From the NCBI RefSeq assembly GCF_014284155.1, contig NZ_JACOFZ010000008.1, positions 62,001 to 126,000 on the forward strand: DNA of 64,000 nt, read 5' to 3'. The DNA is from Affinundibacterium nitidum. GTDB lineage: Bacteria; Pseudomonadota; Gammaproteobacteria; Burkholderiales; Burkholderiaceae_D. A model generated the notes under the pieces. That model made no database searches, was not told the origin of the DNA, and worked only from the letters and a program-made list of their open reading frames with translations. Shown piece by piece: positions 1-64,000 of this stretch (its first letter is position 1; every line of letters begins with the position of its first letter). A program made the translations under genes and the position numbers.

Positions 1-1
1 A

Positions 2-145
2 AAATTAGGCTTCGAACATGAAGGCCGCCGACGCCAGGTGTCATGGAAACGCGATCGCTTCGTTGATCTAGACTATTACGGCATACTTAATACGCATTTC
101 CGCAAGCTAGATATCTTCGCACACGTAAAAGAACTGGAATGTTGA
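2..145 (+). CDS. GNAT-family N-acetyltransferase, C-terminal fragment (cut by window edge)
   Basis: Frame 2 is open from the first base and ends at a TGA at 143-145, giving 47 residues. It begins KLGFEHEGRRRQ and continues to DLDYYGILN. The pattern LGF-x-x-EG followed by a basic stretch and an aromatic D-Y-Y segment is typical of the last strand and helix of RimJ/RimL-type GNAT acetyltransferases, which move an acetyl group from acetyl-CoA to an amine. The acetyl-CoA binding loop lies outside the window, so the substrate cannot be judged. It converges on the VOC gene with two bases between the stop codons. Confidence 0.6.
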   Translation, partial: KLGFEHEGRRRQVSWKRDRFVDLDYYGILNTHFRKLDIFAHVKELEC

Positions 146-147
146 GA

Positions 148-969
148 CTATTGGTGTTGACGTAGCTGAAAAATATTCCCTTCAGGGTCTAAGCCATTGC
201 AATATCGATAGCCGGGCGCTTCCCACACTTGTTCCGCAATACTTCCACCCCACTCCACCGCCACGTCACGGGCATGACTTAAATCACGCACGCTGAAGAA
301 AAATTTGAGGGCGCTGTCTTCACGCGGCACCGGTGGTGATTGGATTTCAATATCAACCGCATATGCACTAGGTATGGCGTGAATGACGACTTGTAATCCA
401 GCTCCTTGCAAGACAAGCAAACCGTGCTCTGGTTGAGACTGTTCGGGACATTCAGTTAATTGCAAAACAGCCGCATAAAACTGTACGAGACACTGCGCAT
501 CTTTGGCATAAATCATGACGCCTGCGTTCACGACAGCAGCGTGACTTGGTATCGACGGCACAAATTCCACACTTTCTGACATCTTACCGACACGCAAAAA
601 ACAAGCGTAAGTAAGCGCAGCTGCACGACGTAGTTCTTCCCACAACGCCTCTGCTTGAATCAATTCTAAACTAGGCAGTGGCTGCGGCAAGCGAGGATGC
701 AACCCAGACCAAACTGTTTGAAATTTTTCAATCGCCTGCAATTCGTCTGTCGAGAAAACCGGCGCTTTGAAACTCTCGCGCCAATCGGGTCCAACCCAAT
801 CAGCCCATTGCTCAATGATCTCGGTCGGCACCTGAAGCTGAGGCGATTTCGCTTGATATCGACGTTGCTCAGCGAAAGAGGAGGCCACTTCCAAATAATC
901 GATCAACTGATTACGTACACGCTGCAATAAAACTTGCTCACTCGGGCGTATATGCGTGGTATTCATCAT
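148..969 (-). CDS. VOC/glyoxalase-like protein with an unassigned N-terminal region
   Basis: The protein has about 273 residues from the ATG at 969. An in-frame TTG at 1002 would add 11 residues; neither start has a convincing ribosome site. The last ~120 residues look like a vicinal-oxygen-chelate domain: AGVMIYAKDAQCLVQFYAAVL near the domain start and YRYCNGLDPEGNIFQLRQ at the end, matching the usual F-Y-x-x-xL and D-P-x-G-N-x-F-x-L patterns. Such domains usually bind a metal and may act in isomerisation, dioxygenation or antibiotic resistance; no substrate is evident. The N-terminal ~140 residues are helical-looking and I do not recognise them. It lies just downstream of the PilZ gene on the same strand. 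Confidence 0.6.
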   Translation of the reverse strand: MMNTTHIRPSEQVLLQRVRNQLIDYLEVASSFAEQRRYQAKSPQLQVPTEIIEQWADWVGPDWRESFKAPVFSTDELQAIEKFQTVWSGLHPRLPQPLPSLELIQAEALWEELRRAAALTYACFLRVGKMSESVEFVPSIPSHAAVVNAGVMIYAKDAQCLVQFYAAVLQLTECPEQSQPEHGLLVLQGAGLQVVIHAIPSAYAVDIEIQSPPVPREDSALKFFFSVRDLSHARDVAVEWGGSIAEQVWEAPGYRYCNGLDPEGNIFQLRQHQ

Positions 970-1008
970 TGAGAAAAGCGCGGTAGCAAGTACCAACGGC
1001 AAAAGAGA

Positions 1009-1347
1009 TTATTTAGAAGGAGCGCCAGCCCAGCTGTTAACCAAGTCATTATGCTGCGGCGGGATGTCGGAAATTTTCATACCAACGCGGTACTCGCTAC
1101 CGCTTAAGATGCAGTATAAAGCCATTCCCTTACAAACTACCTGTGTACGACGCGAAGCATCACGACGATCAGGTATCTCAATCATCATTTGAAAGGTGCC
1201 ACGTTCGGCCACGATTTGGGGGCAAAGAAATTGCACGCCACTTGACGAGAAATTAACTATTTTAATCGCAATGATCTTGCCTTGGCTGACTTGAATAGCG
1301 CCACGCCAAGTTACATTGATACGGGGAGCTGAACGAGCGTCACTCAT
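1009..1347 (-). CDS. PilZ domain protein (putative c-di-GMP receptor)
   Basis: A 112-residue protein that is essentially one PilZ domain. It has the two c-di-GMP binding signatures: R5-x-x-x-R9 near the N-terminus and N32-x-S34-x-x-G37 about 25 residues later, followed by beta-strand segments ending in EYRVGMKI. Proteins with both motifs generally bind cyclic di-GMP and change motility, secretion or exopolysaccharide output through a partner. The start is the ATG at 1347. It is followed closely by the VOC gene, possibly in one transcript, which does not reveal its output. Confidence 0.85.
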   Translation of the reverse strand: MSDARSAPRINVTWRGAIQVSQGKIIAIKIVNFSSSGVQFLCPQIVAERGTFQMMIEIPDRRDASRRTQVVCKGMALYCILSGSEYRVGMKISDIPPQHNDLVNSWAGAPSK

Positions 1348-1485
1348 ATAAAAACCGATTAAATTCTGCTAAGTAAATAAGTCTGAGACAAAGGGCAACC
1401 TGCCCATGTCGTCATTATGCCAAATTTTATCGGGAGTAGCGGGCTAGTACTCGCCAAATTGCCCCAATGAAACAATCTTCAACAC

Positions 1486-1923
1486 TTAATCTGCACTTGA
1501 ACCGCAAATGGCGTCTCGAACCTCAAACGAAAAATCGACATGACAGGCCAGATAATCAAGCGAAATCGCATGCAGATCATTCTTTAAGGCGTTTTCACTG
1601 ACATAGTCAGACTGTAGAAAAGCCTCGTAATCCTTTTTGTTCGCTATGCAGGCTTTGACTGCCTGTACATAAAATTCATGGGCAACAATGGCATTGAACT
1701 GAATCAGCATATCTTCAACATCCGCTAAAAAATTGCCGTTCATGTTATAGAAAAACTGGGCAAAGCCCCCTTGCCGCAGGTCATGATCAAAACGCGCCGC
1801 CAACAGCAAAAATAATTCTTTACCCGATTTTTCTAGAAATACCTCGCAATCAAAGCCTTTGCTCTGCTCGAACAATTCTTGCAAACGCTTCTTGCTTTCA
1901 TCAAGGATGATGTCAATTGGCAT
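1486..1923 (-). CDS. DUF4375 domain protein
   Basis: About 145 residues from the ATG at 1923. The segment QGGFAQFFYNMNG followed by a helix with HEFYVQAVKAC matches the DUF4375 pattern (N-G-G-F-x-Q-F-x-x-N-x-x-G), a family that includes the Neisseria DNA-mimic protein DMP19; DNA mimicry is not shown for this member. An in-frame TTG at 1974 directly follows the TAA of the upstream phosphoesterase gene and has AAGGAAGA in front of it, so translation coupled to that gene with a 17-residue longer product is possible. Function unknown. Confidence 0.6.
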   Translation of the reverse strand: MPIDIILDESKKRLQELFEQSKGFDCEVFLEKSGKELFLLLAARFDHDLRQGGFAQFFYNMNGNFLADVEDMLIQFNAIVAHEFYVQAVKACIANKKDYEAFLQSDYVSENALKNDLHAISLDYLACHVDFSFEVRDAICGSSAD

Positions 1924-1980
1924 GGCAAACCTGTGTATCGTTGCTATTTGAATGCGTTGGGCTTCCCACGCCAATCTTCC

Positions 1981-3717
1981 TTACTTCACCGATGGAGATT
2001 TAAAGTCAAACAAATTGAGCAAATCACCGATCGCTGGACGGTTTAATGGAACGTAGGGACTGTGTTTGTCGTGCTTAGGATTTGGAAGATTATCACGACT
2101 GCGCTGGCTTAAGGGTGACAGTTTCCAATTACGATTAATAAATTTAATGATCGAGGCGTGATCGTAATAGGTGTGATCGACATAACCACGTTTCGCGAAA
2201 GGTGACACGGCGATCAAGGGAATACGGGTACCATCTCCAAAAAAATCGATCAACTGTACATATCCAGAATCGTAATAGCCACCGCCTTCATCAAACGTGA
2301 CGAGGATCGCTGTCTCTTTCCACAGTTCAGGATTCGCTTGAACGCGTTCAACGATATCTTTCACTAGCTCGTCAAAGCTGGGTGCCGTCGCATAACCGGG
2401 GTGGCCGGAAAGGCTATCATAAGGGGCGACAAAGGAAACTGCAGGAAAGTTTTTCGCATCTTTGACATCGACGTAAAATTGACTCAAATCTTGCAATTTT
2501 TGGCGATCAGGCCCTGTCATTGTGGAAGTAAAGAAACTCGGCGTATCACACATAGCACAGTATTCTTTATCAGGATTTTTCCCGTCATTGCGACCACCGC
2601 TATACCATTTCCATGTAACACCGGCAGCACTCAATGAATCACCAATGTGTGGCATTGTCTGTGGTGGAATCACGAACTTGTCTTCACCGAGGGGCAGCAA
2701 GTCTCCCATTGGGTTATAACTAGGATCCATGTTATTCACCATATAGTAGGTATTCGGTGCGCAGTTGCCATCGTTAAATGCGCGATAAGGCAGCGACTTG
2801 AGCACCTTCATGATGCCCGTCACTCCAGCCTCAGTAGCATCCGCACATTTCACGTAGGTTCCGCCACGGTAACCATCTTCGGTGTACCAATTATTGGTAT
2901 TGGGCTGCGGGTCAGGATTCTCGATTTGTTTTTTTGGCGGCATGCCAGGTTTTCCTGCGTCGGTGTAGTAGGCCACATCCGCCGTCGCTAACGCGAAATA
3001 GTTGGCGGTCGTGCCGCCCATCACGGGTTGATGATGATTGTCGGAAATTGCATAACGATCAGCCAAGGCCTTGAAGTAGGGTGCGTCGCCACGCGCCATG
3101 TTATAGAAACCCATCGCGATCGCTCCTTGGTAGGTACGTCCTGGAGCAAAAGGTGCGGGAGCGTTACTTGGCCCTACTCCCACACTTTCTGCGGTCCAAA
3201 CAAATAGGTCATTCTTTCCACCATTGACTTGCTGCCACATTTGAAAGAAACGATGAACTGGATCTCCGGTATGTGCACCATAGCTCACATATTTGGTAAT
3301 CGGAAATGGTCCATTTGGCATAGCTGCTGGAAACCTTGCATCGGGAATATCACGACGCTGGCCGAATGCGCCTGCAGCATAGGGCTGGGGTAAGTGTTCA
3401 TAACGGCCAATGACTTCTGGAGTAGCTGAATATTGATGGAAGTTAGTCGCGATTTTTTGCGCTGACAATGCAAAATTCTTACCTGGTGAGCCATCGGCCT
3501 TCACAATCGACTTAGACAATAAATTATCAATCGTTTGACCTTTTTGGGGCTGATAGGTACCAAACAAATTATCAAAGGTTCGGTTCTCACCGACCACAAC
3601 GATAAGGTGTTTGATCGGTGTACTAGTAGAAACTTCCTTCGCGCTCTGTGCATGACTTTGTGATGCAATCATTACACTGCACAAAGCGTAGGAAATAAGC
3701 GTCAACGACTTATACAT
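1981..3717 (-). CDS. Secreted phosphoesterase (acid phosphatase / phospholipase C family)
   Basis: About 578 residues from the ATG at 3717, chosen because GGAG lies seven bases upstream and the product then begins with a clean signal peptide (MYKSLTLISYALCSVMIASQSHA, cleaved near QSA). The family signatures are present: GENRTFDNLFGTY at the start of the mature protein, TFDEGGGYYD, and HTYYDHASIIKFINRNW near the C-terminus, all of which supply metal and phosphate ligands in the PF04185 phosphoesterase family. Members hydrolyse phosphomonoesters or phospholipid head groups in the periplasm or outside; which one applies here is unclear. It follows the TonB receptor by 69 bases and is probably cotranscribed with it. 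Confidence 0.82.
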   Translation of the reverse strand: MYKSLTLISYALCSVMIASQSHAQSAKEVSTSTPIKHLIVVVGENRTFDNLFGTYQPQKGQTIDNLLSKSIVKADGSPGKNFALSAQKIATNFHQYSATPEVIGRYEHLPQPYAAGAFGQRRDIPDARFPAAMPNGPFPITKYVSYGAHTGDPVHRFFQMWQQVNGGKNDLFVWTAESVGVGPSNAPAPFAPGRTYQGAIAMGFYNMARGDAPYFKALADRYAISDNHHQPVMGGTTANYFALATADVAYYTDAGKPGMPPKKQIENPDPQPNTNNWYTEDGYRGGTYVKCADATEAGVTGIMKVLKSLPYRAFNDGNCAPNTYYMVNNMDPSYNPMGDLLPLGEDKFVIPPQTMPHIGDSLSAAGVTWKWYSGGRNDGKNPDKEYCAMCDTPSFFTSTMTGPDRQKLQDLSQFYVDVKDAKNFPAVSFVAPYDSLSGHPGYATAPSFDELVKDIVERVQANPELWKETAILVTFDEGGGYYDSGYVQLIDFFGDGTRIPLIAVSPFAKRGYVDHTYYDHASIIKFINRNWKLSPLSQRSRDNLPNPKHDKHSPYVPLNRPAIGDLLNLFDFKSPSVK

Positions 3718-3786
3718 ATAGGTTCTCCGAAAATGCAAACAGCTAAGCAAGCGCTTAGCTGTCGTCCTACCTCGACAAATAAAATA

Positions 3787-5988
3787 TTAGAGTTTTGCGC
3801 TCAAACTAATGAAGAACTGACGCGGAGCACCAGTCAACAAAGTTGCATACTCACCTTTTGGGTCGGACGCTACAAACCCATTTGAACCAATCGTGCTGTA
3901 GTACTGCTTGTTCATCAAATTGGTGACGTTAAGTTGAACAGAAACGTCTTTCAAACCCGCAAATGATTTTTGCTTGTAACCAACAGCGAAATTGGATACC
4001 CAATATGCTGGAACGCTAGCATCATTCAAGTATGTGTAATAGCGCTCACCCGTGTACTTCGCACCCAATCGAGCAAACCATGCACCATCTTCAATGGCAA
4101 GCTCGGTATTGAACATCGTCTTTGGTGCATCGACAACTTGCTTTCCAGCGACAGCGACCACGACTTTGTCCAAATAATTGGATTTGTATTGAGAATCGTT
4201 GTAGGTGTAAGAATTAAACCAAGACCATTCCTTGGACAACTTCAAAATGCCGACTGCTTCCAAGCCATTGGTCGAGACTTTACCCACATTCACAAAGGTA
4301 TTTGGGCAACCGACGATACCTGGACAATTCGCCACATTCAATAAACGATCATCGAAATCAGCGTGGTACAAGGCTACGGACCCTTGGAAGTCGCTACGTT
4401 TAAAGCGATAACCCAAATCCAACGATGTCGAAGTTTCAGGCTTTAAGCTATTTACACTGGAGTTAAATGCGGTTTGAGACTGAGAAAATGGGCCACTCAC
4501 ACCAGGTTGAAATGCCCGCATATTTTCGGTGATAGACGCAAACAATTCATCGTCTTTCGTCACATTAAACTTCACCCCGACCTGAGGCAAAAAGGACTTT
4601 TTCGCTGTCAAATTTCCTGCCGCACGACTACCGACGACGTTCACCGACCCAATCTCGATCTTCGGTGTTTTGAAGCCAAAATTCAAAGCCAAAGCGCCGT
4701 TTAACAACTCCAAAGTATCTTGTACATAAAATTGGGTCGTCTTGGTATCAAAATTTTGTTTAAATCCCGTGTTAAACGGATCGCGTAAGAAGTAATTCGT
4801 ATCGCGGCCATCAACCGCGGCATAGAAATTACGCGTCAGTGTATGGTTACTATCTTCTACCCACACACCGGCTTTCAAGAAATTCGCGCCAGCGTCGATA
4901 TTGATATCACTAATGATGCCATTGCGTGAAATCGTGTATTCCGTGGTGCGGATCGAGATGGGTACACTAGCTGAAGTCGGTGTGTATGGTGTGTACCAAT
5001 GCCCTTGTCCTTCATTACTATGATGGTAAGCCACCGTTTTCCACTCGATTCCATCTGCCAAATTCAAACTCAATGTAGCACCCGCCAAACTATCCTTACG
5101 CAGACCGCTTCCTTGATAGTAAGCATCATCCAAGTTATTGACACCGCCGGTGTAAATACCTTTTGCAGCGTTGACGGCGCGGTTCCAATCGGGCGCATAG
5201 TTATCCCAGTCGTAACCCAAACGTTTCGTCATTTCCAAGGACATATCTTGGTAATCGACTTCTTTACGATCAGATGTATTCCAAAAAATACTCAAACGAG
5301 ATTCGCCCAAGTTCTGCACTAACTTTGCATTGAACTGATCTTGGTCTTGTCCGCCCGTGCCCTTCGTTTTCTCAGTGCGGTGGCGTGTTGCGCTCAGATA
5401 AAGTTTTGTGCCCGTACCAAACATGCCGGTATCAACACGCGCAAAAGTATGTGAAGTTTTATTACTACCGAAAGTCTGTTCACCTGTCAGTGCAAATTCT
5501 TCGCTCGGTTCAGACGAGAAAAATTGCACCGTACCACCGAGATTACTGCTTGCCGCCGTCGCCAGAGAACCTGCGCCTTGAGAGAGCGTGACACGACCAA
5601 TATTTTCAGTGGAGATAGCACGACTAATATGTAAGCCGTTGTTGTTGCCATAGCTCATATCTCCGAGAGGCACGCCATCGAGAGTAAAGCCCAATTGGTT
5701 CTGACTAAAGCCACGGATGCTAAAACGGCTGGACCACTCATAAGATCCAAAAGGGTCTGCCGACTGGAACGAAACTCCCGGTAATTTTTCCAAGGTTTTC
5801 AAAGGGCTTGTACCTGGCGTCGCCTGCACTAAGTCTTTACGCGTAATGTTTTGAACTTGACGGCTCTGACCTTCACCCAATACCGTCACTGTTTCAACTT
5901 TTCCATCATTATCTTCGGCCATTGCGACCATCGCGAAGGCTTGTAACAAGCAAAGACAAATCGGTTTCAATAAATATCTTGGTTTCAT
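3787..5988 (-). CDS. TonB-dependent outer-membrane receptor
   Basis: About 733 residues from the ATG at 5988, preceded by CGAGAAAACT and followed by a signal peptide ending near AMVAMA|EDN. A TonB-box-like ETVTVLG is followed by the plug domain (LKTLEKLPGVSFQSADPF, RFSIRGFSQNQLGFTLDGVPLGD, ATAASSNLGGTVQFFSS) and a long beta-barrel that ends in RQFFISLSAKL with the terminal aromatic/Leu signature. It should import a ligand across the outer membrane using TonB energy. The downstream secreted phosphoesterase and the upstream Pho-box-like repeat suggest a phosphorus-containing ligand; this is inference. An in-frame upstream extension to 6045 lacks a ribosome site. Confidence 0.9.
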   Translation of the reverse strand: MKPRYLLKPICLCLLQAFAMVAMAEDNDGKVETVTVLGEGQSRQVQNITRKDLVQATPGTSPLKTLEKLPGVSFQSADPFGSYEWSSRFSIRGFSQNQLGFTLDGVPLGDMSYGNNNGLHISRAISTENIGRVTLSQGAGSLATAASSNLGGTVQFFSSEPSEEFALTGEQTFGSNKTSHTFARVDTGMFGTGTKLYLSATRHRTEKTKGTGGQDQDQFNAKLVQNLGESRLSIFWNTSDRKEVDYQDMSLEMTKRLGYDWDNYAPDWNRAVNAAKGIYTGGVNNLDDAYYQGSGLRKDSLAGATLSLNLADGIEWKTVAYHHSNEGQGHWYTPYTPTSASVPISIRTTEYTISRNGIISDINIDAGANFLKAGVWVEDSNHTLTRNFYAAVDGRDTNYFLRDPFNTGFKQNFDTKTTQFYVQDTLELLNGALALNFGFKTPKIEIGSVNVVGSRAAGNLTAKKSFLPQVGVKFNVTKDDELFASITENMRAFQPGVSGPFSQSQTAFNSSVNSLKPETSTSLDLGYRFKRSDFQGSVALYHADFDDRLLNVANCPGIVGCPNTFVNVGKVSTNGLEAVGILKLSKEWSWFNSYTYNDSQYKSNYLDKVVVAVAGKQVVDAPKTMFNTELAIEDGAWFARLGAKYTGERYYTYLNDASVPAYWVSNFAVGYKQKSFAGLKDVSVQLNVTNLMNKQYYSTIGSNGFVASDPKGEYATLLTGAPRQFFISLSAKL

Positions 5989-6082
5989 AGTTTTCTCGAA
6001 ATTTTGTATTGTTGTAGGGCTTAGGCTCGCAAGCCGCGCTGTCAAGTCATTCGCTGAGACACGGTGGAGGCGAGCGCATCTT

Positions 6083-6111
6083 ATGAAAATGTTGTGACCG
6101 AAGAATTACAG
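6083..6111 (-). promoter_or_regulatory. Candidate Pho box upstream of the TonB receptor-phosphoesterase genes
   Basis: Read on the minus strand, three seven-base units repeat every 11 bases: CTGTAAT, CGGTCAC and TTTTCAT, separated by TCTT and AACA. The E. coli PhoB site is CTGTCAT repeated every 11 bases with A/T-rich four-base spacers, so the first two units match at six of seven positions each. The orientation faces the receptor gene, about 95 bases upstream of its ATG. No strong -10 element follows at the expected distance. Confidence 0.4.
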
Positions 6112-6288
6112 TCTCTAGAAGTGAATCTCTATGAAATGTCATAGCGAGGTCATAAGATTTCGTTAGTAAGGTGTGGTGAACAGTCGATCGATTTCATTCA
6201 CGTTCTTAGGATTTTTCCCGCATAATGTTGCTATCTATCGTGGTCCAGCAATGACCACTACAAGAACAAAAATGAAAGAAATTGACTT

Positions 6289-6963
6289 ATGAGTGAAATC
6301 GACACCCCATCGAATTTATTGTCCGCAGTTGAGATCCGCGTACTGGGTGCGCTTGCAGAAAAAGAAGCCACTACGCCCGACAACTATCCTATGTCTTTGA
6401 ACGGCTTAGTCAGTGCCTGCAATCAGCTCACTAGCCGCGACCCCGTGATGAATCTCTCTGAGGCCGAGATTAGCGAAGCGCTCGATCAATTGGTGCAAAA
6501 GAAGCTAGCCAGCGTGATTCATCAAGCTGGAGCGCGTGTCGCGAAGTACGAACACAAGATGCGCGTGAAATGGATGTTGGAGCAAAACAAGCTCGCTGTG
6601 CTCACGGTATTGATGCTGCGCGGCTGGCAAACTGCTGGGGAAATCCGTACCCGCGTCGGCCGTCTACATGAATTCGCGTCAGTGGCGGAAGTAGAACAAT
6701 GCCTAGACTTTTTGATCGATAAATATCCACCTGTCGTAGCGCGTTTGCCGATAGCACCGGGCACCAAAGAGCCACGTTACGCACATTTACTCTCGGGCGA
6801 TGAATCAAGTTTGAATCTAGAATCCTTGAACAACGTAAGCCACGCAGCTTCTAGCCATAACAAAGACCGCATCGCGCAGTTGGAAGAAGAAGTACAAAGC
6901 TTGCGCGCACAAGTACAAGACTTACAGACACAGTTTGCGGAATTCAAAAAGCAGTTTGAATGA
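6289..6963 (+). CDS. yceH: YceH/DUF480 family protein
   Basis: A 224-residue protein starting MSEIDTPSNLLSAVEIRVLGALAEKEATTPDNYPMSLN. The segments RVLGALAEKE-x-TTPDNYP-x-SLN, ACNQ-x-TSRDPVM and AVLTVLMLRGWQTAGEIRTR are the hallmarks of the DUF480 family, which is built of two winged-helix domains. The C-terminal ~30 residues (RIAQLEEEVQSLRAQVQDL) form a coiled coil. The biochemical function of the family is not established. It is divergent from the TonB receptor operon and converges with the ape1-like gene, with an 11-base-pair hairpin between them. Confidence 0.88.
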   Translation: MSEIDTPSNLLSAVEIRVLGALAEKEATTPDNYPMSLNGLVSACNQLTSRDPVMNLSEAEISEALDQLVQKKLASVIHQAGARVAKYEHKMRVKWMLEQNKLAVLTVLMLRGWQTAGEIRTRVGRLHEFASVAEVEQCLDFLIDKYPPVVARLPIAPGTKEPRYAHLLSGDESSLNLESLNNVSHAASSHNKDRIAQLEEEVQSLRAQVQDLQTQFAEFKKQFE

Positions 6964-6980
6964 GCGCTGCTCATTTTGTC

Positions 6981-7018
6981 GCTAATTACTGCGGCAATCG
7001 ATCCCGTCAGTAATTAGC
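6981..7018. terminator. Hairpin between convergent yceH and ape1-like genes
   Basis: GCTAATTACTG at 6981-6991 pairs perfectly with CAGTAATTAGC at 7008-7018 around a 16-base loop. It lies between two convergent genes and overlaps the ape1-like stop codon. There is no clear T-run, so termination is inferred from position. Confidence 0.4.
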
Positions 7019-8267
7019 GCTTCGGACGGCTCTTCTGATATTTACTCATCAAGGCTTCAAAGAAAGCATTGCCACCTTGGGCATATCCTTCCTCAGTGAA
7101 ATGGACGTAGTCGGGGCGACCCAATGGTGGGTTGGCGTCGACAAAGCGCTGCATAGAACAACGTCCGCCCATCGCCGCTTCCCAACTCCAAAACAAAAGA
7201 TGCTCGCTAATCGCGACATCTTGCTGAATATTTTGTACCGTCTTTAAACCGGCAGGCAGACGATAACGACAGCCTACATTTTCACCCGCGCCTTTTTTCT
7301 TGGCCGAGTTCGGTGCGCCGATTAAGAGTATGGCCGCATCAGGGGCTGCGGCGCGCAATTGGCGTATGGTGTTTTGTAGTTCTTGCTTATACAAATCAAA
7401 ATCTGGATTTGGATCAAAGGCCTCATTGGTACCATAGGCAAGTACGATCAGACTTGGGCGTCGCCATTGCAATTGCTCGCGCACTGCTTCGGTTTGCCAA
7501 CGCGCAATGACACGTTGAGTGGCGCCAACGATCCCGAGTGAATCGACGGTAACGCCTGGCGCTAAAGTATCGATAATAATCGCGCCAAGTTCAGGCGGAT
7601 TATGTTCAGCACGCAAAGTGAAACTATTCAAATCGATAGCGCTGCCCATGACATACGTTGATTGCCAATTCGACGTGAGTGGTGGCAGCAAGTCGCGCAC
7701 TTCACCGTCGGGAAAACTCAGCTTCCATCCCCCTGAGGCATCATCATTATTGCGCCGCGTCCAAATTGTGACACGCTGCAAACCAAAGAGTGGCTGTTTA
7801 GGAACGATCTCGATCGAAGCACCAGGGTCAGGTTGATTCGCAAATCCACCCAATGGAAAGTTCTCAGGGTTATTGCGACTAACACGAGTTTTCCAATTAC
7901 CATTCATACGCATCAAAACTTGCGCCGAACGTTGATTTTTGATGTAGCCTGGCGATAGCCAACCTATGCCCGCGTTACCAAAACGCTTTTGCATTTGTTC
8001 GCGATAAGCTTGGGTAAAATAATCGCCACCCGTATGCGAATCACCAAGCTGCATAATGTGCACAACTTCGCTACCTTCTTTACGTTCTAAAGCAGCCAAC
8101 TGACGCCATAAACGCGAGGCATTCGGGTCACCATAATCGTGAACCGCAGCGCCCGCGCTCGCTACCTCTGGTGTCATCGCCAAACTCAATGCGGTAAGGC
8201 TAATCGCAAACAAACCTCTGAGTGGTTCGATCTTAGTCAAACTTGACAATGTATTGGATAAGATCAT
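7014..8267 (-). CDS. ape1: SGNH hydrolase resembling peptidoglycan O-acetylesterase Ape1
   Basis: A 417-residue exported protein: a hydrophobic N-terminal segment ends near EVASAGA. SGNH blocks are present as QLGDSHTGGD with the nucleophile S77, YGTNE (N281) and D386-Y-V-H389, giving the Ser-Asp-His triad. The GDSHT form of block I and the ~200-residue insertion between blocks I and III are as I know them from Ape1, which removes O-acetyl groups from MurNAc so lytic transglycosylases can act. Its ATG overlaps the end of the patB-like gene by four bases, and an MBOAT gene precedes both, matching the known patA-patB-ape1 order. The exact substrate is inferred from this order. Confidence 0.68.
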   Translation of the reverse strand: MILSNTLSSLTKIEPLRGLFAISLTALSLAMTPEVASAGAAVHDYGDPNASRLWRQLAALERKEGSEVVHIMQLGDSHTGGDYFTQAYREQMQKRFGNAGIGWLSPGYIKNQRSAQVLMRMNGNWKTRVSRNNPENFPLGGFANQPDPGASIEIVPKQPLFGLQRVTIWTRRNNDDASGGWKLSFPDGEVRDLLPPLTSNWQSTYVMGSAIDLNSFTLRAEHNPPELGAIIIDTLAPGVTVDSLGIVGATQRVIARWQTEAVREQLQWRRPSLIVLAYGTNEAFDPNPDFDLYKQELQNTIRQLRAAAPDAAILLIGAPNSAKKKGAGENVGCRYRLPAGLKTVQNIQQDVAISEHLLFWSWEAAMGGRCSMQRFVDANPPLGRPDYVHFTEEGYAQGGNAFFEALMSKYQKSRPKR

Positions 8268-9562
8268 GGGCTCACTTTGCTGATCACAGGTAATTCAAAT
8301 TGTTTCAGCACTAAGTCGCGCAAGATGGTTTGACCATCGCGAGTAAAATGAATGCCATCTTCAGTACGTACTACCACGCTCTTACCGTTTTCTTTTGTGA
8401 TTGTCTTCCGATATTCGTTGACGTCGTCACTTAAGGATTCACGGGTAGAGATATAACGTGACTCACCTTCTCCAAGCGCTTTCGCATAGAGGCTATTCAG
8501 TACTTTCACACCACGATTAATTTTGTCGCGACCCATATTTGGTGCGCCCATCCAAATCACACGTACATGCTGTTGGTGGGCGGTTTGTATGATGCTTTCG
8601 ATACGCGTTAAGTAATTACTTTGCCAGCGTTCAGTACCAAAGCTTTCGTATTTACCGCCTAGTATCATGTCCCAAGTATCGTTCGCGCCGAGGAACACCA
8701 CCAAAACCGATATGCGATCTTTTTCTAGTGTCTTCTTAATGACTGCTGGCCAATCATAGTAGCCAGGATAGGTTAAGCCTGTGCTTTGACGACTAAGGTC
8801 AACCGACTTCACATGCACATTTTGCAAAGCGCGTGCGACATGTGGCGCGACCCCTTGCATCATAGAGTCACCGACGAGTAAGACTTTATCTTGTGGCCCC
8901 AAGACCATACGCCCCTCTTCATTCAAAGGAACGAATTGAGTCAAAGGTGTTTCTATTTTAGCGTCGTCGGTACCCGCGGCCTTACTCAAACTAAGGGCCA
9001 TACCGTCGGCCGCGGCATCGGTGCCAAGTTTAGTTCCGACTTTCGGAGCGGCGGCGGCACTAGCGTCCACATTATTTGAGGCCGTAGTTGATTTCTTCAA
9101 ACTGAGCGGCGCATTTTGCTGCGATACCTTGGTATCGTGAGTAGTATCTTCCGGCAAACCAAACAACAAAACATTGAAACTTTGGATCAAACGTTCCTTG
9201 ACCGTTTGTCTAGGCTTGAGTTGCTCACTCAATTGTTGATCAAGATCTTTGCTCAACTTAGCCCCACTCTGCCAAGCGGGATGGGCGACAGCCTTTGATA
9301 GCCCAAGTTCGAGATGCCTGGTTTGTTGCCAGTATTGGTCCAGCGCATCTTGGCGCATCCAGAACAGCAGTGCCAGACTGCTTGCTAACACCGTTAAAGT
9401 TTGCCAATGACGCGACGTCACCTGAACTTCGGTTTCCATTTCAGGTGGTTGCGATCGTAAAGACTGCGCTGGCATAGGCGTTTCGAGTAAAGCTTTCTTA
9501 GACTCTTTTGTGTGTTGACGATGTTTTTTAGAGTGCTTTTGGTTTTCGTATCCGTCTCGCAT
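8264..9562 (-). CDS. patB: SGNH/DUF459 protein resembling peptidoglycan O-acetyltransferase PatB
   Basis: About 432 residues. The ATG at 9562 has AGGAG seven bases upstream; ATG 9565 and TTG 9568 are also in frame. A basic N-terminal tail is followed by one membrane segment (LTVLASSLALLFW), a low-complexity Ala/Thr/Asp linker, then the SGNH domain: LLVGDSMMQGVAPHV (Ser near 235), VVFLGANDTWDM and TEDGIHFTRDGQ (Asp and His three apart). PatB accepts acetyl from the membrane partner PatA and places it on the C6 hydroxyl of MurNAc in the periplasm. The membrane anchor, DUF459-type blocks and the MBOAT gene four bases upstream fit that role; acetylation of another glycan cannot be excluded. Confidence 0.7.
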   Translation of the reverse strand: MRDGYENQKHSKKHRQHTKESKKALLETPMPAQSLRSQPPEMETEVQVTSRHWQTLTVLASSLALLFWMRQDALDQYWQQTRHLELGLSKAVAHPAWQSGAKLSKDLDQQLSEQLKPRQTVKERLIQSFNVLLFGLPEDTTHDTKVSQQNAPLSLKKSTTASNNVDASAAAAPKVGTKLGTDAAADGMALSLSKAAGTDDAKIETPLTQFVPLNEEGRMVLGPQDKVLLVGDSMMQGVAPHVARALQNVHVKSVDLSRQSTGLTYPGYYDWPAVIKKTLEKDRISVLVVFLGANDTWDMILGGKYESFGTERWQSNYLTRIESIIQTAHQQHVRVIWMGAPNMGRDKINRGVKVLNSLYAKALGEGESRYISTRESLSDDVNEYRKTITKENGKSVVVRTEDGIHFTRDGQTILRDLVLKQFELPVISKVSP

Positions 9563-9571
9563 CATCAACTC

Positions 9572-10963
9572 CTAATACGAGTAATACAAAAACGATGGAA
9601 CGCCAGAAGGTCCCAACAAATGAATCAACAGCACGATTGCCGTGAGAGCGATTGGCTTAATCAAGATCGGTGTGCGCTCCATCAACCAAAGGCTGCGTTG
9701 CTTCCATGATTCTGCATAGACAGAGAGCCAGAAGAACAACAACATCAGAGCAGCACCACCCACCACATCGACGGTCATCGGCGCATCCAAACGGCCAAAG
9801 CCGCGGATGAAATTCATCGCCTCTTGCCAACCATCGGCGCGGAAGAAGATCCAAGCGAAACACACAAAATGGAAAGTGATAATGCCACTCAGCAAACCTT
9901 TAACCTGACGTCCTAAGACTTTTTCGATGATGTTTTGCGCTACCATACCCATGCCGTGTAAAGCACCCCAGATAATGTATTTCAAACTAGCGCCATGCCA
10001 TATTCCACTAATCACCATTGAGCTCAATATCGTCACTTGCGTCATCCACCAACCGCCACGGCTGCCACCCATGGGAATGTACACGTAGTCGCGGATCCAG
10101 CTCGACAAAGAAATGTGCCAACGACGCCAGAACTCTCGCAAATTAACGGCAAGGTAGGGGAAGTTAAAATTGTCTTTCAACTGATAGCCCAGTAGCAAGG
10201 CCATCGCGATGACCAAATCGGAATAGCCACTAAAGTCAAAATAAATTTGAATGGCAAACGCATAGGCTCCCATCAGCAGCTCTGGCGCTTGATAAGCATC
10301 GGGATTAGCGAACATAGGGTTGACCCAGGTCTCGGAAATCCAAGTGGCTAGCCATACTTTTTTAACCAGTGCGGAAATCAATAACCAGAAAATCAAATCG
10401 CCCTTCACCAATTTGCGCGTTTGTGGCAGTTCGATCTGCGCCAGTAAATCGCTTGCACGGCAAATTGGGCCAGCAAACAGGGTCGGGAAAAAAGCGAGGT
10501 AGAGTGCGCTATCGAGCGGCTTTGCCGGTTCGCGTTCGGCGCGTGCAACTGCCACCAAATAGGCGATGGCTTGAAACGTATAAAAAGAAATCCCAACAGG
10601 AAGCAGAATATCTAAAGCAGGAATCGACCATGAGAGTTTGAAGTATTCTGCGGCAGCCAAAAAACCATCGCGACAAAAATCAAAATACTTAAATACCGCC
10701 AAATTCAATACGGAAGCAAAAATCCCGAGTCCACAGATGAATTTCCGCTGTTGGGGCTGCGACTGCACCCATTTCAGCAAACCCAGCATACAGGTGGTGT
10801 AGATCGCTAAAATCACACCAAAGCGCAAGTCCAAAGACGCATAGATAGCGTAACTGGCTAATAGCAAACTGATCTTTTGTAGGGTGGTCCACCGGTTCAG
10901 TGACCAATACAAAATAAGAAATACCAAAAAGGTAAACGCAAACTCGGGTGACAGATAACTCAT
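9572..10963 (-). CDS. patA: MBOAT O-acyltransferase resembling PatA/AlgI
   Basis: About 463 residues from the ATG at 10963; a 27-residue in-frame extension to 11044 is less likely because MSYLSPEFAFTFLVFLILYWSL begins like other AlgI/PatA proteins. It is a polytopic membrane protein with the MBOAT signatures NLREFWRRWHISLSSWIRDYVYIPMGG, SGIWHG and the WGALHG motif that holds the conserved active-site His. MBOAT proteins of this type move acetyl groups from the cytoplasm across the inner membrane to an SGNH partner. Three genes in a row (MBOAT, DUF459 SGNH, Ape1-like SGNH) argue for peptidoglycan rather than alginate acetylation. No polysaccharide synthase is adjacent. Confidence 0.75.
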   Translation of the reverse strand: MSYLSPEFAFTFLVFLILYWSLNRWTTLQKISLLLASYAIYASLDLRFGVILAIYTTCMLGLLKWVQSQPQQRKFICGLGIFASVLNLAVFKYFDFCRDGFLAAAEYFKLSWSIPALDILLPVGISFYTFQAIAYLVAVARAEREPAKPLDSALYLAFFPTLFAGPICRASDLLAQIELPQTRKLVKGDLIFWLLISALVKKVWLATWISETWVNPMFANPDAYQAPELLMGAYAFAIQIYFDFSGYSDLVIAMALLLGYQLKDNFNFPYLAVNLREFWRRWHISLSSWIRDYVYIPMGGSRGGWWMTQVTILSSMVISGIWHGASLKYIIWGALHGMGMVAQNIIEKVLGRQVKGLLSGIITFHFVCFAWIFFRADGWQEAMNFIRGFGRLDAPMTVDVVGGAALMLLFFWLSVYAESWKQRSLWLMERTPILIKPIALTAIVLLIHLLGPSGVPSFLYYSY

Positions 10964-11227
10964 GCTGAATTCTAAAAGACAAAGTACGGGACGTTCTACT
11001 GCAAGGCCGAATCTAACGCCCCATTCGGATGAATAGGGCTTCAACGATAATGAAAAAACGCGTTCCTGCCAAAGAATTCACAACAGTCTGACTGCTATTT
11101 TGACTACCAATTGATCTAGCAAAAACTTAAAGTTTTTTCATTTGTACTTTGCTACAAACGAAGAGCTGAACTTTGCAGTATTGCGCTGCTTTTTGCAATA
11201 GCTAATCGCCTTGAATGTCGCATGTTT

Positions 11228-11251
11228 ACTCGCTTTTTTTCAAAAGCGAGT
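11228..11251. terminator. Perfect 10-bp hairpin downstream of the lipoprotein hydrolase gene
   Basis: ACTCGCTTTT at 11228-11237 pairs with AAAAGCGAGT at 11242-11251 around TTTC. It lies 33 bases past the stop of the minus-strand hydrolase gene, so it may end that transcript, though no T-run follows. The rest of the 320-base gap to the MBOAT gene (10964-11283) shows nothing else I can name; a promoter for the acetylation operon should lie there. Confidence 0.4.
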
Positions 11252-11283
11252 ATCACGGCTTCAAAATTCAGCTGAGCGATGCG

Positions 11284-12144
11284 TTATTGTGGAGAATCGT
11301 TGATGAAACTGCAAAAAGCTCTCTGCACTTCCGCTTTGTTCATCATGCCGGAATGGGGGCCATTTTTGACTAGCACTAATTGCTTTTTCGCAGAAGGAAT
11401 CGCATCGAAGACTTTCTTTCCGAGTTCAGGTCCGAACAAGTCATCGTTTTCACCAACAATCACCAGACTTTTTTGCTGGAATTGCGATACCGCTTTGGCA
11501 TTATTGACCAATAAGGTAGACGGCTCGAAGCTAAATCGTACGAAAGGCACGGCATACCAAGGTGTTTTGTAGTCAACCACGTCAGGGATGGTGGTCGCGG
11601 TCGCTTCGAGGATTACGCCATCCACGCTACGATTTTGCATGATATAGCCCGTCATAAAGCTACCGAGAGATTGCCCATGAAGATAGAGTTTGCCATTCGT
11701 ATTTTTGCGTACGTCATCGTAAATACGCAGAGCATCTTCTTGCAGGCTCTGAATCGTAGGCTCACCCTTGGTGCGACCATAACCGCGGTAATCAAAACTC
11801 ACAATGTTTGGCGTGCAAGCGCTGGTTTGGCGAACAAGACTCTTTAAGCTTTCGTCCGCATGAGATAGGTTGCCACCAAAATACAGGATGGTTGGACTAT
11901 TACCATCGACGCGCATTTGCAAACCATTCAGGCTAAGCTCAGCTTCGACCGGAATGGATTTCTCAACTAGCTGTGTGTTTGGCTTAATTTTTTGCAGGTC
12001 TTCATTCGTCAACGGTGCTTTACGCTGATAACCCGTTAATTTATCTGGTCGAATAAATTGCTTTTCATCGACGTTGACAGATATACATGCACTCAAGCTG
12101 CTTGCCATTAGAAGCGCTATAGCAGTAGTGTGAATTTGCCGCAT
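11284..12144 (-). CDS. Lipoprotein alpha/beta hydrolase
   Basis: A 286-residue protein with ATG at 12144 and GGAG six to seven bases upstream. The N-terminus has a lipoprotein signal with lipobox L-S-A-C20. An alpha/beta hydrolase fold is indicated by LYFGGNLSHAD (oxyanion strand), FDYRGYGRTKG, the nucleophile elbow GQS158LGS, an acidic residue in GENDD and the His of GPH263SGM. It resembles DUF-type serine esterase/peptidase lipoproteins of the inner or outer membrane. The substrate is not visible. It is transcribed alone, downstream of priA. Confidence 0.78.
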   Translation of the reverse strand: MRQIHTTAIALLMASSLSACISVNVDEKQFIRPDKLTGYQRKAPLTNEDLQKIKPNTQLVEKSIPVEAELSLNGLQMRVDGNSPTILYFGGNLSHADESLKSLVRQTSACTPNIVSFDYRGYGRTKGEPTIQSLQEDALRIYDDVRKNTNGKLYLHGQSLGSFMTGYIMQNRSVDGVILEATATTIPDVVDYKTPWYAVPFVRFSFEPSTLLVNNAKAVSQFQQKSLVIVGENDDLFGPELGKKVFDAIPSAKKQLVLVKNGPHSGMMNKAEVQRAFCSFINDSPQ

Positions 12145-12325
12145 GAATTTCTCCTTGTAGACTTCATGAAAATGGGATCTCTTTTATTGTTGCCTTTGTT
12201 ATTGCCAGCAGCAAAACAAAACTGCAATAAAAAGCTAGCATTTTCATTATGATCTACAGATTTTTCAAGCCCATTTCATCACATACGTCGCCAAGTTCAT
12301 CCCCATCTAAATGATCAGTGCAGTT

Positions 12326-14350
12326 TTAGATATCAACCGGATCGATTTCCACGCCCCATTTCACTCTGGTTTTCATCGCCCGCAGCGTGGAAATCCATTC
12401 CTTGAGGAAGACTTGTAAAGCAGGACGCGAGGTCGACTCCACCAACAGTTGTGCTCGGTCCATATTATGAACACGGGTCATGGTCATGGGGATGGGATCG
12501 TTGATGGTGATGCCGTGATGCATGGTGCAATGAGCAGCCTCCTGCAGAAAAGCGATCGCCGTTTCCAACTCTCTCGCCTCTGCCCGTAGCAAAGCCTGAT
12601 ATATAAACGGTGGCATTGCCGCTTGTTGACGTTCTTCCAACAAGTCATCAGCAAAACGGTGGTAATCGTGAGCCATCAATGCATGATACAGAGGATGATC
12701 GGGATAACGGGTTTGAATCAAGACTTCGCTCGCATTGCCGCCCTCTTTTTGCGCAGCCCTTCCTGCACGACCAGCAACCTGCATCAATTGGGCAAATAGA
12801 CGCTCACTGGCACGGAAGTCTTGCGAAAACAAAGCGCTGTCGGGGTTCAAAGCAGCGACTAAAGTCAGATTCTTAAAATCATGTCCTTTTGCTACCATTT
12901 GGGTACCGATCAAAATATCGACCTCGCCACGGTGCACCGTATCAAAGGCGGCCTCTGCACTACCCTTCAATCGGGTCGAATCTGCATCGATCCTAAAGAT
13001 TCGCGCATCAGGAAAGACGCTGTGTAGCCCTTCTTCCAGGCGTTGTGTGCCACGACCCAATGGTTGTAAATCAATGTTGCCGCAAGTCGGGCAAGCACGG
13101 GTAATCCGTTGCTCCAAACCGCAATGATGGCAGCGCAATTTTTTATCGGGTTTGTGCAAAACCATATGCGCCGTGCATCGTGTACAGTTGCTAATCCAAC
13201 CACATGAATCACAATGCAGGACCGGTGCATATCCGCGTCGATTGAGGAACAGTAGTGATTGCTCACCTTTCTCCAAACGCTGACGTATTGCGGCTACCAA
13301 TCTTTGGGTTAAGCCTTCAGACGGCTTCTCACGCTCGGTATTGATAATCTTCACCACCGGTAAAACAGCATCTTTCACCGCTCGTTCCCGCAACTCCAAC
13401 TTGCGGTAACGCCCCGCTTTACTATGTTGCCAAGTCTCTAAAGAAGGTGTCGCAGAGCCCAAAACCACAGGAATCGCTAACTGATGCGCTCGCCAAACTG
13501 CAAGGTCACGCGCCGAATAACGCAAACCTTCTTGTTGCTTATAAGAAGGGTCATGCTCTTCATCGATGACGATCATTTGCAGATGCGGCAACGATGACAA
13601 AATTGCCAGACGTGTACCGAGAATAATCCTCGCTTGACCAGTGTGCGCGGCTAGCCAGTGGAGTAGGCGCTCACCTTCAGCCATCCCGCTATGCAAAGTG
13701 GAGATTTGAATTCCCGCAAAGCGTTGGCGGATATTCGCTTCGAGTTGCGGCGTTAAATTAATTTCTGGCACCAAAATGAGCACTTGGCTGGTATTGTCAC
13801 GCGCCAAGATTTTAGCGGTGGCCTGCAAATACACTTCGGTCTTACCGCTGCCGGTGACGCCATGCAATAAAAAAGCAGCGAAGCCTGGCTGCCCCACAAT
13901 CTGCTCTACCGCGGCGTGTTGCTCAGCATTTAATTGTTTCTCTTGCAAAACTTCTGGCGCCGCGTCCAACTTAAGCTTAGTCAGCTTCTTCAAATTGCGG
14001 TCCAACGACACGGGCTTTAGGGCACGCAAATTCTTAGGAAGTGCGGGAATCGCCACCTCACCTAATGGCCGTTGGTAATAGTCGGCCGCAAAACGGCAAA
14101 GGTCTATCCACTGATTTGATAAGGCGGGGCATTGCTGGCGAACTGCCAATACGTCTTTGATTTTATCGGCGGGCACCTCTGTGCTTCGATTGACCGCCAC
14201 AATCAAACCCGCTATTTCTTGCCGTCCAAATGGCACTAAAGCGATCTGACCGACCTCAGGGCGTGGCTCGTCCGCCACCGCCAGCCAACGATAATCGAAG
14301 AGTCTGTCAAGTGGGGTATCGAGAGCAATAGTGAGGTAAAAGGGTTCCAC
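12326..14350 (-). CDS. priA: Primosomal replication restart helicase PriA
   Basis: A 674-residue helicase starting at a GTG (14350) followed by EPFYLTIALDTPLDRLFDYRWL, the usual PriA N-terminal fork-binding domain. Walker A is GVTGSGKT (164-171) and Walker B is DEEH (263-266), a DEAH-type box. Eight zinc cysteines are all present (C380, C383, C389, C392, C407, C410, C420, C423), then helicase motifs IGTQMVAKGHDF and QVAGRAGR. PriA recognises stalled forks and D-loops, unwinds the lagging strand and loads DnaB through PriB/DnaT or PriC. It lies downstream of hemE on the same strand, a pair that is common in Burkholderiales. Confidence 0.97.
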   Translation of the reverse strand: MEPFYLTIALDTPLDRLFDYRWLAVADEPRPEVGQIALVPFGRQEIAGLIVAVNRSTEVPADKIKDVLAVRQQCPALSNQWIDLCRFAADYYQRPLGEVAIPALPKNLRALKPVSLDRNLKKLTKLKLDAAPEVLQEKQLNAEQHAAVEQIVGQPGFAAFLLHGVTGSGKTEVYLQATAKILARDNTSQVLILVPEINLTPQLEANIRQRFAGIQISTLHSGMAEGERLLHWLAAHTGQARIILGTRLAILSSLPHLQMIVIDEEHDPSYKQQEGLRYSARDLAVWRAHQLAIPVVLGSATPSLETWQHSKAGRYRKLELRERAVKDAVLPVVKIINTEREKPSEGLTQRLVAAIRQRLEKGEQSLLFLNRRGYAPVLHCDSCGWISNCTRCTAHMVLHKPDKKLRCHHCGLEQRITRACPTCGNIDLQPLGRGTQRLEEGLHSVFPDARIFRIDADSTRLKGSAEAAFDTVHRGEVDILIGTQMVAKGHDFKNLTLVAALNPDSALFSQDFRASERLFAQLMQVAGRAGRAAQKEGGNASEVLIQTRYPDHPLYHALMAHDYHRFADDLLEERQQAAMPPFIYQALLRAEARELETAIAFLQEAAHCTMHHGITINDPIPMTMTRVHNMDRAQLLVESTSRPALQVFLKEWISTLRAMKTRVKWGVEIDPVDI

Positions 14351-14410
14351 GAACTTAATGTAAGGCTTGAGATATTGCGCTAACTATCGGTTTCATATGG
14401 TCTTTTTATA

Positions 14411-14648
14411 CTATCCACAGCTTTTGTGGATAACTTTGTGGACAAGCACGTCTTGACACGCGGCAGGCCTAGATTTGATGCGGGTTTCAATAGATTGCAC
14501 ATTTGCGATGCACAAAAAAACTCATTTAAAATCAATAACTTACAAATGCATACTTTAGGCGAAAAACAAATATTCAAGGAATTTTTTTGTTTGTCGTTTT
14601 TTGTGAATAAGTACTGGAATTAGGTAGCCAATATGCCACTTATCCACC
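14411..14648. other. Cluster of DnaA-box-like motifs between hemE and priA
   Basis: In 240 bases there are two exact matches to the DnaA box TTATNCACA or its complement (14425-14433 TGTGGATAA; 14602-14610 TGTGAATAA) and three one-mismatch forms (14411-14419 CTATCCACA, 14437-14445 TGTGGACAA, 14640-14648 TTATCCACC). An A/T-rich stretch lies at 14510-14605. The rest of the 457-base gap (14351-14807) has no gene I can support. It could be part of an origin, a DnaA-titrating site or DnaA-dependent control of priA. Confidence 0.5.
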
Positions 14649-14807
14649 GCTATTCATCGCGATTTCTACCGACTTTTACTCGCCAAGCCGCATGGGCTCT
14701 AGCTTTTGCAAAGCAACATGCTTGATTTGCGCCTATTGCCATCCACTTCGGTTCAAAACGCATATTTTTATGCTGCTTTGAACCGTCATGTCTTAATACT
14801 TACTAAC

Positions 14808-15893
14808 TTAGGCTTGACGTTGCTGGCGGCTTACTTCATGTACCGTTTCTACCAACACGGTTACTGCATCTGGTGAAGTAAATTGGGAAATGCCGTGGCC
14901 GAGGTTAAACACATGACCATGACCCGCGCTAGGTTTGCCATAGGATTGCAAGGCAGCTGTCACTTGTTGACGAATTTGCTCGGGTTCCGCAAACAAAACC
15001 GCTGGATCCAAATTACCTTGTAAAGCCACTTTGTCGCCCACGCGCGCACGCGCTTGGCCCAAGTTGACTGTCCAATCTAAACCCAAAGCATCAGCACCGA
15101 TATCCGCGATTTGCTCTAACCACAATCCGCCACCTTTGGTGAATACGATACATGGAATGCGCTGACCATCTTTTTCACGCTGTAACTTGTTGACGATGTC
15201 TTGCATGTATTTCAATGAAAAACGCTGATATGCGCCATCAGCCAGGGCACCGCCCCAACTATCAAAAATCATCACCGCTTGCGCACCAGCATCGATTTGG
15301 GCATTCAAATACGTTGCTACCGCCTCTGCATTCAGCGTCAAAATGCGTTCCAAGAGATCTGGGCGCTTGTACATCATGGCTTTGATGCCATGGAACTCAC
15401 GCGAACCTTGGCCTTCGACCATATAGCAAGCCAAGGTCCATGGGCTACCAGAAAAGCCAATCAAAGGCACGCGACCATCCAAGGTCTTACGAATTTGGGT
15501 GACTGCGTCAAACACATATTGCAGGCTACCTTCTGGCGGCACCTCCAAAGCCATAATCGCTTTTTCGTCTTTCAACGGACGTTCAAACTTTGGCCCTTCG
15601 CCTTCTTCAAAGTACAAACCCAAACCCATCGCGTCTGGCACGGTCAAAATATCTGAAAACAAGATTGCCGCATCGAGCTTGAACCGATCCAAAGGTTGAA
15701 TCGTCACTTCCGTCGCAAAATCAGGATTCTTCGCCAAACTCATAAACGAACCCGCACCTTTGCGTGTTGCGCGGTATTCAGGCAAGTAACGTCCCGCCTG
15801 ACGCATCAACCACAAAGGTGTGTATTCAGTTTCTTGACGCAACAAGGCGCGCAAAAAGGTATCGTTTTTGAGAGGAGCAAAAGTGTTAGACAT
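14808..15893 (-). CDS. hemE: Uroporphyrinogen decarboxylase
   Basis: A 361-residue cytoplasmic enzyme. The N-terminal signature [16 protein letters not shown] carries the two Arg that bind substrate carboxylates (R31, R35), followed by [16 protein letters not shown] with the catalytic Asp, [16 protein letters not shown], and [17 protein letters not shown]. HemE removes four acetate carboxyls from uroporphyrinogen III to give coproporphyrinogen III in haem synthesis. Length and motif order match the family. It lies upstream of priA with the DnaA-box cluster between them. Confidence 0.97.
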
Positions 15894-16075
15894 GGGATGC
15901 TTTCGTATAGCAAGAATTCAGTAATCCGCTATTATCCCCGATCTCGCGTTAAACCGCCTATGTAAAAAATCAAGCTTGTGCTTTATAGACAGCTCGTTAA
16001 ATCGTTCCGGTATAACTTGCCAAAGGCAAAAAACACCCCCAAAAAGGCCGCTCAGAGCTCCAAAAAATTGATTTC

Positions 16076-16103
16076 TTGACTAGATGATGCTTGTTGATAG
16101 AAT
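16076..16103 (+). promoter_or_regulatory. Sigma-70-like promoter upstream of the 16.2 kb membrane protein
   Basis: TTGACT (16076-16081) and TAGAAT (16098-16103) are separated by 16 bases, five of six matches in each box. Transcription would start near 16110 and leave a leader of about 120 bases before the ATG at 16233. The leader contains a short hairpin, TTGGGG (16185-16190) with CCCCAA (16198-16203). The rest of the hemE-side gap (15894-16075) shows nothing clear. Confidence 0.45.
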
Positions 16104-16232
16104 GCGCTTAGCTTAATTGGTATGTATCACTTTTTTGACATTGTGTAGTCAAGCAACGCTCTAGCGCGGTTAAGTCAGGGCGTGTTGGGGCACCGCTCCC
16201 CAATAAGTAAAACAATCAAGATTTATCCCTAT

Positions 16233-16610
16233 ATGCTTAGAATTCTCATCGGCTTCATCTACGCAGCCCTCTGGTTTCCTACCACTGTCTTCATCTTCAC
16301 TGAATATGTCTACAAAATTAATGGAGGAATTGAGGCCTTTTTATTTTCGCTCTCCATTACCGGGCCAGCCGTGCTCATATCGATGCCGATCTTTTACTTG
16401 ATAAGACACCACAAGCCGATTCAACTTCTTGATTGTTTACTGGCCGGTCTACTTATTCCCATCTTGATTTTGATCGGGTTTGGCACCGTCACCAGCTTTG
16501 CTATTGCAACTCCTCTAGCACCACTGTGTATTGGCGTCGGAATGATCTCCGCAATCGTCTTTTGGGTGGTCGGCGTACGTCAGACTTTGAACTCTAGTTT
16601 CTACCAATGA
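16233..16610 (+). CDS. Small hypothetical membrane protein
   Basis: About 125 residues from the ATG at 16233; a GTG at 16182 would add 17 residues but would put a hairpin over the start. Four hydrophobic segments are visible (ILIGFIYAALWFPTTVFIF, ALLFSLSITGPAVLISMPI-like, LLAGLLIPILILIGFGTV, LCIGVGMISAIVFWVVG), so it is an inner-membrane protein. No known family or motif was recognised. The next gene, also a small membrane protein, follows by 34 bases in the same direction. Confidence 0.55.
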   Translation: MLRILIGFIYAALWFPTTVFIFTEYVYKINGGIEAFLFSLSITGPAVLISMPIFYLIRHHKPIQLLDCLLAGLLIPILILIGFGTVTSFAIATPLAPLCIGVGMISAIVFWVVGVRQTLNSSFYQ

Positions 16611-16644
16611 ATCCGCCAAACTGCGGGCACCTATTCATAACATC

Positions 16645-17016
16645 ATGAACCGAATCACAACATCACGCTGGCTTCTCATCATCTTTCTATGCACCGCTAT
16701 GCTTGAAACATACAACATCTCAGTGCAAGGCTTTTCGGATAAACCGGTAGTAAGAATTCTTTTACTTGGCTATTTGTTTTTCCTTACCATCAAACGTGTG
16801 CAATGGGCTCGCTTTGTGCTCGCTACCTTATATGTTCTAGGTGGTGTGATTGGAATCAACGCATTTAGTTCTGGCGTGCCCAGCTCAAATTCTTGGATAC
16901 TTGGTGGCTTTGGAGTTTTTTGTGTACTGGCATCTGTCTTTCTCGTCAGATCTAAGGCCTTAAATGAGCCAATAGTCATCAAGGAAAACAACGATACTAT
17001 CGGCCTCGACCTTTAA
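16645..17016 (+). CDS. Small hypothetical membrane protein
   Basis: 123 residues starting MNRITTSRWLLIIFLCTAML. Three or four transmembrane segments are visible (WLLIIFLCTAMLETY, ILLLGYLFFLTI, FVLATLYVLGGVIGI, SWILGGFGVFCVLASVFLV), and the charged C-terminal tail is probably cytoplasmic. It has no motif I recognise. It sits between another small membrane protein and the monooxygenase-like gene, 26 bases before the latter, so these three genes may form one transcript. Confidence 0.6.
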   Translation: MNRITTSRWLLIIFLCTAMLETYNISVQGFSDKPVVRILLLGYLFFLTIKRVQWARFVLATLYVLGGVIGINAFSSGVPSSNSWILGGFGVFCVLASVFLVRSKALNEPIVIKENNDTIGLDL

Positions 17017-17042
17017 TACCCTCAACTAAAATAAGGAAAAAC

Positions 17043-17339
17043 ATGTACGGAATTATCGGAAAAATGAAAGCCACGTCAGGAAAACGTGAGGCTCTCGCGG
17101 CCATCTTGCTCGAGGGTCTTAAAGACATGCCTGGATGCTTGAGTTACATTGTTGCGCAAGACCCGACCGATCTTGATTCTCTGTGGATTACTGAGGTGTG
17201 GGATACGCAAGACAGCCATAGGGCTTCACTTGCGCTGCCCTCGGTCCAGCATGCAATTGCGCTCGGGAGACCGCTCATTGCTGGTTTTGGCGAACGCTTT
17301 GAAACTACACCGCTTGGTGGTCAAGGCTTAGGGAAATAA
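17043..17339 (+). CDS. ABM-family putative quinol monooxygenase
   Basis: A 98-residue protein with a good ribosome site (AAGGA seven bases before the ATG). The sequence MYGIIGKMKATSGKREALAAILLEGLKDMPGCLSYIVAQDPTD, then LWITEVWDTQDSHRASL, is a typical antibiotic-biosynthesis-monooxygenase (ABM) ferredoxin-like fold, one domain per chain and usually dimeric. Family members such as YgiN oxidise quinols, while others bind haem or act as stress-related proteins with no known substrate. Nothing nearby fixes the role here. Confidence 0.82.
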   Translation: MYGIIGKMKATSGKREALAAILLEGLKDMPGCLSYIVAQDPTDLDSLWITEVWDTQDSHRASLALPSVQHAIALGRPLIAGFGERFETTPLGGQGLGK

Positions 17340-17399
17340 GGATTTCCTGAAGAAGCTAGAGTTCCTATTCATCTAGCATTGAGTTGTGCCAACGCAAGG

Positions 17400-18227
17400 T
17401 TACCGAGTTGTTTCTGCTTTCCATTTTTTATTGATCCGATTCAGCGTTTTATCTTTCACCATATCGGAGAACGCTTTTTGCACTCGGCGAATCAACTCGG
17501 GTGGGGTGCTCTTTCCAAAGCCAAAATACAAAGCAGTATCTCGGTGAACACGAACCGTCTTCTCGATCTCATCGGCTGTTAGTTCACACTCGTTGGCAAA
17601 TGCAGCGACACCATCAGGATCAAAAGGAATTAGATCTACTCGTCCTAACTTGAACTTCTTACAGTTCGAGACCATGGATGGTGCGGTGTCGACTTTGATA
17701 CCGAGCTTGGCGAACGAAGGAATACTCGCATTGCTGGCTTCGTCACCCACAAGATAACGACGCGCATCTTCTATCGTTTTTACTTGTACATCGCTACGAC
17801 GTTTCAGCTTATACAGCCATTCTTCGCTATGTGTAATCGGTCCTATCCAATGATAATTGTGTTCTCGTTCGGGAATCTTAGCGAGTGTAAAGACCATCAC
17901 TGAAGCTTGAGTTTGAGCGGTCATGAGAGCGCGTGTCCATGGCACGACTTCGATCTTTAACTCGGCCCCCAATCTGTGAGCGAGTTCCTTTGCGACATCG
18001 ACACTCAAGCCTTGGACCTGCTGGTCCTTCACGAAATTGTAAGGAAAATTCACATCGCTAGTGATGGCATTGAGCACTGCAGGTGTAACTGCAAACCCGA
18101 GTTGGGGTGTGACCATCGCCAATCCGAGCAAAGGCAAAGCAAGCCACTTCCAAAAATCGAGGGGTGTCAATTTTGAGGAGTATGCGTAAATATCAAATCG
18201 GCGGTCTGGTATTTTTTTACGAAACAT
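17400..18227 (-). CDS. Periplasmic solute-binding protein-like (SBP family 3)
   Basis: About 275 residues from the ATG at 18227; a TTG at 18266 is in frame. After a hydrophobic export segment (WLALPLLGLAMVTPQLGFA) the chain has features of amino-acid-type binding proteins: VQGLSVDVAKELAHRLGAELKIEVVPWTRALMTAQ, FTLAKIPEREHNYHWIGPI and ELIRRVQKAFSDMVKD near the end. No ABC permease or ATPase gene is adjacent, so it is an orphan binding protein or a sensor-like protein. It is convergent with the ABM gene. Confidence 0.7.
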   Translation of the reverse strand: MFRKKIPDRRFDIYAYSSKLTPLDFWKWLALPLLGLAMVTPQLGFAVTPAVLNAITSDVNFPYNFVKDQQVQGLSVDVAKELAHRLGAELKIEVVPWTRALMTAQTQASVMVFTLAKIPEREHNYHWIGPITHSEEWLYKLKRRSDVQVKTIEDARRYLVGDEASNASIPSFAKLGIKVDTAPSMVSNCKKFKLGRVDLIPFDPDGVAAFANECELTADEIEKTVRVHRDTALYFGFGKSTPPELIRRVQKAFSDMVKDKTLNRINKKWKAETTR

Positions 18228-18664
18228 CAATCGTCGAAGAACGAGTTCGATAGCATGGCGATACAATATCTGTGCGAGATTACTGATACTTATCTAAACT
18301 TGCAATAGCACATTGCCTAGTTGCGCACCGAAGAGACAGAAGTCGGGTCATCCGCGATTGCGGTTCATTAACGCACTCTTTTGAAGCTTGCGCGGCTCCG
18401 CAAAATCAGGATAATGTTTTACCTAGATGTTTTTATATTTTGATTCCTTCATTGCTAAATGGGTTTCAGCACTAAGACCGCGTGCAACCGGCAGACCTAC
18501 GGCATGAATAACCGACAAGAAAGTGCATGCGTTTGGTGCAAAGATAAGTGGAGACGTGTCGCAGCAAATTACGCCGATCGTCTTGACAAAAGTCATTGCG
18601 GGCCATGATGGAGGACATTCATATTGCAACGATCCAAGCACCGCGTAAAGGAAATGGCAGGCAA

Positions 18665-19285
18665 ATGACGGATACACATACCTTTCTCGAAACCCAAACC
18701 AAAGGTAAGCAAAAGCCCGGCCTACGACTGATTATCATCGGTGCTGTCATCGCAATACTGGGCGCCCTTGTGATTCCGGCGATCTTACTGATTACCGTAT
18801 TTTCTCCGAATTCGGACGACAACAAGTTTGCGACACCAGGTAGCTATTCCACTGAGATCACAAAACCTGGGCGTTATTTTTTATGGAATCACAGTCGTAC
18901 TATTTTTAAGGGCACAATGTATTACGACTCGAAAACACTGACGGACGACGTCTCTATTGTGGTCAGCGACCACACTGGAAAGTTAATCCCATTCGTCACC
19001 GACAGATCATTCAGCGTGAGTAACAATGGCGATAAACGATCGAGTATAGGTTATATAGAAATTAATGAGACGAACACAATACCGACAAAGTTGCTCATCA
19101 AAGTCGACAGTAATAAGCTACGTATATTTTCTCTTTCGGAGTTTAGTTTGTCGCATACGCTTGGTTTAGCGATAGGTGTGATTGGAGTTCTATTCGCCAT
19201 CGTCCTCATTGGCGTAGGCTTCATCATCGCGGGAACAAAGAAAGTAGCAACAACTATCGGCTCTAGTACTAACTCAACACCATGA
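18665..19285 (+). CDS. Hypothetical membrane protein with a large extracytoplasmic loop
   Basis: About 206 residues from the ATG at 18665; an upstream start at 18596 is in frame but less natural. Two transmembrane helices are visible, LRLIIIGAVIAILGALVIPAILLITVF near the N-terminus and LGLAIGVIGVLFAIVLIGVGFIIAG near the C-terminus, enclosing about 110 polar, beta-rich residues. No family is recognised. Its stop codon overlaps the ATG of the next gene (ATGA), so the two are probably translated together. The 400-base gap before it (18267-18664) shows no gene I can support. Confidence 0.6.
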   Translation: MTDTHTFLETQTKGKQKPGLRLIIIGAVIAILGALVIPAILLITVFSPNSDDNKFATPGSYSTEITKPGRYFLWNHSRTIFKGTMYYDSKTLTDDVSIVVSDHTGKLIPFVTDRSFSVSNNGDKRSSIGYIEINETNTIPTKLLIKVDSNKLRIFSLSEFSLSHTLGLAIGVIGVLFAIVLIGVGFIIAGTKKVATTIGSSTNSTP

Positions 19286-19968
19286 AAAAATTAATGATTT
19301 CCGTTTTACTGGGTGTGGCGACTACACTCGCATCTGCGATTGATAACCCACCCACTACGATTATGCGGGTTGGCACTTTTCACAATGGTGAAGTGCCAAG
19401 CGTGGCTGGTAAAAATTGGTTCGGGCTGTATGTAAATGGCGACCAAGCAGAATTGAGGCCCACGACACCACGTATCAAAACTGTGTTTGATGGCATCAAT
19501 GATGATGAGAGTAACAAAGCGTCGTATTCCGGCAAAGAAGTCTCCCTCAAAGGCCCTGCACCACTACTCTTAATGCGTAGGACTGGCCTTGAAGCAGGCG
19601 TCCTTAAACAAGCCCAACTTATTCATAAAGATGATGGGCAAACCATACAGTTTGAGAATATCACGTACCAAGTCCAGTACAAATGTGGCAGCAAAAATAA
19701 AGAGTCTGGCGCCAAAAGTTGTAAGGTTTACTTCATTGGTAATGGCCTCTCGCAGTTTTTAGGCGATGCAAGTTTGATTGATGACAGCGAATTCTCTGAG
19801 ACCATTCGCGTGCTATGGGCGGGGGACCTTGACCGTGACGGCAAGATAGACTTCATCATCGAAAAATCGCGCTATAACAATTCGGATACGATTTTAATGT
19901 TGTCGACAGCGGCTAAAGGCAAACAACACGCTGCAGAGGTTGCCGCATTATCTACGCAGGGTTGCTGA
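19282..19968 (+). CDS. Hypothetical secreted protein with an EF-hand-like loop
   Basis: 228 residues with a clear signal peptide (MKKLMISVLLGVATTLASA). Near the C-terminus, GDLDRDGKIDFIIEKS has the D-x-D-x-D/N-G spacing of a calcium-binding loop as found in FG-GAP and dockerin-type repeats. Cysteines occur at YKCGS, KSCKVYF and the last residue. No enzyme signature is seen. The start overlaps the stop of the membrane-protein gene by four bases, so the pair may work together at the envelope. Confidence 0.65.
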   Translation: MKKLMISVLLGVATTLASAIDNPPTTIMRVGTFHNGEVPSVAGKNWFGLYVNGDQAELRPTTPRIKTVFDGINDDESNKASYSGKEVSLKGPAPLLLMRRTGLEAGVLKQAQLIHKDDGQTIQFENITYQVQYKCGSKNKESGAKSCKVYFIGNGLSQFLGDASLIDDSEFSETIRVLWAGDLDRDGKIDFIIEKSRYNNSDTILMLSTAAKGKQHAAEVAALSTQGC

Positions 19969-19984
19969 CGTTAGAACCTTTCAA

Positions 19985-20013
19985 TCTGAATTGAAAGATG
20001 ATTTATCAAATAA
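19985..20013. repeat. Short remnant matching the end of the GH1 pseudogene fragment
   Basis: TCTGAATT and then AGATGATTTATCAAAT here match the pseudogene at 21390-21416, which has the same two blocks with a slightly longer spacer. The form matches the diverged copy and not the intact GH1 gene at 22.5 kb. It lies on the other side of the methyltransferase gene. The remainder of the gap (20014-20412) shows no gene; it is A/T-rich near its end. Confidence 0.45.
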
Positions 20014-20412
20014 GGCAGGCTGCACAAATACCTAGCTCTTTTTGAATGGCACCCATACTCATGGGGCTGGCCATTGAATTGGAGAAGATCCTCAAAAAGA
20101 CATCCCAAAAAAAGAAGCGCAAATCAAAACAACAGGTTAAAAAATTGCAGTGAATAGGGATCACCAGCATATTCGAATTACACTTGCAAACGATTTTCTT
20201 TTGAGTAAGAAAAGTGCCATTTAGAGCTATACTTAACTAAACCTTTAGGGTGCTGGTTCAGCTGTAGCGGCAGGTAATAAGGATCTTAAGAATTTTCGCG
20301 AATTCGTTAGAATGAGAGTAAGCATTGTTCTTTGCGAGAAAATTAGTAGCAAACCCTTTCCTCATTACACAAGTTTTACGTATAAAGTTTTTATATTTTT
20401 TTGGAGGCAGCT

Positions 20413-21219
20413 GTGTCGATTCTTTCTCTTGTTCTGCGTAACATTTTTTCTAAACCAAAAGAGTCGCCCAAATCAGACAATACCTTCGTAGTCACACCAT
20501 TTCACGAACAAGAGTTGATCGAACATACCAAGATCGTTCATGATGCGTTTCCTGGGCCTAGCTATTACGAATGGTTACAATGGTTTCATCATTTCGTGAA
20601 ACCCAATCTCTATTTAGAAATTGGGATCGAGACTGGCAAGGCATTGGCGTTCGCCAACCCACCAACATTAGCGATTGGTGTTGATCCAAACTATAAAATT
20701 AGTCACAACTTCAAAGCCGCCACCAAGCTCTATAAATTACCGAGCGATAGCTTTTTCAGTGATGTCGATTTGAATGAGGCTTTCGATCATCAAAAAATTG
20801 ATATGGCTTTTATTGACGGCCTACATACTTTCGATCAAGCCTTAATGGACTTCATCAATGTCGAAAGGAATGCGCATAGAGACACCATCGTTTTATTTCA
20901 TGATGTAATTCCAGTAATTCCAGAAACTGCCAATCGCGAACGCAGCACCTATTTTTGGGTAGGAGACACTTGGAAGGTTCTAATTGTTCTTAAGAAATAT
21001 CGTCCAGATCTAAAGCTAATGGCCATTCCCACCCTGCACAGTGGCTTAGGCGTGGCATCGCGACTCGACCCAAGTTCAAACATTCTCTTTGATAATTACG
21101 ATGAAATAGTGGCGGAAGCGATGAGTTACCAACTGAGTGACTATCTGCCTACGCTTCGAACAACGATCAATACTTCGGAAAACGATTTCGAAAAAGTAGC
21201 GCTAGCCTTGAATAGCTGA
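20413..21219 (+). CDS. Class I SAM-dependent methyltransferase
   Basis: About 268 residues. The start is taken as GTG at 20413 because GGAGG sits five bases upstream; a TTG at 20401 overlaps that site and is rejected. The Methyltransf_24-like core is visible as LYLEIGIETGKAL (SAM-binding motif I), AIGVDPN, DMAFIDGLHTFDQALMDFINVE and TIVLFHDVIP. Enzymes of this type often modify sugars or small molecules during glycan or natural-product synthesis. It stands alone, flanked by two remnants of a GH1 gene end, which suggests arrival or rearrangement with its neighbours. Confidence 0.78.
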   Translation: MSILSLVLRNIFSKPKESPKSDNTFVVTPFHEQELIEHTKIVHDAFPGPSYYEWLQWFHHFVKPNLYLEIGIETGKALAFANPPTLAIGVDPNYKISHNFKAATKLYKLPSDSFFSDVDLNEAFDHQKIDMAFIDGLHTFDQALMDFINVERNAHRDTIVLFHDVIPVIPETANRERSTYFWVGDTWKVLIVLKKYRPDLKLMAIPTLHSGLGVASRLDPSSNILFDNYDEIVAEAMSYQLSDYLPTLRTTINTSENDFEKVALALNS

Positions 21220-21282
21220 AGTCGTTCGTAGATTGAGAAGCACTAAACGATCTTCATACGAATCTAATCTCACATATTCAGC

Positions 21283-21417
21283 TTACACGCAAACCCACAT
21301 CCAATCGCGGTACCACAGCGCACTCTCTTTCGGGATCCGTTGTTGGCTGAGATAGTCGACATAGTACAAACCAAAGCGGCGTAGATAGTCTGAATTCCAT
21401 TCGAGATGATTTATCAA
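21283..21417 (-). pseudogene. C-terminal remnant of a GH1 beta-glucosidase gene
   Basis: The minus strand reads LINHLEWNSDYLRRFGLYYV, then DYLSQQRIPKESALWYRDW and a TAA stop at 21283-21285. This matches the last 45 codons of the intact GH1 gene at 22473-23813, in frame and at about 80 percent nucleotide identity by eye over ~135 bases. Upstream coding sequence is gone: after the Leu-Ile-Asn codons the similarity ends abruptly. The following 21418-21704 holds only palindromes (CCTATATATAGG at 21456-21467; CATTCGTACGAATG at 21615-21628). Confidence 0.85.
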
Positions 21418-21704
21418 ATTAAGTGAACGTAGGCTTTCGAGAGTTAGCATCTATGCCTATATATAGGAGCATAAAAGGTGCTTCTTTTTTTGGATTGGGG
21501 ATCTACTCATTTCGCCGGATAAGTCAGTAATTTATTTCTTTTTGAAGTGAAGGTCTCTGTGTTTCGCTTGGGAGACTGTCAAAATTCGACCAAATTGCAG
21601 CTTGGGCCCGCTCACATTCGTACGAATGCGCTCGCGCTATTCGTACCTACTGTTTGTCGGCTTTATTGGCACTACGCGGGCTGGACAAGATCAATCATCA
21701 CGTC

Positions 21705-22304
21705 TTAGATTTCCTTTACAAATACCCCCGGTGTCGTAAATGAAGCGAGGTGTAAATTTTGATTTTCCTGCACATGCATAAAAAGAAACAACGCAATATA
21801 TAGATCAACACCTGACCAAGCTGCATTCCCAAATGCCAGGAGCATCATGTGCCCCGCCACTGTAGGAAACAAAAACGCAATTACTAAAAACAGCACCGTC
21901 AAAATGAAAAGTGGGGCGAGCAAACTTAATAACAGACGTACTTTGTTCAAAGCACCATCATTCACGACGACTGTACAAAACAAGCCAGGACAAAAATCGA
22001 CAATCCGCTCTTTCCCTTTTTGTTTTTGAAAAGTCAAAAGATGAATTAACTCATGGGGCAAAACACCTACAAAAACCAATCCTAAAAATATTGGTCCAAA
22101 GCTAGTCAGAATACTAGAGCCAAAAATGCTTAAGAAAACAGATGAAACTCCAGCAGAAGCAAGTAAACATAGAACTACGCACCCAATAACAAAACTAATT
22201 CTGTGAGACAAACTGCTAACTATAGAAAGTTCCTTCCACCCTGATTGCACAAGAATTTCAGTTTGAAAATTTGGATTTGTCCTTAAATTTTGTTTAAACC
22301 ACAT
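21705..22304 (-). CDS. DUF3267-like membrane protein with HExxH motif
   Basis: About 199 residues from the ATG at 22304, which has GGAGAG a few bases upstream; an in-frame extension to 22364 has no such site. Four to five hydrophobic segments surround HELIHLLTF, a zinc-protease-type HExxH motif placed at the end of a membrane helix as in DUF3267 and other site-2-protease-like proteins. A later FGNAAWSGVDLYIALFL could supply the further ligand. Proteolysis is not demonstrated for this family. The gene lies between the GH1 remnant and the intact GH1 gene. Confidence 0.65.
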   Translation of the reverse strand: MWFKQNLRTNPNFQTEILVQSGWKELSIVSSLSHRISFVIGCVVLCLLASAGVSSVFLSIFGSSILTSFGPIFLGLVFVGVLPHELIHLLTFQKQKGKERIVDFCPGLFCTVVVNDGALNKVRLLLSLLAPLFILTVLFLVIAFLFPTVAGHMMLLAFGNAAWSGVDLYIALFLFMHVQENQNLHLASFTTPGVFVKEI

Positions 22305-22424
22305 ATTCTCTCCAGAAACCTTTTTTAGAAATTCTCGACATAGTAGTATTATTAGAACAGACACCCAATCGAAAGAGCAACAAAAAACCGAGCAAGAGAA
22401 CCTCTTCCCAACACCTCATAAAAC

Positions 22425-22448
22425 AAAAGCGAGCCGAAGCTCGCTTTT
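22425..22448 (-). terminator. Rho-independent terminator after GH1
   Basis: AAAAGCGAGC (22425-22434) and GCTCGCTTTT (22439-22448) form a perfect ten-base-pair stem with a CGAA tetraloop, 25 bases past the GH1 stop. On the minus strand the stem runs into CTTTTGTTTT, a fair T-run. Confidence 0.8.
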
Positions 22449-22472
22449 ATCTGACCGCTGCATTCTAAAAAC

Positions 22473-23813
22473 TTACCCACAAACCCGTATCCAATCGCGG
22501 TACCACAGCGCACTGTCTTTCGGGATACGCTGCTGCGTAAGGTAATCGACGTAGTACAAACCAAAACGTCGCAAGTAGCCTGAATTCCATTCGAAGTTAT
22601 CCATCAAGCTCCAATAGAAATAGCCTTGGATATTGACGCCCGCGGTTTTGGCTTCGGCGACTGCATTGAGATGAGCGCGCACGAAGTTGATACGATTTTG
22701 GTCGTGGACTCTGGAGTCTTCGACTTTGTCCGCGAAAGCGACGCCGTTTTCGGTGATGTAGATTTCGGGGAGGCCGTGTGCTGCGTATTCTTTGTGTATG
22801 CCGATTAAGAGATCACGCAAACCTTGTGGATAAATTTCCCAGCCCATGTCGGTAAGACCCAATTTCGCTTCGGGTTTGCGCGGTGGGTTTTCAGTGCTAA
22901 CGTAAGCGCGGAAATAGTAATTCACACCGAGGAAATCAAGCGGTTGATGGATGATGGCCATGTCATCGGCTTCTACTTGGAAGCGGCTCATGTCCATACG
23001 ATCCAGCGCGATTTGTGGATAGCTGCCCTTGAAGATAGGGTCCATAAACCATTGTACCGAGCGCGCATATTCCCATTGAGCTTCGGCGATATCTGCCGCG
23101 CTATTAGTGGCGGGTTCTGCAGTCCATTGATTAAGGACAATACCGAGTTTGGCACTGACATGTTGATCACGCATCGCTGACATCGCCAAGCCATGCGAAA
23201 GCAATAGATGATGTGAAACCTGCAATGCGGCGACCGTATCGACTACACCCGGTGCAAATTGGCCATTACCATAGCCTAAATTAGCAGTACACCAAGGCTC
23301 ATTATGCGTGGCGATACTCGCTGCGCGATCGCCGAAACGACGTGCGACTTCTTTCGCATACGCGGCAAAATGATGTGCGGTATCGCGGTTGAGCCAACCG
23401 CCCTGCTCTTGCAAACCCTGAGGTAAATCCCAGTGATATAAAGTGATATGCGCGAGAATATTTTTCTTGGCTAACTCATCGAGCAGACGCGAATAGAAAT
23501 CAAAGCCTTCCTCATTCCAAGCGCCATAACCCAGAGGCTGTACACGCGACCATGAAATCGAAAAGCGATATGCAGACACTTGCAAGTCAGCGATGTGACT
23601 CACGTCTTCGACATAGCGATGATAATGATCACAGGCCACATCACCAGTGCTGCTATCGAGAATCTTGCCCGGAGTGTGGGTGAAGGTATCCCAAATCGAT
23701 GGGCCACGTCCGCCATCTGCGGCACCGCCTTCGATTTGGTAAGCGCTGGTGGCCACGCCCCAAAAAAACGATTCCCCAAACTGTTTCGCTAAAGCGAGAT
23801 CGGTTGCATTCAT
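22473..23813 (-). CDS. GH1 beta-glucosidase (first copy)
   Basis: About 446 residues from the ATG at 23813; an in-frame extension to 23897 would overlap the upstream permease gene. The GH1 signatures are intact: FFWGVATSAYQIEGG at the N-terminus, the acid/base Glu in THNEPWCT (residue ~172) and the nucleophile in YITENGVAF (~355). There is no signal peptide, so it should act in the cytoplasm on imported beta-linked di- or oligosaccharides. It follows the FucP-type permease by 40 bases and shares its transcript. A broken copy of its 3' end lies 1.2 kb away. Confidence 0.92.
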   Translation of the reverse strand: MNATDLALAKQFGESFFWGVATSAYQIEGGAADGGRGPSIWDTFTHTPGKILDSSTGDVACDHYHRYVEDVSHIADLQVSAYRFSISWSRVQPLGYGAWNEEGFDFYSRLLDELAKKNILAHITLYHWDLPQGLQEQGGWLNRDTAHHFAAYAKEVARRFGDRAASIATHNEPWCTANLGYGNGQFAPGVVDTVAALQVSHHLLLSHGLAMSAMRDQHVSAKLGIVLNQWTAEPATNSAADIAEAQWEYARSVQWFMDPIFKGSYPQIALDRMDMSRFQVEADDMAIIHQPLDFLGVNYYFRAYVSTENPPRKPEAKLGLTDMGWEIYPQGLRDLLIGIHKEYAAHGLPEIYITENGVAFADKVEDSRVHDQNRINFVRAHLNAVAEAKTAGVNIQGYFYWSLMDNFEWNSGYLRRFGLYYVDYLTQQRIPKDSALWYRDWIRVCG

Positions 23814-23853
23814 ACTGTTTCTATTCTTATGTGTCGTCGAGAGCCAAGAGCGC

Positions 23854-25173
23854 TTAAGCTGCCGTGCTCTGTTGGTCGTTGTTATACATACCGGCATACT
23901 TCAAACCGAAAAACAGAATGAAGGCATAGCACGCTGCGGGAATGCAGAAAGACATTTGCAAGCCGATGTGGTCGGCCAAGAAGCCTTGGGCGAATGGGAC
24001 AATCGCGCCACCAACGATCGCCATACACAGTACGCCCGAGCCTTGTCCCGTCAACGCACCCAAGCGATGTAAAGCCATACTGAAAATCGTTGGGAACATA
24101 ATGGAGTTGCACAAACCCACCGCAATGATGGCCCACATCGCCACCGCGCCTTGGCTGAAGATGGCGGTTAAGATCAATGCCATCGAACACGCCGCATTAA
24201 AGGCCAATGCTTTGCCTGGACTCACATAACGCATCACCGCGAAACCGATGAATCGCCCGACCATCGCACCACCCCAGTAGTAGCTCACATAATGGGCTGC
24301 ATCGGCTGCGCTTAATGCAGCGATCTGACTCTCACCGAGAAAGTTAATCAAGAAACTACCGATACTGACTTCACCGCCGACATACAAAAAGATACCAATC
24401 GCACCCAAGACTAAATGACGATGGGCAAACACGGATTGACCTGATGTATTACTCGTACTTGCGCTATCGCTATGCTCGATTTTAGGTAAGCGTGCAAATG
24501 CAAATAACACTGCAAGCAATAACAAGGCACCAGCCAACGCGAGATAAGGACCTTGCACTGTTGCCGCCTCTTTCGCTTTGTGTGCGGCTTGTTCGACCGC
24601 AGGCATAGCGGCGAACTGTTCAGCGCTTAACACTGCGCCAGATAAAATCAATAGGCCTCCAAGCGCTGGCGCGATCGTCGTTCCTAAAGAGTTGAAGGCT
24701 TGCGTCAGTGTTAAACGACTAGACGCTGTTTTGGCATCGCCCAATACCGTCACATAGGGATTAGCGGCCACTTGCAAAATCGTGATGCCGGAGGCGAGTA
24801 CAAAGAAAGCAAGCAAGAAGACCGCATAACCACTGGTCGATGCTGGATAAAATAAGGCACAGCCGCTGGCCGCAATCACCAGACCAGTGACCGCACCACG
24901 TTGATAGCCTATGCGCTTGATCAACATCCCAGCGGGCCAGGAGATAATGAAGTAAGCACCGAAGAAGCAGAATTGCACTAACATCGCTTGCACATAACTG
25001 AGCGTGTAGATGGCTTTCAGATGCGGAATCAACACATCATTCAATGAGGTCAATAAACCCCACATGAAAAACAAGATCGTTACGATCACCAGTGGCGTGG
25101 TGTTCGACTTACTTGTTTGATCAGATACAGCGTCATTGACGACGCCGCTAGTACTACCTGCGAGATTGGCCAT
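23854..25173 (-). CDS. FucP-type MFS sugar permease
   Basis: A 439-residue major facilitator protein with 12 predicted helices and a strong ribosome site (AAGGAGGAGACAGC before ATG 25173). Sequences such as [43 protein letters not shown] and [27 protein letters not shown] are typical of the fucose/glucose/galactose:H+ symporter group (FucP, GluP). It probably takes up glucose freed in the periplasm by GH3. It lies between GH3 and GH1 on the same strand. A 159-base gap before it has a hairpin and a direct repeat. Confidence 0.87.
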
Positions 25174-25207
25174 GCTGTCTCCTCCTTGTTATTGTTGGGT
25201 GCTTTGC

Positions 25208-25229
25208 GTTTGCAATTTGGTTTGCAATT
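25208..25229. repeat. Direct repeat GTTTGCAATT upstream of the MFS permease
   Basis: GTTTGCAATT occurs at 25208-25217 and again at 25220-25229, a spacing of 12 bases, about 35-55 bases before the permease start. Such a close direct repeat could be a regulator site or simply chance; it does not resemble the LacI-type operators elsewhere in this window. Confidence 0.25.
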
Positions 25230-25288
25230 GCGGCGGGCGTTTTAATGCTCAACGACCGCTATCCCACTATTCTGTTTGTCTTTTCTAG

Positions 25289-25321
25289 CGCACTGTGGGG
25301 TGTATTCACCACCACAGTGCG
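25289..25321 (-). terminator. Hairpin after GH3, before the MFS permease
   Basis: CGCACTGTGG (25289-25298) pairs perfectly with CCACAGTGCG (25312-25321) just 11 bases past the GH3 stop codon. No T-run follows, so it may be a weak terminator or an mRNA-stabilising hairpin separating GH3 from the permease-GH1 genes. Confidence 0.45.
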
Positions 25322-25332
25322 TTGCTACTGGC

Positions 25333-27876
25333 TTAATTCAATTCGCTACATGCTGTCACATCAGCGTCCTTCGCTTTACCACCGACGAGTTCAATCTCAG
25401 AAATCGCGGCGCTGAATGCTGCTGTGCTACTCATGACGAAGCCAGATTTGATTTTTTTAGGATCGAAACCTTTCGCTGTAAAGCAAGACAGTGGAATCTT
25501 GACGGTACGTGCTGCACCGCCCGAGAGTTTTTGCATCAGACTAGTCACATCCAAGCTCGCAGCACAGTTGTCACCACATTCCATCGCCAGATTCACTTTA
25601 CCTTGCGGCGCTTTAGTCACTTCGGCCACAAACTGTAGAACACCGTCTTTCACCACACCGACCGGCACCATCGTGGAAAATGGCGCAGTTGCTTCGAACT
25701 TCGCAGGGCCATTCCAAGTTACGACACGTGCTGGCATGCCGTTGGCCAGAGTCTTGCTGCTGACGCCAATTGCACCACCCATTTCCTTCTCATTGAGATC
25801 TTTCGCCAAGGTGAATTGACGCGTGGCGATAGTGGCAAGGGCTGGGAAATGCGTACTGTCTTTAACGGTGTTAATTGCCATGCGTGATTCATCTGCACAG
25901 CTTGTACGCGTATCCATTGCTAAGGGCGCTAGATCTTTTTGTGAAGCTTTATTCCCCGCGTAAGACAAGCCATAACCCAAACCAAATAATTTTTCTGGAT
26001 GCTTGTTATCCATTTGTGCGATAGGCCCGCTTAAGCACGCGGCGTTTGGCCAGCTGAACGAGAGGCGTCCTTTAAAGTCATGCGCGACTTTACCTTTGGC
26101 GTCTTTGAACAAGACGTCTGCAACGCCTTTGCCTTCTGTGCCTGGCAACCAGCCGGCCACAAAGCTATCGGACAAGTTCATCAAGTCATTGGTGTACACG
26201 GCACGACCCGACAACAATACGGTGACAACAGGTTTGCCTTTGCCCGATACCGCTTTCAATACTGCGAGGTCTTCTGGATGACGTTGGCTATGGCTTAAGC
26301 TCTGCGCTAGCGGGATATCACCGAAGCCTTCCGCATACGGCGTTTCGCCAATCACCGCAATCACGGTATCAAATTTGCTGACATCGACACCTTCAGCCGT
26401 TGGGCTGTATTGCACATTGCTTGCACCTAGCGCTTCGCGGAAGCCTGCTAACAAAGTGTCACCGTGGTAGTCGCTCTCGATGTTTTCCGTGCCTTGCCAC
26501 GTAATCGACCATCCACCGTTTTGGTTGATCATGCTATCGGCACTTTTACCAACCACCAAAACTTTTTGACCACGAGCCAATGGCAATACATTGTGATTAT
26601 TCTTGAGCAGCACCAATGATTCCCGCACTGCTTGGCGAGCCAAAGCTTTTGCTTGCATAGCTTCTTGTTTGCCCGCAAATTTGCTATCGGCTGGTTTAGT
26701 GGTGAACATGCCCGCACGCAGTTTGACGCGCAGAATACGCGTTACTGCATCATCGATACGAGCCATAGGAATTTGACCGCCTTCGACTTGAGCGATGGTG
26801 TTCTTGATGAAGTTTTTCCAGTTGTCGGGCACCATGATCATGTCGACACCGGCATTGATCGCTTGGGGGCAGCTGTCGTTGGAACAACCCGCCACTTCGG
26901 CGATGCCATCCCAGTCAGAAATCACGAAACCATCAAAGCCCATTTTGTCTTTGAGCGCATCGGTCAACAGCGCTTTGCTCCCGTGCATTTTGCCGTAGTT
27001 CACGCCAGAAACAGGGTCATGCCAGCTATTGTAAGAAGCCATCACCGTTTGTGCGCCAGCTTCGAAGGCGCTGTAATAGCCCTGTGCCTGGCTGTTGATC
27101 ATGTGGCTAAAACTAGATTTGTTAACACCTCTGTCAACACCCGCTTCAGTGCCGCCATCACCGATGAAATGCTTGGCCGTGGCGATGACGTTGGCATCCC
27201 CTTTCAAGTTGCCTTGCAATCCTTTGACATAGACACCCGCATAGTCTCGAACTTGCTTGCCGTCTTCAGAGAAGCTCTCGTAAGAGCGGCCCCAACGAGC
27301 ATCTTTGCCTACCGCTACCGTTGGTGCGAAGACCCAATTGATACCTGTCGCGCGCACCGCTCGGCCGACTTCAACCGCAATCTTGCCAACCAATTGTGGA
27401 TTATGCGCAGCGCCTAGGCCTATATTGTGGGGAAACAGCGTGGCTCCAACAACATTACTATTGCCATGAATCGCATCAATACCCCAAATCACAGGCACTG
27501 GCGTTTTCATGTCGGTCGACATTGAGGCATCATTGTAAGCCGTTGACAGCGCCAACCAATCAGCAGCCGTCGCGTATTTGTTCATTTTCGGCCAGCTACC
27601 ACCGCCGTTCAACACAGAACCTAAGTAGTATTTCTTCACATCTTCTGGCGTCACGAACTTGATTTCGGCTTGCGTCATTTGACCTACCTTTTGCGCCAAG
27701 CTCATGCTCGCAACGATGTCTTTGATCTTCTTCTCCATCGCGGCATCTTTACTGACAGCGCTCTTAATTTTTGGCCAATCTTTAAGTTCACCCGTAGCTT
27801 GGCCTGCGTAGGCTTGTACGCTTAAGCTGGCGATGAGGGTGAGTGCGGCAATTTGCAATGGCTTTCTTTTGATCAT
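25333..27876 (-). CDS. Secreted GH3 beta-glucosidase / exo-glucanase
   Basis: 847 residues with a signal peptide (MIKRKPLQIAALTLIASLSVQAYA). The two GH3 domains are recognisable: ATAKHFIGDGGTEAG and the nucleophile D321 in VISDWDG in the first, and the GETPYAEGFGD motif with the presumed acid/base Glu (~516) in the second, as in plant and bacterial beta-D-glucan exohydrolases. The last ~180 residues (after ~650) look like an added beta-sandwich, ExoP-type domain. It should release glucose from beta-1,3/1,4-oligosaccharides in the periplasm. A sigma-70 promoter and LacI-type operator lie about 300 bases upstream. Confidence 0.93.
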   Translation of the reverse strand: MIKRKPLQIAALTLIASLSVQAYAGQATGELKDWPKIKSAVSKDAAMEKKIKDIVASMSLAQKVGQMTQAEIKFVTPEDVKKYYLGSVLNGGGSWPKMNKYATAADWLALSTAYNDASMSTDMKTPVPVIWGIDAIHGNSNVVGATLFPHNIGLGAAHNPQLVGKIAVEVGRAVRATGINWVFAPTVAVGKDARWGRSYESFSEDGKQVRDYAGVYVKGLQGNLKGDANVIATAKHFIGDGGTEAGVDRGVNKSSFSHMINSQAQGYYSAFEAGAQTVMASYNSWHDPVSGVNYGKMHGSKALLTDALKDKMGFDGFVISDWDGIAEVAGCSNDSCPQAINAGVDMIMVPDNWKNFIKNTIAQVEGGQIPMARIDDAVTRILRVKLRAGMFTTKPADSKFAGKQEAMQAKALARQAVRESLVLLKNNHNVLPLARGQKVLVVGKSADSMINQNGGWSITWQGTENIESDYHGDTLLAGFREALGASNVQYSPTAEGVDVSKFDTVIAVIGETPYAEGFGDIPLAQSLSHSQRHPEDLAVLKAVSGKGKPVVTVLLSGRAVYTNDLMNLSDSFVAGWLPGTEGKGVADVLFKDAKGKVAHDFKGRLSFSWPNAACLSGPIAQMDNKHPEKLFGLGYGLSYAGNKASQKDLAPLAMDTRTSCADESRMAINTVKDSTHFPALATIATRQFTLAKDLNEKEMGGAIGVSSKTLANGMPARVVTWNGPAKFEATAPFSTMVPVGVVKDGVLQFVAEVTKAPQGKVNLAMECGDNCAASLDVTSLMQKLSGGAARTVKIPLSCFTAKGFDPKKIKSGFVMSSTAAFSAAISEIELVGGKAKDADVTACSELN

Positions 27877-28171
27877 GATGTCTCGTCTTTCTCAGTCTTT
27901 TTGAGGTATTCCGTTGTTGATGTTGATGTCACGGGCGATACAGTTTTTTGCTGTTCTGTCCACGTTGCTAAGCGTTTACTCTCCTGCTCAGTTCAACCTC
28001 CATCAGGTCTACGAGCGGGTTTTTGATACTTTGACCCTTCAACTTTGTAAGCTGACAAGATCATGACAGTTTCGATGCGTTTTAATGCGCTTTCCGTTTT
28101 CAATTTAACATGCTGCACTTGAGACAGAAATCACTCAAACAAAGACCGTTTTCTCTCTGCTGCAGCTCAAA

Positions 28172-28187
28172 TTGGAAACGTTACCAA
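28172..28187. promoter_or_regulatory. LacI-type operator upstream of GH3
   Basis: TTGGAAACGTTACCAA is palindromic except for its two A/T positions and is flanked by further symmetric A and T bases. It lies 11 bases downstream of the -10 element of the GH3 promoter, the classic place for repression. The same 16 bases occur at 53227-53242. Confidence 0.75.
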
Positions 28188-28198
28188 TTTAGTGTTGA

Positions 28199-28227
28199 AT
28201 AATGCTTCTTGTGATTTTCTTTGTCAA
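28199..28227 (-). promoter_or_regulatory. Sigma-70-like promoter of the GH3 gene
   Basis: On the minus strand TTGACA (28222-28227) and CATTAT (28199-28204) are 17 bases apart. The start point would be near 28192, leaving a leader of about 315 bases before GH3. The rest of the 595-base gap (28228-28471) shows no gene or other site; a C-run lies at 28411-28416. Confidence 0.6.
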
Positions 28228-28471
28228 TAAAAATTTCGGAGTTTTTTGCGGATCTTTGCAAAACAAGGTTATTTGCGGCGTGCTGAACAGATGCAGCGCG
28301 CGAAGGGCACTGTGCATTAGCCGATGAGGTAAATACTTAGGAGCCAAGGCGATCTCTACTCACAGTGTAAACACTCGCTTTCGAGACCGCCCCTTCCCAA
28401 TCCTTCCTTCTCCCCCCCGGGAAAAGTGAGGCACTACAAAACTGTCGCCGCGAGGGCGTTGAACGCGATGG

Positions 28472-29833
28472 CTATCCGCGTAAGAAGTCGCGGTACCAAT
28501 GGCCGCTCATTTTAAGCGTTCTTTGCTGAGTTTGAAAGTCGATATAGACCAAGCCGAAACGACGCAGATAACCTTCAGCCCATTCAAAGTTGTCGATCAG
28601 GCTCCAAGCGAAATAGCCGCGTACATCAATACCTTCACGGATCACCTCGCGTAAGACTGCTAAATGGCGAATAAAGTAATCACGTCGTTTAGCGTCATGA
28701 ATACTGCCATCAGCCTCGACCACATCATCGTAGGTACAACCATTTTCGGTCAAATACATAGGCACCGGTTGATAGTCACGCTGGATGCGGCGTAATAGAC
28801 TCGCCATGCCTTGAGGAGCCACTTCCCAACCGAAGGCAGTACGCTCACAATCAGGATCATGCACTACATTGGTGGCCAGTGGAGGTTTTTCGGGGGCGTC
28901 TTGTATCACTTCTGGGAAGTAGTAGTTCACACCGAGAAAATCCAATGGCGCTGCAATAGCTTCCAGATCCCCCCTCTGCACTTGAGGTGCTGCCGCCCCT
29001 GTTAGGTCCCAGATATCTTGGGGGTAGCCACGGCCATGCAGTGGGTCTAAGAACCAGCGGTTGCGTAAGCCATCATGGCGACGAGTGGCTTCCACGTCTT
29101 TGGATGCGGTCGTCGCTGGACGCAATGGATGCAAGCTGAGGGCAATGCCGACCTTAGCATCGCTGACATTCTGACGTAATAAGGGTACAGCCAAACCATG
29201 GGAAAGTAAAACATGGTGGCAAACTTGAAGTGCAATTTTGAAATCACGATTTCCCGGTGCATGCATGCCATCCCAGTTGCCGTGCATCGCCGTACACCAC
29301 GGTTCATTGTGCGTAATCCAGTTTTTGATACGATCACCAAGGCGACGGCTCACGACATCAGCGAAGTTCAGATAAGCGTACACCGTAGCGCGATTCTCCC
29401 AACCGCCTTGCTCCTGCAAGTACTGAGGCAAATCCCAGTGATACAGTGTGGCCCAGGGTTGCAGACCGCGCGCCAACATACCATCCACCAGATCGGAATA
29501 AAATTGAAGACCTTCTTCATTGATCGTACCAGTGGCATCGCTAATGACGCGTGGCCATGATATCGAGAAACGGTAGGCGTTGAGTCCCATTTTCTGCGCG
29601 ATATCAAGATCCTCTTGCCAACGATGGTAGTGGTCGCAGGCGACGCGTGCATCACTGCCGTCACGTATTCTGCCAGCTTGCTCGGCAAAGTGATCCCAAA
29701 TTGACGGCACACGTCCAGCTTCGCTCGCAGCGCCTTCAATTTGAAATGAAGAAGTCGAACAACCCCACATAAAGTCATCGGGGAATTCAGACTTGCTGAG
29801 TTCGGGAATAGGATTCGGTATAGGCATATTCAT
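28472..29833 (-). CDS. GH1 beta-glucosidase (second copy)
   Basis: A 453-residue GH1 enzyme starting MNMPIPNPIPELSKSEFPDDFMWGCSTSSFQIEGA. The acid/base is E177 in THNEPWCT and the nucleophile is E363 in YLTENGCTYDD. No signal peptide is present, so it is cytoplasmic. It is clearly diverged from the first GH1 copy, which argues for different oligosaccharide preference rather than a recent duplication. It follows the GH5 gene by 65 bases on the same strand and is likely cotranscribed with it. Confidence 0.93.
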   Translation of the reverse strand: MNMPIPNPIPELSKSEFPDDFMWGCSTSSFQIEGAASEAGRVPSIWDHFAEQAGRIRDGSDARVACDHYHRWQEDLDIAQKMGLNAYRFSISWPRVISDATGTINEEGLQFYSDLVDGMLARGLQPWATLYHWDLPQYLQEQGGWENRATVYAYLNFADVVSRRLGDRIKNWITHNEPWCTAMHGNWDGMHAPGNRDFKIALQVCHHVLLSHGLAVPLLRQNVSDAKVGIALSLHPLRPATTASKDVEATRRHDGLRNRWFLDPLHGRGYPQDIWDLTGAAAPQVQRGDLEAIAAPLDFLGVNYYFPEVIQDAPEKPPLATNVVHDPDCERTAFGWEVAPQGMASLLRRIQRDYQPVPMYLTENGCTYDDVVEADGSIHDAKRRDYFIRHLAVLREVIREGIDVRGYFAWSLIDNFEWAEGYLRRFGLVYIDFQTQQRTLKMSGHWYRDFLRG

Positions 29834-29898
29834 TGATCGTTCATGCTTTCGCTTAGTTTTGCTGGTACTCTCTTTAGAATGGCAACTGGAGTGCTGGC

Positions 29899-31341
29899 TC
29901 AGCGGTTGAACGGATTCGGTGCGGTAGTGCTCGTCATCCAGTTCATCGCCGCTTGCTGCGGTTCATAGTTCACGCTTCCAAATTGTTTAAATAGTGCCTC
30001 GATGTCAGCCAAGCTCGCTGTATTGAAATCGAGCGCGGGAATTTTGCTATCGGGCGCGTTAGTGACTAAACCCCAAGTCCCATTTCCTTGGCCGCCATTG
30101 TTAGTGATGAGCTTGTAGGACCATGCGGTTGATGCCCAACCGTAACTGGCATAGACGTCGTACGTCGTTCGTGTGACTTGCCCACCGACTTCAGCACCCA
30201 TACCCGCCCATGGTTGAAATTCGCCGACGAGGAAAGCCGTGTTCAGGTTTTTTAACCGCGCATTCCATTCACATACGCCGCCGTTGCCTGAGCTACCGCA
30301 GTACAGCCAGTCTTTATGCACTGCCAAGCCAGGTTGGCTCCATCCAAAAAAGCCAGGATAGAAGTGCATCTCAAAGGCGACATTTTTTATGCCTGCTTGA
30401 GCCGGATTACCGTAGGCGTTAATGCCAGCAGCATGGCCGGGCAAGATAACCACATGGTTTGTGTCGACCGCACGCACAGCCTCATACAAACCCTTCACCA
30501 CCCGCGCCATTTCCGCTTCGCTCGTGCCCCAAGGTTCATTTAGCAAACTATAACCAGCGACGGCCGCACGATCTTTATAACGCGCGGCGATTTGCTGCCA
30601 CAGCCACACCGTACGTTGTTGGTATTCCGGTGTAGACCAATACAAATTTTTGCCCGCACAGCCACTATGGTGCTCCCATCCTTGACTACCGACTGCGCCA
30701 TGTAGATCGAGAATCACATAGATGCCACGCTTCTCGGCTTCAGCGATGGCTTTATCGAGATAGACCCAAGCGTCGCTGCGCAAATTGCCCGGATTTTTTT
30801 CGTCTTCAATCACACTCCAAATGAAAGGGAGACGCACTACATTCAAACCAAACTTTGCGATCATGTCCCAATCGCGCGTGCTTATCCAATTGTCTCGATA
30901 CAAGCGATATAAGCGCTCGCGTTCAGCGTAACCAAAACGCTGATCAAGTTTGGCTTCGAGCTTGCATTGATCATCAATTCCCGCACTGCCTTGGCCCATC
31001 ATCCAAAATTCTTGTATCAACCAATTGCCAAGATTCACACCTTTAAGCTGAATCGGCCGACTGTTGGCACGCAGCCAATAGGTTCCGTCGGTGCGCAACA
31101 TACTGACCGGCTCATTGGGGGTCAGATTAGGATTTGGTGTTGGTGTAATCACACCACTATTGACGCCGCTATTCGGTGTAGTCGTATTATTCGCAGGTGA
31201 ACTCGCGGAGGAAGTACCTGAGCCGCAGGCGATCAGCAACACTGCACTGCTTGCAGCAACGAGCTTACGCGCGCCCCAAAGAAGCTGCATAGAAAAATGT
31301 TTGATGGTGCTTAGATCTGATAATCGATGCTTTGTCTGCAT
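29899..31341 (-). CDS. GH5 glucanase lipoprotein
   Basis: 480 residues from the ATG at 31341, which has GGAG eight bases upstream; a start at 31290 would shorten the signal. The lipobox L-I-A-C39 is followed by a long Ser/Thr/Pro/Asn linker, indicating a lipid-anchored, probably surface enzyme. The GH5 fold is marked by LKGVNLGNWLIQEFWM, the acid/base E269 in LLNEPWG and the nucleophile E374 in LVGEFQPW. The GVNLGNWL opening recalls exo-beta-1,3-glucanases, but an endo-cellulase is possible. A LacI-type operator lies 47 bases upstream of the start. Confidence 0.9.
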   Translation of the reverse strand: MQTKHRLSDLSTIKHFSMQLLWGARKLVAASSAVLLIACGSGTSSASSPANNTTTPNSGVNSGVITPTPNPNLTPNEPVSMLRTDGTYWLRANSRPIQLKGVNLGNWLIQEFWMMGQGSAGIDDQCKLEAKLDQRFGYAERERLYRLYRDNWISTRDWDMIAKFGLNVVRLPFIWSVIEDEKNPGNLRSDAWVYLDKAIAEAEKRGIYVILDLHGAVGSQGWEHHSGCAGKNLYWSTPEYQQRTVWLWQQIAARYKDRAAVAGYSLLNEPWGTSEAEMARVVKGLYEAVRAVDTNHVVILPGHAAGINAYGNPAQAGIKNVAFEMHFYPGFFGWSQPGLAVHKDWLYCGSSGNGGVCEWNARLKNLNTAFLVGEFQPWAGMGAEVGGQVTRTTYDVYASYGWASTAWSYKLITNNGGQGNGTWGLVTNAPDSKIPALDFNTASLADIEALFKQFGSVNYEPQQAAMNWMTSTTAPNPFNR

Positions 31342-31387
31342 TGGCTTACTCCCGCTTTATCCATTTTTCTCCACAATACTCGATAAA

Positions 31388-31401
31388 TGGAATCGTTTCC
31401 A
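31388..31401. promoter_or_regulatory. LacI-type operator upstream of GH5-GH1
   Basis: TGGAATCGTTTCCA here is the complement of the operator form TGGAAACGATTCCA at 39128-39141, and both are preceded by CGATAAA on the plus strand. On the minus strand it overlaps a -10-like TAGAAT. It lies between the LacI-family gene and the GH5 gene. Confidence 0.72.
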
Positions 31402-31495
31402 TTCTACACTCAAAAAAAACATGCGTGTGCATGTCTTTTTCAACTTTTCTTGTCCTTCCGGTTTTTTACAACAGCAACACCAGTTAAAAACCCCT

Positions 31496-32530
31496 TTATT
31501 TTACGGTTTTCTTAGCGCTCATACGCGCCGGTTTTTCGACCGAACTACGCCAAGTCATACTCACCGGGAACTGACGCTCTACGGGTCGACCGAGGTCATA
31601 ACAGCGGTTGAGCAAAAAGTTCAGTCCGCTCAAGGTCATTTCGCGCCATGCAATGTGTACGGATGAAAGCCGTGGCGCAGTAAATTCGGCGGTAACGGTG
31701 TCATCGTAACCAATCACCGAAACATCAACAGGAACATTAATGCCGACGTGTTGGAAGTAGGACATTGCACCAACGGCCATTTCATCGTTCGCACAAAATA
31801 CAGCCGTAAAATCATAACCAGATTCAACCAACTCTTGTGCGGAAGCCCAGCCGCCATCAGGGGCGAAATTACTTTCGGCAACCCACATCTTATGCGTATC
31901 AATTCCCGCCAGTTCCAGTTCGCGCATGAAGCCACTAATACGCTCGACGTTATCGGGGGCACAAGCCGGACCAGCGATGACGGCGATTTTCTTGTGTTTC
32001 TGCTGCAGCAAAGACTTCGCTGCCATACGACCACCTAAAAAGTGATCAGCCGTAAAACACTGTTCAGCAATACCTTCATATTTGTGATTGAGCACCACCA
32101 AATTATCTTTTGCCGTACCCATCGCTTCGATATCAGCGTCTTCTAGAGCGTTGCTCATCACAATCAAACCATCACAACCACGCTCGATCAGAAAGTTAAT
32201 GCCTTCCACCGCTTGTTCACGCACATTACCTGCGCCAACACCGAAGGCCACCACCATATGCAAACCCGCTGCGCGTAGTTCCATATCGATGACCTGCATA
32301 ATCGGCATATAGAAAGTACCTTTGAGCAAAGGAATATACACACCGATCATGCGCGAAGAGCCAGACAACAAAGAGCGCGCCGCGTGCGATGGCCGGAAGT
32401 CGAGCTCCTCAATCGCTTTTCTCACTTTTTCTAAAGTGGCAGGCGACACCGAGCCTTTACCGCTCACGACCCGTGATGCAGTTCCTAGCCCTACCCCCGC
32501 TAAGCGGGCGACATCTTTGATGGTTGCCAT
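31496..32530 (-). CDS. LacI-family transcriptional regulator
   Basis: A 344-residue regulator. The N-terminus MATIKDVARLAGVGLGTASRVVSG is a LacI helix-turn-helix, followed by the hinge helix PSHAARSLLSGSSR-x-IGV and a periplasmic-binding-protein-like ligand domain (FCANDEMAVGAMSYFQHVGINVPVDVSVIGYDD). It should bind palindromic operators and release them on binding a sugar. Five LacI-type operators lie within this window at the glucan genes, which makes it the obvious candidate regulator. It sits between the halogenase-like gene and GH5, transcribed in the same direction. Confidence 0.92.
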   Translation of the reverse strand: MATIKDVARLAGVGLGTASRVVSGKGSVSPATLEKVRKAIEELDFRPSHAARSLLSGSSRMIGVYIPLLKGTFYMPIMQVIDMELRAAGLHMVVAFGVGAGNVREQAVEGINFLIERGCDGLIVMSNALEDADIEAMGTAKDNLVVLNHKYEGIAEQCFTADHFLGGRMAAKSLLQQKHKKIAVIAGPACAPDNVERISGFMRELELAGIDTHKMWVAESNFAPDGGWASAQELVESGYDFTAVFCANDEMAVGAMSYFQHVGINVPVDVSVIGYDDTVTAEFTAPRLSSVHIAWREMTLSGLNFLLNRCYDLGRPVERQFPVSMTWRSSVEKPARMSAKKTVK

Positions 32531-32697
32531 ACTCTTGTTCTCTCTCTTACTTTCTCACCAGCGCTACTTCAGTGTCAGTCAATTTCACTGCCATGTCACT
32601 TCACTGTCAATCCAGGCTGACTTGCCAGGAATTTACGGGTGGAACCTACATTGTAGCCCGTGTCCCGCTCTACATCTACTTTACTGCCGTTCCTACG

Positions 32698-34206
32698 CTA
32701 CATTGCCTTACATGTTGCTGCGATGAATTCCTCATGTGTTGGCATCACATCGACGCACTTACGTATGGTTTTTTGCACTTGATCTAGGAAGTAAGCAATA
32801 TCTTCCTTACTACGTTGATCGACCAAAGGATGGTAAGACTCGGCTCGCAAACCTTGTCCATGCATGACCTGCAACCAGCTGGCGTCAGCAAATAGCTCTT
32901 CACCAATGCGGAAAATACGACCATGTGAACGATATAAATCGATACGCTCTTGTACGTCGATTGGCACTTCCATGTTTTTGCAATAGGACCAGAACGCGGA
33001 GCCTTCACGCTCATTGAGCTTGTAATGCATGATCAGGAAATCGCGAATGCGTTGGTATTCCTCATCATTTTGGGCATTGTAAGTATCAATATCGACTTGA
33101 TTAAAGCCGCGATCGGGGAACAAACTAATCACACGCATGATCGCCGTTTGCACCATGTGGATACTGGTCGACTCTAAAGGCTCCATGAAACCGCCTGCCA
33201 AACCTATGGCGATACAGTTTTTATTCCAAGCCTTTTTACGCTTACCCGTCGTAAAGCGAATATGGCGAGGTTCTGCCAAAGCCTCACCATCAAGATTTTT
33301 CATCAAGATAGCTTGTGCTTCATCGGCACTCATAAATTTACTGCTAAATACATGGCCATTACCCGTGCGGTGTTGCAAAGGAATGCGCCATTGCCAACCT
33401 GCGGTATGGGAAGTTGAACGCGTGTACGGCAACAATGGTCCAGCCGAAGCGCAAGGTACAGCGATCGCGCTATCTGCCGGTAACCAATGGCTCCAATCTT
33501 CGTAGCCGGTGTTGAGGGTTTTCTCAATCAGCAAACCTGCTAAACCTGAACAATCAATAAAGAGATCACCCTCGATACGCTCACCGTTTTCCATCACCAG
33601 CGATTCAATGAAGCCATCCGCATCGCGTACGACCACATCGACAATTTTCCCTTCGGTTCTTTGTACGCCTTGCTTCTCGGCTTTGCCACGCAAATACTTC
33701 GCATACAAACCAGCGTCGAAATGGAAAGCATAAGAGATATCGGCCAAAGGCGAGTTCGGCATATCTTTCGGTGGCCGCATAAATTTGTGATGACGCGGCG
33801 CTACGGTGTTAATCGAAAAGTGTTCTAGATCAGGCGCTTCGCCCAACTGATACATCTTCAACCAATACTGGTAAAACTTCGCCAGAATTTGATCACGACC
33901 AATCAAACCAAAACCGTGGATATACGAGTCACCCTGTTTACCCCAATTCACGAACTCAATGCCGAGTTTAAACGTCGCCTGTGTTTGGCGCATAAACTCA
34001 TCTTCATCGAGATCGACCAACTGATTGAAGGCGCGGATGCTTGGAATCGTTGCTTCGCCAACACCAATGGTGGAGATCGCATCGGATTCTACTAATCGCA
34101 CACGATGGCCTTGCGGTAGTACGCGAGAAAAAGCAGCGGCGGTCATCCATCCGGCTGTACCGCCGCCAACGATAACAATAGTTTGAAGGGCTTGTTGCGC
34201 TTGCAT
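32698..34206 (-). CDS. Flavin-dependent halogenase-like protein (tryptophan halogenase family), copy 1
   Basis: 502 residues with the signatures of flavin-dependent halogenases: the FAD motif GGGTAGW (14-20), the lysine K80 equivalent to the HOCl-binding Lys of PrnA (in ATFKLGIEF), the WQWRIP motif (271-276) that fits W-x-W-x-I-P, and the Glu in EPLESTSIH (345). All catalytic residues are present, so halogenation is possible. Related proteins next to TonB receptors are known, and at least one brominates indole in vitro, but their natural substrate is not known to me. It follows the ABC ATPase gene by 23 bases, so it should be made together with the sugar importer. Confidence 0.9.
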   Translation of the reverse strand: MQAQQALQTIVIVGGGTAGWMTAAAFSRVLPQGHRVRLVESDAISTIGVGEATIPSIRAFNQLVDLDEDEFMRQTQATFKLGIEFVNWGKQGDSYIHGFGLIGRDQILAKFYQYWLKMYQLGEAPDLEHFSINTVAPRHHKFMRPPKDMPNSPLADISYAFHFDAGLYAKYLRGKAEKQGVQRTEGKIVDVVVRDADGFIESLVMENGERIEGDLFIDCSGLAGLLIEKTLNTGYEDWSHWLPADSAIAVPCASAGPLLPYTRSTSHTAGWQWRIPLQHRTGNGHVFSSKFMSADEAQAILMKNLDGEALAEPRHIRFTTGKRKKAWNKNCIAIGLAGGFMEPLESTSIHMVQTAIMRVISLFPDRGFNQVDIDTYNAQNDEEYQRIRDFLIMHYKLNEREGSAFWSYCKNMEVPIDVQERIDLYRSHGRIFRIGEELFADASWLQVMHGQGLRAESYHPLVDQRSKEDIAYFLDQVQKTIRKCVDVMPTHEEFIAATCKAM

Positions 34207-34229
34207 CTGCTGTCTTTCAAAAAACGTTC

Positions 34230-35306
34230 TTACAATCTTTGTTCTGTTGCGGGATCAAACAAGGAAACACGATGCCCGTCGATGCGGAAGCGAACCGTAC
34301 TGCCGAGTTCGAACTGCTGAGGCTCATTAACGATCATCGAAATCGTTTGTCCACCAAGGTCCAACCACAACACGAGATGATTTCCCATCGGCTCTACCAA
34401 AACCACACTGCCATGCGCATCACCATTCGAATCAAGATGAATGTGCTCGGGACGCACACCCATGGTCACTGCCATTTTTTCACCAGCGATGATAGAGATC
34501 GGCGCTTTCAAAGCGTAGCTCGCTAAGGACACTTGTAGCTTATCCGAAGTGAATTGCTGTTGTACATCGAGATGTCCAGCAATGAAATTCATTGCTGGCG
34601 CACCCAAGAAGCCCGCCACGAATAGATTTTCAGGGCATTCATACACGGTTTCTGGCGTGCCGATTTGTTGAATCTCGCCAGCCTTCATCACCACAATCCG
34701 TGTCGCCAAAGTCATCGCCTCAACTTGATCATGCGTGACATAGATCATCGTTGCCTTCAAATTTTGATGCAGCAATTTCAGTTCACGGCGCAAGCTAGAA
34801 CGGAGTTTGGCATCGAGATTGGATAAGGGTTCATCAAACAAAAACACGCCCGCTTCACGCACCAAGGCACGGCCAATCGCCACCCGTTGTCGCTGTCCAC
34901 CCGATAAAGCTGCAGGCTTACGTTGCAGTAGCGGTTCGAGATGCAACATCTCAGCCACTGTAGCGATACGACGCGCGATCTCTTGCTTCGGTGTGCCACT
35001 AATACGCAAACCAAACGACATATTTTTCTCGACCGTCATAGTTGGATACAAGGCATACGATTGAAACACCATACCGATATTGCGCTCGCTAGGGTCAGCC
35101 CAGGTCATATCGTGACCACCAATTTCTATACTGCCCTCATTGGCATCAATCAAACCCGCAATCGCATGCAAAAGCGTCGACTTGCCACAACCAGAAGGCC
35201 CAAGCAAAACCAGAAATTCGCCCTCAGCCACAGCAAGATCCAGCCCACGCAGAATCGCGGTCCCGCCCAAGGTGATTCCAAGATTTTTTATGCAAACATT
35301 CGACAC
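34230..35306 (-). CDS. CUT1 sugar ABC transporter ATPase (MalK/UgpC type)
   Basis: 358 residues starting at GTG 35306 with AAGGA six bases upstream. Walker A is GPSGCGKST (36-44), the signature LSGGQRQRVA begins at 134 and Walker B is VFLFDEP (154-160). The C-terminal ~120 residues form the regulatory OB-type domain of MalK-like ATPases (GVRPEHIHL). It energises the two permeases encoded upstream. A 333-base gap with two long palindromic repeats separates it from the second permease, an unusual break in such an operon. The halogenase-like gene follows directly. Confidence 0.93.
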   Translation of the reverse strand: MSNVCIKNLGITLGGTAILRGLDLAVAEGEFLVLLGPSGCGKSTLLHAIAGLIDANEGSIEIGGHDMTWADPSERNIGMVFQSYALYPTMTVEKNMSFGLRISGTPKQEIARRIATVAEMLHLEPLLQRKPAALSGGQRQRVAIGRALVREAGVFLFDEPLSNLDAKLRSSLRRELKLLHQNLKATMIYVTHDQVEAMTLATRIVVMKAGEIQQIGTPETVYECPENLFVAGFLGAPAMNFIAGHLDVQQQFTSDKLQVSLASYALKAPISIIAGEKMAVTMGVRPEHIHLDSNGDAHGSVVLVEPMGNHLVLWLDLGGQTISMIVNEPQQFELGSTVRFRIDGHRVSLFDPATEQRL

Positions 35307-35350
35307 TTATGATCCTTCTTTCTTGCTGTCCAATTCAAACCGCGCGGCGA

Positions 35351-35457
35351 TAAATGCCGCAGAAATTCAATGCTGGGGATGCAGTGCAAGGTGCAAAACA
35401 CAGCAATACTCAAGTATTGCGAGGCTTTGTAACGAAGCAATGCGCCCCAACATTGGA
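35351..35457. repeat. Palindromic repeat, copy 1
   Basis: A 107-base element beginning TAAATGCCGCAGAAATTCAA and ending GCGCCCCAACATTGGA. Its ends are mutually inverted (CAATGCTGGGG against CCCCAACATTG) and its middle has CAATACTCAAGTATTG, so it can fold into a long stem with an inner hairpin. It lies 170 bases from copy 2 and shares most of its sequence. It holds no credible gene although short frames run through it. Confidence 0.85.
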
Positions 35458-35520
35458 CTATTCGACGTTGATATTCCCTATTGTTCGATTTCAAAATTGC
35501 GACAACTATCATCAAAACTA

Positions 35521-35643
35521 TAAATGCCCCAGAAATTCAATGCTGGGGATGCGGTGCTAGGCGCAAAGCACAGCAATACACAAGTATTGCGAGCATTTGC
35601 AACAACGCAATGCGCCCCAACATTGGATTTATGGGGTATTTAT
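35521..35643. repeat. Palindromic repeat, copy 2, with extended outer stem
   Basis: The 107-base core (35521-35627) matches copy 1 with about a dozen differences. Here the flanks also pair: ATAAATGCCCCAGAAAT at the left against ATTTATGGGGTATTTAT at the right (15 of 17 positions), so the whole 124-base unit is one near-continuous inverted repeat. Its right end coincides with the stop codon of the second permease gene (35640-35642). The shape resembles a MITE or a REP-type extragenic palindrome. Confidence 0.8.
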
Positions 35644-36524
35644 TTGATGGCACCTGCGGCAATCCCCCTCACAAACCATCGCCCAGAAACAAAATACAAA
35701 ACCAAAGGCACCAACGATGTCAGGATCGTTGCCGCCATATTCACGTTATATTCACGGGTACCGGTCGTGGTATTGATCACATTGTTGAGCTGCACCGTCA
35801 TCGGCAAATTTTCTCGCCCTGCGAATACCAAACCCAACAGATAGTCATTCCACACACCCGTCACTTGCATAATCGCCGCTACCACAATAATCGGTGCTGA
35901 CATAGGCAAAACGAGCTGGACCAAGATGCGCCAAAAGCCACCGCCATCGATACGCGCCGCTTGAAACAATTCATGTGGAATACCTGCGTAATAATTGCGG
36001 AACAGTAAAGTCATCATCGGCATACTGAAAATCGTATGGACAATCACAATGCCCGGCAAAGAACTATACAAATCGACTGCCGCCAAAATGCGCACTAGCG
36101 GAAAGATCATGACCTGGACGGGAATAAAGGCGCCGACCATCAAAATACCGAATAAGAGATTCGCACCACGTGGTCGCCAAAAAGATAGCGCGTAGCCATT
36201 CAAAGCTCCGAGCAAAATCGGAATAATCGTACTTGGAATCACAATCGCCAAGGAGTTACTGAAGCCGCCGCCGATGCCCTCGCAGGCAACACCTGTACAG
36301 GCACTACTCCATGCGGTAATCCACGGTTCAATGGTCCAAGTATGAGGCAAGGAAAACAGATTCCCTAAGCGAATCTCGTCCATGCTTTTCAGCGAGGTCA
36401 CGACCATCACGTACAAAGGCAGCAAGAAAAAGAGCGCAGCACTGCCCAAGAACGCATACAAGCCTAGGCGGGCAACAGGCAGACGACGCGGCTTTCGCAC
36501 TTGTGGTGTGAGCATCTGATTCAT
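35640..36524 (-). CDS. Sugar ABC transporter permease (MalG type)
   Basis: 294 residues with six predicted membrane helices and the EAA-like loop FQAARIDGGGFWRILVQLVLPMSAP that docks on the ATPase. SLKSMDEIRLGNLFSLP and the C-terminal SGRWFVRGIAAGAIK are typical of the second CUT1 permease. Its ATG overlaps the end of the MalF-type gene by four bases (36521-36524). The transporter as a whole has a binding protein, two permeases and an ATPase and probably imports glucan-derived oligosaccharides. Confidence 0.92.
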   Translation of the reverse strand: MNQMLTPQVRKPRRLPVARLGLYAFLGSAALFFLLPLYVMVVTSLKSMDEIRLGNLFSLPHTWTIEPWITAWSSACTGVACEGIGGGFSNSLAIVIPSTIIPILLGALNGYALSFWRPRGANLLFGILMVGAFIPVQVMIFPLVRILAAVDLYSSLPGIVIVHTIFSMPMMTLLFRNYYAGIPHELFQAARIDGGGFWRILVQLVLPMSAPIIVVAAIMQVTGVWNDYLLGLVFAGRENLPMTVQLNNVINTTTGTREYNVNMAATILTSLVPLVLYFVSGRWFVRGIAAGAIK

Positions 36525-37399
36525 ACTGCGCGCCTCCGGCTTTTCGCATACACGTAGGGAGCTAGTAGCGTCAGTACTGGCACTAGCATCATGATGGCGG
36601 CTGCAGAAGCGAGCGCGATATTTGCTCTACCGAATAAATGGTCCATGATAAATTTGGCGGGTACTTCACTGGCGGTCCCCGGCCCCCCTTGAGTCATCGC
36701 CACGACGGAATCGAATAACTTAATGGCAGCTGTACTCAATAACAAAAAGACCGTTGCCATGGTCGGCGCCATCATAGGAATGACAATCGACACGTACACA
36801 CGCCAAGTAGGAATGCCATCAAGACGTGCGGCTTTCCAAATTTCTTCATCAATGCCGCGCAGGCCGGCAAGCATCATCGCCATCACCAAACCCGCCGCTT
36901 GCCAGACAGTGGCGAGAACAATGGTGTACATCACTTTGTCTTGATCGATAATCCAATCAAATGCGAAATCGGGGAAGCCCATTTGTCGCACTGCGTTTTC
37001 TATGCCTATGCCGGGTGTTAATAGCCACTGCCAAACAAGACCAGTGGCGACGAAAGACATGGCATAGGGATACAGAAACACAGTGCGCAGCACACCTTCC
37101 GCTTTGACTTTTTGATCGATGAATACCGCCAACAGAAAGCCGATAATCATACTGGCGAGTATAAACAGCACAGCGTATAAAGCGAGGTTCTCTATCGACA
37201 GCATCCAGCGTTCGTTATCAAACAGCTTGCTGTACTGTGCAAAGCCAACATAGACATCGGTGGGCAAACTACGTGAACTCGTCAATGAAACGCGAAACGA
37301 CCACACCACAGTACCGATATACGCGACCAACACCACCACCGCCATCGGTGTCAGGGCCGCGAATGGGATCAGCTTTCTGGCAAAGGTTTTGAGTTGCAT
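36521..37399 (-). CDS. Sugar ABC transporter permease (MalF type)
   Basis: 292 residues with six membrane helices; the EAA loop reads IWKAARLDGIPTWRVYVSIVIPMMAP. The N-terminus PFAALTPMAVVVLVAYIGTVVWSF and QGGPGTASEVPAKFI near the C-terminus match UgpA/MalF-like permeases without the large MalF periplasmic loop. It lies 21 bases after the binding-protein gene and overlaps the MalG-type gene, fitting a standard importer operon. Confidence 0.92.
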   Translation of the reverse strand: MQLKTFARKLIPFAALTPMAVVVLVAYIGTVVWSFRVSLTSSRSLPTDVYVGFAQYSKLFDNERWMLSIENLALYAVLFILASMIIGFLLAVFIDQKVKAEGVLRTVFLYPYAMSFVATGLVWQWLLTPGIGIENAVRQMGFPDFAFDWIIDQDKVMYTIVLATVWQAAGLVMAMMLAGLRGIDEEIWKAARLDGIPTWRVYVSIVIPMMAPTMATVFLLLSTAAIKLFDSVVAMTQGGPGTASEVPAKFIMDHLFGRANIALASAAAIMMLVPVLTLLAPYVYAKSRRRAV

Positions 37400-37420
37400 G
37401 ATCGTGCGCGTTTAAGTCGT

Positions 37421-38713
37421 TTACTCTTTCAGCGCATTGACGATGCTCTTCTGTACTTTCTCGACTGGCATCTTGGTATTCCAATACGCCGTCAAGATAT
37501 CTTGAAGTGCACCATTTTGATCGGGCGTGAGATACACCTCACTAATACCCATTTGCCGCGTTTTGTCTTTCATGATGGCCATGCCCGCTTGTGCACAGAC
37601 ATCCATACTCGAGGTATCGACATCACTACGAATCGGAATCGAACCTTTGAGCTTGTTAAAGTCCAGTTGCACGCTAGGCGTCATTAAAGTTCTAGCCAAC
37701 AGTTTTTGCGCTTTGACGACAGGTTCGGCGCTCGTCTTCGGAAACACGAAAGCATCCCCTTGAATGAGGTAAGGCGTATTCGACGAGAACCCGGCAATAC
37801 AACCGAAATCTTTACCTGCCACTTGTTTGGCAGCAGCAAATTCGCCTTTGACCCAATCGCCCATGATCTGCACGCCGCCTTTGCCACTGATCAACAGCGC
37901 TGTTGCATCATTCCAATTGCGTCCTGGAGAACCTGCATCGATATACGATTGCATGCGCTTAAAGGCCAGCAATACGTTTTTAAAGGCATCTGAATTGATT
38001 GCCTTTGCATCACGATCACGGATCACTTTCAAATACAAATCTTTACCGCCAACATTGGCCAACATCGCTTGAAATACGATGGTCTCTTGCCAAGCTTGAC
38101 CGCCATGGGCGAGAGGAATCATGCCCGCTGCTTTCAGTTTATCGAGTGCTGCAAACAGTTCATCGACACTAGCTGGCTCTTTAGCAATGCCGGCTTTCTT
38201 GAAGGCAGCTTTGGAATACCAAAACCAGGTTTGCATATGCAAATTGACTGGGACAGCATAGTAGTGGCCTTTAATGCGAATCACGTTCAACACCGTTTCG
38301 GGCAAGACTTTATCCCAACCTTCGGCGGCAGCGACATCGTCCATATTGTTCAACATACCCTGCTCAACTAAGTCGAGGAATTGTTTGGTGGTATTGAACT
38401 GAGCAGCGGTGGGTGCGTTGCCACCGACGATACGATTAATCGCGATCGCGCGTGCTTGATCAGCGCCTGCGATAGCGGTATCAACCCATGTGCCGCCGGC
38501 CTTGCGATAGGCTTCTGCAATCGTTTTGACTGCAGCGGATTCGCTACTTGATGTCCACCAATGCATGACCTCGGCTTTTGCAGGTGCTGCAGCTTTCGCC
38601 GCTTGCGGTGCTGCCGCTGCTGACGCTATGGTTGGCATCGCGAAGAATGCGCTGAGGATTGCGCCGCGCAGGGCGATAGAAAGCTTCGTACGAGAGTACT
38701 GCAATAAAGGCAT
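37421..38713 (-). CDS. Sugar ABC transporter substrate-binding protein (family 1)
   Basis: 430 residues with a signal peptide ending near PTIASAAAA. The mature protein starts AEVMHWWTSSSESAAVKTIAEAYRKAGG and continues with AAQFNTTKQFLDLVEQGML and GKGGVQIMGDWVKGEFAAA, as in CUT1 glucose/cellobiose-type binding proteins. It should capture a sugar in the periplasm and deliver it to the permeases encoded next. It is the first gene of the operon, with its own promoter at 38966-38995, and is divergent from the GH16 gene. Confidence 0.92.
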   Translation of the reverse strand: MPLLQYSRTKLSIALRGAILSAFFAMPTIASAAAAPQAAKAAAPAKAEVMHWWTSSSESAAVKTIAEAYRKAGGTWVDTAIAGADQARAIAINRIVGGNAPTAAQFNTTKQFLDLVEQGMLNNMDDVAAAEGWDKVLPETVLNVIRIKGHYYAVPVNLHMQTWFWYSKAAFKKAGIAKEPASVDELFAALDKLKAAGMIPLAHGGQAWQETIVFQAMLANVGGKDLYLKVIRDRDAKAINSDAFKNVLLAFKRMQSYIDAGSPGRNWNDATALLISGKGGVQIMGDWVKGEFAAAKQVAGKDFGCIAGFSSNTPYLIQGDAFVFPKTSAEPVVKAQKLLARTLMTPSVQLDFNKLKGSIPIRSDVDTSSMDVCAQAGMAIMKDKTRQMGISEVYLTPDQNGALQDILTAYWNTKMPVEKVQKSIVNALKE

Positions 38714-38965
38714 TTTGTCTCCTTTGGATCACTCGGAATATGATTCTCGAGTCTGTCCTTATTTGAATCCTCGCGCTCGCTCAGCGATACACGGGCTTCT
38801 TTGTTTTCGATTTCTTTATTTTCTAATTCGTCTCTGCGCAGTTTTGTATCTTGCAATAACCAAACCGCACATAAAAAACTTTGATCAGAATCTCGCCAAC
38901 TTCGATCTGCTTGCTCTCATCAAAACTTTCTATCATCACTGTTTGCTCTGCGGAAACGCTGGCTG

Positions 38966-38995
38966 ACTATAGCACTCGCTGTTTTTGAGTGTCAA
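38966..38995 (-). promoter_or_regulatory. Sigma-70-like promoter of the ABC importer operon
   Basis: On the minus strand TTGACA (38990-38995) and TATAGT (38966-38971) are 18 bases apart, a strong match. A degenerate half-site of the operator (GGAAACG within 38949-38963) lies just downstream of the -10 element. The leader to the binding-protein ATG is about 245 bases. Confidence 0.65.
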
Positions 38996-39087
38996 CGCGC
39001 ATTCCCCGCAGGCGTCTTCGCTCCCCATGAATTCAGACGAACAACGATCACCTAACAACTATGACATTCAAAAATACTCAGAATTCA

Positions 39088-39117
39088 TTGACAGCGATTT
39101 TTGCTTAATGCCATACT
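39088..39117 (+). promoter_or_regulatory. Sigma-70-like promoter of GH16-DUF6445
   Basis: TTGACA (39088-39093) and CATACT (39112-39117) are 18 bases apart on the plus strand. The LacI-type operator begins ten bases after the -10 element, the same layout as at GH3. The GH16 ATG at 39282 is about 155 bases further on. Confidence 0.5.
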
Positions 39118-39127
39118 ACACGATAAA

Positions 39128-39141
39128 TGGAAACGATTCCA
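39128..39141. promoter_or_regulatory. LacI-type operator in the ABC/GH16 divergent region
   Basis: TGGAAACGATTCCA differs from a perfect palindrome at one symmetric pair. It lies downstream of the GH16 promoter and about 130 bases upstream of the opposite ABC promoter, so it may control GH16 directly and the importer less so. The 568-base region 38714-39281 holds no gene. Confidence 0.72.
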
Positions 39142-39281
39142 TTTATTCGCTGGTGATTTTCATTTTTTTTCAATTAGCGACGCAAGATTGTCACACGCAA
39201 GGCCTGAACACCTAGGAGTGAACTAGGCCTGCTCCCCCCATGTCGACTTTGTTTGCCGCCTTTCACTTTGGAGTCTCGAAC

Positions 39282-40190
39282 ATGGTAGCTACCCGATCAC
39301 ACCTAGCGCAACTGATAGCTGGTGTCACCCTCATTCTGTGCAGCGCTTGCGGTGGCGGCTCTTCTAGCGCCAGCACCCCAACCACGCCGACATCGACTAC
39401 ACCAACCACCACACCAACAACACCAACTCCTGCCCTGCCCGCCGGCGGTATTCCCGTCAATTGGAAACTGGTATGGGCCGATGAGTTCGACCGTGATGGT
39501 TTGCCCGATAGTAGCAAATGGGATTACGACACGGAACGCAATAAAGCAGGCTGGTTTAATAATGAATTGCAGTACTATTCACGTGCCCGTTTAGAAAATG
39601 CCGCCGTCAGCAAAGGCGTACTGACGATTACCGCACTCAAAGAAAAATTAACGACCGCCACCGACTACGGTGGCCAATCCTACACTTCTGCACGTTTGCT
39701 GTCGCGCGGCAAAGCGAGCTGGACCTACGGCTTCTTTGAGATTCGCGCCAAACTACCTTGTGGTTTAGGCACCTGGCCAGCGATCTGGATGCTGGGTACG
39801 AAAGGCGCCTGGCCTGATGATGGCGAGATCGATATCATGGAACATGTAGGCAAAAACAAAGGACAAATTTTAGGCAGTGCCTATAGCAACTACTACAACT
39901 GGGCTAACGGCACTGGCAATACCAAAAGCACGACAGTGGCTGACGCCTGTGATGCTTTCCATAACTATCAATTGTATTGGGACGCTGATCAATTGGCGAT
40001 CGGTGTCGACGGCAAGTATTACTTCCAGTTCGTTAATGCTAAAACAGGCGACTATAAAAAATGGCCATTCGACCAGCCGCAATATCTCTTATTGAATCTG
40101 GCGATTGGTGGCGATCTTGGTGGTGCGGTCGATGATAGTATCTTTCCGAGCAAATTCGAAATCGACTACGTGCGCGTATATCAAAAGTAA
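39282..40190 (+). CDS. GH16 beta-glucanase (laminarinase-like), probable lipoprotein
   Basis: About 302 residues from the ATG at 39282, chosen because GGAG lies eight bases upstream; an ATG at 39240 has no such site. The signal ends at LCSAC23, a somewhat unusual lipobox, followed by a Ser/Thr/Pro linker to residue 55. The GH16 core has WKLVWADEFD and the catalytic EIDIME motif (E182 nucleophile, D184, E187 acid/base), the E-x-D-x-x-E form typical of beta-1,3- or mixed-linkage glucanases. It likely cuts polymer at the cell surface. DUF6445 follows by 37 bases. Confidence 0.93.
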   Translation: MVATRSHLAQLIAGVTLILCSACGGGSSSASTPTTPTSTTPTTTPTTPTPALPAGGIPVNWKLVWADEFDRDGLPDSSKWDYDTERNKAGWFNNELQYYSRARLENAAVSKGVLTITALKEKLTTATDYGGQSYTSARLLSRGKASWTYGFFEIRAKLPCGLGTWPAIWMLGTKGAWPDDGEIDIMEHVGKNKGQILGSAYSNYYNWANGTGNTKSTTVADACDAFHNYQLYWDADQLAIGVDGKYYFQFVNAKTGDYKKWPFDQPQYLLLNLAIGGDLGGAVDDSIFPSKFEIDYVRVYQK

Positions 40191-40227
40191 ATCGAAAAAA
40201 TAGATCAAGAAATAGGCAAAATACCTG

Positions 40228-40962
40228 ATGCTAAATCCACCCTCAGCGCAGTTCAATCCCCAGGCGAAGATGACGGTATTGCCGCTGTTTGAGGGCCATC
40301 AGTGTGTGGTGATCGACGATTTTCTGCTCAATCCAGAGGAGATCGTCGACTTCGCACGCCAAGGTCAATTAAGATTTCGCTACGACAAGGATAATTACTT
40401 TCCCGGACTAGAAATGGATATGGGGCGCCACTTTGCAATACAGTTTGAACAGTTCTTTATGCTCAAGCTACGCCCCTATTTTCAAGTCAGACGAAATTTA
40501 GGCAGCGCCTGTCGCATCTCAATGACGACACTACAAGCTGATCAGCTTCATCCTTTGCAAAGACTCTGTCATCGTGATGCAGAAACTCTGCCTTCGGGCA
40601 TGGGCATCGGTGCTTCGGTAGTTTATCTATTTGATCGCCCTGAGCTCGGCGGCACCAGCTTTTTTCAGCCGGCGCAAGACTTGGATCAAGTACGTGATTT
40701 TCTGCGACTCGCAGCGCAAGGCAACAACACGCTGCTCACTGAACAAATTCAGCAAACATCCAGTTACTGCTATCAATCGAATCCATGGTTTGAACTAAAA
40801 CAAACGGTCGCAGCAAAATGGAATCGTGCGATTTTCTACGAAGGCACAGTCTTTCATGCAGCACACATTAGCGATGCGACTTTGCTAAGCGAACAAGTGG
40901 CACAATCACGACTGTGTTTGAATGCGTTTTTTCGATTTAAGAAGCAAGCTGGTGTCAATTAG
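40228..40962 (+). CDS. DUF6445 family protein
   Basis: 244 residues. Sequences such as VVIDDFLLNPEEIVDFA, YFPGLEMDMG, LHPLQRLCHRD, GIGASVVYLFDRPELGGTSFF and KWNRAIFYEGTVFHAAHI suggest a double-stranded beta-helix like that of 2-oxoglutarate/Fe dioxygenases, with H-x-D (CHRD) and a later His as possible metal ligands; I base the name DUF6445 on this pattern. Genes of this family are known to occur with halogenase-like genes and TonB receptors in glycan loci. It is downstream of GH16 under the same operator. Its 3' end overlaps the convergent next gene by eight bases. Confidence 0.7.
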   Translation: MLNPPSAQFNPQAKMTVLPLFEGHQCVVIDDFLLNPEEIVDFARQGQLRFRYDKDNYFPGLEMDMGRHFAIQFEQFFMLKLRPYFQVRRNLGSACRISMTTLQADQLHPLQRLCHRDAETLPSGMGIGASVVYLFDRPELGGTSFFQPAQDLDQVRDFLRLAAQGNNTLLTEQIQQTSSYCYQSNPWFELKQTVAAKWNRAIFYEGTVFHAAHISDATLLSEQVAQSRLCLNAFFRFKKQAGVN

Positions 40963-41407
40963 TCGAAGACTGAGTACCAATGCTAAAACCATTATCACTG
41001 TCGAAATCGATCAAACCGAAAGCTGCGGCGATGCACAGCAGACCGATAATACAAGTCATCATACGCCAATAGCGTTCGTCTTTGATCGGCTCATCTTCTT
41101 TGCTGATTTGTATGCACTTCTCAAATATTTTAGTCGATCTTACCGAGATCTTATCGCCATCCTTTAAGCGTGTATAAGCGTCGTAACCGACATTACAATA
41201 ATCAACTTTGCCGCCAATAAAATAGAGCTGGTAATGGCTATTAATGTCGACAGTCTTGGTGCCGTCGGCGTTGATCGTGCGTTCCTTTGTGGTTGAATTT
41301 CTATGCAGATCTACCTTCACTTCTTCGTTGCGAGTTGGCAAAGTCGTGTCAAGCATCATCGCAATGCCGACCACAAACAAAACAATACGTACAAGTAAGC
41401 TAAACAA
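40955..41407 (-). CDS. Hypothetical two-helix membrane protein
   Basis: 150 residues beginning with a membrane helix (LLVRIVLFVVGIAMML) and ending with a second one (MMTCIIGLLCIAAAFGLIDF), enclosing a polar region of about 90 residues (DGTKTVDINSHYQLYFIGGKVDYCNVGYDAYTRLKDGDKISVRSTKIF) that should lie in the periplasm. The layout recalls DUF3592-like proteins, but I cannot assign a family. It is convergent with the DUF6445 gene. Confidence 0.55.
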   Translation of the reverse strand: MFSLLVRIVLFVVGIAMMLDTTLPTRNEEVKVDLHRNSTTKERTINADGTKTVDINSHYQLYFIGGKVDYCNVGYDAYTRLKDGDKISVRSTKIFEKCIQISKEDEPIKDERYWRMMTCIIGLLCIAAAFGLIDFDSDNGFSIGTQSSTN

Positions 41408-41466
41408 TATGGGCCCCTAATAATGTGTTTGCAGACGAAGGCAAACAAGCATAGAACTTCATTTCA

Positions 41467-41514
41467 CACTTAACTGAATACTTAAATTTGCACTTAACTT
41501 AGCACTTAATTTCT
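41467..41514. repeat. Four tandem 12-base units across a stop codon
   Basis: Units start at 41467, 41479, 41491 and 41503, each with CACTTAA or TACTTAA followed by five variable bases. The array covers the stop codon (41499-41501) of the DNA-repair gene on the minus strand and is in phase with its codons, so slippage or a point change could add or remove four residues. Confidence 0.7.
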
Positions 41515-42206
41515 TTACGCTTCTTACCAATCGCGCCACGCGTCGCCACCTTGCGAATATAGTCCGGTGCGAAAGGAATCTTACAGGCAGTATCACCGAC
41601 ATCAACACTGACACTGCCAATCGCCTCACCCGCTTGTATCGCTGCCTCACTCAAGGGAGCGACAAAAGAGCCTAGAGCGATCACAAAGCTATTCATGCCA
41701 GAACGTACTTCGTTCGGCTGTTGATGAATGCTGGTTTGTGCGAACTCGAGCAAGCGCTTTAACCAGTCCAAATCAAGCTCCGCATCAGGTGTGACTGAGA
41801 CATAGGTGATCAAGCTCGCCCATGCGGTGGCGGCGACATCTTCCTGCGCAGAACTACCCCATTCGTTAATCAATTCAACCGCGAATTTACTTTCGACGAC
41901 GACCCATGCAACGCTGTAACGACGTATGGCATTGCAGTTGGCGGTCTCTAACCAGAGCTGTAACTGCTGCTTGCTCATCTCCTTGCCATTGGCCATCAGA
42001 CCCGCCATATACTGTGCATCGTAATTACCTGTCGCATACAACTCGCACGCGAGAGCGGTATCACCCTTATGCGCTTTCAAGATCTTTTTCATCTCTTCGA
42101 TCTTGACGCCGAACACAGGCTCTTGCACGCCGTGCTTACGCAAAACATTGCGGTAAGACTCGGCACCTAAACTTTCTAATTGTTTCAAAATTTCTTGTGC
42201 ACCCAT
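41499..42206 (-). CDS. DNA alkylation repair protein (AlkD-like)
   Basis: About 235 residues from the ATG at 42206. GGAG lies six bases upstream of this ATG and touches the other candidate at 42212. The HEAT-repeat fold of AlkD/AlkC-type glycosylases is suggested by VFGVKIEEMKKILKAHKGD, the helix-rich middle (SVAWVVVESKFAVELINEWG) and the family length. Such proteins remove bulky or cationic alkylated bases. The C-terminus is KKRKEIKC, ending within a 12-base tandem repeat. Confidence 0.8.
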   Translation of the reverse strand: MGAQEILKQLESLGAESYRNVLRKHGVQEPVFGVKIEEMKKILKAHKGDTALACELYATGNYDAQYMAGLMANGKEMSKQQLQLWLETANCNAIRRYSVAWVVVESKFAVELINEWGSSAQEDVAATAWASLITYVSVTPDAELDLDWLKRLLEFAQTSIHQQPNEVRSGMNSFVIALGSFVAPLSEAAIQAGEAIGSVSVDVGDTACKIPFAPDYIRKVATRGAIGKKRKEIKC

Positions 42207-42329
42207 TTTCATCTCCAGCGTTAAGGAAGAATCGTTTTTCATTTCATGAAAGACTTTATGTTTACACAAATACCTTGATTAGGCGATACTTCGTCGGCAA
42301 TTTTTCCGCTTTATTCGAAAGGAACACCT

Positions 42330-43367
42330 TTGAAACTTCGTCTCGCGCTTCCACTTTTTGCTAGCCTGTTTCTGGCACTCACAACTACACCTGTACAAGC
42401 GCAAAGCGATGAAGCCAAGTACTGGGGCAAAGACGTGCCAAAGAGTGCCGATCATCCATTCATCAAGCGCTTCGCGGGTTCTTGGCTGACTGGTTATTCC
42501 AGCGCAGAGTGGGATATCACGAAGTTCCCGACATCGAATGTCCTCGGTAAAGACAAAAAGTTTCAAGATATAGTGACGCTCGAAGGCAAACAAACCCGCA
42601 TCGTTTATCTTGCGCCGCGCGGGAAGATGCCGGTTGAAGTGTTCCGTAACTACCAGCAAGCCTTACAAAGTGCAGGTGTCAAAGTTCGCTTCGTCTGCGA
42701 AATGCAATGCACAGCGCTGTATTGGGCGTGGAAAGACATGAATGAGCCGAACAAAGGTATGCAATGGGCGGAAGGTAGTATTTATACGCCGACGAGTAGC
42801 CGATACAGTCATAGTTCTGGCCTCACACCAGATAAAGGCATGATGCTCGTCGGCAGTATCAAGCGCGGTGATCAAGAAACGCACGTTCTGCTCTACACCT
42901 CAGTCGCTGCATTTGATAGTACAGGTCTGAGCCTGACCTATATTCACGTCGCCGAACCTAAGCCTATGCCAACAGGCCAGGTCGAGGTCGACGCGACAGC
43001 TTTACAAAATGGTTTGCAAGAAGAAGGCAAAGTCACCCTCAAGGGTTTGTTCTTCGATACGGGTAAAGCAACGATCAAAGAAGAATCGAAAGCCCAACTC
43101 GACGAGATGGCGAAACTGATGCAAGCGCAGCCGAATCGGAAGTTTTTCATCGTCGGTCATACCGACAATGTCGGTAACTTCGAGGCTAATCAAACGCTAT
43201 CGTTACAACGCGCGCAAGCAGTTGTCAGCGCGCTAACCGCGGCACCGTATCGCATCAATGCCAATCGTTTGGTCGCCAAAGGTAACGCAAATCTAGCACC
43301 TGTCGCTAGCAACGCCGAGGAAACGGGACGCGCACGCAATCGCCGTGTTGAATTAGTCGAGCAATAA
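42330..43367 (+). CDS. DUF4892-OmpA family envelope protein
   Basis: 345 residues starting at TTG 42330 with AAAGGA upstream and a signal peptide ending near TPVQAQS. The N-terminal ~200 residues (DHPFIKRFAGSWLTGYSSAEWD, VEVFRNYQQALQSAGVKVRFVC) match DUF4892, and the last ~110 form an OmpA-like peptidoglycan-binding domain (FFDTGKATIKEESKAQLDEMA, GHTDNVGNFEANQTLSLQRAQAV, NRRVEL). It is likely a periplasmic protein tied to the cell wall. A perfect terminator hairpin follows its stop. Confidence 0.85.
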   Translation: MKLRLALPLFASLFLALTTTPVQAQSDEAKYWGKDVPKSADHPFIKRFAGSWLTGYSSAEWDITKFPTSNVLGKDKKFQDIVTLEGKQTRIVYLAPRGKMPVEVFRNYQQALQSAGVKVRFVCEMQCTALYWAWKDMNEPNKGMQWAEGSIYTPTSSRYSHSSGLTPDKGMMLVGSIKRGDQETHVLLYTSVAAFDSTGLSLTYIHVAEPKPMPTGQVEVDATALQNGLQEEGKVTLKGLFFDTGKATIKEESKAQLDEMAKLMQAQPNRKFFIVGHTDNVGNFEANQTLSLQRAQAVVSALTAAPYRINANRLVAKGNANLAPVASNAEETGRARNRRVELVEQ

Positions 43368-43371
43368 AAAG

Positions 43372-43403
43372 AAGGAGTCACCCTCATTTCGGGGTGACTC
43401 CTT
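43372..43403. terminator. Bidirectional terminator
   Basis: AAGGAGTCACCC (43372-43383) and GGGTGACTCCTT (43392-43403) form a perfect 12-base-pair stem with an eight-base loop. T-runs flank it in both directions (TTTT on plus, CTTCTTTTT on minus), so it can end both the OmpA-like gene and the small minus-strand gene. Confidence 0.88.
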
Positions 43404-43420
43404 TTCAGCGGAAACCCAGT

Positions 43421-43606
43421 CTAATACAAGGCTATCGCAGCATCGCGGGCACGGCGCGCGATGTCTGCACCAGCCTTAAATACATTCTGCGCATTCTTTT
43501 CGAGCGCAGCGTCACCGTTGGCCATAATGTAAGCTTGTAACATCACTTTATACTGTGCCTGCAATGCTGCGCTGTAGGCTGTCTCTATCGCTTCTTTTTC
43601 TTGCAT
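43421..43606 (-). CDS. Small hypothetical protein, 61 residues
   Basis: 61 residues, MQEKEAIETAYSAALQAQYK followed by an alanine-rich helix-forming sequence. It has a good ribosome site (AAAGGAA five bases before the ATG) and lies between two strong terminators, so it is probably a real, independently transcribed gene. It has no signal peptide or membrane segment and no family I recognise. An A/T-rich region upstream (43607-43690) may hold its promoter. Confidence 0.6.
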   Translation of the reverse strand: MQEKEAIETAYSAALQAQYKVMLQAYIMANGDAALEKNAQNVFKAGADIARRARDAAIALY

Positions 43607-43695
43607 AAGGATTCCTTTCAGAGGTGAAATACTTTTATATAATTAATGAACAAAGTACTGACACCAATATAGTCTGAAAAATCAATTTGAAAAGA

Positions 43696-43730
43696 AAAAA
43701 GGCTCGCTATTGAGTTCAGCGAGCCTTTTT
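43696..43730 (-). terminator. Terminator after the M28 peptidase gene
   Basis: AAAAAGGCTCGCT (43696-43708) pairs perfectly with AGCGAGCCTTTTT (43718-43730) around a nine-base loop, 24 bases past the peptidase stop. On the minus strand a T-rich tail follows. Confidence 0.88.
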
Positions 43731-43753
43731 AGCGTTGCAAGATAGGTCGAAAA

Positions 43754-45655
43754 TTATTTCTTCTGTCCTTCACCGACAAAAGCTTTGGCCTCTGCACCGA
43801 CGCGTATCACCCGCATTTGACGAATCTCACTACCCGCATCCAATTTGTCCAATACATCTTGACCGGCTTTGATGCTGCCGATGACAACAAATCCGGTTGG
43901 CAAAGTCATGCTAGACGTCTTACTGATCAGCATTTTCCCTTGCGCATTAATCGCTAAGAACGAGCCAGCTTGAGCGGCAGCCGGAGCATCACTCACCGCT
44001 GTTTCCGGCCAAGCTCCATTCAAATTTAAAGTAAATTGACCATCAACCGCGCTCATTTGACCAATCGCTGGCGCAGGTGTGCTTGGACGCGGTGCACCAG
44101 GATTAAAAGCCGCTGGTTTGTAGTTGGTTTCAAGCTGCCCCACCAAACGCGCGACGTTCGCTGGTGCTGCGCTAGAATTAAGCTCTAAGAGCACATTGCC
44201 TTGTGAGGTACCGACTTCCACATACAAACCTGAAGGTAAATAGTAGGCATCACGACTTAAATTTTCCGGCGCATTCGCCACTTCATAGGCCATCAAAGCA
44301 ATCGCGATCGCTGAATGCTGTTGCGCTTTGGCGTAGGGCACAACCTCGTTATAAGTGTCTAATAGGGTATGCCAAGTACGGCCATAATTGAAGTCCGTTT
44401 TATTCACCGCGGATGGCGTCGGCACGCCCTTCATCGAAAATGCGGAGGCGTCGGTGCCCGCTAAACTTTCAGCACGAATTCGTGGATAGTCGCTAACTTT
44501 GACTTCAAAACCGTAGTCAGGATTCACACCAGCCAAACTCTTCGCTACCAGTTCAAACGGCGCTTTCCACGCACTTGGTACCGTGATTCCTGAAACGCCT
44601 CCCGGCGCACCATCGCGGTTAAGCATCATGACGACTTTATCGAGTTCTTTGGCATGCTTTTCAGTGTAGGAAGCAGCGCCAACGATCCCTAGCTCTTCGC
44701 CAGCGGAAGCCAACATCACAATGCTACGTTTAGGTTTGGCCCCAGACTTGGCCAAGAGACGCATCGCTTCTATGGTTGGCGATACGCCTGAACCATCATC
44801 TACCGCACCAGTAGCGCTATCAAAACTATCGAGATGGGCACCGATCACCACGTATTCATCTGGCTTTTCGCTACCGGTAATTTTGGCGACGACATTATGG
44901 TAAGGCACTGGACCTGGATAGAACCAATTGCGGATATCAAACTCCAATTCAAGCTTCTCGCCTTTTTTCAACTGCTCTTGAATTTCGTTGTACTGCACTG
45001 CCGTCAATTTGATGTCAGGCATGGCCGGCAGTTGTTCCCAACTGGTTGGTTTCGCATCGAGTAAAGCGAGTGGTTCTTTACCCGCCTGTAACGTACCTAA
45101 AGCGCCAGCCTCCATCAGTTTTACACTCACTGCGTCGGGCTTATATTCTTTACGTCCATCACGTCCCATCCCTCGGCTTTCGCCTGGAATCAAGACCCAA
45201 GCGCCTTTGAATTCCGCCATACGCGCTTGTGCTTCAGCTTCGTTCGCGGGGCCGAGTACCGCTAAACCTCGTTGTGCTCCCTTGGTGCCCGCAGTGAAAC
45301 TCGGGGTCCCGAAGCGCAAAGCTTTCTCGCTAGGGGTAATGATCTTGCCAAACCATGGACCTCGATTAAAGCCGACTGGCTGCTGCCCGGCCTCTTCTAA
45401 CTCGGCCTGCAAACCCCATTGCCTTAATTGATCACGCGTCCAACGCGCTGCGTGCGTGTAGTTATCACTACCGACCATACGACCTCCAAAACGGTTGGTC
45501 AGTACATCGAGCCAAGTCATTACCTGCGGATCTTGCATGCCAATTTCGACGATTTTTTTCGAAGTCGCATCTTGCGCCGAAGCGGTTATACTGGCGCCCA
45601 TTAACAAGGCGAAACTGATGCTGCGCGCCATGGCGCTCATAGGGAATTTATACAT
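43754..45655 (-). CDS. M28 metallopeptidase with C-terminal cyclophilin-like region
   Basis: About 633 residues from the ATG at 45655, giving a signal peptide that ends near SITASAQ; the in-frame ATG at 45727 adds 24 unlikely residues. The M28 zinc site is visible as VVIGAHLDSFD, GAVDDGSGV, the catalytic Glu in ASAGEELGIVG and the His in GRTWHTLLD. A PA-type insert lies between. The last ~140 residues (EVGTSQGNVLLELNSSAAPANVARLVG up to GSIKAGQDVLDKL) read like both ends of a cyclophilin, but its catalytic F-H-R stretch is missing. It should be a secreted or periplasmic aminopeptidase. Confidence 0.85.
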   Translation of the reverse strand: MYKFPMSAMARSISFALLMGASITASAQDATSKKIVEIGMQDPQVMTWLDVLTNRFGGRMVGSDNYTHAARWTRDQLRQWGLQAELEEAGQQPVGFNRGPWFGKIITPSEKALRFGTPSFTAGTKGAQRGLAVLGPANEAEAQARMAEFKGAWVLIPGESRGMGRDGRKEYKPDAVSVKLMEAGALGTLQAGKEPLALLDAKPTSWEQLPAMPDIKLTAVQYNEIQEQLKKGEKLELEFDIRNWFYPGPVPYHNVVAKITGSEKPDEYVVIGAHLDSFDSATGAVDDGSGVSPTIEAMRLLAKSGAKPKRSIVMLASAGEELGIVGAASYTEKHAKELDKVVMMLNRDGAPGGVSGITVPSAWKAPFELVAKSLAGVNPDYGFEVKVSDYPRIRAESLAGTDASAFSMKGVPTPSAVNKTDFNYGRTWHTLLDTYNEVVPYAKAQQHSAIAIALMAYEVANAPENLSRDAYYLPSGLYVEVGTSQGNVLLELNSSAAPANVARLVGQLETNYKPAAFNPGAPRPSTPAPAIGQMSAVDGQFTLNLNGAWPETAVSDAPAAAQAGSFLAINAQGKMLISKTSSMTLPTGFVVIGSIKAGQDVLDKLDAGSEIRQMRVIRVGAEAKAFVGEGQKK

Positions 45656-45766
45656 ACGCGTATCGTTAATATTGAATGGGAGGTCATTGCTAAGGCATTC
45701 GACTCGGAATGCCTGTACAAGTTCCATTGCTCACGATAAGGGATTTAAGACAATCTGAGGCAATTC

Positions 45767-46702
45767 TCAATTAAAGATATCGCGTTTCGCGGTTTGACTA
45801 ATCGCTAAGATAGCGGGGTCATTGAGCTTACGCTCAGCAGTGATCACATAAATTTCTTCGACGATACTCGGCACTTCACCGATGACGACAACTTTGTGCT
45901 GAGCACAAATCTCTTTCTCCATCGCAGTCGGTGCCAGAAAAAAACCAGCCCCAGCACGACCAAAGGCTTTCATGAGAGCTCCGTCATCAAATTCACCAAC
46001 GATAGTGGGATGCAAAGCGCACTGTTCCATCCAGCGCAAGATCTTGGCCTGAACTGCCACATCTTCACCGGGGATCAAAAACGGGGCGTGCGTTAAACAT
46101 TCTGGAAATTTTCCGGTGTGTTTTTTTGCCAATGCAGCGGTGCCAAATACTGTTAAACCACATTTTCCAAGCAGATGGTTATACGCTCGCACGCTTGTTT
46201 GGTTGCCCATAGGTCGATCCGCAATGATGACATCCAAGCGATGTAGCGCAAGTTCGCCTAACAAAAGGTCAAGACGGCCTTCACGACAATTTAAACGCAC
46301 GGGTTCTTCAAGCTCTAAGGCTGGTTGTAACAGGCGATAGGCGATCACCTTCGGAACGGCATCGGCAATGCCAACGCGGAAAGTACGACGACGTGCTTGT
46401 AGATGATCGCGCAGAGCATCAAGCAACTGATCGCCGGTATTGAAAATGTCATCTGCGTACATCAGTATGCGTCGGCCAGCATCGGTCAATTCGATGTTAC
46501 GACCGTTCTTTTTGAATAGCTCAACGCCAAGACTTTGCTCGAATTCATTGATCTGTCCACTCACAGCGTGCGCGGTTAAATGCAACTGCTCAGCCGCTTT
46601 GGCAATACTACCAGTCTTAGCGACCATCCAGTAATAACGCAGGTGCTTAAAATTCAATGCGGGCAAAGCGAGATCCTTTCTGTTCACACGTTTCTGTTCC
46701 AA
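45767..46702 (-). CDS. NhaR-like LysR-family regulator
   Basis: 311 residues. The N-terminal LysR helix-turn-helix reads LNFKHLRYYWMVAKTGSIAKAAEQLHLTAHAVSGQINEFEQSLGVELF, very close in pattern to NhaR, the sodium-responsive activator. The effector-binding domain follows from ~95. No nhaA antiporter gene is adjacent here, and the neighbours (M28 peptidase, DUF2062) give no target. The name refers to family likeness only. Confidence 0.85.
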   Translation of the reverse strand: MEQKRVNRKDLALPALNFKHLRYYWMVAKTGSIAKAAEQLHLTAHAVSGQINEFEQSLGVELFKKNGRNIELTDAGRRILMYADDIFNTGDQLLDALRDHLQARRRTFRVGIADAVPKVIAYRLLQPALELEEPVRLNCREGRLDLLLGELALHRLDVIIADRPMGNQTSVRAYNHLLGKCGLTVFGTAALAKKHTGKFPECLTHAPFLIPGEDVAVQAKILRWMEQCALHPTIVGEFDDGALMKAFGRAGAGFFLAPTAMEKEICAQHKVVVIGEVPSIVEEIYVITAERKLNDPAILAISQTAKRDIFN

Positions 46703-46745
46703 ATACCTTTGTAACTTGCGATAGGAACACAGCCTTGAGCGGATT

Positions 46746-47324
46746 CTACATCATCGCTTTGTTAATTTGCTCAGTCCTATGTTTTCTTTGTGTTTGCAGG
46801 CAGCGCAAACTCCAAAAACGACAAACGCGCCAAACCAATTGCACCGAACAATAACTTAATGCCGCTAATGACAGAGACAAAATCAGCATACCAACTAACC
46901 AAGGTGTTCCAAGTGATCCCACCCAAGTAATCCACGCTTGTAGACTGGTCAGCAATTGAGTCCAATCGGTGACTGGCAACGCTGGCAATTCATGCCACTG
47001 GCCCGTACCGCTCAAGCTTTGACCAATGCCGTACGCCAGCATATAGATCGGCACTATCGTAATCGGATTCGTCAAAAATGTGCCGATGATCGCCATCGGC
47101 AAATTCACGCGTAACAAACAAGCCAAGGTCACCGCAGCGATCATCTGCAGCGGCCCTGGTATCATGCCGCACAAAACGCCAATCGCTAAGCCCAAGGCTA
47201 CCGCTTCGCGCTCCACATCCCATAAGCCTGGTCTATCAAGGCGATGGGTAAAGCGACGACTAATCGGGATACGCTCTATGGTCTCCCGAGTCGGTAGTAC
47301 CCTTCTTAAAAACTTTTTTGGCAT
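46746..47324 (-). CDS. DUF2062 membrane protein
   Basis: About 192 residues from the ATG at 47324; GTG at 47336 is in frame. The family pattern is clear: MPKKFLRRVLPTRETIERI, LWDVEREAVALGLAIGVLCGMIPGPLQMIAAVTLACLLRVNLPMAIIGTFLTNPITIVPIYMLAYGIG. Several helices make it an inner-membrane protein. The function of DUF2062 is unknown; other members stand near glycosyltransferases or cell-envelope genes. Confidence 0.85.
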   Translation of the reverse strand: MPKKFLRRVLPTRETIERIPISRRFTHRLDRPGLWDVEREAVALGLAIGVLCGMIPGPLQMIAAVTLACLLRVNLPMAIIGTFLTNPITIVPIYMLAYGIGQSLSGTGQWHELPALPVTDWTQLLTSLQAWITWVGSLGTPWLVGMLILSLSLAALSYCSVQLVWRVCRFWSLRCLQTQRKHRTEQINKAMM

Positions 47325-47398
47325 ACATACTTTCACTTCACAAATCGTGGTGCCTGAGCTCTTTCAGGCTCAACACCGCACAAGCTCAAGAGCAACAA

Positions 47399-47905
47399 TT
47401 AGTAATGTGTCTCGAGAATGTTGACAGGCTTAGAGGCACTGTAATCACGCTGTTGCATCTGATGGTGCTCTAGCTCAGAACTCAACTGCGCTGACAGAGG
47501 CGTATCGCTAATCGCCACTAAATCCAAGGTCCAACATTGCAATGCGCGATCGATCAAGACCGCTTCACCGTCACTGAGTCTATCGTCGGCATCGACAATC
47601 GCTAACATGATGCGTAGCAGCTGCTTACGCAATTGCGGGTCCTGAATCTCTTCCAAAATACTGTCGATCGCAGGATTTGCCATCTCTATCTGGCCATAGT
47701 GAGAGCCATCCGCACATTGCAACATGTCTTCACACAAGTGATGGACGATTTTCTCAAATTGCTCTTCCGAGAGGCCCAGGCGCTCCACTATGCCATAACG
47801 ATGCACGACATCTAACTCTGATTTGTCTAGTCCACCATCGACCAACATCGACAAGGCTACAATACGAGCCATGGCTTCTGGGCTGTTCACACGATACGTT
47901 CTCAT
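47399..47905 (-). CDS. TerB-like protein
   Basis: 168 residues. The N-terminal MARIVALSMLVDGGLDKSELDVVHRYGIVERLGLSEEQFEKIVHHLCEDML and LLRIMLAIVDADDRLSDGEAVLIDRAL show the helical TerB/DjlA fold with acidic loops (DGGLDKSE, DADDRLSDGE) that may hold metal ions. TerB proteins are linked to tellurite and stress responses; no other ter genes are present, so tellurite resistance is not implied. It lies between hpf and DUF2062. Confidence 0.75.
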   Translation of the reverse strand: MRTYRVNSPEAMARIVALSMLVDGGLDKSELDVVHRYGIVERLGLSEEQFEKIVHHLCEDMLQCADGSHYGQIEMANPAIDSILEEIQDPQLRKQLLRIMLAIVDADDRLSDGEAVLIDRALQCWTLDLVAISDTPLSAQLSSELEHHQMQQRDYSASKPVNILETHY

Positions 47906-47967
47906 GACATTTCTTTCTTCGATTGATTAAATTTAATTAGTATCTCGCTACTCTTGCTCTGCAAATG

Positions 47968-48333
47968 CTATTTCTCACTTAGTTCTTCTTCCTCTTCATA
48001 AACTAAATGATTCGCCTTAACATGGGCATGCTCTTTGAAGCGACCAATACGTTTTGCGAGAAGTTGTTCTGCACGATTGATCGCCTTATCGATCGCAATA
48101 TACAAATCAGCTTCCGTGTCATGAATGACGATCTGCTGCTTTTTCGCCAGAGGGATTTGAATCAAACAGCGTTTATCTTCACCACCACGCGGACCGTTCA
48201 CATCAGAGAGGCGAACTTTAATTGTTCTGACCTCGTCCAATGCCCAGTCTGTGGCAAACTTAAGGCGGCGATAAGTGTGCTCACGCATTCCATCAGTCAA
48301 TTCAAAGCCACGCGCTTGTATGTCGATGTTCAT
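47968..48333 (-). CDS. hpf: Ribosome hibernation factor, HPF/RaiA family (short form)
   Basis: 121 residues from the ATG at 48333 with GGAG seven bases upstream; a GTG at 48336 is directly before it. The fold is shown by MNIDIQARGFELTDGMREHTYRRL, VRTIKVRLSDVNGPRGGEDKRC, IVIHDTEADLYIAIDKAINRAEQLLAKRI. It lacks the dimerising C-terminal domain of long HPF. HPF-type proteins bind the 30S decoding region and stall or pair ribosomes in stationary phase. The usual rpoN/ptsN neighbours are not seen here. Confidence 0.88.
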   Translation of the reverse strand: MNIDIQARGFELTDGMREHTYRRLKFATDWALDEVRTIKVRLSDVNGPRGGEDKRCLIQIPLAKKQQIVIHDTEADLYIAIDKAINRAEQLLAKRIGRFKEHAHVKANHLVYEEEEELSEK

Positions 48334-48552
48334 CACATTTCTCCATTCGTTTAAGTGATGGAACTAGTGTAGGTACGAATGAACTTAGATTCAAATCGAT
48401 TAATCGAGGCGGAAAGCTCGAAAAAGTCGATGATTGATGAAAGCGTTTGAGAACGGATGACTTGGAAAGAAGATGCAAGAGGAGCTTAGGCTCACTCTTG
48501 CTGGGGGATTTGCTGAACTAGCTGAATTAAGGTGCTGACTAATGCTAGTAAT

Positions 48553-50067
48553 TTATGCAGCTTCGCGTGCCATGCAGTTGGCACGTATATAGTCGAGATG
48601 AGTTGGCATGGCATCGACGCATTTACGAATCACCATTTGCGTGTTGTACAAGAAACCAGCGATTTCATCTGGACTACGCTGATCGACAACAGGGCTGTAA
48701 CGACGTGGTCGCATGCCTTGTCCATGCATCACTTGCAGCCAACTATCTTCGGGAAACAGCTCTTCATTCTCACGCAAAATACGGCCATTGCTCGCGAATA
48801 AATCTAACTTAATCTTCAGACTTTCTGGCACATCCATTTCACGACAATACTTCCAAAATTCACTATCATCGCGCGAATTGACTTTGTAGTGAAGGATGAG
48901 GAAATCGCGAATTTGCGCGTATTCTTTATCAGTCAAGCGGTTGTAGTTATCGATATCGACTTGATCAAATTCTTTATTTGGGAAGAAAGTCAGCAGACGC
49001 ATCAAACCCGTTTTCACCATATGAATACTAGTGGATTCTAAAGGCTCCATGAAACCACCAGACAAACCTATCGCTACACAGTTTTTATTCCACGCTTGTT
49101 TGCGTTTGCCCGTTGTGAACTTAATCTGACGAGGCTCCGCAAGCGCCCTGCCATCGAGGTTGTTCAACAAAATTTGTGTGGCTTTGTCGGCGTCCATATA
49201 CTTACTGGAAAATACATGGCCATTACCAATGCGGTGCTGTAAAGGGATGCGCCATTGCCAGCCTGCTTCATGCGCAGTAGAGCGAGTATGTGCTTGCGCA
49301 GATCCGCCGAGAGCGCAAGGCACTGCAATGGCAGTATCACAAGGTAACCAATGACTCCAATCTTCGTAGCCCGTGTGTAGAGCCTGTTCAATCAAGAGTC
49401 CTACCATGCCTGAACAATCAATGAAAAAGTCACCTGCAACGATCTCACCATTTTCCATTTGCAGAGACTCGATAAAACCATCGTTTTCTCGCAAATTGAC
49501 TTTGACAATCTTTCCCTCAGTACGCTTCACGCCACGTTGTTCTGCATAGCGTCGTAAATACTTGGCATATAAACCGGCATCAAAATGATAGGCGTATGAA
49601 AGATCGGAAAGTGGTGAATTCGGTAAATCGGGACGACCAACACTGAACTTGCCCAACATGCTGGCAACAGTATTGATCGAATAAGGCTCAAGACCACCAG
49701 CCTTTCCTAATTGATTCATCTTCAACCAATAATGGTAAAAGTTAGCCATCGGTTGATCACGCCCGACCGAACCAAAACCATGAAAATATTTGGTTCCATT
49801 CACACCCCAATTGACAAACTCAATTCCGAGTTTGAAGGTACCTTGAGTGTTACGCAGAAAGTCGTTCTCGTCTATCCCAAGATGCAAATTGAAATTACGT
49901 ATGCTTGGAATCGTCGCCTCACCGACGCCGATGGTTGAGATCATATCGGACTCGACGAGTCGGATGCGATGTCCGTTGGGTAGCAGCTGTCCCAAAGCCG
50001 CTGCACTCATCCAACCCGCTGTACCGCCGCCGACAATGACGATATCTTTAATTCTGTTATCACTCAT
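48553..50067 (-). CDS. Flavin-dependent halogenase-like protein (tryptophan halogenase family), copy 2
   Basis: 504 residues, aligned to copy 1 along its length and more than half identical by eye. FAD motif GGGTAGW (13-19), catalytic Lys K79 in GTFKLGIEF, WQWRIP (270-275) and Glu E344 in EPLESTSIH are all present. It lies 159 bases downstream of the large TonB receptor on the same strand, so it is probably expressed with it from the dual-operator promoter. Natural substrate unknown; known relatives next to TonB receptors act on free indole in vitro. Confidence 0.9.
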   Translation of the reverse strand: MSDNRIKDIVIVGGGTAGWMSAAALGQLLPNGHRIRLVESDMISTIGVGEATIPSIRNFNLHLGIDENDFLRNTQGTFKLGIEFVNWGVNGTKYFHGFGSVGRDQPMANFYHYWLKMNQLGKAGGLEPYSINTVASMLGKFSVGRPDLPNSPLSDLSYAYHFDAGLYAKYLRRYAEQRGVKRTEGKIVKVNLRENDGFIESLQMENGEIVAGDFFIDCSGMVGLLIEQALHTGYEDWSHWLPCDTAIAVPCALGGSAQAHTRSTAHEAGWQWRIPLQHRIGNGHVFSSKYMDADKATQILLNNLDGRALAEPRQIKFTTGKRKQAWNKNCVAIGLSGGFMEPLESTSIHMVKTGLMRLLTFFPNKEFDQVDIDNYNRLTDKEYAQIRDFLILHYKVNSRDDSEFWKYCREMDVPESLKIKLDLFASNGRILRENEELFPEDSWLQVMHGQGMRPRRYSPVVDQRSPDEIAGFLYNTQMVIRKCVDAMPTHLDYIRANCMAREAA

Positions 50068-50226
50068 GTTGATTCCTTCACCGTTGCGATGTTAGATGCA
50101 ATCTTCACTCGCAGTAGTGTACTCGTATAATAAAAAAGAGCCCAGTGCAGTCGATCGTAGACCAACGCACATGGACTCAAGGATGTTCGCTTTACACTGG
50201 AGAGCGCAGCGAAGATCAGTACCTAA

Positions 50227-52929
50227 TCAATAGTTAAAGCCAAATCGAATACCAAACATACGAGGTTCCACTGGTGCGTAGTTCATCTGAGCACCGACAC
50301 CTGATCCACGCCAGTATGCAGCTTTGCTATCCGTCGCATTACGTACATACAGCTCAGCATGCCAAGCGTCCTCTGGCGCATCCAAACGTACTGATGCATC
50401 TACCAATGCGTAGGCTTTTTGGAAGCGGCCAATGTGAGCGAACTCATCATTGCGTACATCGAAGTAAGCCTTATCACGCCAGTTCCATTTCACATACGGC
50501 GTCAACGCAAAGCCACTCGGTAAATCAAACTTCTGTGAGAAGTGCAACATCATCGTGCGACGCGGTGCGTTTGGCAAATTATTGTTAGTCACATCGTAAA
50601 GACGCTTACCGTTATCGGGGCCCAAGCCGTTAAACACTGGAGCGCATGGCGTCAAACCGAACTCTGTACGTGCGTCGCAATTGTAATCATCGCTGTATGA
50701 ACCGTAGTCACGAATCTTCGTATCGAGCAAAGTGAAAGCACCACCCACTTTAGCACCTGGCCATGGTTTGTAATCCCACTCCACTTCCAAACCACGAATC
50801 TTCGTATTACCTACGTTAATCGTACGCCATGTTTCATAGACGTCGCACTTCGGTTGATCAGCAGTACATGGTGCTGGCGGCACATATTTGCTAACGAAGT
50901 AAGTACCTGTTAATTGCTGATCTTTGTAGTTCATTGCAAATGCGACTGCAGACAAACTCAAAGTGTTATCGAGGAATTTACCCTTGTACCCTAATTCAAA
51001 GTTTGTCACGAGTTCAGGTTTGTAAGGCAAGAAGGTTTCCACGTTGGGTGAACCATCTGCACACTTACGCATATTTGGACCAGAGGCATCACCACCGCAT
51101 GCCAGAGTTCTGTCACCGAAACCACCGGCTTTATAACCTGTTGCCAATGCAGCATAAGCCATTTCGTTTTTGTTGATTTGTGTTTGCAAACCTAAACGCC
51201 ATGTGAGCTTATGCCATTTTTCGCTATGGTCATTCTTACTTGGTGTGCCATACAAATGGTAGGCTGCTGCGCTACCGCCTGGACCATAATTTAAGTCATT
51301 GCCTTGAGGCAGACGGTAACCTGGCGTGCCTGGTGTACCAGGATCGTAGCCGCCATTGTAGAACTCTTTCTGACCCCACCAGCCGCCAAGATTCAAACCG
51401 TCTTTATCTGTTTTGCTATCAGCACTAAAGCGTGCACCTGCCGTCGCTGTCCAGCTTGGTTGGAATTCCCAATCTGCTTGCGCGAAAATCGCTTTGGCGT
51501 CCACTTGGCGATTCGGTTGTGCGTAGAAAGCACCCGACGCTAAACCAACTGGCGCACGATACAAATCAACCACTTCATAGTTAATTTGATTTTTTTCATG
51601 CATCCAGAACAAACCGGCAACATATTTTAGATCGCCAATACGTTGTTTCAATTGCAGTTCATGTACGGTGGAGAGGTACTTAGAATCAACGGTTTGTTGA
51701 TACTGATCAGCCAATGGCCATGTACCCCAGTTGTTACCGCCCGCGATGCTTGGATGGTCTTGCGTAATTTGGAATGGCAAAGCCGCCATATTACCTTTGT
51801 CATTGTCATACAATTGGCTGCGGCGTTGATCTGCGAGCGCAAAGTTGTAGTCCAATGTCATATCTTTATCGACGTTCCAATTCGCACCTGCACGCAGTGT
51901 ACGGATCTTCATGTCTGTCATGCCTGGAACGTTGATTTTCAAATCAAAACGGCCCCATCCAGACGGACATGCATAACGAGTTCCCGCGACCGAATCACAA
52001 TCTTTAAACGCTGTACCACCCGCACTTGAATCTTGGAACTCTTCATATGTTGCGTGCAGCTTCAAGTCTTTATTAACTTTGTATGCAGCTGAGATACGTG
52101 CCGCCCATTCGTTTTGGTTAGTATAGTAATCGCTAGGATCAACTTTACGGTTCCAACGTTGAATTAAATCTGGAATACCATCTGGTTTCCATCCTTTAGA
52201 TGGGAGATTCGCTTCGCTAAAGTCTTGCATCTGGTTTGCGTAACCATCGCGTGTAACTTTGGTAAATGCGGCGCGTAAAGCGAACTCATCGTTCACTTTA
52301 ATGTTTTGCACCACATTCATTTGGCGCTTATTGTAATTGCCGATTTCGACTTCACTGCGACCGTAGTTGCCTGAGAAATCTGGCTTAGCGGAGATCACGT
52401 TGATCGTACCACCTGTAGAGTTACGACCGAACAAAGTACCTTGTGGGCCACGCAATACTTCAACTTGGTCAACGTCGAACATCAGTGCTTGTGCGCCCTG
52501 TGGACGTGGCGAATACAAACCGTCGACATGGAAGCCAACGGCAGGATCGCCGATTTCTGTTGTGTTACTTGATGTAATGCCGCGAATCGTCACTTGGATC
52601 GCAGAGTCATTCGTTTGTACGATCGTGACGTTCGGCACTTCATTGGCGAGATCTTTCGCGCTCGTCACACCGAGGCGACTCAAGCTATCTTGGCTAAAAG
52701 CCGTAACGGCCAAAGGCGTTTTCAATAAGGAAGTGGAATAGCGTGTCGCCGTAATATTTACTTCTTGAATTTGATCAGATTCTTTTTTCGCTGCCGCTTT
52801 CTTTGCATCGGCAGGCTCATTTGTTTTCGCTGCTTCTGCTTGCTGGGCATAGACAGGCGCATTCATCAAACCGAAGGCACTGGCAACGGCCACGCTCATC
52901 AGGGTTCGTTTTGTTTTCGGATGGAACAT
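50227..52929 (-). CDS. TonB-dependent receptor for glucan oligosaccharides (inferred)
   Basis: 900 residues with a signal peptide ending near NAPVYAQQ, then an Ala/Lys-rich spacer and a plug domain (IQEVNITATRYSTSLLKTPLAVTAFSQDSLSRLG, DQVEVLRGPQGTLFGRNSTGGTINVISAKP) and a 22-strand-type barrel ending in RMFGIRFGFNY with the terminal aromatic. The size and plug sequence match receptors found in carbohydrate-utilisation loci of Proteobacteria. A promoter with LacI-type operators on both sides precedes it, linking it to the glucanase genes 12-30 kb away. No SusD-like partner is present, as is usual in Proteobacteria. Confidence 0.9.
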   Translation of the reverse strand: MFHPKTKRTLMSVAVASAFGLMNAPVYAQQAEAAKTNEPADAKKAAAKKESDQIQEVNITATRYSTSLLKTPLAVTAFSQDSLSRLGVTSAKDLANEVPNVTIVQTNDSAIQVTIRGITSSNTTEIGDPAVGFHVDGLYSPRPQGAQALMFDVDQVEVLRGPQGTLFGRNSTGGTINVISAKPDFSGNYGRSEVEIGNYNKRQMNVVQNIKVNDEFALRAAFTKVTRDGYANQMQDFSEANLPSKGWKPDGIPDLIQRWNRKVDPSDYYTNQNEWAARISAAYKVNKDLKLHATYEEFQDSSAGGTAFKDCDSVAGTRYACPSGWGRFDLKINVPGMTDMKIRTLRAGANWNVDKDMTLDYNFALADQRRSQLYDNDKGNMAALPFQITQDHPSIAGGNNWGTWPLADQYQQTVDSKYLSTVHELQLKQRIGDLKYVAGLFWMHEKNQINYEVVDLYRAPVGLASGAFYAQPNRQVDAKAIFAQADWEFQPSWTATAGARFSADSKTDKDGLNLGGWWGQKEFYNGGYDPGTPGTPGYRLPQGNDLNYGPGGSAAAYHLYGTPSKNDHSEKWHKLTWRLGLQTQINKNEMAYAALATGYKAGGFGDRTLACGGDASGPNMRKCADGSPNVETFLPYKPELVTNFELGYKGKFLDNTLSLSAVAFAMNYKDQQLTGTYFVSKYVPPAPCTADQPKCDVYETWRTINVGNTKIRGLEVEWDYKPWPGAKVGGAFTLLDTKIRDYGSYSDDYNCDARTEFGLTPCAPVFNGLGPDNGKRLYDVTNNNLPNAPRRTMMLHFSQKFDLPSGFALTPYVKWNWRDKAYFDVRNDEFAHIGRFQKAYALVDASVRLDAPEDAWHAELYVRNATDSKAAYWRGSGVGAQMNYAPVEPRMFGIRFGFNY

Positions 52930-53163
52930 TTGGTCTCCTTGTGTTGTCTTGGACCCGCTTCAGTATTATCTGCGCAAGTCGTTCTTGGCACTACTTGTTC
53001 TTGCTACGGATTGCTTATTCTTTGCTCTATGCACTCGGTGTTTCTACAAATATGAGAAGTCCTGGTAAGGCTTAGTGCTCAGCGTCTGGTCGTCGGCTCA
53101 ACGACTAGTGCCGTCATGTTTTTTGCAGAATAAGGTAAATTCTGCCAAGAACCTTACATCATG

Positions 53164-53177
53164 TGGAATCGTTTCCA
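53164..53177. promoter_or_regulatory. LacI-type operator, downstream site at the TonB receptor promoter
   Basis: TGGAATCGTTTCCA is identical to the operator at 31388-31401. It lies 12 bases downstream of the -10 element of the receptor promoter. Confidence 0.75.
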
Positions 53178-53189
53178 TTTGTGAGTTGG

Positions 53190-53219
53190 AATATAGCATT
53201 CCTTAAAAATAAGTGTCAA
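53190..53219 (-). promoter_or_regulatory. Sigma-70-like promoter of the TonB receptor
   Basis: On the minus strand TTGACA (53214-53219) and TATATT (53190-53195) are 18 bases apart. Transcription should begin near 53183, with a leader of about 250 bases before the receptor ATG (52929). Confidence 0.7.
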
Positions 53220-53226
53220 CATTTTT

Positions 53227-53242
53227 TTGGAAACGTTACCAA
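53227..53242. promoter_or_regulatory. LacI-type operator, upstream site at the TonB receptor promoter
   Basis: TTGGAAACGTTACCAA is identical to the GH3 operator and ends seven bases before the -35 element. Its centre is 64 bases from the downstream operator, close to six helical turns, a spacing that would permit DNA looping. Confidence 0.75.
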
Positions 53243-53401
53243 TTGCTGTTTTTTTGCGACATTTTAGGTCGACAAGAAGGTTTTCCAAATGACTTACCCG
53301 AGCGCAATCAAGTTTTTCTTCATTTGTGCAGCTCTTCTCACCCCAATTGCTCAGATGACTGGGTTTAATTGAAGTTCTTGCACAAGAACTTCCCCATATG
53401 C

Positions 53402-53570
53402 TGTGGATAACTTTGTGGGTAATTTCAAAGAAAAATAGTGCCGATGGGAATCAAGACAAGAATTTGTTTAACTAGCTATCGTAAGCTATTGTTTAATTGG
53501 AAGATTTTATAAAATTCAATTGTTAAAAACTGTTTCCACAAATAAATTCTTTTGATTTTTTTGTGGATAA
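53402..53570. other. Second cluster of DnaA-box-like motifs
   Basis: Exact TGTGGATAA boxes lie at 53402-53410 and 53562-53570, with a one-mismatch TGTGGGTAA at 53414-53422. The sequence TGTGGATAACTTTGTGG at 53402-53418 is identical to 14425-14441. The DNA from 53450 to 53610 is strongly A/T-rich. This is the rest of the 745-base gap between the TonB receptor and PPK2; no gene is supported in it. Confidence 0.5.
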
Positions 53571-53674
53571 GTTTCATTTTATGATCTTTTTATCTTATTA
53601 ATTTGCTTCGAAATTCTCATTGGGTCACTCTGGTTTTCACATCCCTGCTTTACACACCCATGTGCTATCAATGC

Positions 53675-54484
53675 CTATTTCACGACCAGCTTTTTAATGT
53701 CTGGGTTGCCTGGTGGGTAGGCCAACCCCATCAGCGCAATCTGCTCCTCGAGTATCGATGCAATTGTCAAATTTCTCTGCGTTTTGGAGTTCGCAGGAAT
53801 GATGAACCATGGCGCATACTCTGTATTCGTCGCCTCTATAGCCTCTTGATAGGCGACTTGGTAATCATCCCAATATTCGCGTTCTTTAAGATCGTTAGCG
53901 TCGAACTTCCAATGTTTATTCGGGTCTGCGATACGCTCTTCTAATCGTTCTTTTTGTTCCGACTTGGAGATGTGCAAAAAGAATTTAAAAATCGTCGTTC
54001 CTGTTTCAGCCAACATCTTTTCAAAAGCATTGATATGGGCGAAACGCTGGGGCACTTCTGCGGCAGAAATCCACTGATGTACACGCGTAATGAGCACGTC
54101 TTCATAATGGCTACGATTGAATATCGCGATCTCACCTAAGGCCGGCACTTGCTGGTGAACGCGCCACAAATAGTCATGTGCGGACTCGATCGCGGTCGGC
54201 GCCTTAAAGCAATAACAACGGGCACCAAGAGGATTAATCTGACCAAACACAGCACGCACGGTTCCGTCTTTGCCTGAGGTATCCATGCCTTGTAGGATGA
54301 CCAAGATCTTATGCTTCTTCTGCGCATAAAGGAGATCTTGATAGGCGGCGAGTTTTTCTGCCAAAGCTAAAGTGCGTAACTTATCAACGCTCTTATCCTT
54401 ACTCGACAGCAGCTTCTCCTCAGCATCAATATCACTCAGCACTACATTTTTCTTCGCGAGAAATTTTGAGGCAATCGACACCAT
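53675..54484 (-). CDS. ppk2: Polyphosphate kinase 2 family protein
   Basis: About 269 residues from the ATG at 54484, six bases after GGAGG; ATG 54490 and 54514 are in frame. PPK2 signatures are ILQGMDTSGKDGTVRAVFGQINPLG (Walker A), IAIFNRSHYEDVLITRVH (Walker B) and RIADPNKHWKF (lid). These enzymes use polyphosphate to phosphorylate nucleoside mono- or diphosphates; the class cannot be set by eye. It follows the CoA-binding protein gene by 55 bases. Confidence 0.9.
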   Translation of the reverse strand: MVSIASKFLAKKNVVLSDIDAEEKLLSSKDKSVDKLRTLALAEKLAAYQDLLYAQKKHKILVILQGMDTSGKDGTVRAVFGQINPLGARCYCFKAPTAIESAHDYLWRVHQQVPALGEIAIFNRSHYEDVLITRVHQWISAAEVPQRFAHINAFEKMLAETGTTIFKFFLHISKSEQKERLEERIADPNKHWKFDANDLKEREYWDDYQVAYQEAIEATNTEYAPWFIIPANSKTQRNLTIASILEEQIALMGLAYPPGNPDIKKLVVK

Positions 54485-54539
54485 GAGCATCCTCCGAGAT
54501 AAGTAAAGCAACAACTGAAATGTTGTGCTGCGTATGAGT

Positions 54540-54974
54540 CTAACTGATTCCGTGCAGTCGCTTATGTTCTATCTTGGTACAACGATCCATCACCACACGC
54601 ATTCCGATATCACGCGCGCGTTTCGCAGCGTCTTCGTTAAGAATGTCTAACTGCATCCAAATTGCTCCAGCACCTACCGATCCAGCTGCTTCAACGATAG
54701 CGGGGATCTCTTCTGTTTTGCGAAAACAATCAACGATATCAATGGCGAGACCAGTGGCATCGACTGCTTCCTTCAAACTTGCATAACACTGTTGTCCGAG
54801 TATTTCTGTGCCAGCCAGCATCGGATTAACGCCGAATACTTGATAGCCATGTTCTATCAAGTACATCGCCACTTTATAACTATCGCGTTCAGACTTATTC
54901 GACAAACCAACGATGGCGATCGTACGTGCTTGCTGTAATAACTGATCGATTTCTACTGTTTGTTGTGGTTCCAT
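54540..54974 (-). CDS. CoA-binding protein
   Basis: 144 residues with a single Rossmann-like CoA_binding domain: TIAIVGLSNKSERDSYKVAMYLIEHGYQVFGVNPM, AIDIVDCFRKTEEIPAIVEAA, GAIWMQLDILNEDAAKRARDIGMRVVMDRC. Stand-alone members of this family bind CoA but have no established reaction. It is between the atp operon terminator and PPK2 on the same strand. Confidence 0.88.
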   Translation of the reverse strand: MEPQQTVEIDQLLQQARTIAIVGLSNKSERDSYKVAMYLIEHGYQVFGVNPMLAGTEILGQQCYASLKEAVDATGLAIDIVDCFRKTEEIPAIVEAAGSVGAGAIWMQLDILNEDAAKRARDIGMRVVMDRCTKIEHKRLHGIS

Positions 54975-55005
54975 GTTTCGACTCGTAGGAGATGTTCAGG
55001 CAAAA

Positions 55006-55031
55006 ATAAAGGCAGCCTAAGCTGCCTTTAT
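55006..55031 (-). terminator. Terminator of the atp operon
   Basis: ATAAAGGCAGC (55006-55016) pairs perfectly with GCTGCCTTTAT (55021-55031) around CTAA. On the minus strand the stem runs into a TTTTT run. It lies about 60 bases past atpC. Confidence 0.9.
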
Positions 55032-55088
55032 CATTTTACGACGGTATTACTGATTGCATTAGTTCTGCCTTAAAACCTACCGACAAAA

Positions 55089-55511
55089 TTAACGCTTAGA
55101 ACGCAATTTCTGAATCGCTGCCAATTGTGCGATCGCTGATGCCAACTCGGCTTGTGCTTGCGCATAGTCGATGCCTGCTTCGCGATTAACCAAAGCTTCT
55201 TCTGCCAATTTCTTGGCTTCAGCTGCTTTTGCTTCATCAAGATCAGCGCCACGAATCGCTGTATCGGCCAATACAGTTACTGTATCTGGTTGTACTTCCA
55301 AGATACCGCCTGCAACGAATACGAATTCGTCCTCAGCTTTACCTTCAACCTTGATACGCACTGCGCCTGGCTTAATACGTGTGATCAATGGAGTGTGTTT
55401 TGGGTAGATACCCAATTCACCTGATTCACCCGGCAACGCGACGAACAAAGCTTCGCCAGAAAAGATACTCTCTTCTGCAGAAACTACGTCAACGTGAATA
55501 GTATGTGCCAT
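55089..55511 (-). CDS. atpC: ATP synthase F1 epsilon subunit
   Basis: 140 residues. The beta-sandwich domain ([49 protein letters not shown]) and the C-terminal helical hairpin are both present, and length is normal for proteobacteria. Epsilon sits on the central stalk and inhibits ATP hydrolysis. It is the last gene of the operon, 98 bases after atpD, with a hairpin in the gap. Confidence 0.97.
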
Positions 55512-55579
55512 GTGCTAACCTTTTTAGTTTGCTTCCCCGTCCCCGAATCTACATTCTAGGAAGGGGGGCGTCACTCTTC

Positions 55580-55600
55580 GCCCCGAGTTTGATTCGGGGC
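55580..55600 (-). other. Intercistronic hairpin between atpD and atpC
   Basis: GCCCCGA (55580-55586) pairs with TCGGGGC (55594-55600) around a seven-base loop shortly after the atpD stop. There is no T-run, so it may modulate mRNA stability or atpC expression rather than end transcription. Confidence 0.5.
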
Positions 55601-55609
55601 TCAGAATAA

Positions 55610-57043
<1,434 letters not shown>

Positions 57044-57913
57044 TTAGACCGCTGCCGCGCCGGCGACGATCTCGGAGAGCTCTTTAGTAATCGCAGCTTG
57101 ACGAGTTTTGTTGTAAATCAATTTCAACTCACCAATCACATTACCCGCGTTATCGCTAGCTGACTTCATCGCCACCATACGTGCCGATTGTTCTGACGCC
57201 ATGTTTTCTGCCACTGCTTGATAAATCAGCGCTTCTACATAACGCACCAACAATTCATCGATCACCGTCGCTGCGTCTGGTTCGTAAATGTAGTCCCAAG
57301 AATGGGATGCTGCATTTGTTTCCAGCTTGTCCGCTGTCAGAGGCAATAATTGCTCTAACACTGGCTCTTGCTTCATGGTGTTAATGAATTTGGTGTAGCT
57401 CAAATAAACCGCGTCGAGCTTGCCTTCCTGATACGCATCCAGCAACAACTTTACTGGACCAATCAATTTATCGAGGTGCGGCGTATCGCCGAGTTGGATC
57501 GCATGCGAAACAACTTTTGCACCTACACGATTCAGGAAGCCGAGACCCTTGTTACCAATCGCGACCGCTTCAATTTTTGAACCCTTACCTTCGAGTTCAC
57601 GCATTTTGTTGGTGACCAAACGCAAAACGTTGGTATTCAAGCCACCGCACAAACCCTTATCAGTTGTTACAACGATCAAGCCAATTTTCTTAGCTTGATC
57701 TTGCTGAACCATGAAAGGATGCGTGTACTCTGGGTTGGCCTGTGACAAGTTAGCGGTGATATTGCGAATCTTCTCACTGTATGGGCGAGCAGCACGCATT
57801 CTGTCCTGCGCTTTGCGCATTTTAGAAGCGGCAACCATTTCCATCGCCTTAGTGATCTTCTTCGTATTCTCTACGCTTTTGATCTTGCCACGTATCTCTT
57901 TACCTGCAGCCAT
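57044..57913 (-). CDS. atpG: ATP synthase F1 gamma subunit
   Basis: 289 residues. The N-terminal helix [47 protein letters not shown] in the central domain, and the C-terminal helix [38 protein letters not shown] are all typical. Gamma forms the rotating shaft. It is 29 bases after atpA. Confidence 0.99.
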
Positions 57914-57942
57914 GAGTATTGACTCCTTCTAGCTACGGTAAA

Positions 57943-59484
57943 TTAAAATGCGCCGGATTTTTTGAAATCAGCAATTGCGGCAGCCATGGCAGCTTCGCCA
58001 TCTTTGTCCAGTTGCTTGGTTTCTTCGATCTTTTGCAACAACGCTGCTTGGTTAGTCTTCAAGTGGTTATGCATGCCAGATTCGAAAGACAATACTTTCT
58101 TCACTGGTACATCATCCAAGAAGCCTTTGTTCACAGCAAACAGACTGGACGCCATCAAAGAGATAGACAATGGTGCGTACTGAGCTTGTTTCAACAATTC
58201 AGTAACGCGCGCACCACGATCCAACTGCTTACGTGTTGCTTCATCCAAATCAGATGCGAACTGCGCAAACGCTGCCAATTCACGATATTGCGCCAAGTCA
58301 GTACGGATACCGCCGGACAAGTTTTTGATAACTTTAGTCTGAGCTGCACCACCAACGCGAGACACGGAAATACCCGCGTTAATCGCTGGACGAATACCAG
58401 AGTTGAACAATGAAGTTTCCAAGAAGATCTGACCGTCAGTAATCGAAATTACGTTAGTTGGAACGAAAGCGGAAACGTCACCTGCTTGAGTTTCAATGAT
58501 AGGCAATGCTGTCAAGGAACCTGTCTTACCTTTAACTTCACCTTTAGTGAATGCTTCAACGTAGTCTGGGTTAACACGTGCTGCACGTTCCAACAAACGG
58601 GAGTGCAAGTAGAACACGTCACCTGGATACGCTTCACGGCCTGGTGGACGGCGCAACAACAAGGAAACTTGACGGTATGCAACCGCTTGTTTCGACAAGT
58701 CATCATAAACGATCAATGCATCTTCGCCGCGGTCACGGAAGTATTCACCCATCGCGCAACCGGAGTATGCGGATACGTATTGCATCGCTGCAGATTCAGA
58801 TGCAGTCGCTGCGACAACGATGGTGTATTCCATTGCGCCGTGTGCTTCCAAAGAACGCACAACGTTTTTAACGGAAGAAGCTTTTTGACCAATCGCTACA
58901 TAGATACATGTAACGCCTTGACCTTTTTGATTGATGATCGCATCGATCGCTACCGCTGTTTTACCAGTTTGACGATCGCCAATGATCAATTCACGTTGAC
59001 CACGACCAACTGGAACCATGGAGTCGATAGACTTCAAGCCAGTTTGCAATGGTTGAGAAACGGATTGACGAGCAATAACGCCAGGAGCGATTTTTTCGAT
59101 TGGCGCAGTCAATTTTGCATTGATAGGACCTTTGCCGTCGATTGGTTGACCCAATGCGTTAACAACACGGCCGCGCAATTCTGGGCCGATAGGTACTTCC
59201 AAAATACGACCTGTACATTTAACTGTATCGCCTTCGGAAATGTGTTCGTAGTCACCGAGAATAACGGCACCAACGGAATCACGTTCCAAGTTCAAGGCCA
59301 GACCAAATGTATTGCCTGGGAATTCCAACATCTCGCCTTGCATCGCATCGGACAAACCGTGGATGCGGCAGATGCCGTCGGTAACGGAGATAACCGTACC
59401 TTGATTACGAATCTCAGCGCTGTCACCAAGGCCTTGAATACGGCTCTTGATCAACTCGCTGATTTCTGATGGGTTGAGTTGCAT
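57943..59484 (-). CDS. atpA: ATP synthase F1 alpha subunit
   Basis: 513 residues with the nucleotide-binding P-loop GDRQTGKT (169-176), the alpha-type signature [17 protein letters not shown] and the N-terminal [16 protein letters not shown]. It is the non-catalytic partner of beta in the F1 ring. It follows atpH by 47 bases. Confidence 0.99.
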
Positions 59485-59531
59485 ACTAACTCCTAAAATT
59501 GTTTCAGTACTTAAACAGCATTAAGCAAAGC

Positions 59532-60065
59532 TTAAGCAGTTAAAGCGTTGTGCATCTGTTGCAGCTTGGCACGAACCGAAGTATCCAGCACTTGATCACC
59601 AACCACGATACGCACACCACCGATCAGTGAAGAATCCACTGTTACGGTTGGGTGCAATTTGCGACCAAATTTCTTTTCCAGTGTTGCCGCCAATTCTTTA
59701 ACTTGTGCGTCAGTCATTTCAAACGCGCTGACAATTTCTGCATCTGCAGAACCGGTGTCGGCATTTTGCAGATCATGAAATTGCGCCGCGATTTCTGGCA
59801 ACAAAGTTAAACGGTCATATTCAGTCAAAGTATTGATGAAGTTTTTCGCTTCAGCAGTTACAGGAGACTTCAACACGGACAAGAAAGCCTCAGCAGTTTG
59901 ACCTGCGGAGACTTTGGGGTTGTGTGCAAGAGCTACTACATCGGGATGCGCCGCGGCTTGCGCCATCTCAGCAACCAGTTCCGACCAGGCGGACAGGTTG
60001 CCAGACTTAGCAACGCGATACAACGCTTCTGCGTATGGACGAGCGATCGTTGCGAGTTCAGCCAT
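59532..60065 (-). CDS. atpH: ATP synthase F1 delta subunit
   Basis: 177 residues: [19 protein letters not shown] at the start, [21 protein letters not shown] in the middle, and [23 protein letters not shown] at the C-terminus as in the OSCP/delta family. It joins F1 to the peripheral stalk. It starts two bases after the atpF stop. Confidence 0.98.
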
Positions 60066-60067
60066 GA

Positions 60068-60538
60068 TTACAGCTCAGTCTTCAATTGGTTGAGCAAATC
60101 TGCGTGAGCAGCTGCATTCACCTCACGCTTCAAAATTTGCTCTGCGCCTTTCACTGCCAAGGCAGCTACTTGGTCGCGCAATTCTTCGCGTGCTTTTGTG
60201 ACTTGATTTGCGGCTTCTGCTTGAGCTGCAGCGATGATGCGTGCGGCTTCTGCGTTAGCAGCATTCTTAGCTTCTTCAACGATCAATTGACCACGCTTCT
60301 CAGCGTTTGCAACTTGTTTCAAGCCTTCTTCGCGAGCCCCTGCCAATTCAAGCTGAACTTTTTTCTCAGCTTCTTTCATAGCAGCTTGGCCTTGATCAGC
60401 AGCGGACAAACCGTCAGCGATTTTCTTTCTGCGATCATCGATGGCGCCGATCAACGGTGGCCATACGAATTTCATGGTAAACCAAGCGAGTACAAAAAAT
60501 ACTACCGCTTGGTACCACATTGTTTGATTAAGATTCAT
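60068..60538 (-). CDS. atpF: ATP synthase F0 b subunit
   Basis: 156 residues with one N-terminal membrane helix ([23 protein letters not shown]) and a long charged, Ala-rich helix that forms the dimeric peripheral stalk. Length and sequence match proteobacterial b subunits. It lies between atpE and atpH. Confidence 0.98.
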
Positions 60539-60616
60539 GTCGTTTCCTTGTCTGAATTATCGTTCCGCGGGTGTTGACCGCTTCGACCAACACCACGGTA
60601 GAAAAAGGAAATTCAA

Positions 60617-60913
<297 letters not shown>

Positions 60914-60987
60914 CTAAAACCAATACTAAAACTGATTACTTCACTTGAATTGTCGCAGTTTGTTTTGACTCGCTGCGACCATTCGAA

Positions 60988-61812
60988 TTAGTGTGCATCG
61001 TGAGATTGACCCATGTATACCAAAGTCAACATCATGAAAATAAACGCTTGCAAGAACACGATCAAAATGTGGAAGATCGCCCAAATCGAACCGGCAATCA
61101 CTTGACCAATACCGCCGAAGTGGCTGTATGCGCCGAGCAATGCGATCAACAAGAACAACAACTCACCCGCAAACATGTTACCGAACAGTCGCATACCGAG
61201 AGAGAAAGTCTTGGCAGCAAATTCAACCACGTTCAACATAATATTGAATGGCAACATCCATGGACCAAACGGTGCTGTGCACAGTTCTTTAATGAAACCG
61301 CCAAAACCTTTGATTTTGAAGGAGTAGTAAATCATCAAAGCGAACACACCAACTGCGATACCCAAAGTGCCGTTCAAGTCAGCCGTTGGAACGACACGGT
61401 GATGAATTTCGGGGTTAATTCCCAACAATGGGAACAACCATACTGAGAACAAATCGACTGGCAAGAAGTCCATGGAGTTCATTAAAGAGACCCACACGAA
61501 TACTGTCAAAGCCATTGGTGCGATGAAAGATACGTTACCGTGAACAATGCTCTTCGCTTGATCATTGACCATTTCTACAACCATCTCAACTGCGCATTGA
61601 AAACGACCAGGCACCCCGGACGTTGCTTTGCGAGAAGCCAAGAACATCAAAATGATAGCGAGTAAACCGCAAACGACGGACCAGATGATGGTGTCGTAGT
61701 TGATATAGGACATATCAACCAAAGCTGTTTGTTGGTCATGTGAATTAGCCAAATGACCCAGGTGATGTTGGATATATTCCGACGGGGTTGGGGCGTGCTC
61801 AGTTGCGCTCAT
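60988..61812 (-). CDS. atpB: ATP synthase F0 a subunit
   Basis: About 274 residues from the ATG at 61812; a TTG at 61818 is in frame. The family signature FAAKTFSLGMRLFGNMFAGELL holds the essential Arg in the membrane helix that faces the c-ring, and the C-terminal FLQAFIFMMLTLVYMG is typical. It forms the proton half-channels. The atpI gene ends just before it. Confidence 0.98.
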   Translation of the reverse strand: MSATEHAPTPSEYIQHHLGHLANSHDQQTALVDMSYINYDTIIWSVVCGLLAIILMFLASRKATSGVPGRFQCAVEMVVEMVNDQAKSIVHGNVSFIAPMALTVFVWVSLMNSMDFLPVDLFSVWLFPLLGINPEIHHRVVPTADLNGTLGIAVGVFALMIYYSFKIKGFGGFIKELCTAPFGPWMLPFNIMLNVVEFAAKTFSLGMRLFGNMFAGELLFLLIALLGAYSHFGGIGQVIAGSIWAIFHILIVFLQAFIFMMLTLVYMGQSHDAH

Positions 61813-61814
61813 AA

Positions 61815-62150
61815 TCAATGCCTAAAGAGTAGAATTAAATAACTTTTGAGTACCACGATGAATGCAGCGATAAACGCCAGCCAATTCAAACCGGGGTAAA
61901 ACATAACGACCGCTCCTAACAGTGCAATCGTCAATGCAATCTTTATAAATTCGCCGACAAAAAAGTTCATCGGACTGCCGCCAGGCTTTCGCGCGCTACT
62001 GAGTAAGCGCAGGGCGAAAAATGCGTTCGGTATGGCGCAACATAGTCCACCAAGTAAGGCTGATAATCCTGCAGGAAGGCCAGACACTACACTTGCCACC
62101 AGCGCGACGATCACAGCTGCTGCAAATTGCAACAGGATTATTCGCGCCAT
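61815..62150 (-). CDS. atpI: ATP synthase assembly protein AtpI
   Basis: About 111 residues from the ATG at 62150, which has GGAG four bases upstream; the ATG at 62162 would add four residues. Four membrane helices are visible (LLQFAAAVIVALVASVVSGL, ALLGGLCCAIPNAFFAL, FIKIALTIALLGAVVMF, WLAFIAAFIVVLKSYL). AtpI aids c-ring assembly and is not part of the final enzyme. It is the first gene of the atp operon. Confidence 0.9.
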   Translation of the reverse strand: MARIILLQFAAAVIVALVASVVSGLPAGLSALLGGLCCAIPNAFFALRLLSSARKPGGSPMNFFVGEFIKIALTIALLGAVVMFYPGLNWLAFIAAFIVVLKSYLILLFRH

Positions 62151-62311
62151 GCCACTCCCCATTTCATCGGATATTTCGGTCGTACTTCTCGTTTTATTAT
62201 TTTTATTGGCAGCACCCTTTTAGGGCTTTGCGGACTACTTTGCGCGCCTCTTGTTCCCTGAGACGCACTATTTTTAAGCGCGAGCGAACCCGCGTTTCAT
62301 AAAACCACGGA

Positions 62312-62341
62312 ATTATACGTGTTTGTTACATGCAGCGTCAA
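62312..62341 (-). promoter_or_regulatory. Sigma-70-like promoter of the atp operon
   Basis: On the minus strand TTGACG (62336-62341) and a perfect TATAAT (62312-62317) are 18 bases apart. The start point would be near 62305, about 155 bases upstream of atpI. Confidence 0.7.
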
Positions 62342-62405
62342 ACGTTTGATGCAACGCAACATATTTTGCTTTGCAAATCTTTTTCCTAATTGTCTTCGCT
62401 TTATC

Positions 62406-62432
62406 TTTCTGATTTTTAAGAAAAATCAGAAA
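62406..62432 (-). terminator. Hairpin after parB
   Basis: TTTCTGATTTTT (62406-62417) pairs perfectly with AAAAATCAGAAA (62421-62432) around AAG, 36 bases past the parB stop. The stem is A/T-rich, so it may be a weak terminator separating parAB from atp. Confidence 0.55.
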
Positions 62433-62467
62433 AACTTGCTACTTTGCCTTGTTATTGAGGTTCGCGT

Positions 62468-63361
62468 TTATTGGCCGCGAATCTTCAAAATGATGCCATC
62501 CAAAGAGTCAAGGTCGGCAAAATCGATAATCATTTGGCCGCGACCTTTGCTGCCCAATTTTAGGGCAACTTGCGTTGCCAACAAATCAGACAATTCTTCT
62601 TCGAGGCGCGTAATGTCACGTGATTTTTCTGCCTTGTCACGTTGTTTTGCAGGCGTTGCCAGTTCCGTTGTTGTCTTTGTGACCAATTTTTCTGTGTCAC
62701 GTACAGATAAACGCTTTGCTACAACTTGGTTTGCCAATTGAATCTGGGTAGCGGCATCGACCGCTAACAAGGCACGGGCATGGCCCATATCAATATCGCC
62801 AGCCATTAACATCGTCTGCACAGGGCGCGCCAAATTTAACAAACGCAGCAAGTTCGATACAGCACTACGTGAACGACCTACTGACTGAGCCGCTTGTTCA
62901 TGCGTAAACGAGAAATCGGTAATCAAACGATGAATACCTTGGGCTTCCTCTAAAGGATTGAGATCTTCACGTTGAATGTTTTCAATCAAGGCCATTGCCG
63001 CCGCAGCTTGATCATCAACATCCTTGACCAGAACGGGCACTTCCGTCAAACCTGCCATCTGGGACGCACGGTAGCGTCGCTCACCGGCAATGATTTCATA
63101 CTGGGTCTGCCCATTAGCCTGACCGATTGGACGCACCAAGATAGGCTGCATCAAGCCCTGTGCCTTGATCGAGGCCGCCAGCTCAGCGAGCGCTCCCTCA
63201 TCCATACGGGTACGAGGTTGATATTTACCTGCCTGCATTTGCGTGACCTGTAAGGTTGTCGGCGCACCAGCGACGGTCGGAACCGCATCTGCAAAATCAT
63301 CAGCACCACCCAATAACGCGTCTAAACCACGGCCGAGGCCTTTTTGTTTTTTGATTGCCAT
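62468..63361 (-). CDS. parB: Chromosome partition protein ParB
   Basis: 297 residues. KKQKGLGRGLDALLG at the N-terminus (ParA-interacting), IIAGERRYRASQMAGL (CTPase/ParB box with GERRYRA), ALIENIQREDLNPLEEA and the helix-turn-helix SFTHEQAAQSVGRSRSAVSNLLRLLNL are all typical of chromosomal ParB. It binds parS and spreads as a CTP clamp. It is eight bases after parA. No consensus 16-base parS palindrome was found by eye in this window. Confidence 0.98.
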   Translation of the reverse strand: MAIKKQKGLGRGLDALLGGADDFADAVPTVAGAPTTLQVTQMQAGKYQPRTRMDEGALAELAASIKAQGLMQPILVRPIGQANGQTQYEIIAGERRYRASQMAGLTEVPVLVKDVDDQAAAAMALIENIQREDLNPLEEAQGIHRLITDFSFTHEQAAQSVGRSRSAVSNLLRLLNLARPVQTMLMAGDIDMGHARALLAVDAATQIQLANQVVAKRLSVRDTEKLVTKTTTELATPAKQRDKAEKSRDITRLEEELSDLLATQVALKLGSKGRGQMIIDFADLDSLDGIILKIRGQ

Positions 63362-63369
63362 ATTTCTGC

Positions 63370-64000
63370 TTACTTCTTATCTAAGGATTTAATTCTTTCA
63401 ACCATCTCGGCACCAAACGCGATGTAGGCTTGCGCGCCTTTAGATGATGGGTCAAATACGACACCTGGAATGCCATAGGATGGCGCTTCGGCCAAACGCA
63501 CGTTTCGCGGGATCAAAGTCTTAAACACTTTGTCACCGAAATGCTGTTCGAGCTGATCTGAAACCTGTTGTGATAAGGTCATACGCGGATCAAACATCAC
63601 GCGCAGAAGTCCAACGATTTTCAAATCAGGATTCAGATTGGCAGCCACTTTCTTAATGGTATTTGCCAAGTCAGACAAGCCTTCTAGAGCGTAGTATTCG
63701 CACTGCATAGGAATCACCACACCATTTGCCGCACACAATCCGTTGAGGGTGAGCATAGACAATGCAGGTGGGCAGTCGATCAAAATGAAGTCATAGTCAG
63801 TGCCCACTTCGTCTAAGGCCACACGTAGGCGCTTATCTCGATTCTCAAGCTCAACCATTTCAACTTCAGCGCCAGCCAATTCACGGTTGGCTGGAAGCAC
63901 ATCAAAGCCACCCGCCTCCGAGCGAACCACCGCTGTTTTGACATCGGACATGCCCAACAAGACTTGATAAACGGAGGCTTGCAATTTCGACTTATTGATC
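63370..64000 (-). CDS. parA: Chromosome partition ATPase ParA, partial (N-terminus outside window)
   Basis: The frame is open to the window edge, with INKSK preceding LQASVYQVLLG, so the gene continues past base 64000. The visible ~210 residues include DFILIDCPPALSMLTLNGLCAANGVVIPMQCEYYALEGLSDL and GVLFDP-like NVRLAEAPSYGIPGVVFDPSSKGAQAYIAF, as in Soj/ParA. The deviant Walker A motif (KGGVGKTT) is in the missing part. ParA drives ParB-parS complexes apart; chromosomal type near the origin. Confidence 0.97.
   Translation of the reverse strand, partial: INKSKLQASVYQVLLGMSDVKTAVVRSEAGGFDVLPANRELAGAEVEMVELENRDKRLRVALDEVGTDYDFILIDCPPALSMLTLNGLCAANGVVIPMQCEYYALEGLSDLANTIKKVAANLNPDLKIVGLLRVMFDPRMTLSQQVSDQLEQHFGDKVFKTLIPRNVRLAEAPSYGIPGVVFDPSSKGAQAYIAFGAEMVERIKSLDKK

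Follow-up and report, generated by a model that had tools for sequence, protein, structure and literature searches.

Why does a beta-glucan uptake locus encode two flavin halogenase-like proteins and a DUF6445 protein? The question is raised by a 64,000-nucleotide stretch of the Affinundibacterium nitidum genome (the window, meaning the whole stretch of DNA that was analyzed), in which the three genes lie among genes for glycan hydrolysis and import.

Organization of the locus

The gene for halogenase A (502 aa; 32698–34206, minus strand) lies 23 bases behind that for a CUT1 ATPase of the MalK/UgpC type (34230–35306), alongside genes for CUT1 permease 2 (35640–36524), CUT1 permease 1 (36521–37399) and a CUT1 solute-binding protein (37421–38713), all on the minus strand. 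Directly upstream of the gene for halogenase B (504 aa, 66% identity with halogenase A; 48553–50067, minus), at a distance of 159 bases, lies that for a TonB-dependent receptor of 900 aa (50227–52929, minus), and the DUF6445 gene (40228–40962, plus) lies 37 bases behind that for a GH16 beta-glucanase (39240–40190, plus). A first-pass annotation of the same DNA had described these three arrangements, and the coordinates agree with it. The minus strand further encodes a LacI-family regulator (31496–32530), a GH5 family protein (29899–31341), a GH1 beta-glucosidase (28472–29833), a GH3 protein with an ExoP C-terminal domain (25333–27876), an MFS transporter in the same gene run (23854–25173) and a second GH1 protein (22473–23897). 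Pfam assigned PF04820 to the two halogenases (E 1e-192 and 4e-194) and PF20043 to the DUF6445 protein (3e-57), as well as GH16, Plug/TonB barrel, LacI, GH5, GH1 and GH3 in the locus; no match to Cupin_8 or SapC was found in the window, and SapC was absent from the genome itself.

Predicted operators and the receptor–halogenase junction

The operator TGGAAWCGWTWCCA occurs perfectly at six places genome-wide, five of them in this locus, and the sixth precedes a GH5-CBM6-CBM35 gene by about 390 bases. Two operators of this type (53227–53242, upstream, and 53163–53178, downstream) flank a promoter-like site of the receptor–halogenase B unit, TTGACA-18-TATATT (53190–53219, minus; 11/12, with TG before the second hexamer); others lie between the binding-protein and GH16 genes (39127–39142), before GH5 (31387–31402) and before GH3 (28172–28187). 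The units of halogenase A, halogenase B and DUF6445 are thus predicted to share LacI-type operators with the receptor, the hydrolases and the importer. Palindromic operators were found before member units, a regulator was found in the locus, and the arrangement was conserved in relatives, the receptor operators recurring in 9/9 genus loci examined. A LacI-controlled glycan regulon with a predicted repressor and operators therefore has support at the sequence level, as does the proposed membership of the three genes in a beta-glucan regulon.

The window gene order recurs in seven further genus loci, several of which are cut at their ends; ORF calling in the G001 locus gave no LacI gene in the interval from halogenase A to GH5. 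Synonymous sites were saturated in most comparisons, which ruled out a dN/dS selection test, so conservation was compared by protein identity alone. Mean identity between the window protein and its genus orthologues (seven each, six for LacI) was 87% for the receptor, 86% for halogenase B, 85% for LacI and 83% for halogenase A, and lower for the binding protein (79%), GH16 (74%), the ATPase (73%) and DUF6445 (59%).

An intrinsic-terminator-like hairpin followed by a T-run lies in the gap between the receptor and halogenase B (50138–50178, minus) and is the clearest shared element when this gap is aligned, although it is absent from the listing of a consensus scan. Such a hairpin was found at 29/44 receptor–halogenase junctions versus 43/275 junctions on the same strand that do not follow a receptor and 19/880 shuffles, with the near-duplicates L143, L204 and L136 excluded, related genus loci included, and the control consisting of low-GC loci alone. 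L074 has the hairpin as well. Of the junctions that follow a receptor of any kind, 36/46 carried it, indicating a terminator general to receptors. Its position between receptor and halogenase suggests that little enzyme is made per receptor, and its conservation predicts a measurable expression ratio.

Assignment of the halogenases

Both halogenases contain the GxGxxG FAD motif, the catalytic Lys (Lys80 in A, Lys79 in B), WxWxIP (W271xW273xIP and W270xW272xIP) and the catalytic Glu (Glu345 and Glu344), as the first-pass annotation had held. In a quick tree of 106 of 132 rows, from which near-duplicate loci and weak rows were excluded, the catalytic Lys and Glu were kept in 105/106 halogenases; the two Trp of WxWxIP were present in 106/106 and 105/106, its Pro in just 90/106. 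BrvH (6frl) and Xcc4156 (6y1w), which have the same four elements, gave the top scores among named solved relatives for both copies (E 1e-141 to 3e-150). The closest solved sequence was PDB 9luq (E 2e-156 for halogenase A and 2e-158 for halogenase B), an entry named ‘Tryptophan halogenase’. We classify A and B by sequence as group-C flavin halogenases of the BrvH/Xcc4156 type, with halogenation predicted. Placement in the free-tryptophan halogenase class (PrnA, RebH, PyrH) was not supported: the motif [YHF]HG[LF][PE].YS, derived from group-B motifs alone (tabulated in PMC8269204), was found in 0/106 tree halogenases, window copies included, and the PDB scores of this class were below those of BrvH and Xcc4156.

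In NCBIfam, both halogenases matched the small-molecule halogenase model CmlS best, at 39 and 51 bits versus a cut-off of 900. Sequence similarity to the flavoprotein maturases QhpG, LodB and GoxB was distant (19–31 bits) and, being far under the cut-offs of 240–400, may be fold-wide; the window halogenases are not members of these families. QhpG, LodB and GoxB act on proteins, QhpG on a Trp of a protein.

The DUF6445 protein

The window protein carries H115xD117...H210...R228, and the corresponding H, D, H and R were invariant in 30/30 DUF6445 members. From this HxD...H metal triad and downstream Arg, DUF6445 is probably a 2-oxoglutarate/Fe(II) dioxygenase. Links to known dioxygenases through Pfam or PDB were weak or none: the 2OG-oxygenase family PF13640 matched 1/26 members, weakly (E 0.008), and a PDB search gave no sensible match to a solved structure. 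DUF6445 was missing beside GH16 in two ABC loci with halogenase A and thus appears dispensable there. The receptor is a common neighbor in DUF6445 loci, and six genomes of the genus (G004, G005, G011, G012, G018, G030) have DUF6445 beside a receptor without an adjoining halogenase. A full-text literature search, mostly of papers outside subscription, found no mention of DUF6445.

Distribution in other genomes

In a phylum sample (PF04820 at E 1e-40, five candidates scored per genome), all 20 genomes with strong DUF6445, our own included, had PF04820, versus at least 35/279 others among the matches listed (Fisher p 7e-17). Halogenase, DUF6445 and TonB receptor genes co-occur far beyond the genus. 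Similar genes had also been said to lie beside TonB receptors in other Proteobacteria, and a TonB-type receptor was indeed located within 5 kb of 20/20 hand-picked halogenases of other genomes, taken from the 35 halogenase genomes without strong DUF6445, one halogenase each, with high scores favored. Related halogenases also sit with GH13/GH31 genes, with PF10091/GH94 genes and in a GntR/UTRA-regulated receptor locus. The idea of a helper module tied to beta-glucan is thus upheld as to the module, by shared operators and wide co-occurrence, but not as to beta-glucan specificity; with relatives beside receptors for different sugars, the halogenases and DUF6445 look like an accessory oxidation module.

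Cassettes of the order receptor–halogenase–SapC–Cupin_8–halogenase–DUF6445 in other Proteobacteria (L088, L097, L098, L104, L108) have the receptor, halogenases and DUF6445 in common with the window, and several also carry GH3, GH1 and LacI genes, as the window locus does. The latter differs in its CUT1 ABC genes and in a receptor of another lineage, and with SapC and Cupin_8 not found, it was rejected as a canonical cassette of this order.

The link of halogenase A to an ABC importer had been called unusual. The link itself stands, but it recurs: the ATPase precedes halogenase A in 11/11 ABC loci read, and receptor, halogenase and CUT1 genes are grouped in two unrelated loci. In three Massilia-type genomes, halogenase A lies directly behind the orthologue of the window's binding-protein gene, and the permease–ATPase block is elsewhere without a halogenase, which rules out the ATPase as a fixed partner.

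A full-text search, mostly of papers outside subscription, found no explanation for halogenases beside TonB receptors. The BrvH paper, in its accessible text, describes another halogenase gene (42.7% identity) adjacent to brvH. Neither this paper nor that on Xcc4156 contains the word TonB, and their accessible parts show no DUF6445 partner, ABC link or LacI regulon of the kind found for the window halogenases. PMC11337851, as far as accessible, speculates on phage and Colwellia halogenase transcripts and on redox effects on virus–host receptors. The locus is a variant of an already known, unexplained halogenase/receptor association.

Receptor residues as candidate targets

Receptors gathered in this analysis served to build the receptor profile, which missed Oar-type receptors; these were added afterwards. 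Receptors below 650 aa were dropped from the receptor set and those below 700 aa from the column enrichment, and the own-genome set comprised 29/35 regions. That the halogenase and dioxygenase modify their cognate receptor before export seems quite improbable to us. The proximity of all the hand-picked halogenases to a receptor and the frequency of receptors in DUF6445 loci favor such a role, and five residues present in the window receptor (R63, T175, P183, G725, R818) were enriched in halogenase-linked receptors, P183 (96% vs 32%) being one that could in principle be hydroxylated. However, enriched columns may merely track receptor kinship, and among alignable columns (unalignable loops fall outside) no W, H or C column reached 70% in 53 halogenase-linked receptors; two Tyr columns reached 74% and 75%, but at these positions the window receptor carries Phe and Lys. 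A comparison of ten orthologous receptors, of which four have an adjoining second-subfamily halogenase and six do not, gave five columns with consistent differences, none aromatic, and 13/20 Trp columns were invariant in all ten. Moreover, one halogenase clade pairs with two distant receptor lineages. Column enrichment, ortholog comparison and clade pairing all disfavor a conserved aromatic receptor residue, so the earlier suggestion of a receptor residue as target appears unlikely.

A proposed tailoring module and its rivals

Our preferred reading, at a probability of about 0.4, is that TonB-dependent glycan uptake has an inducible module for oxidative tailoring attached to it. LacI-type operators would co-control the halogenases, DUF6445, beta-glucan receptor, hydrolases and importer, and the hairpin would yield much receptor and little enzyme. 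Judging from the enzyme families, a general flavin reductase would supply FADH2, which with O2 and bromide or chloride would give hypohalous acid; the Lys/Glu pair would steer this acid onto an indole-like group, and DUF6445 would hydroxylate that substrate or a related one. A glycan, free tryptophan and a conserved aromatic receptor residue are all improbable as the target. With low confidence, we suggest a peptide or protein that contains tryptophan and is handled in the cytoplasm, favored over a receptor residue or glycan because the enzyme clade stays constant while receptor lineage and glycan change. A peptide substrate is suggested for both BrvH and Xcc4156 in the accessible text of the Xcc4156 paper.

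A somewhat less likely reading is a small diffusible product made only during glycan feeding, such as a halogenated indole, another Trp-derived signal or a competitor-directed molecule. Inducible control, implied by the operators, and the association with different glycans would fit a general feeding-time product, and CmlS, the top match in NCBIfam, models a small-molecule halogenase, although the scores are far under its cut-off. BrvH does brominate indole in vitro, as the first-pass annotation stated of at least one such enzyme, but slowly and without activity on tryptophan, and given the low specific activity its authors doubt indole as the natural substrate (BrvH paper, accessible text). 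Natural-product biosynthetic genes were absent from the window proteins scanned, and no peptide synthetase, polyketide or tryptophan-pathway gene was found among neighbors scanned with Pfam; no dedicated exporter was recognized in the window locus, although the MFS transporter (23854–25173) could export.

Improbable in our view is that the flavoproteins act as FADH2 oxidases or monooxygenases on aromatic groups arriving with plant or algal glycans, with no halogenation in the cell. That flavin monooxygenases share the halogenase fold speaks for this role, and the near-invariant Lys/Glu pair for halogenation speaks against it. Neighbors also include alpha-glucan and PF10091/GH94 families, and we know of no aromatic group common to alpha-glucans and PF10091/GH94 glycans. 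Also in its favor, the BrvH and Xcc4156 papers, in their accessible parts, leave the native substrates of group-C halogenases still to be found.

Implications

Returning to the tailoring module, a wider generalization, which we regard as unlikely, is that proteobacterial TonB glycan uptake commonly carries O2/halide-dependent tailoring of proteins or peptides by group-C halogenases with DUF6445, Cupin_8 and SapC. If true, halogenases of the BrvH/Xcc4156 type would have their native role in TonB-linked tailoring, which would be a widespread case of bacterial proteins or peptides being halogenated enzymatically in primary carbon metabolism, and tailoring might mark or protect the import machinery against agents entering through receptors. 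The locus offers a compact, predicted inducible setting, in which operators for a predicted repressor are mapped and a pair of paralogous enzymes occurs with a dioxygenase-patterned partner, and it narrows the question of the native substrates of group-C halogenases such as BrvH and Xcc4156.

Results

The source genome of the window is Undibacterium-like, and the best matches for orthologous loci were a 99% identical Oxalobacteraceae MAG, U. flavidum, U. fentianense, U. amnicola, and U. baiyunense. Gene calling and Pfam assignment in the window located the genes named in the first-pass annotation at the positions and spacings it had given, including two PF04820 halogenase genes, halA (32698–34206, minus strand) and halB (48553–50067, minus strand), a TonB-dependent receptor gene (50227–52929, minus strand), and a DUF6445 gene (40228–40962, plus strand) behind GH16. 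GH5, GH1, GH3, an MFS transporter, and a second GH1 are encoded downstream of the LacI gene. The gap between the permease 2 and ATPase genes contains a 108-base element as two direct copies (90%; 35350–35457 and 35520–35627), 170 bases apart. The genome encodes 38 plug domains and four clear halogenases, three of which adjoin a receptor; the fourth is halogenase A. In addition, a single 477-aa frame (G000:C22:25078–26154) gives two weak PF04820 matches, which score far below the clear halogenases, and a Cupin_8 (JmjC-like) gene lies near a TonB receptor gene without a halogenase (C32:83001–95000).

The proposal that the halogenases and DUF6445 form one helper module gained partial support from a sample of 299 genomes of the phylum. 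DUF6445 was detected in 25 genomes and PF04820 (cut-off E 1e-40) in at least 55; PF04820 was present in at least 24 of the 25 DUF6445 genomes and in each of the 20 whose DUF6445 match was strong. Among 28 strong DUF6445 loci outside the window’s own genome, 19 had a halogenase no more than 2 kb away, and in 25 the surrounding 5 kb contained a halogenase or a receptor. The remaining three (L086, L089, and L096) had neither nearby, as was also true of all five weak-family loci. A receptor was located within 5 kb of each of 20 halogenases from other genomes (18 by profile, two Oar-type), a hand-picked sample of one halogenase per genome from 35 eligible among the matches listed. One recurrent cassette was receptor–halogenase–SapC–Cupin_8–halogenase–DUF6445. 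Hellea MAGs (L146–L149) carry halogenase–SapC–Cupin_8–halogenase in loci with GH3, GH16, LacI, and a receptor. Within the genus, L080–L083 and L117–L122 form a natural gain/loss series, in which the orthologous receptor keeps DUF6445 with or without an adjoining second-subfamily halogenase.

The near-palindrome TGGAAWCGWTWCCA, a putative LacI-type operator, occurs in the window at 28172, 31387, 39127, 53163, and 53227, and the genes behind these sites encode GH3, GH5, GH16/binding protein, and the receptor. Its 16-base form gave 10 strand matches in the window at up to two mismatches (shuffle mean 1.05; 10 reached in 0/100 shuffles). Genome-wide, the 14-base form has six exact matches, namely the five window sites and one approximately 390 bases upstream of a gene encoding GH5 with CBM6 and CBM35. 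When up to one mismatch was allowed, the operator had 11 and 16 matches, versus 5 and 3 for a reversed control pattern. The receptor gene has two operators, one on each side of a promoter-like TTGACA-18-TATATT, a class of site no more frequent than in shuffles. Operators were present at the receptor in all nine genus loci examined (window, L074, and L198–L204). The receptor–halB pair lies approximately 7.6 kb from DUF6445, and it is the receptor operators that tie the pair to the regulon, though unrelated genes intervene. Caution on the regulon reading comes from the binding-protein gene, whose start codon in the window is 414 bases from the nearest operator, with no second operator in between when up to three mismatches were allowed; in relatives, L068 and L208 among them, an operator lies nearer this gene. 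Degenerate copies (1–2 mismatches) before the receptor, DUF6445/binding protein, and GH1 genes of Massilia sp. CF038 suggest a similar regulon more weakly.

The order GH3–GH1–GH5–LacI–halA–ATPase–permease–permease–binding protein / GH16–DUF6445 is kept in seven further genus loci as far as the stretches reach; in the G001 locus, gene calling gave no LacI ORF in the interval from halA to GH5. The link of a halogenase to an ABC importer was previously considered unusual, but halA lies behind the ATPase gene in 11/11 ABC loci read (window, L068, L071, L073, L075–L078, L124, L131, and L208). DUF6445 is absent beside GH16 in L131 and L208, and the L124 stretch ends before GH16. Massilia sp. CF038 encodes receptor–halB, then DUF6445 divergent from binding protein–halA–LacI–GH1, and Massilia sp. 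H-1 has the same arrangement with broken reading frames. The halogenase A match of CF038 starts at 10001, just after the binding-protein ORF, whose end is at 9992. Part of this arrangement, DUF6445/binding protein–halA–LacI, was seen in Oxalobacteraceae bacterium UBA6018. The permease–ATPase block is located elsewhere in all three genomes, with LacI behind it and no halogenase match beside it in the 20-kb stretches. Because the block is separate in these Massilia-type genomes, the ATPase is not among the stable partners, which are the receptor, DUF6445, binding protein, and LacI. The supposed rarity did not hold: the unrelated loci L141 and L221 each have CUT1 permeases and a binding protein together with a halogenase, a PF10091 protein, and an Oar-type receptor, so that halogenase with CUT1 is recurrent. 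L218 has the Oar-type receptor, halogenase, and PF10091 protein, and GH94 is also present in L141. PF10091, whose Pfam domain name is Glycoamylase, includes GH144 beta-1,2-glucanases.

The catalytic Lys and Glu are retained in 105/106 halogenases, and the group-B free-tryptophan motif was not found in these 106. The closest relatives of the group with solved structures were 9luq, Xcc4156, and BrvH. The BrvH paper describes slow bromination of indole and rejection of tryptophan, and the Xcc4156 paper extends a peptide-substrate suggestion to Xcc4156. The window halogenases are close to BrvH and Xcc4156 in sequence and lack the group-B free-tryptophan motif. Some full-length halogenases have a short or degenerate halogenase-like protein nearby (L084:15268–16704, in which both catalytic Lys and Glu are lost, L142:7414–8460, L150:8532–9992, L103:6854, and L152:8399), and these proteins could be non-catalytic subunits. 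In DUF6445, H115, D117, H210, and R228 are invariant (30/30), and HxD occurs in all 46 related proteins among the matches listed, remoter ones included. Such an H/D/H/R set provides the usual ligands of P4H-like 2OG-Fe(II) dioxygenases, a signature that makes DUF6445 a putative member.

In quick trees without bootstrap, halogenases A and B (66% identity) formed sister clades with an SH-aLRT of 87. The Oxalobacteraceae group around them was fully supported and also contains halogenases of GH13/GH31 loci. Since halogenases A and B both occur in Massilia sp. CF038, they predate the Undibacterium–Massilia split. The window receptor was placed apart from the receptors of the GH13/GH31 loci, indicating that the halogenase clade changed receptor lineage. 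The contig of the window receptor's nearest paralogue in the same genome (L205:8506–11193, C2) has no halogenase; neighbours of this paralogue are an amine-oxidase-type flavoprotein gene and a squalene/phytoene synthase gene.

A strong hairpin with a T-run lies between receptor and halB in the genus loci and Massilia sp. CF038, its long stem kept while the letters vary. Hairpins occurred in 29/44 receptor–halogenase junctions of the collected loci, compared with 43/275 other same-strand junctions, 5/39 junctions behind a halogenase, and 19/880 shuffles. Counting every junction behind a receptor, whatever follows, 36 of 46 had a hairpin, so the terminator goes with receptors generally. We infer that receptor output would be high and halogenase output low, via read-through or a separate promoter.

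Discussion

Halogenase genes of this kind occur beside TonB receptors, and no explanation for this was found in the open literature. The LacI operators, dioxygenase signature of DUF6445, terminator pattern, binding-protein link of the halogenase, CUT1 recurrences, and negative receptor tests were likewise not found in open-literature searches.

The least certain part of the mechanism is the substrate. A glycan is an unlikely target, the association spanning beta-glucan, GH13/GH31, PF10091/GH94, and GntR/UTRA-regulated loci. Modification of an aromatic receptor residue is disfavoured: no W, H or C column marked the halogenase-linked receptors in a column-by-column comparison over alignable positions, and both the orthologous receptors with versus without the second-subfamily halogenase and the pairing of one halogenase clade with different receptor lineages count against it. 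As a reservation, five non-aromatic columns (Pro183 among them) were enriched in halogenase-linked receptors. A small Trp-derived compound is our second choice, a possible but rather unlikely alternative; against classic natural products, no biosynthetic genes of that kind were recognised among the window proteins scanned.

At the level of sequence, three parts of the mechanism are established: the operators are shared, the catalytic residues are intact, and the partners are conserved. The halogenases would perform FADH2/O2/halide chemistry and DUF6445 would hydroxylate. Our tentative best explanation (probability roughly 0.4 as a whole, with a Trp-bearing peptide or protein as the first-choice substrate) is that these proteins may constitute an inducible oxidative tailoring module attached to TonB-dependent glycan uptake.
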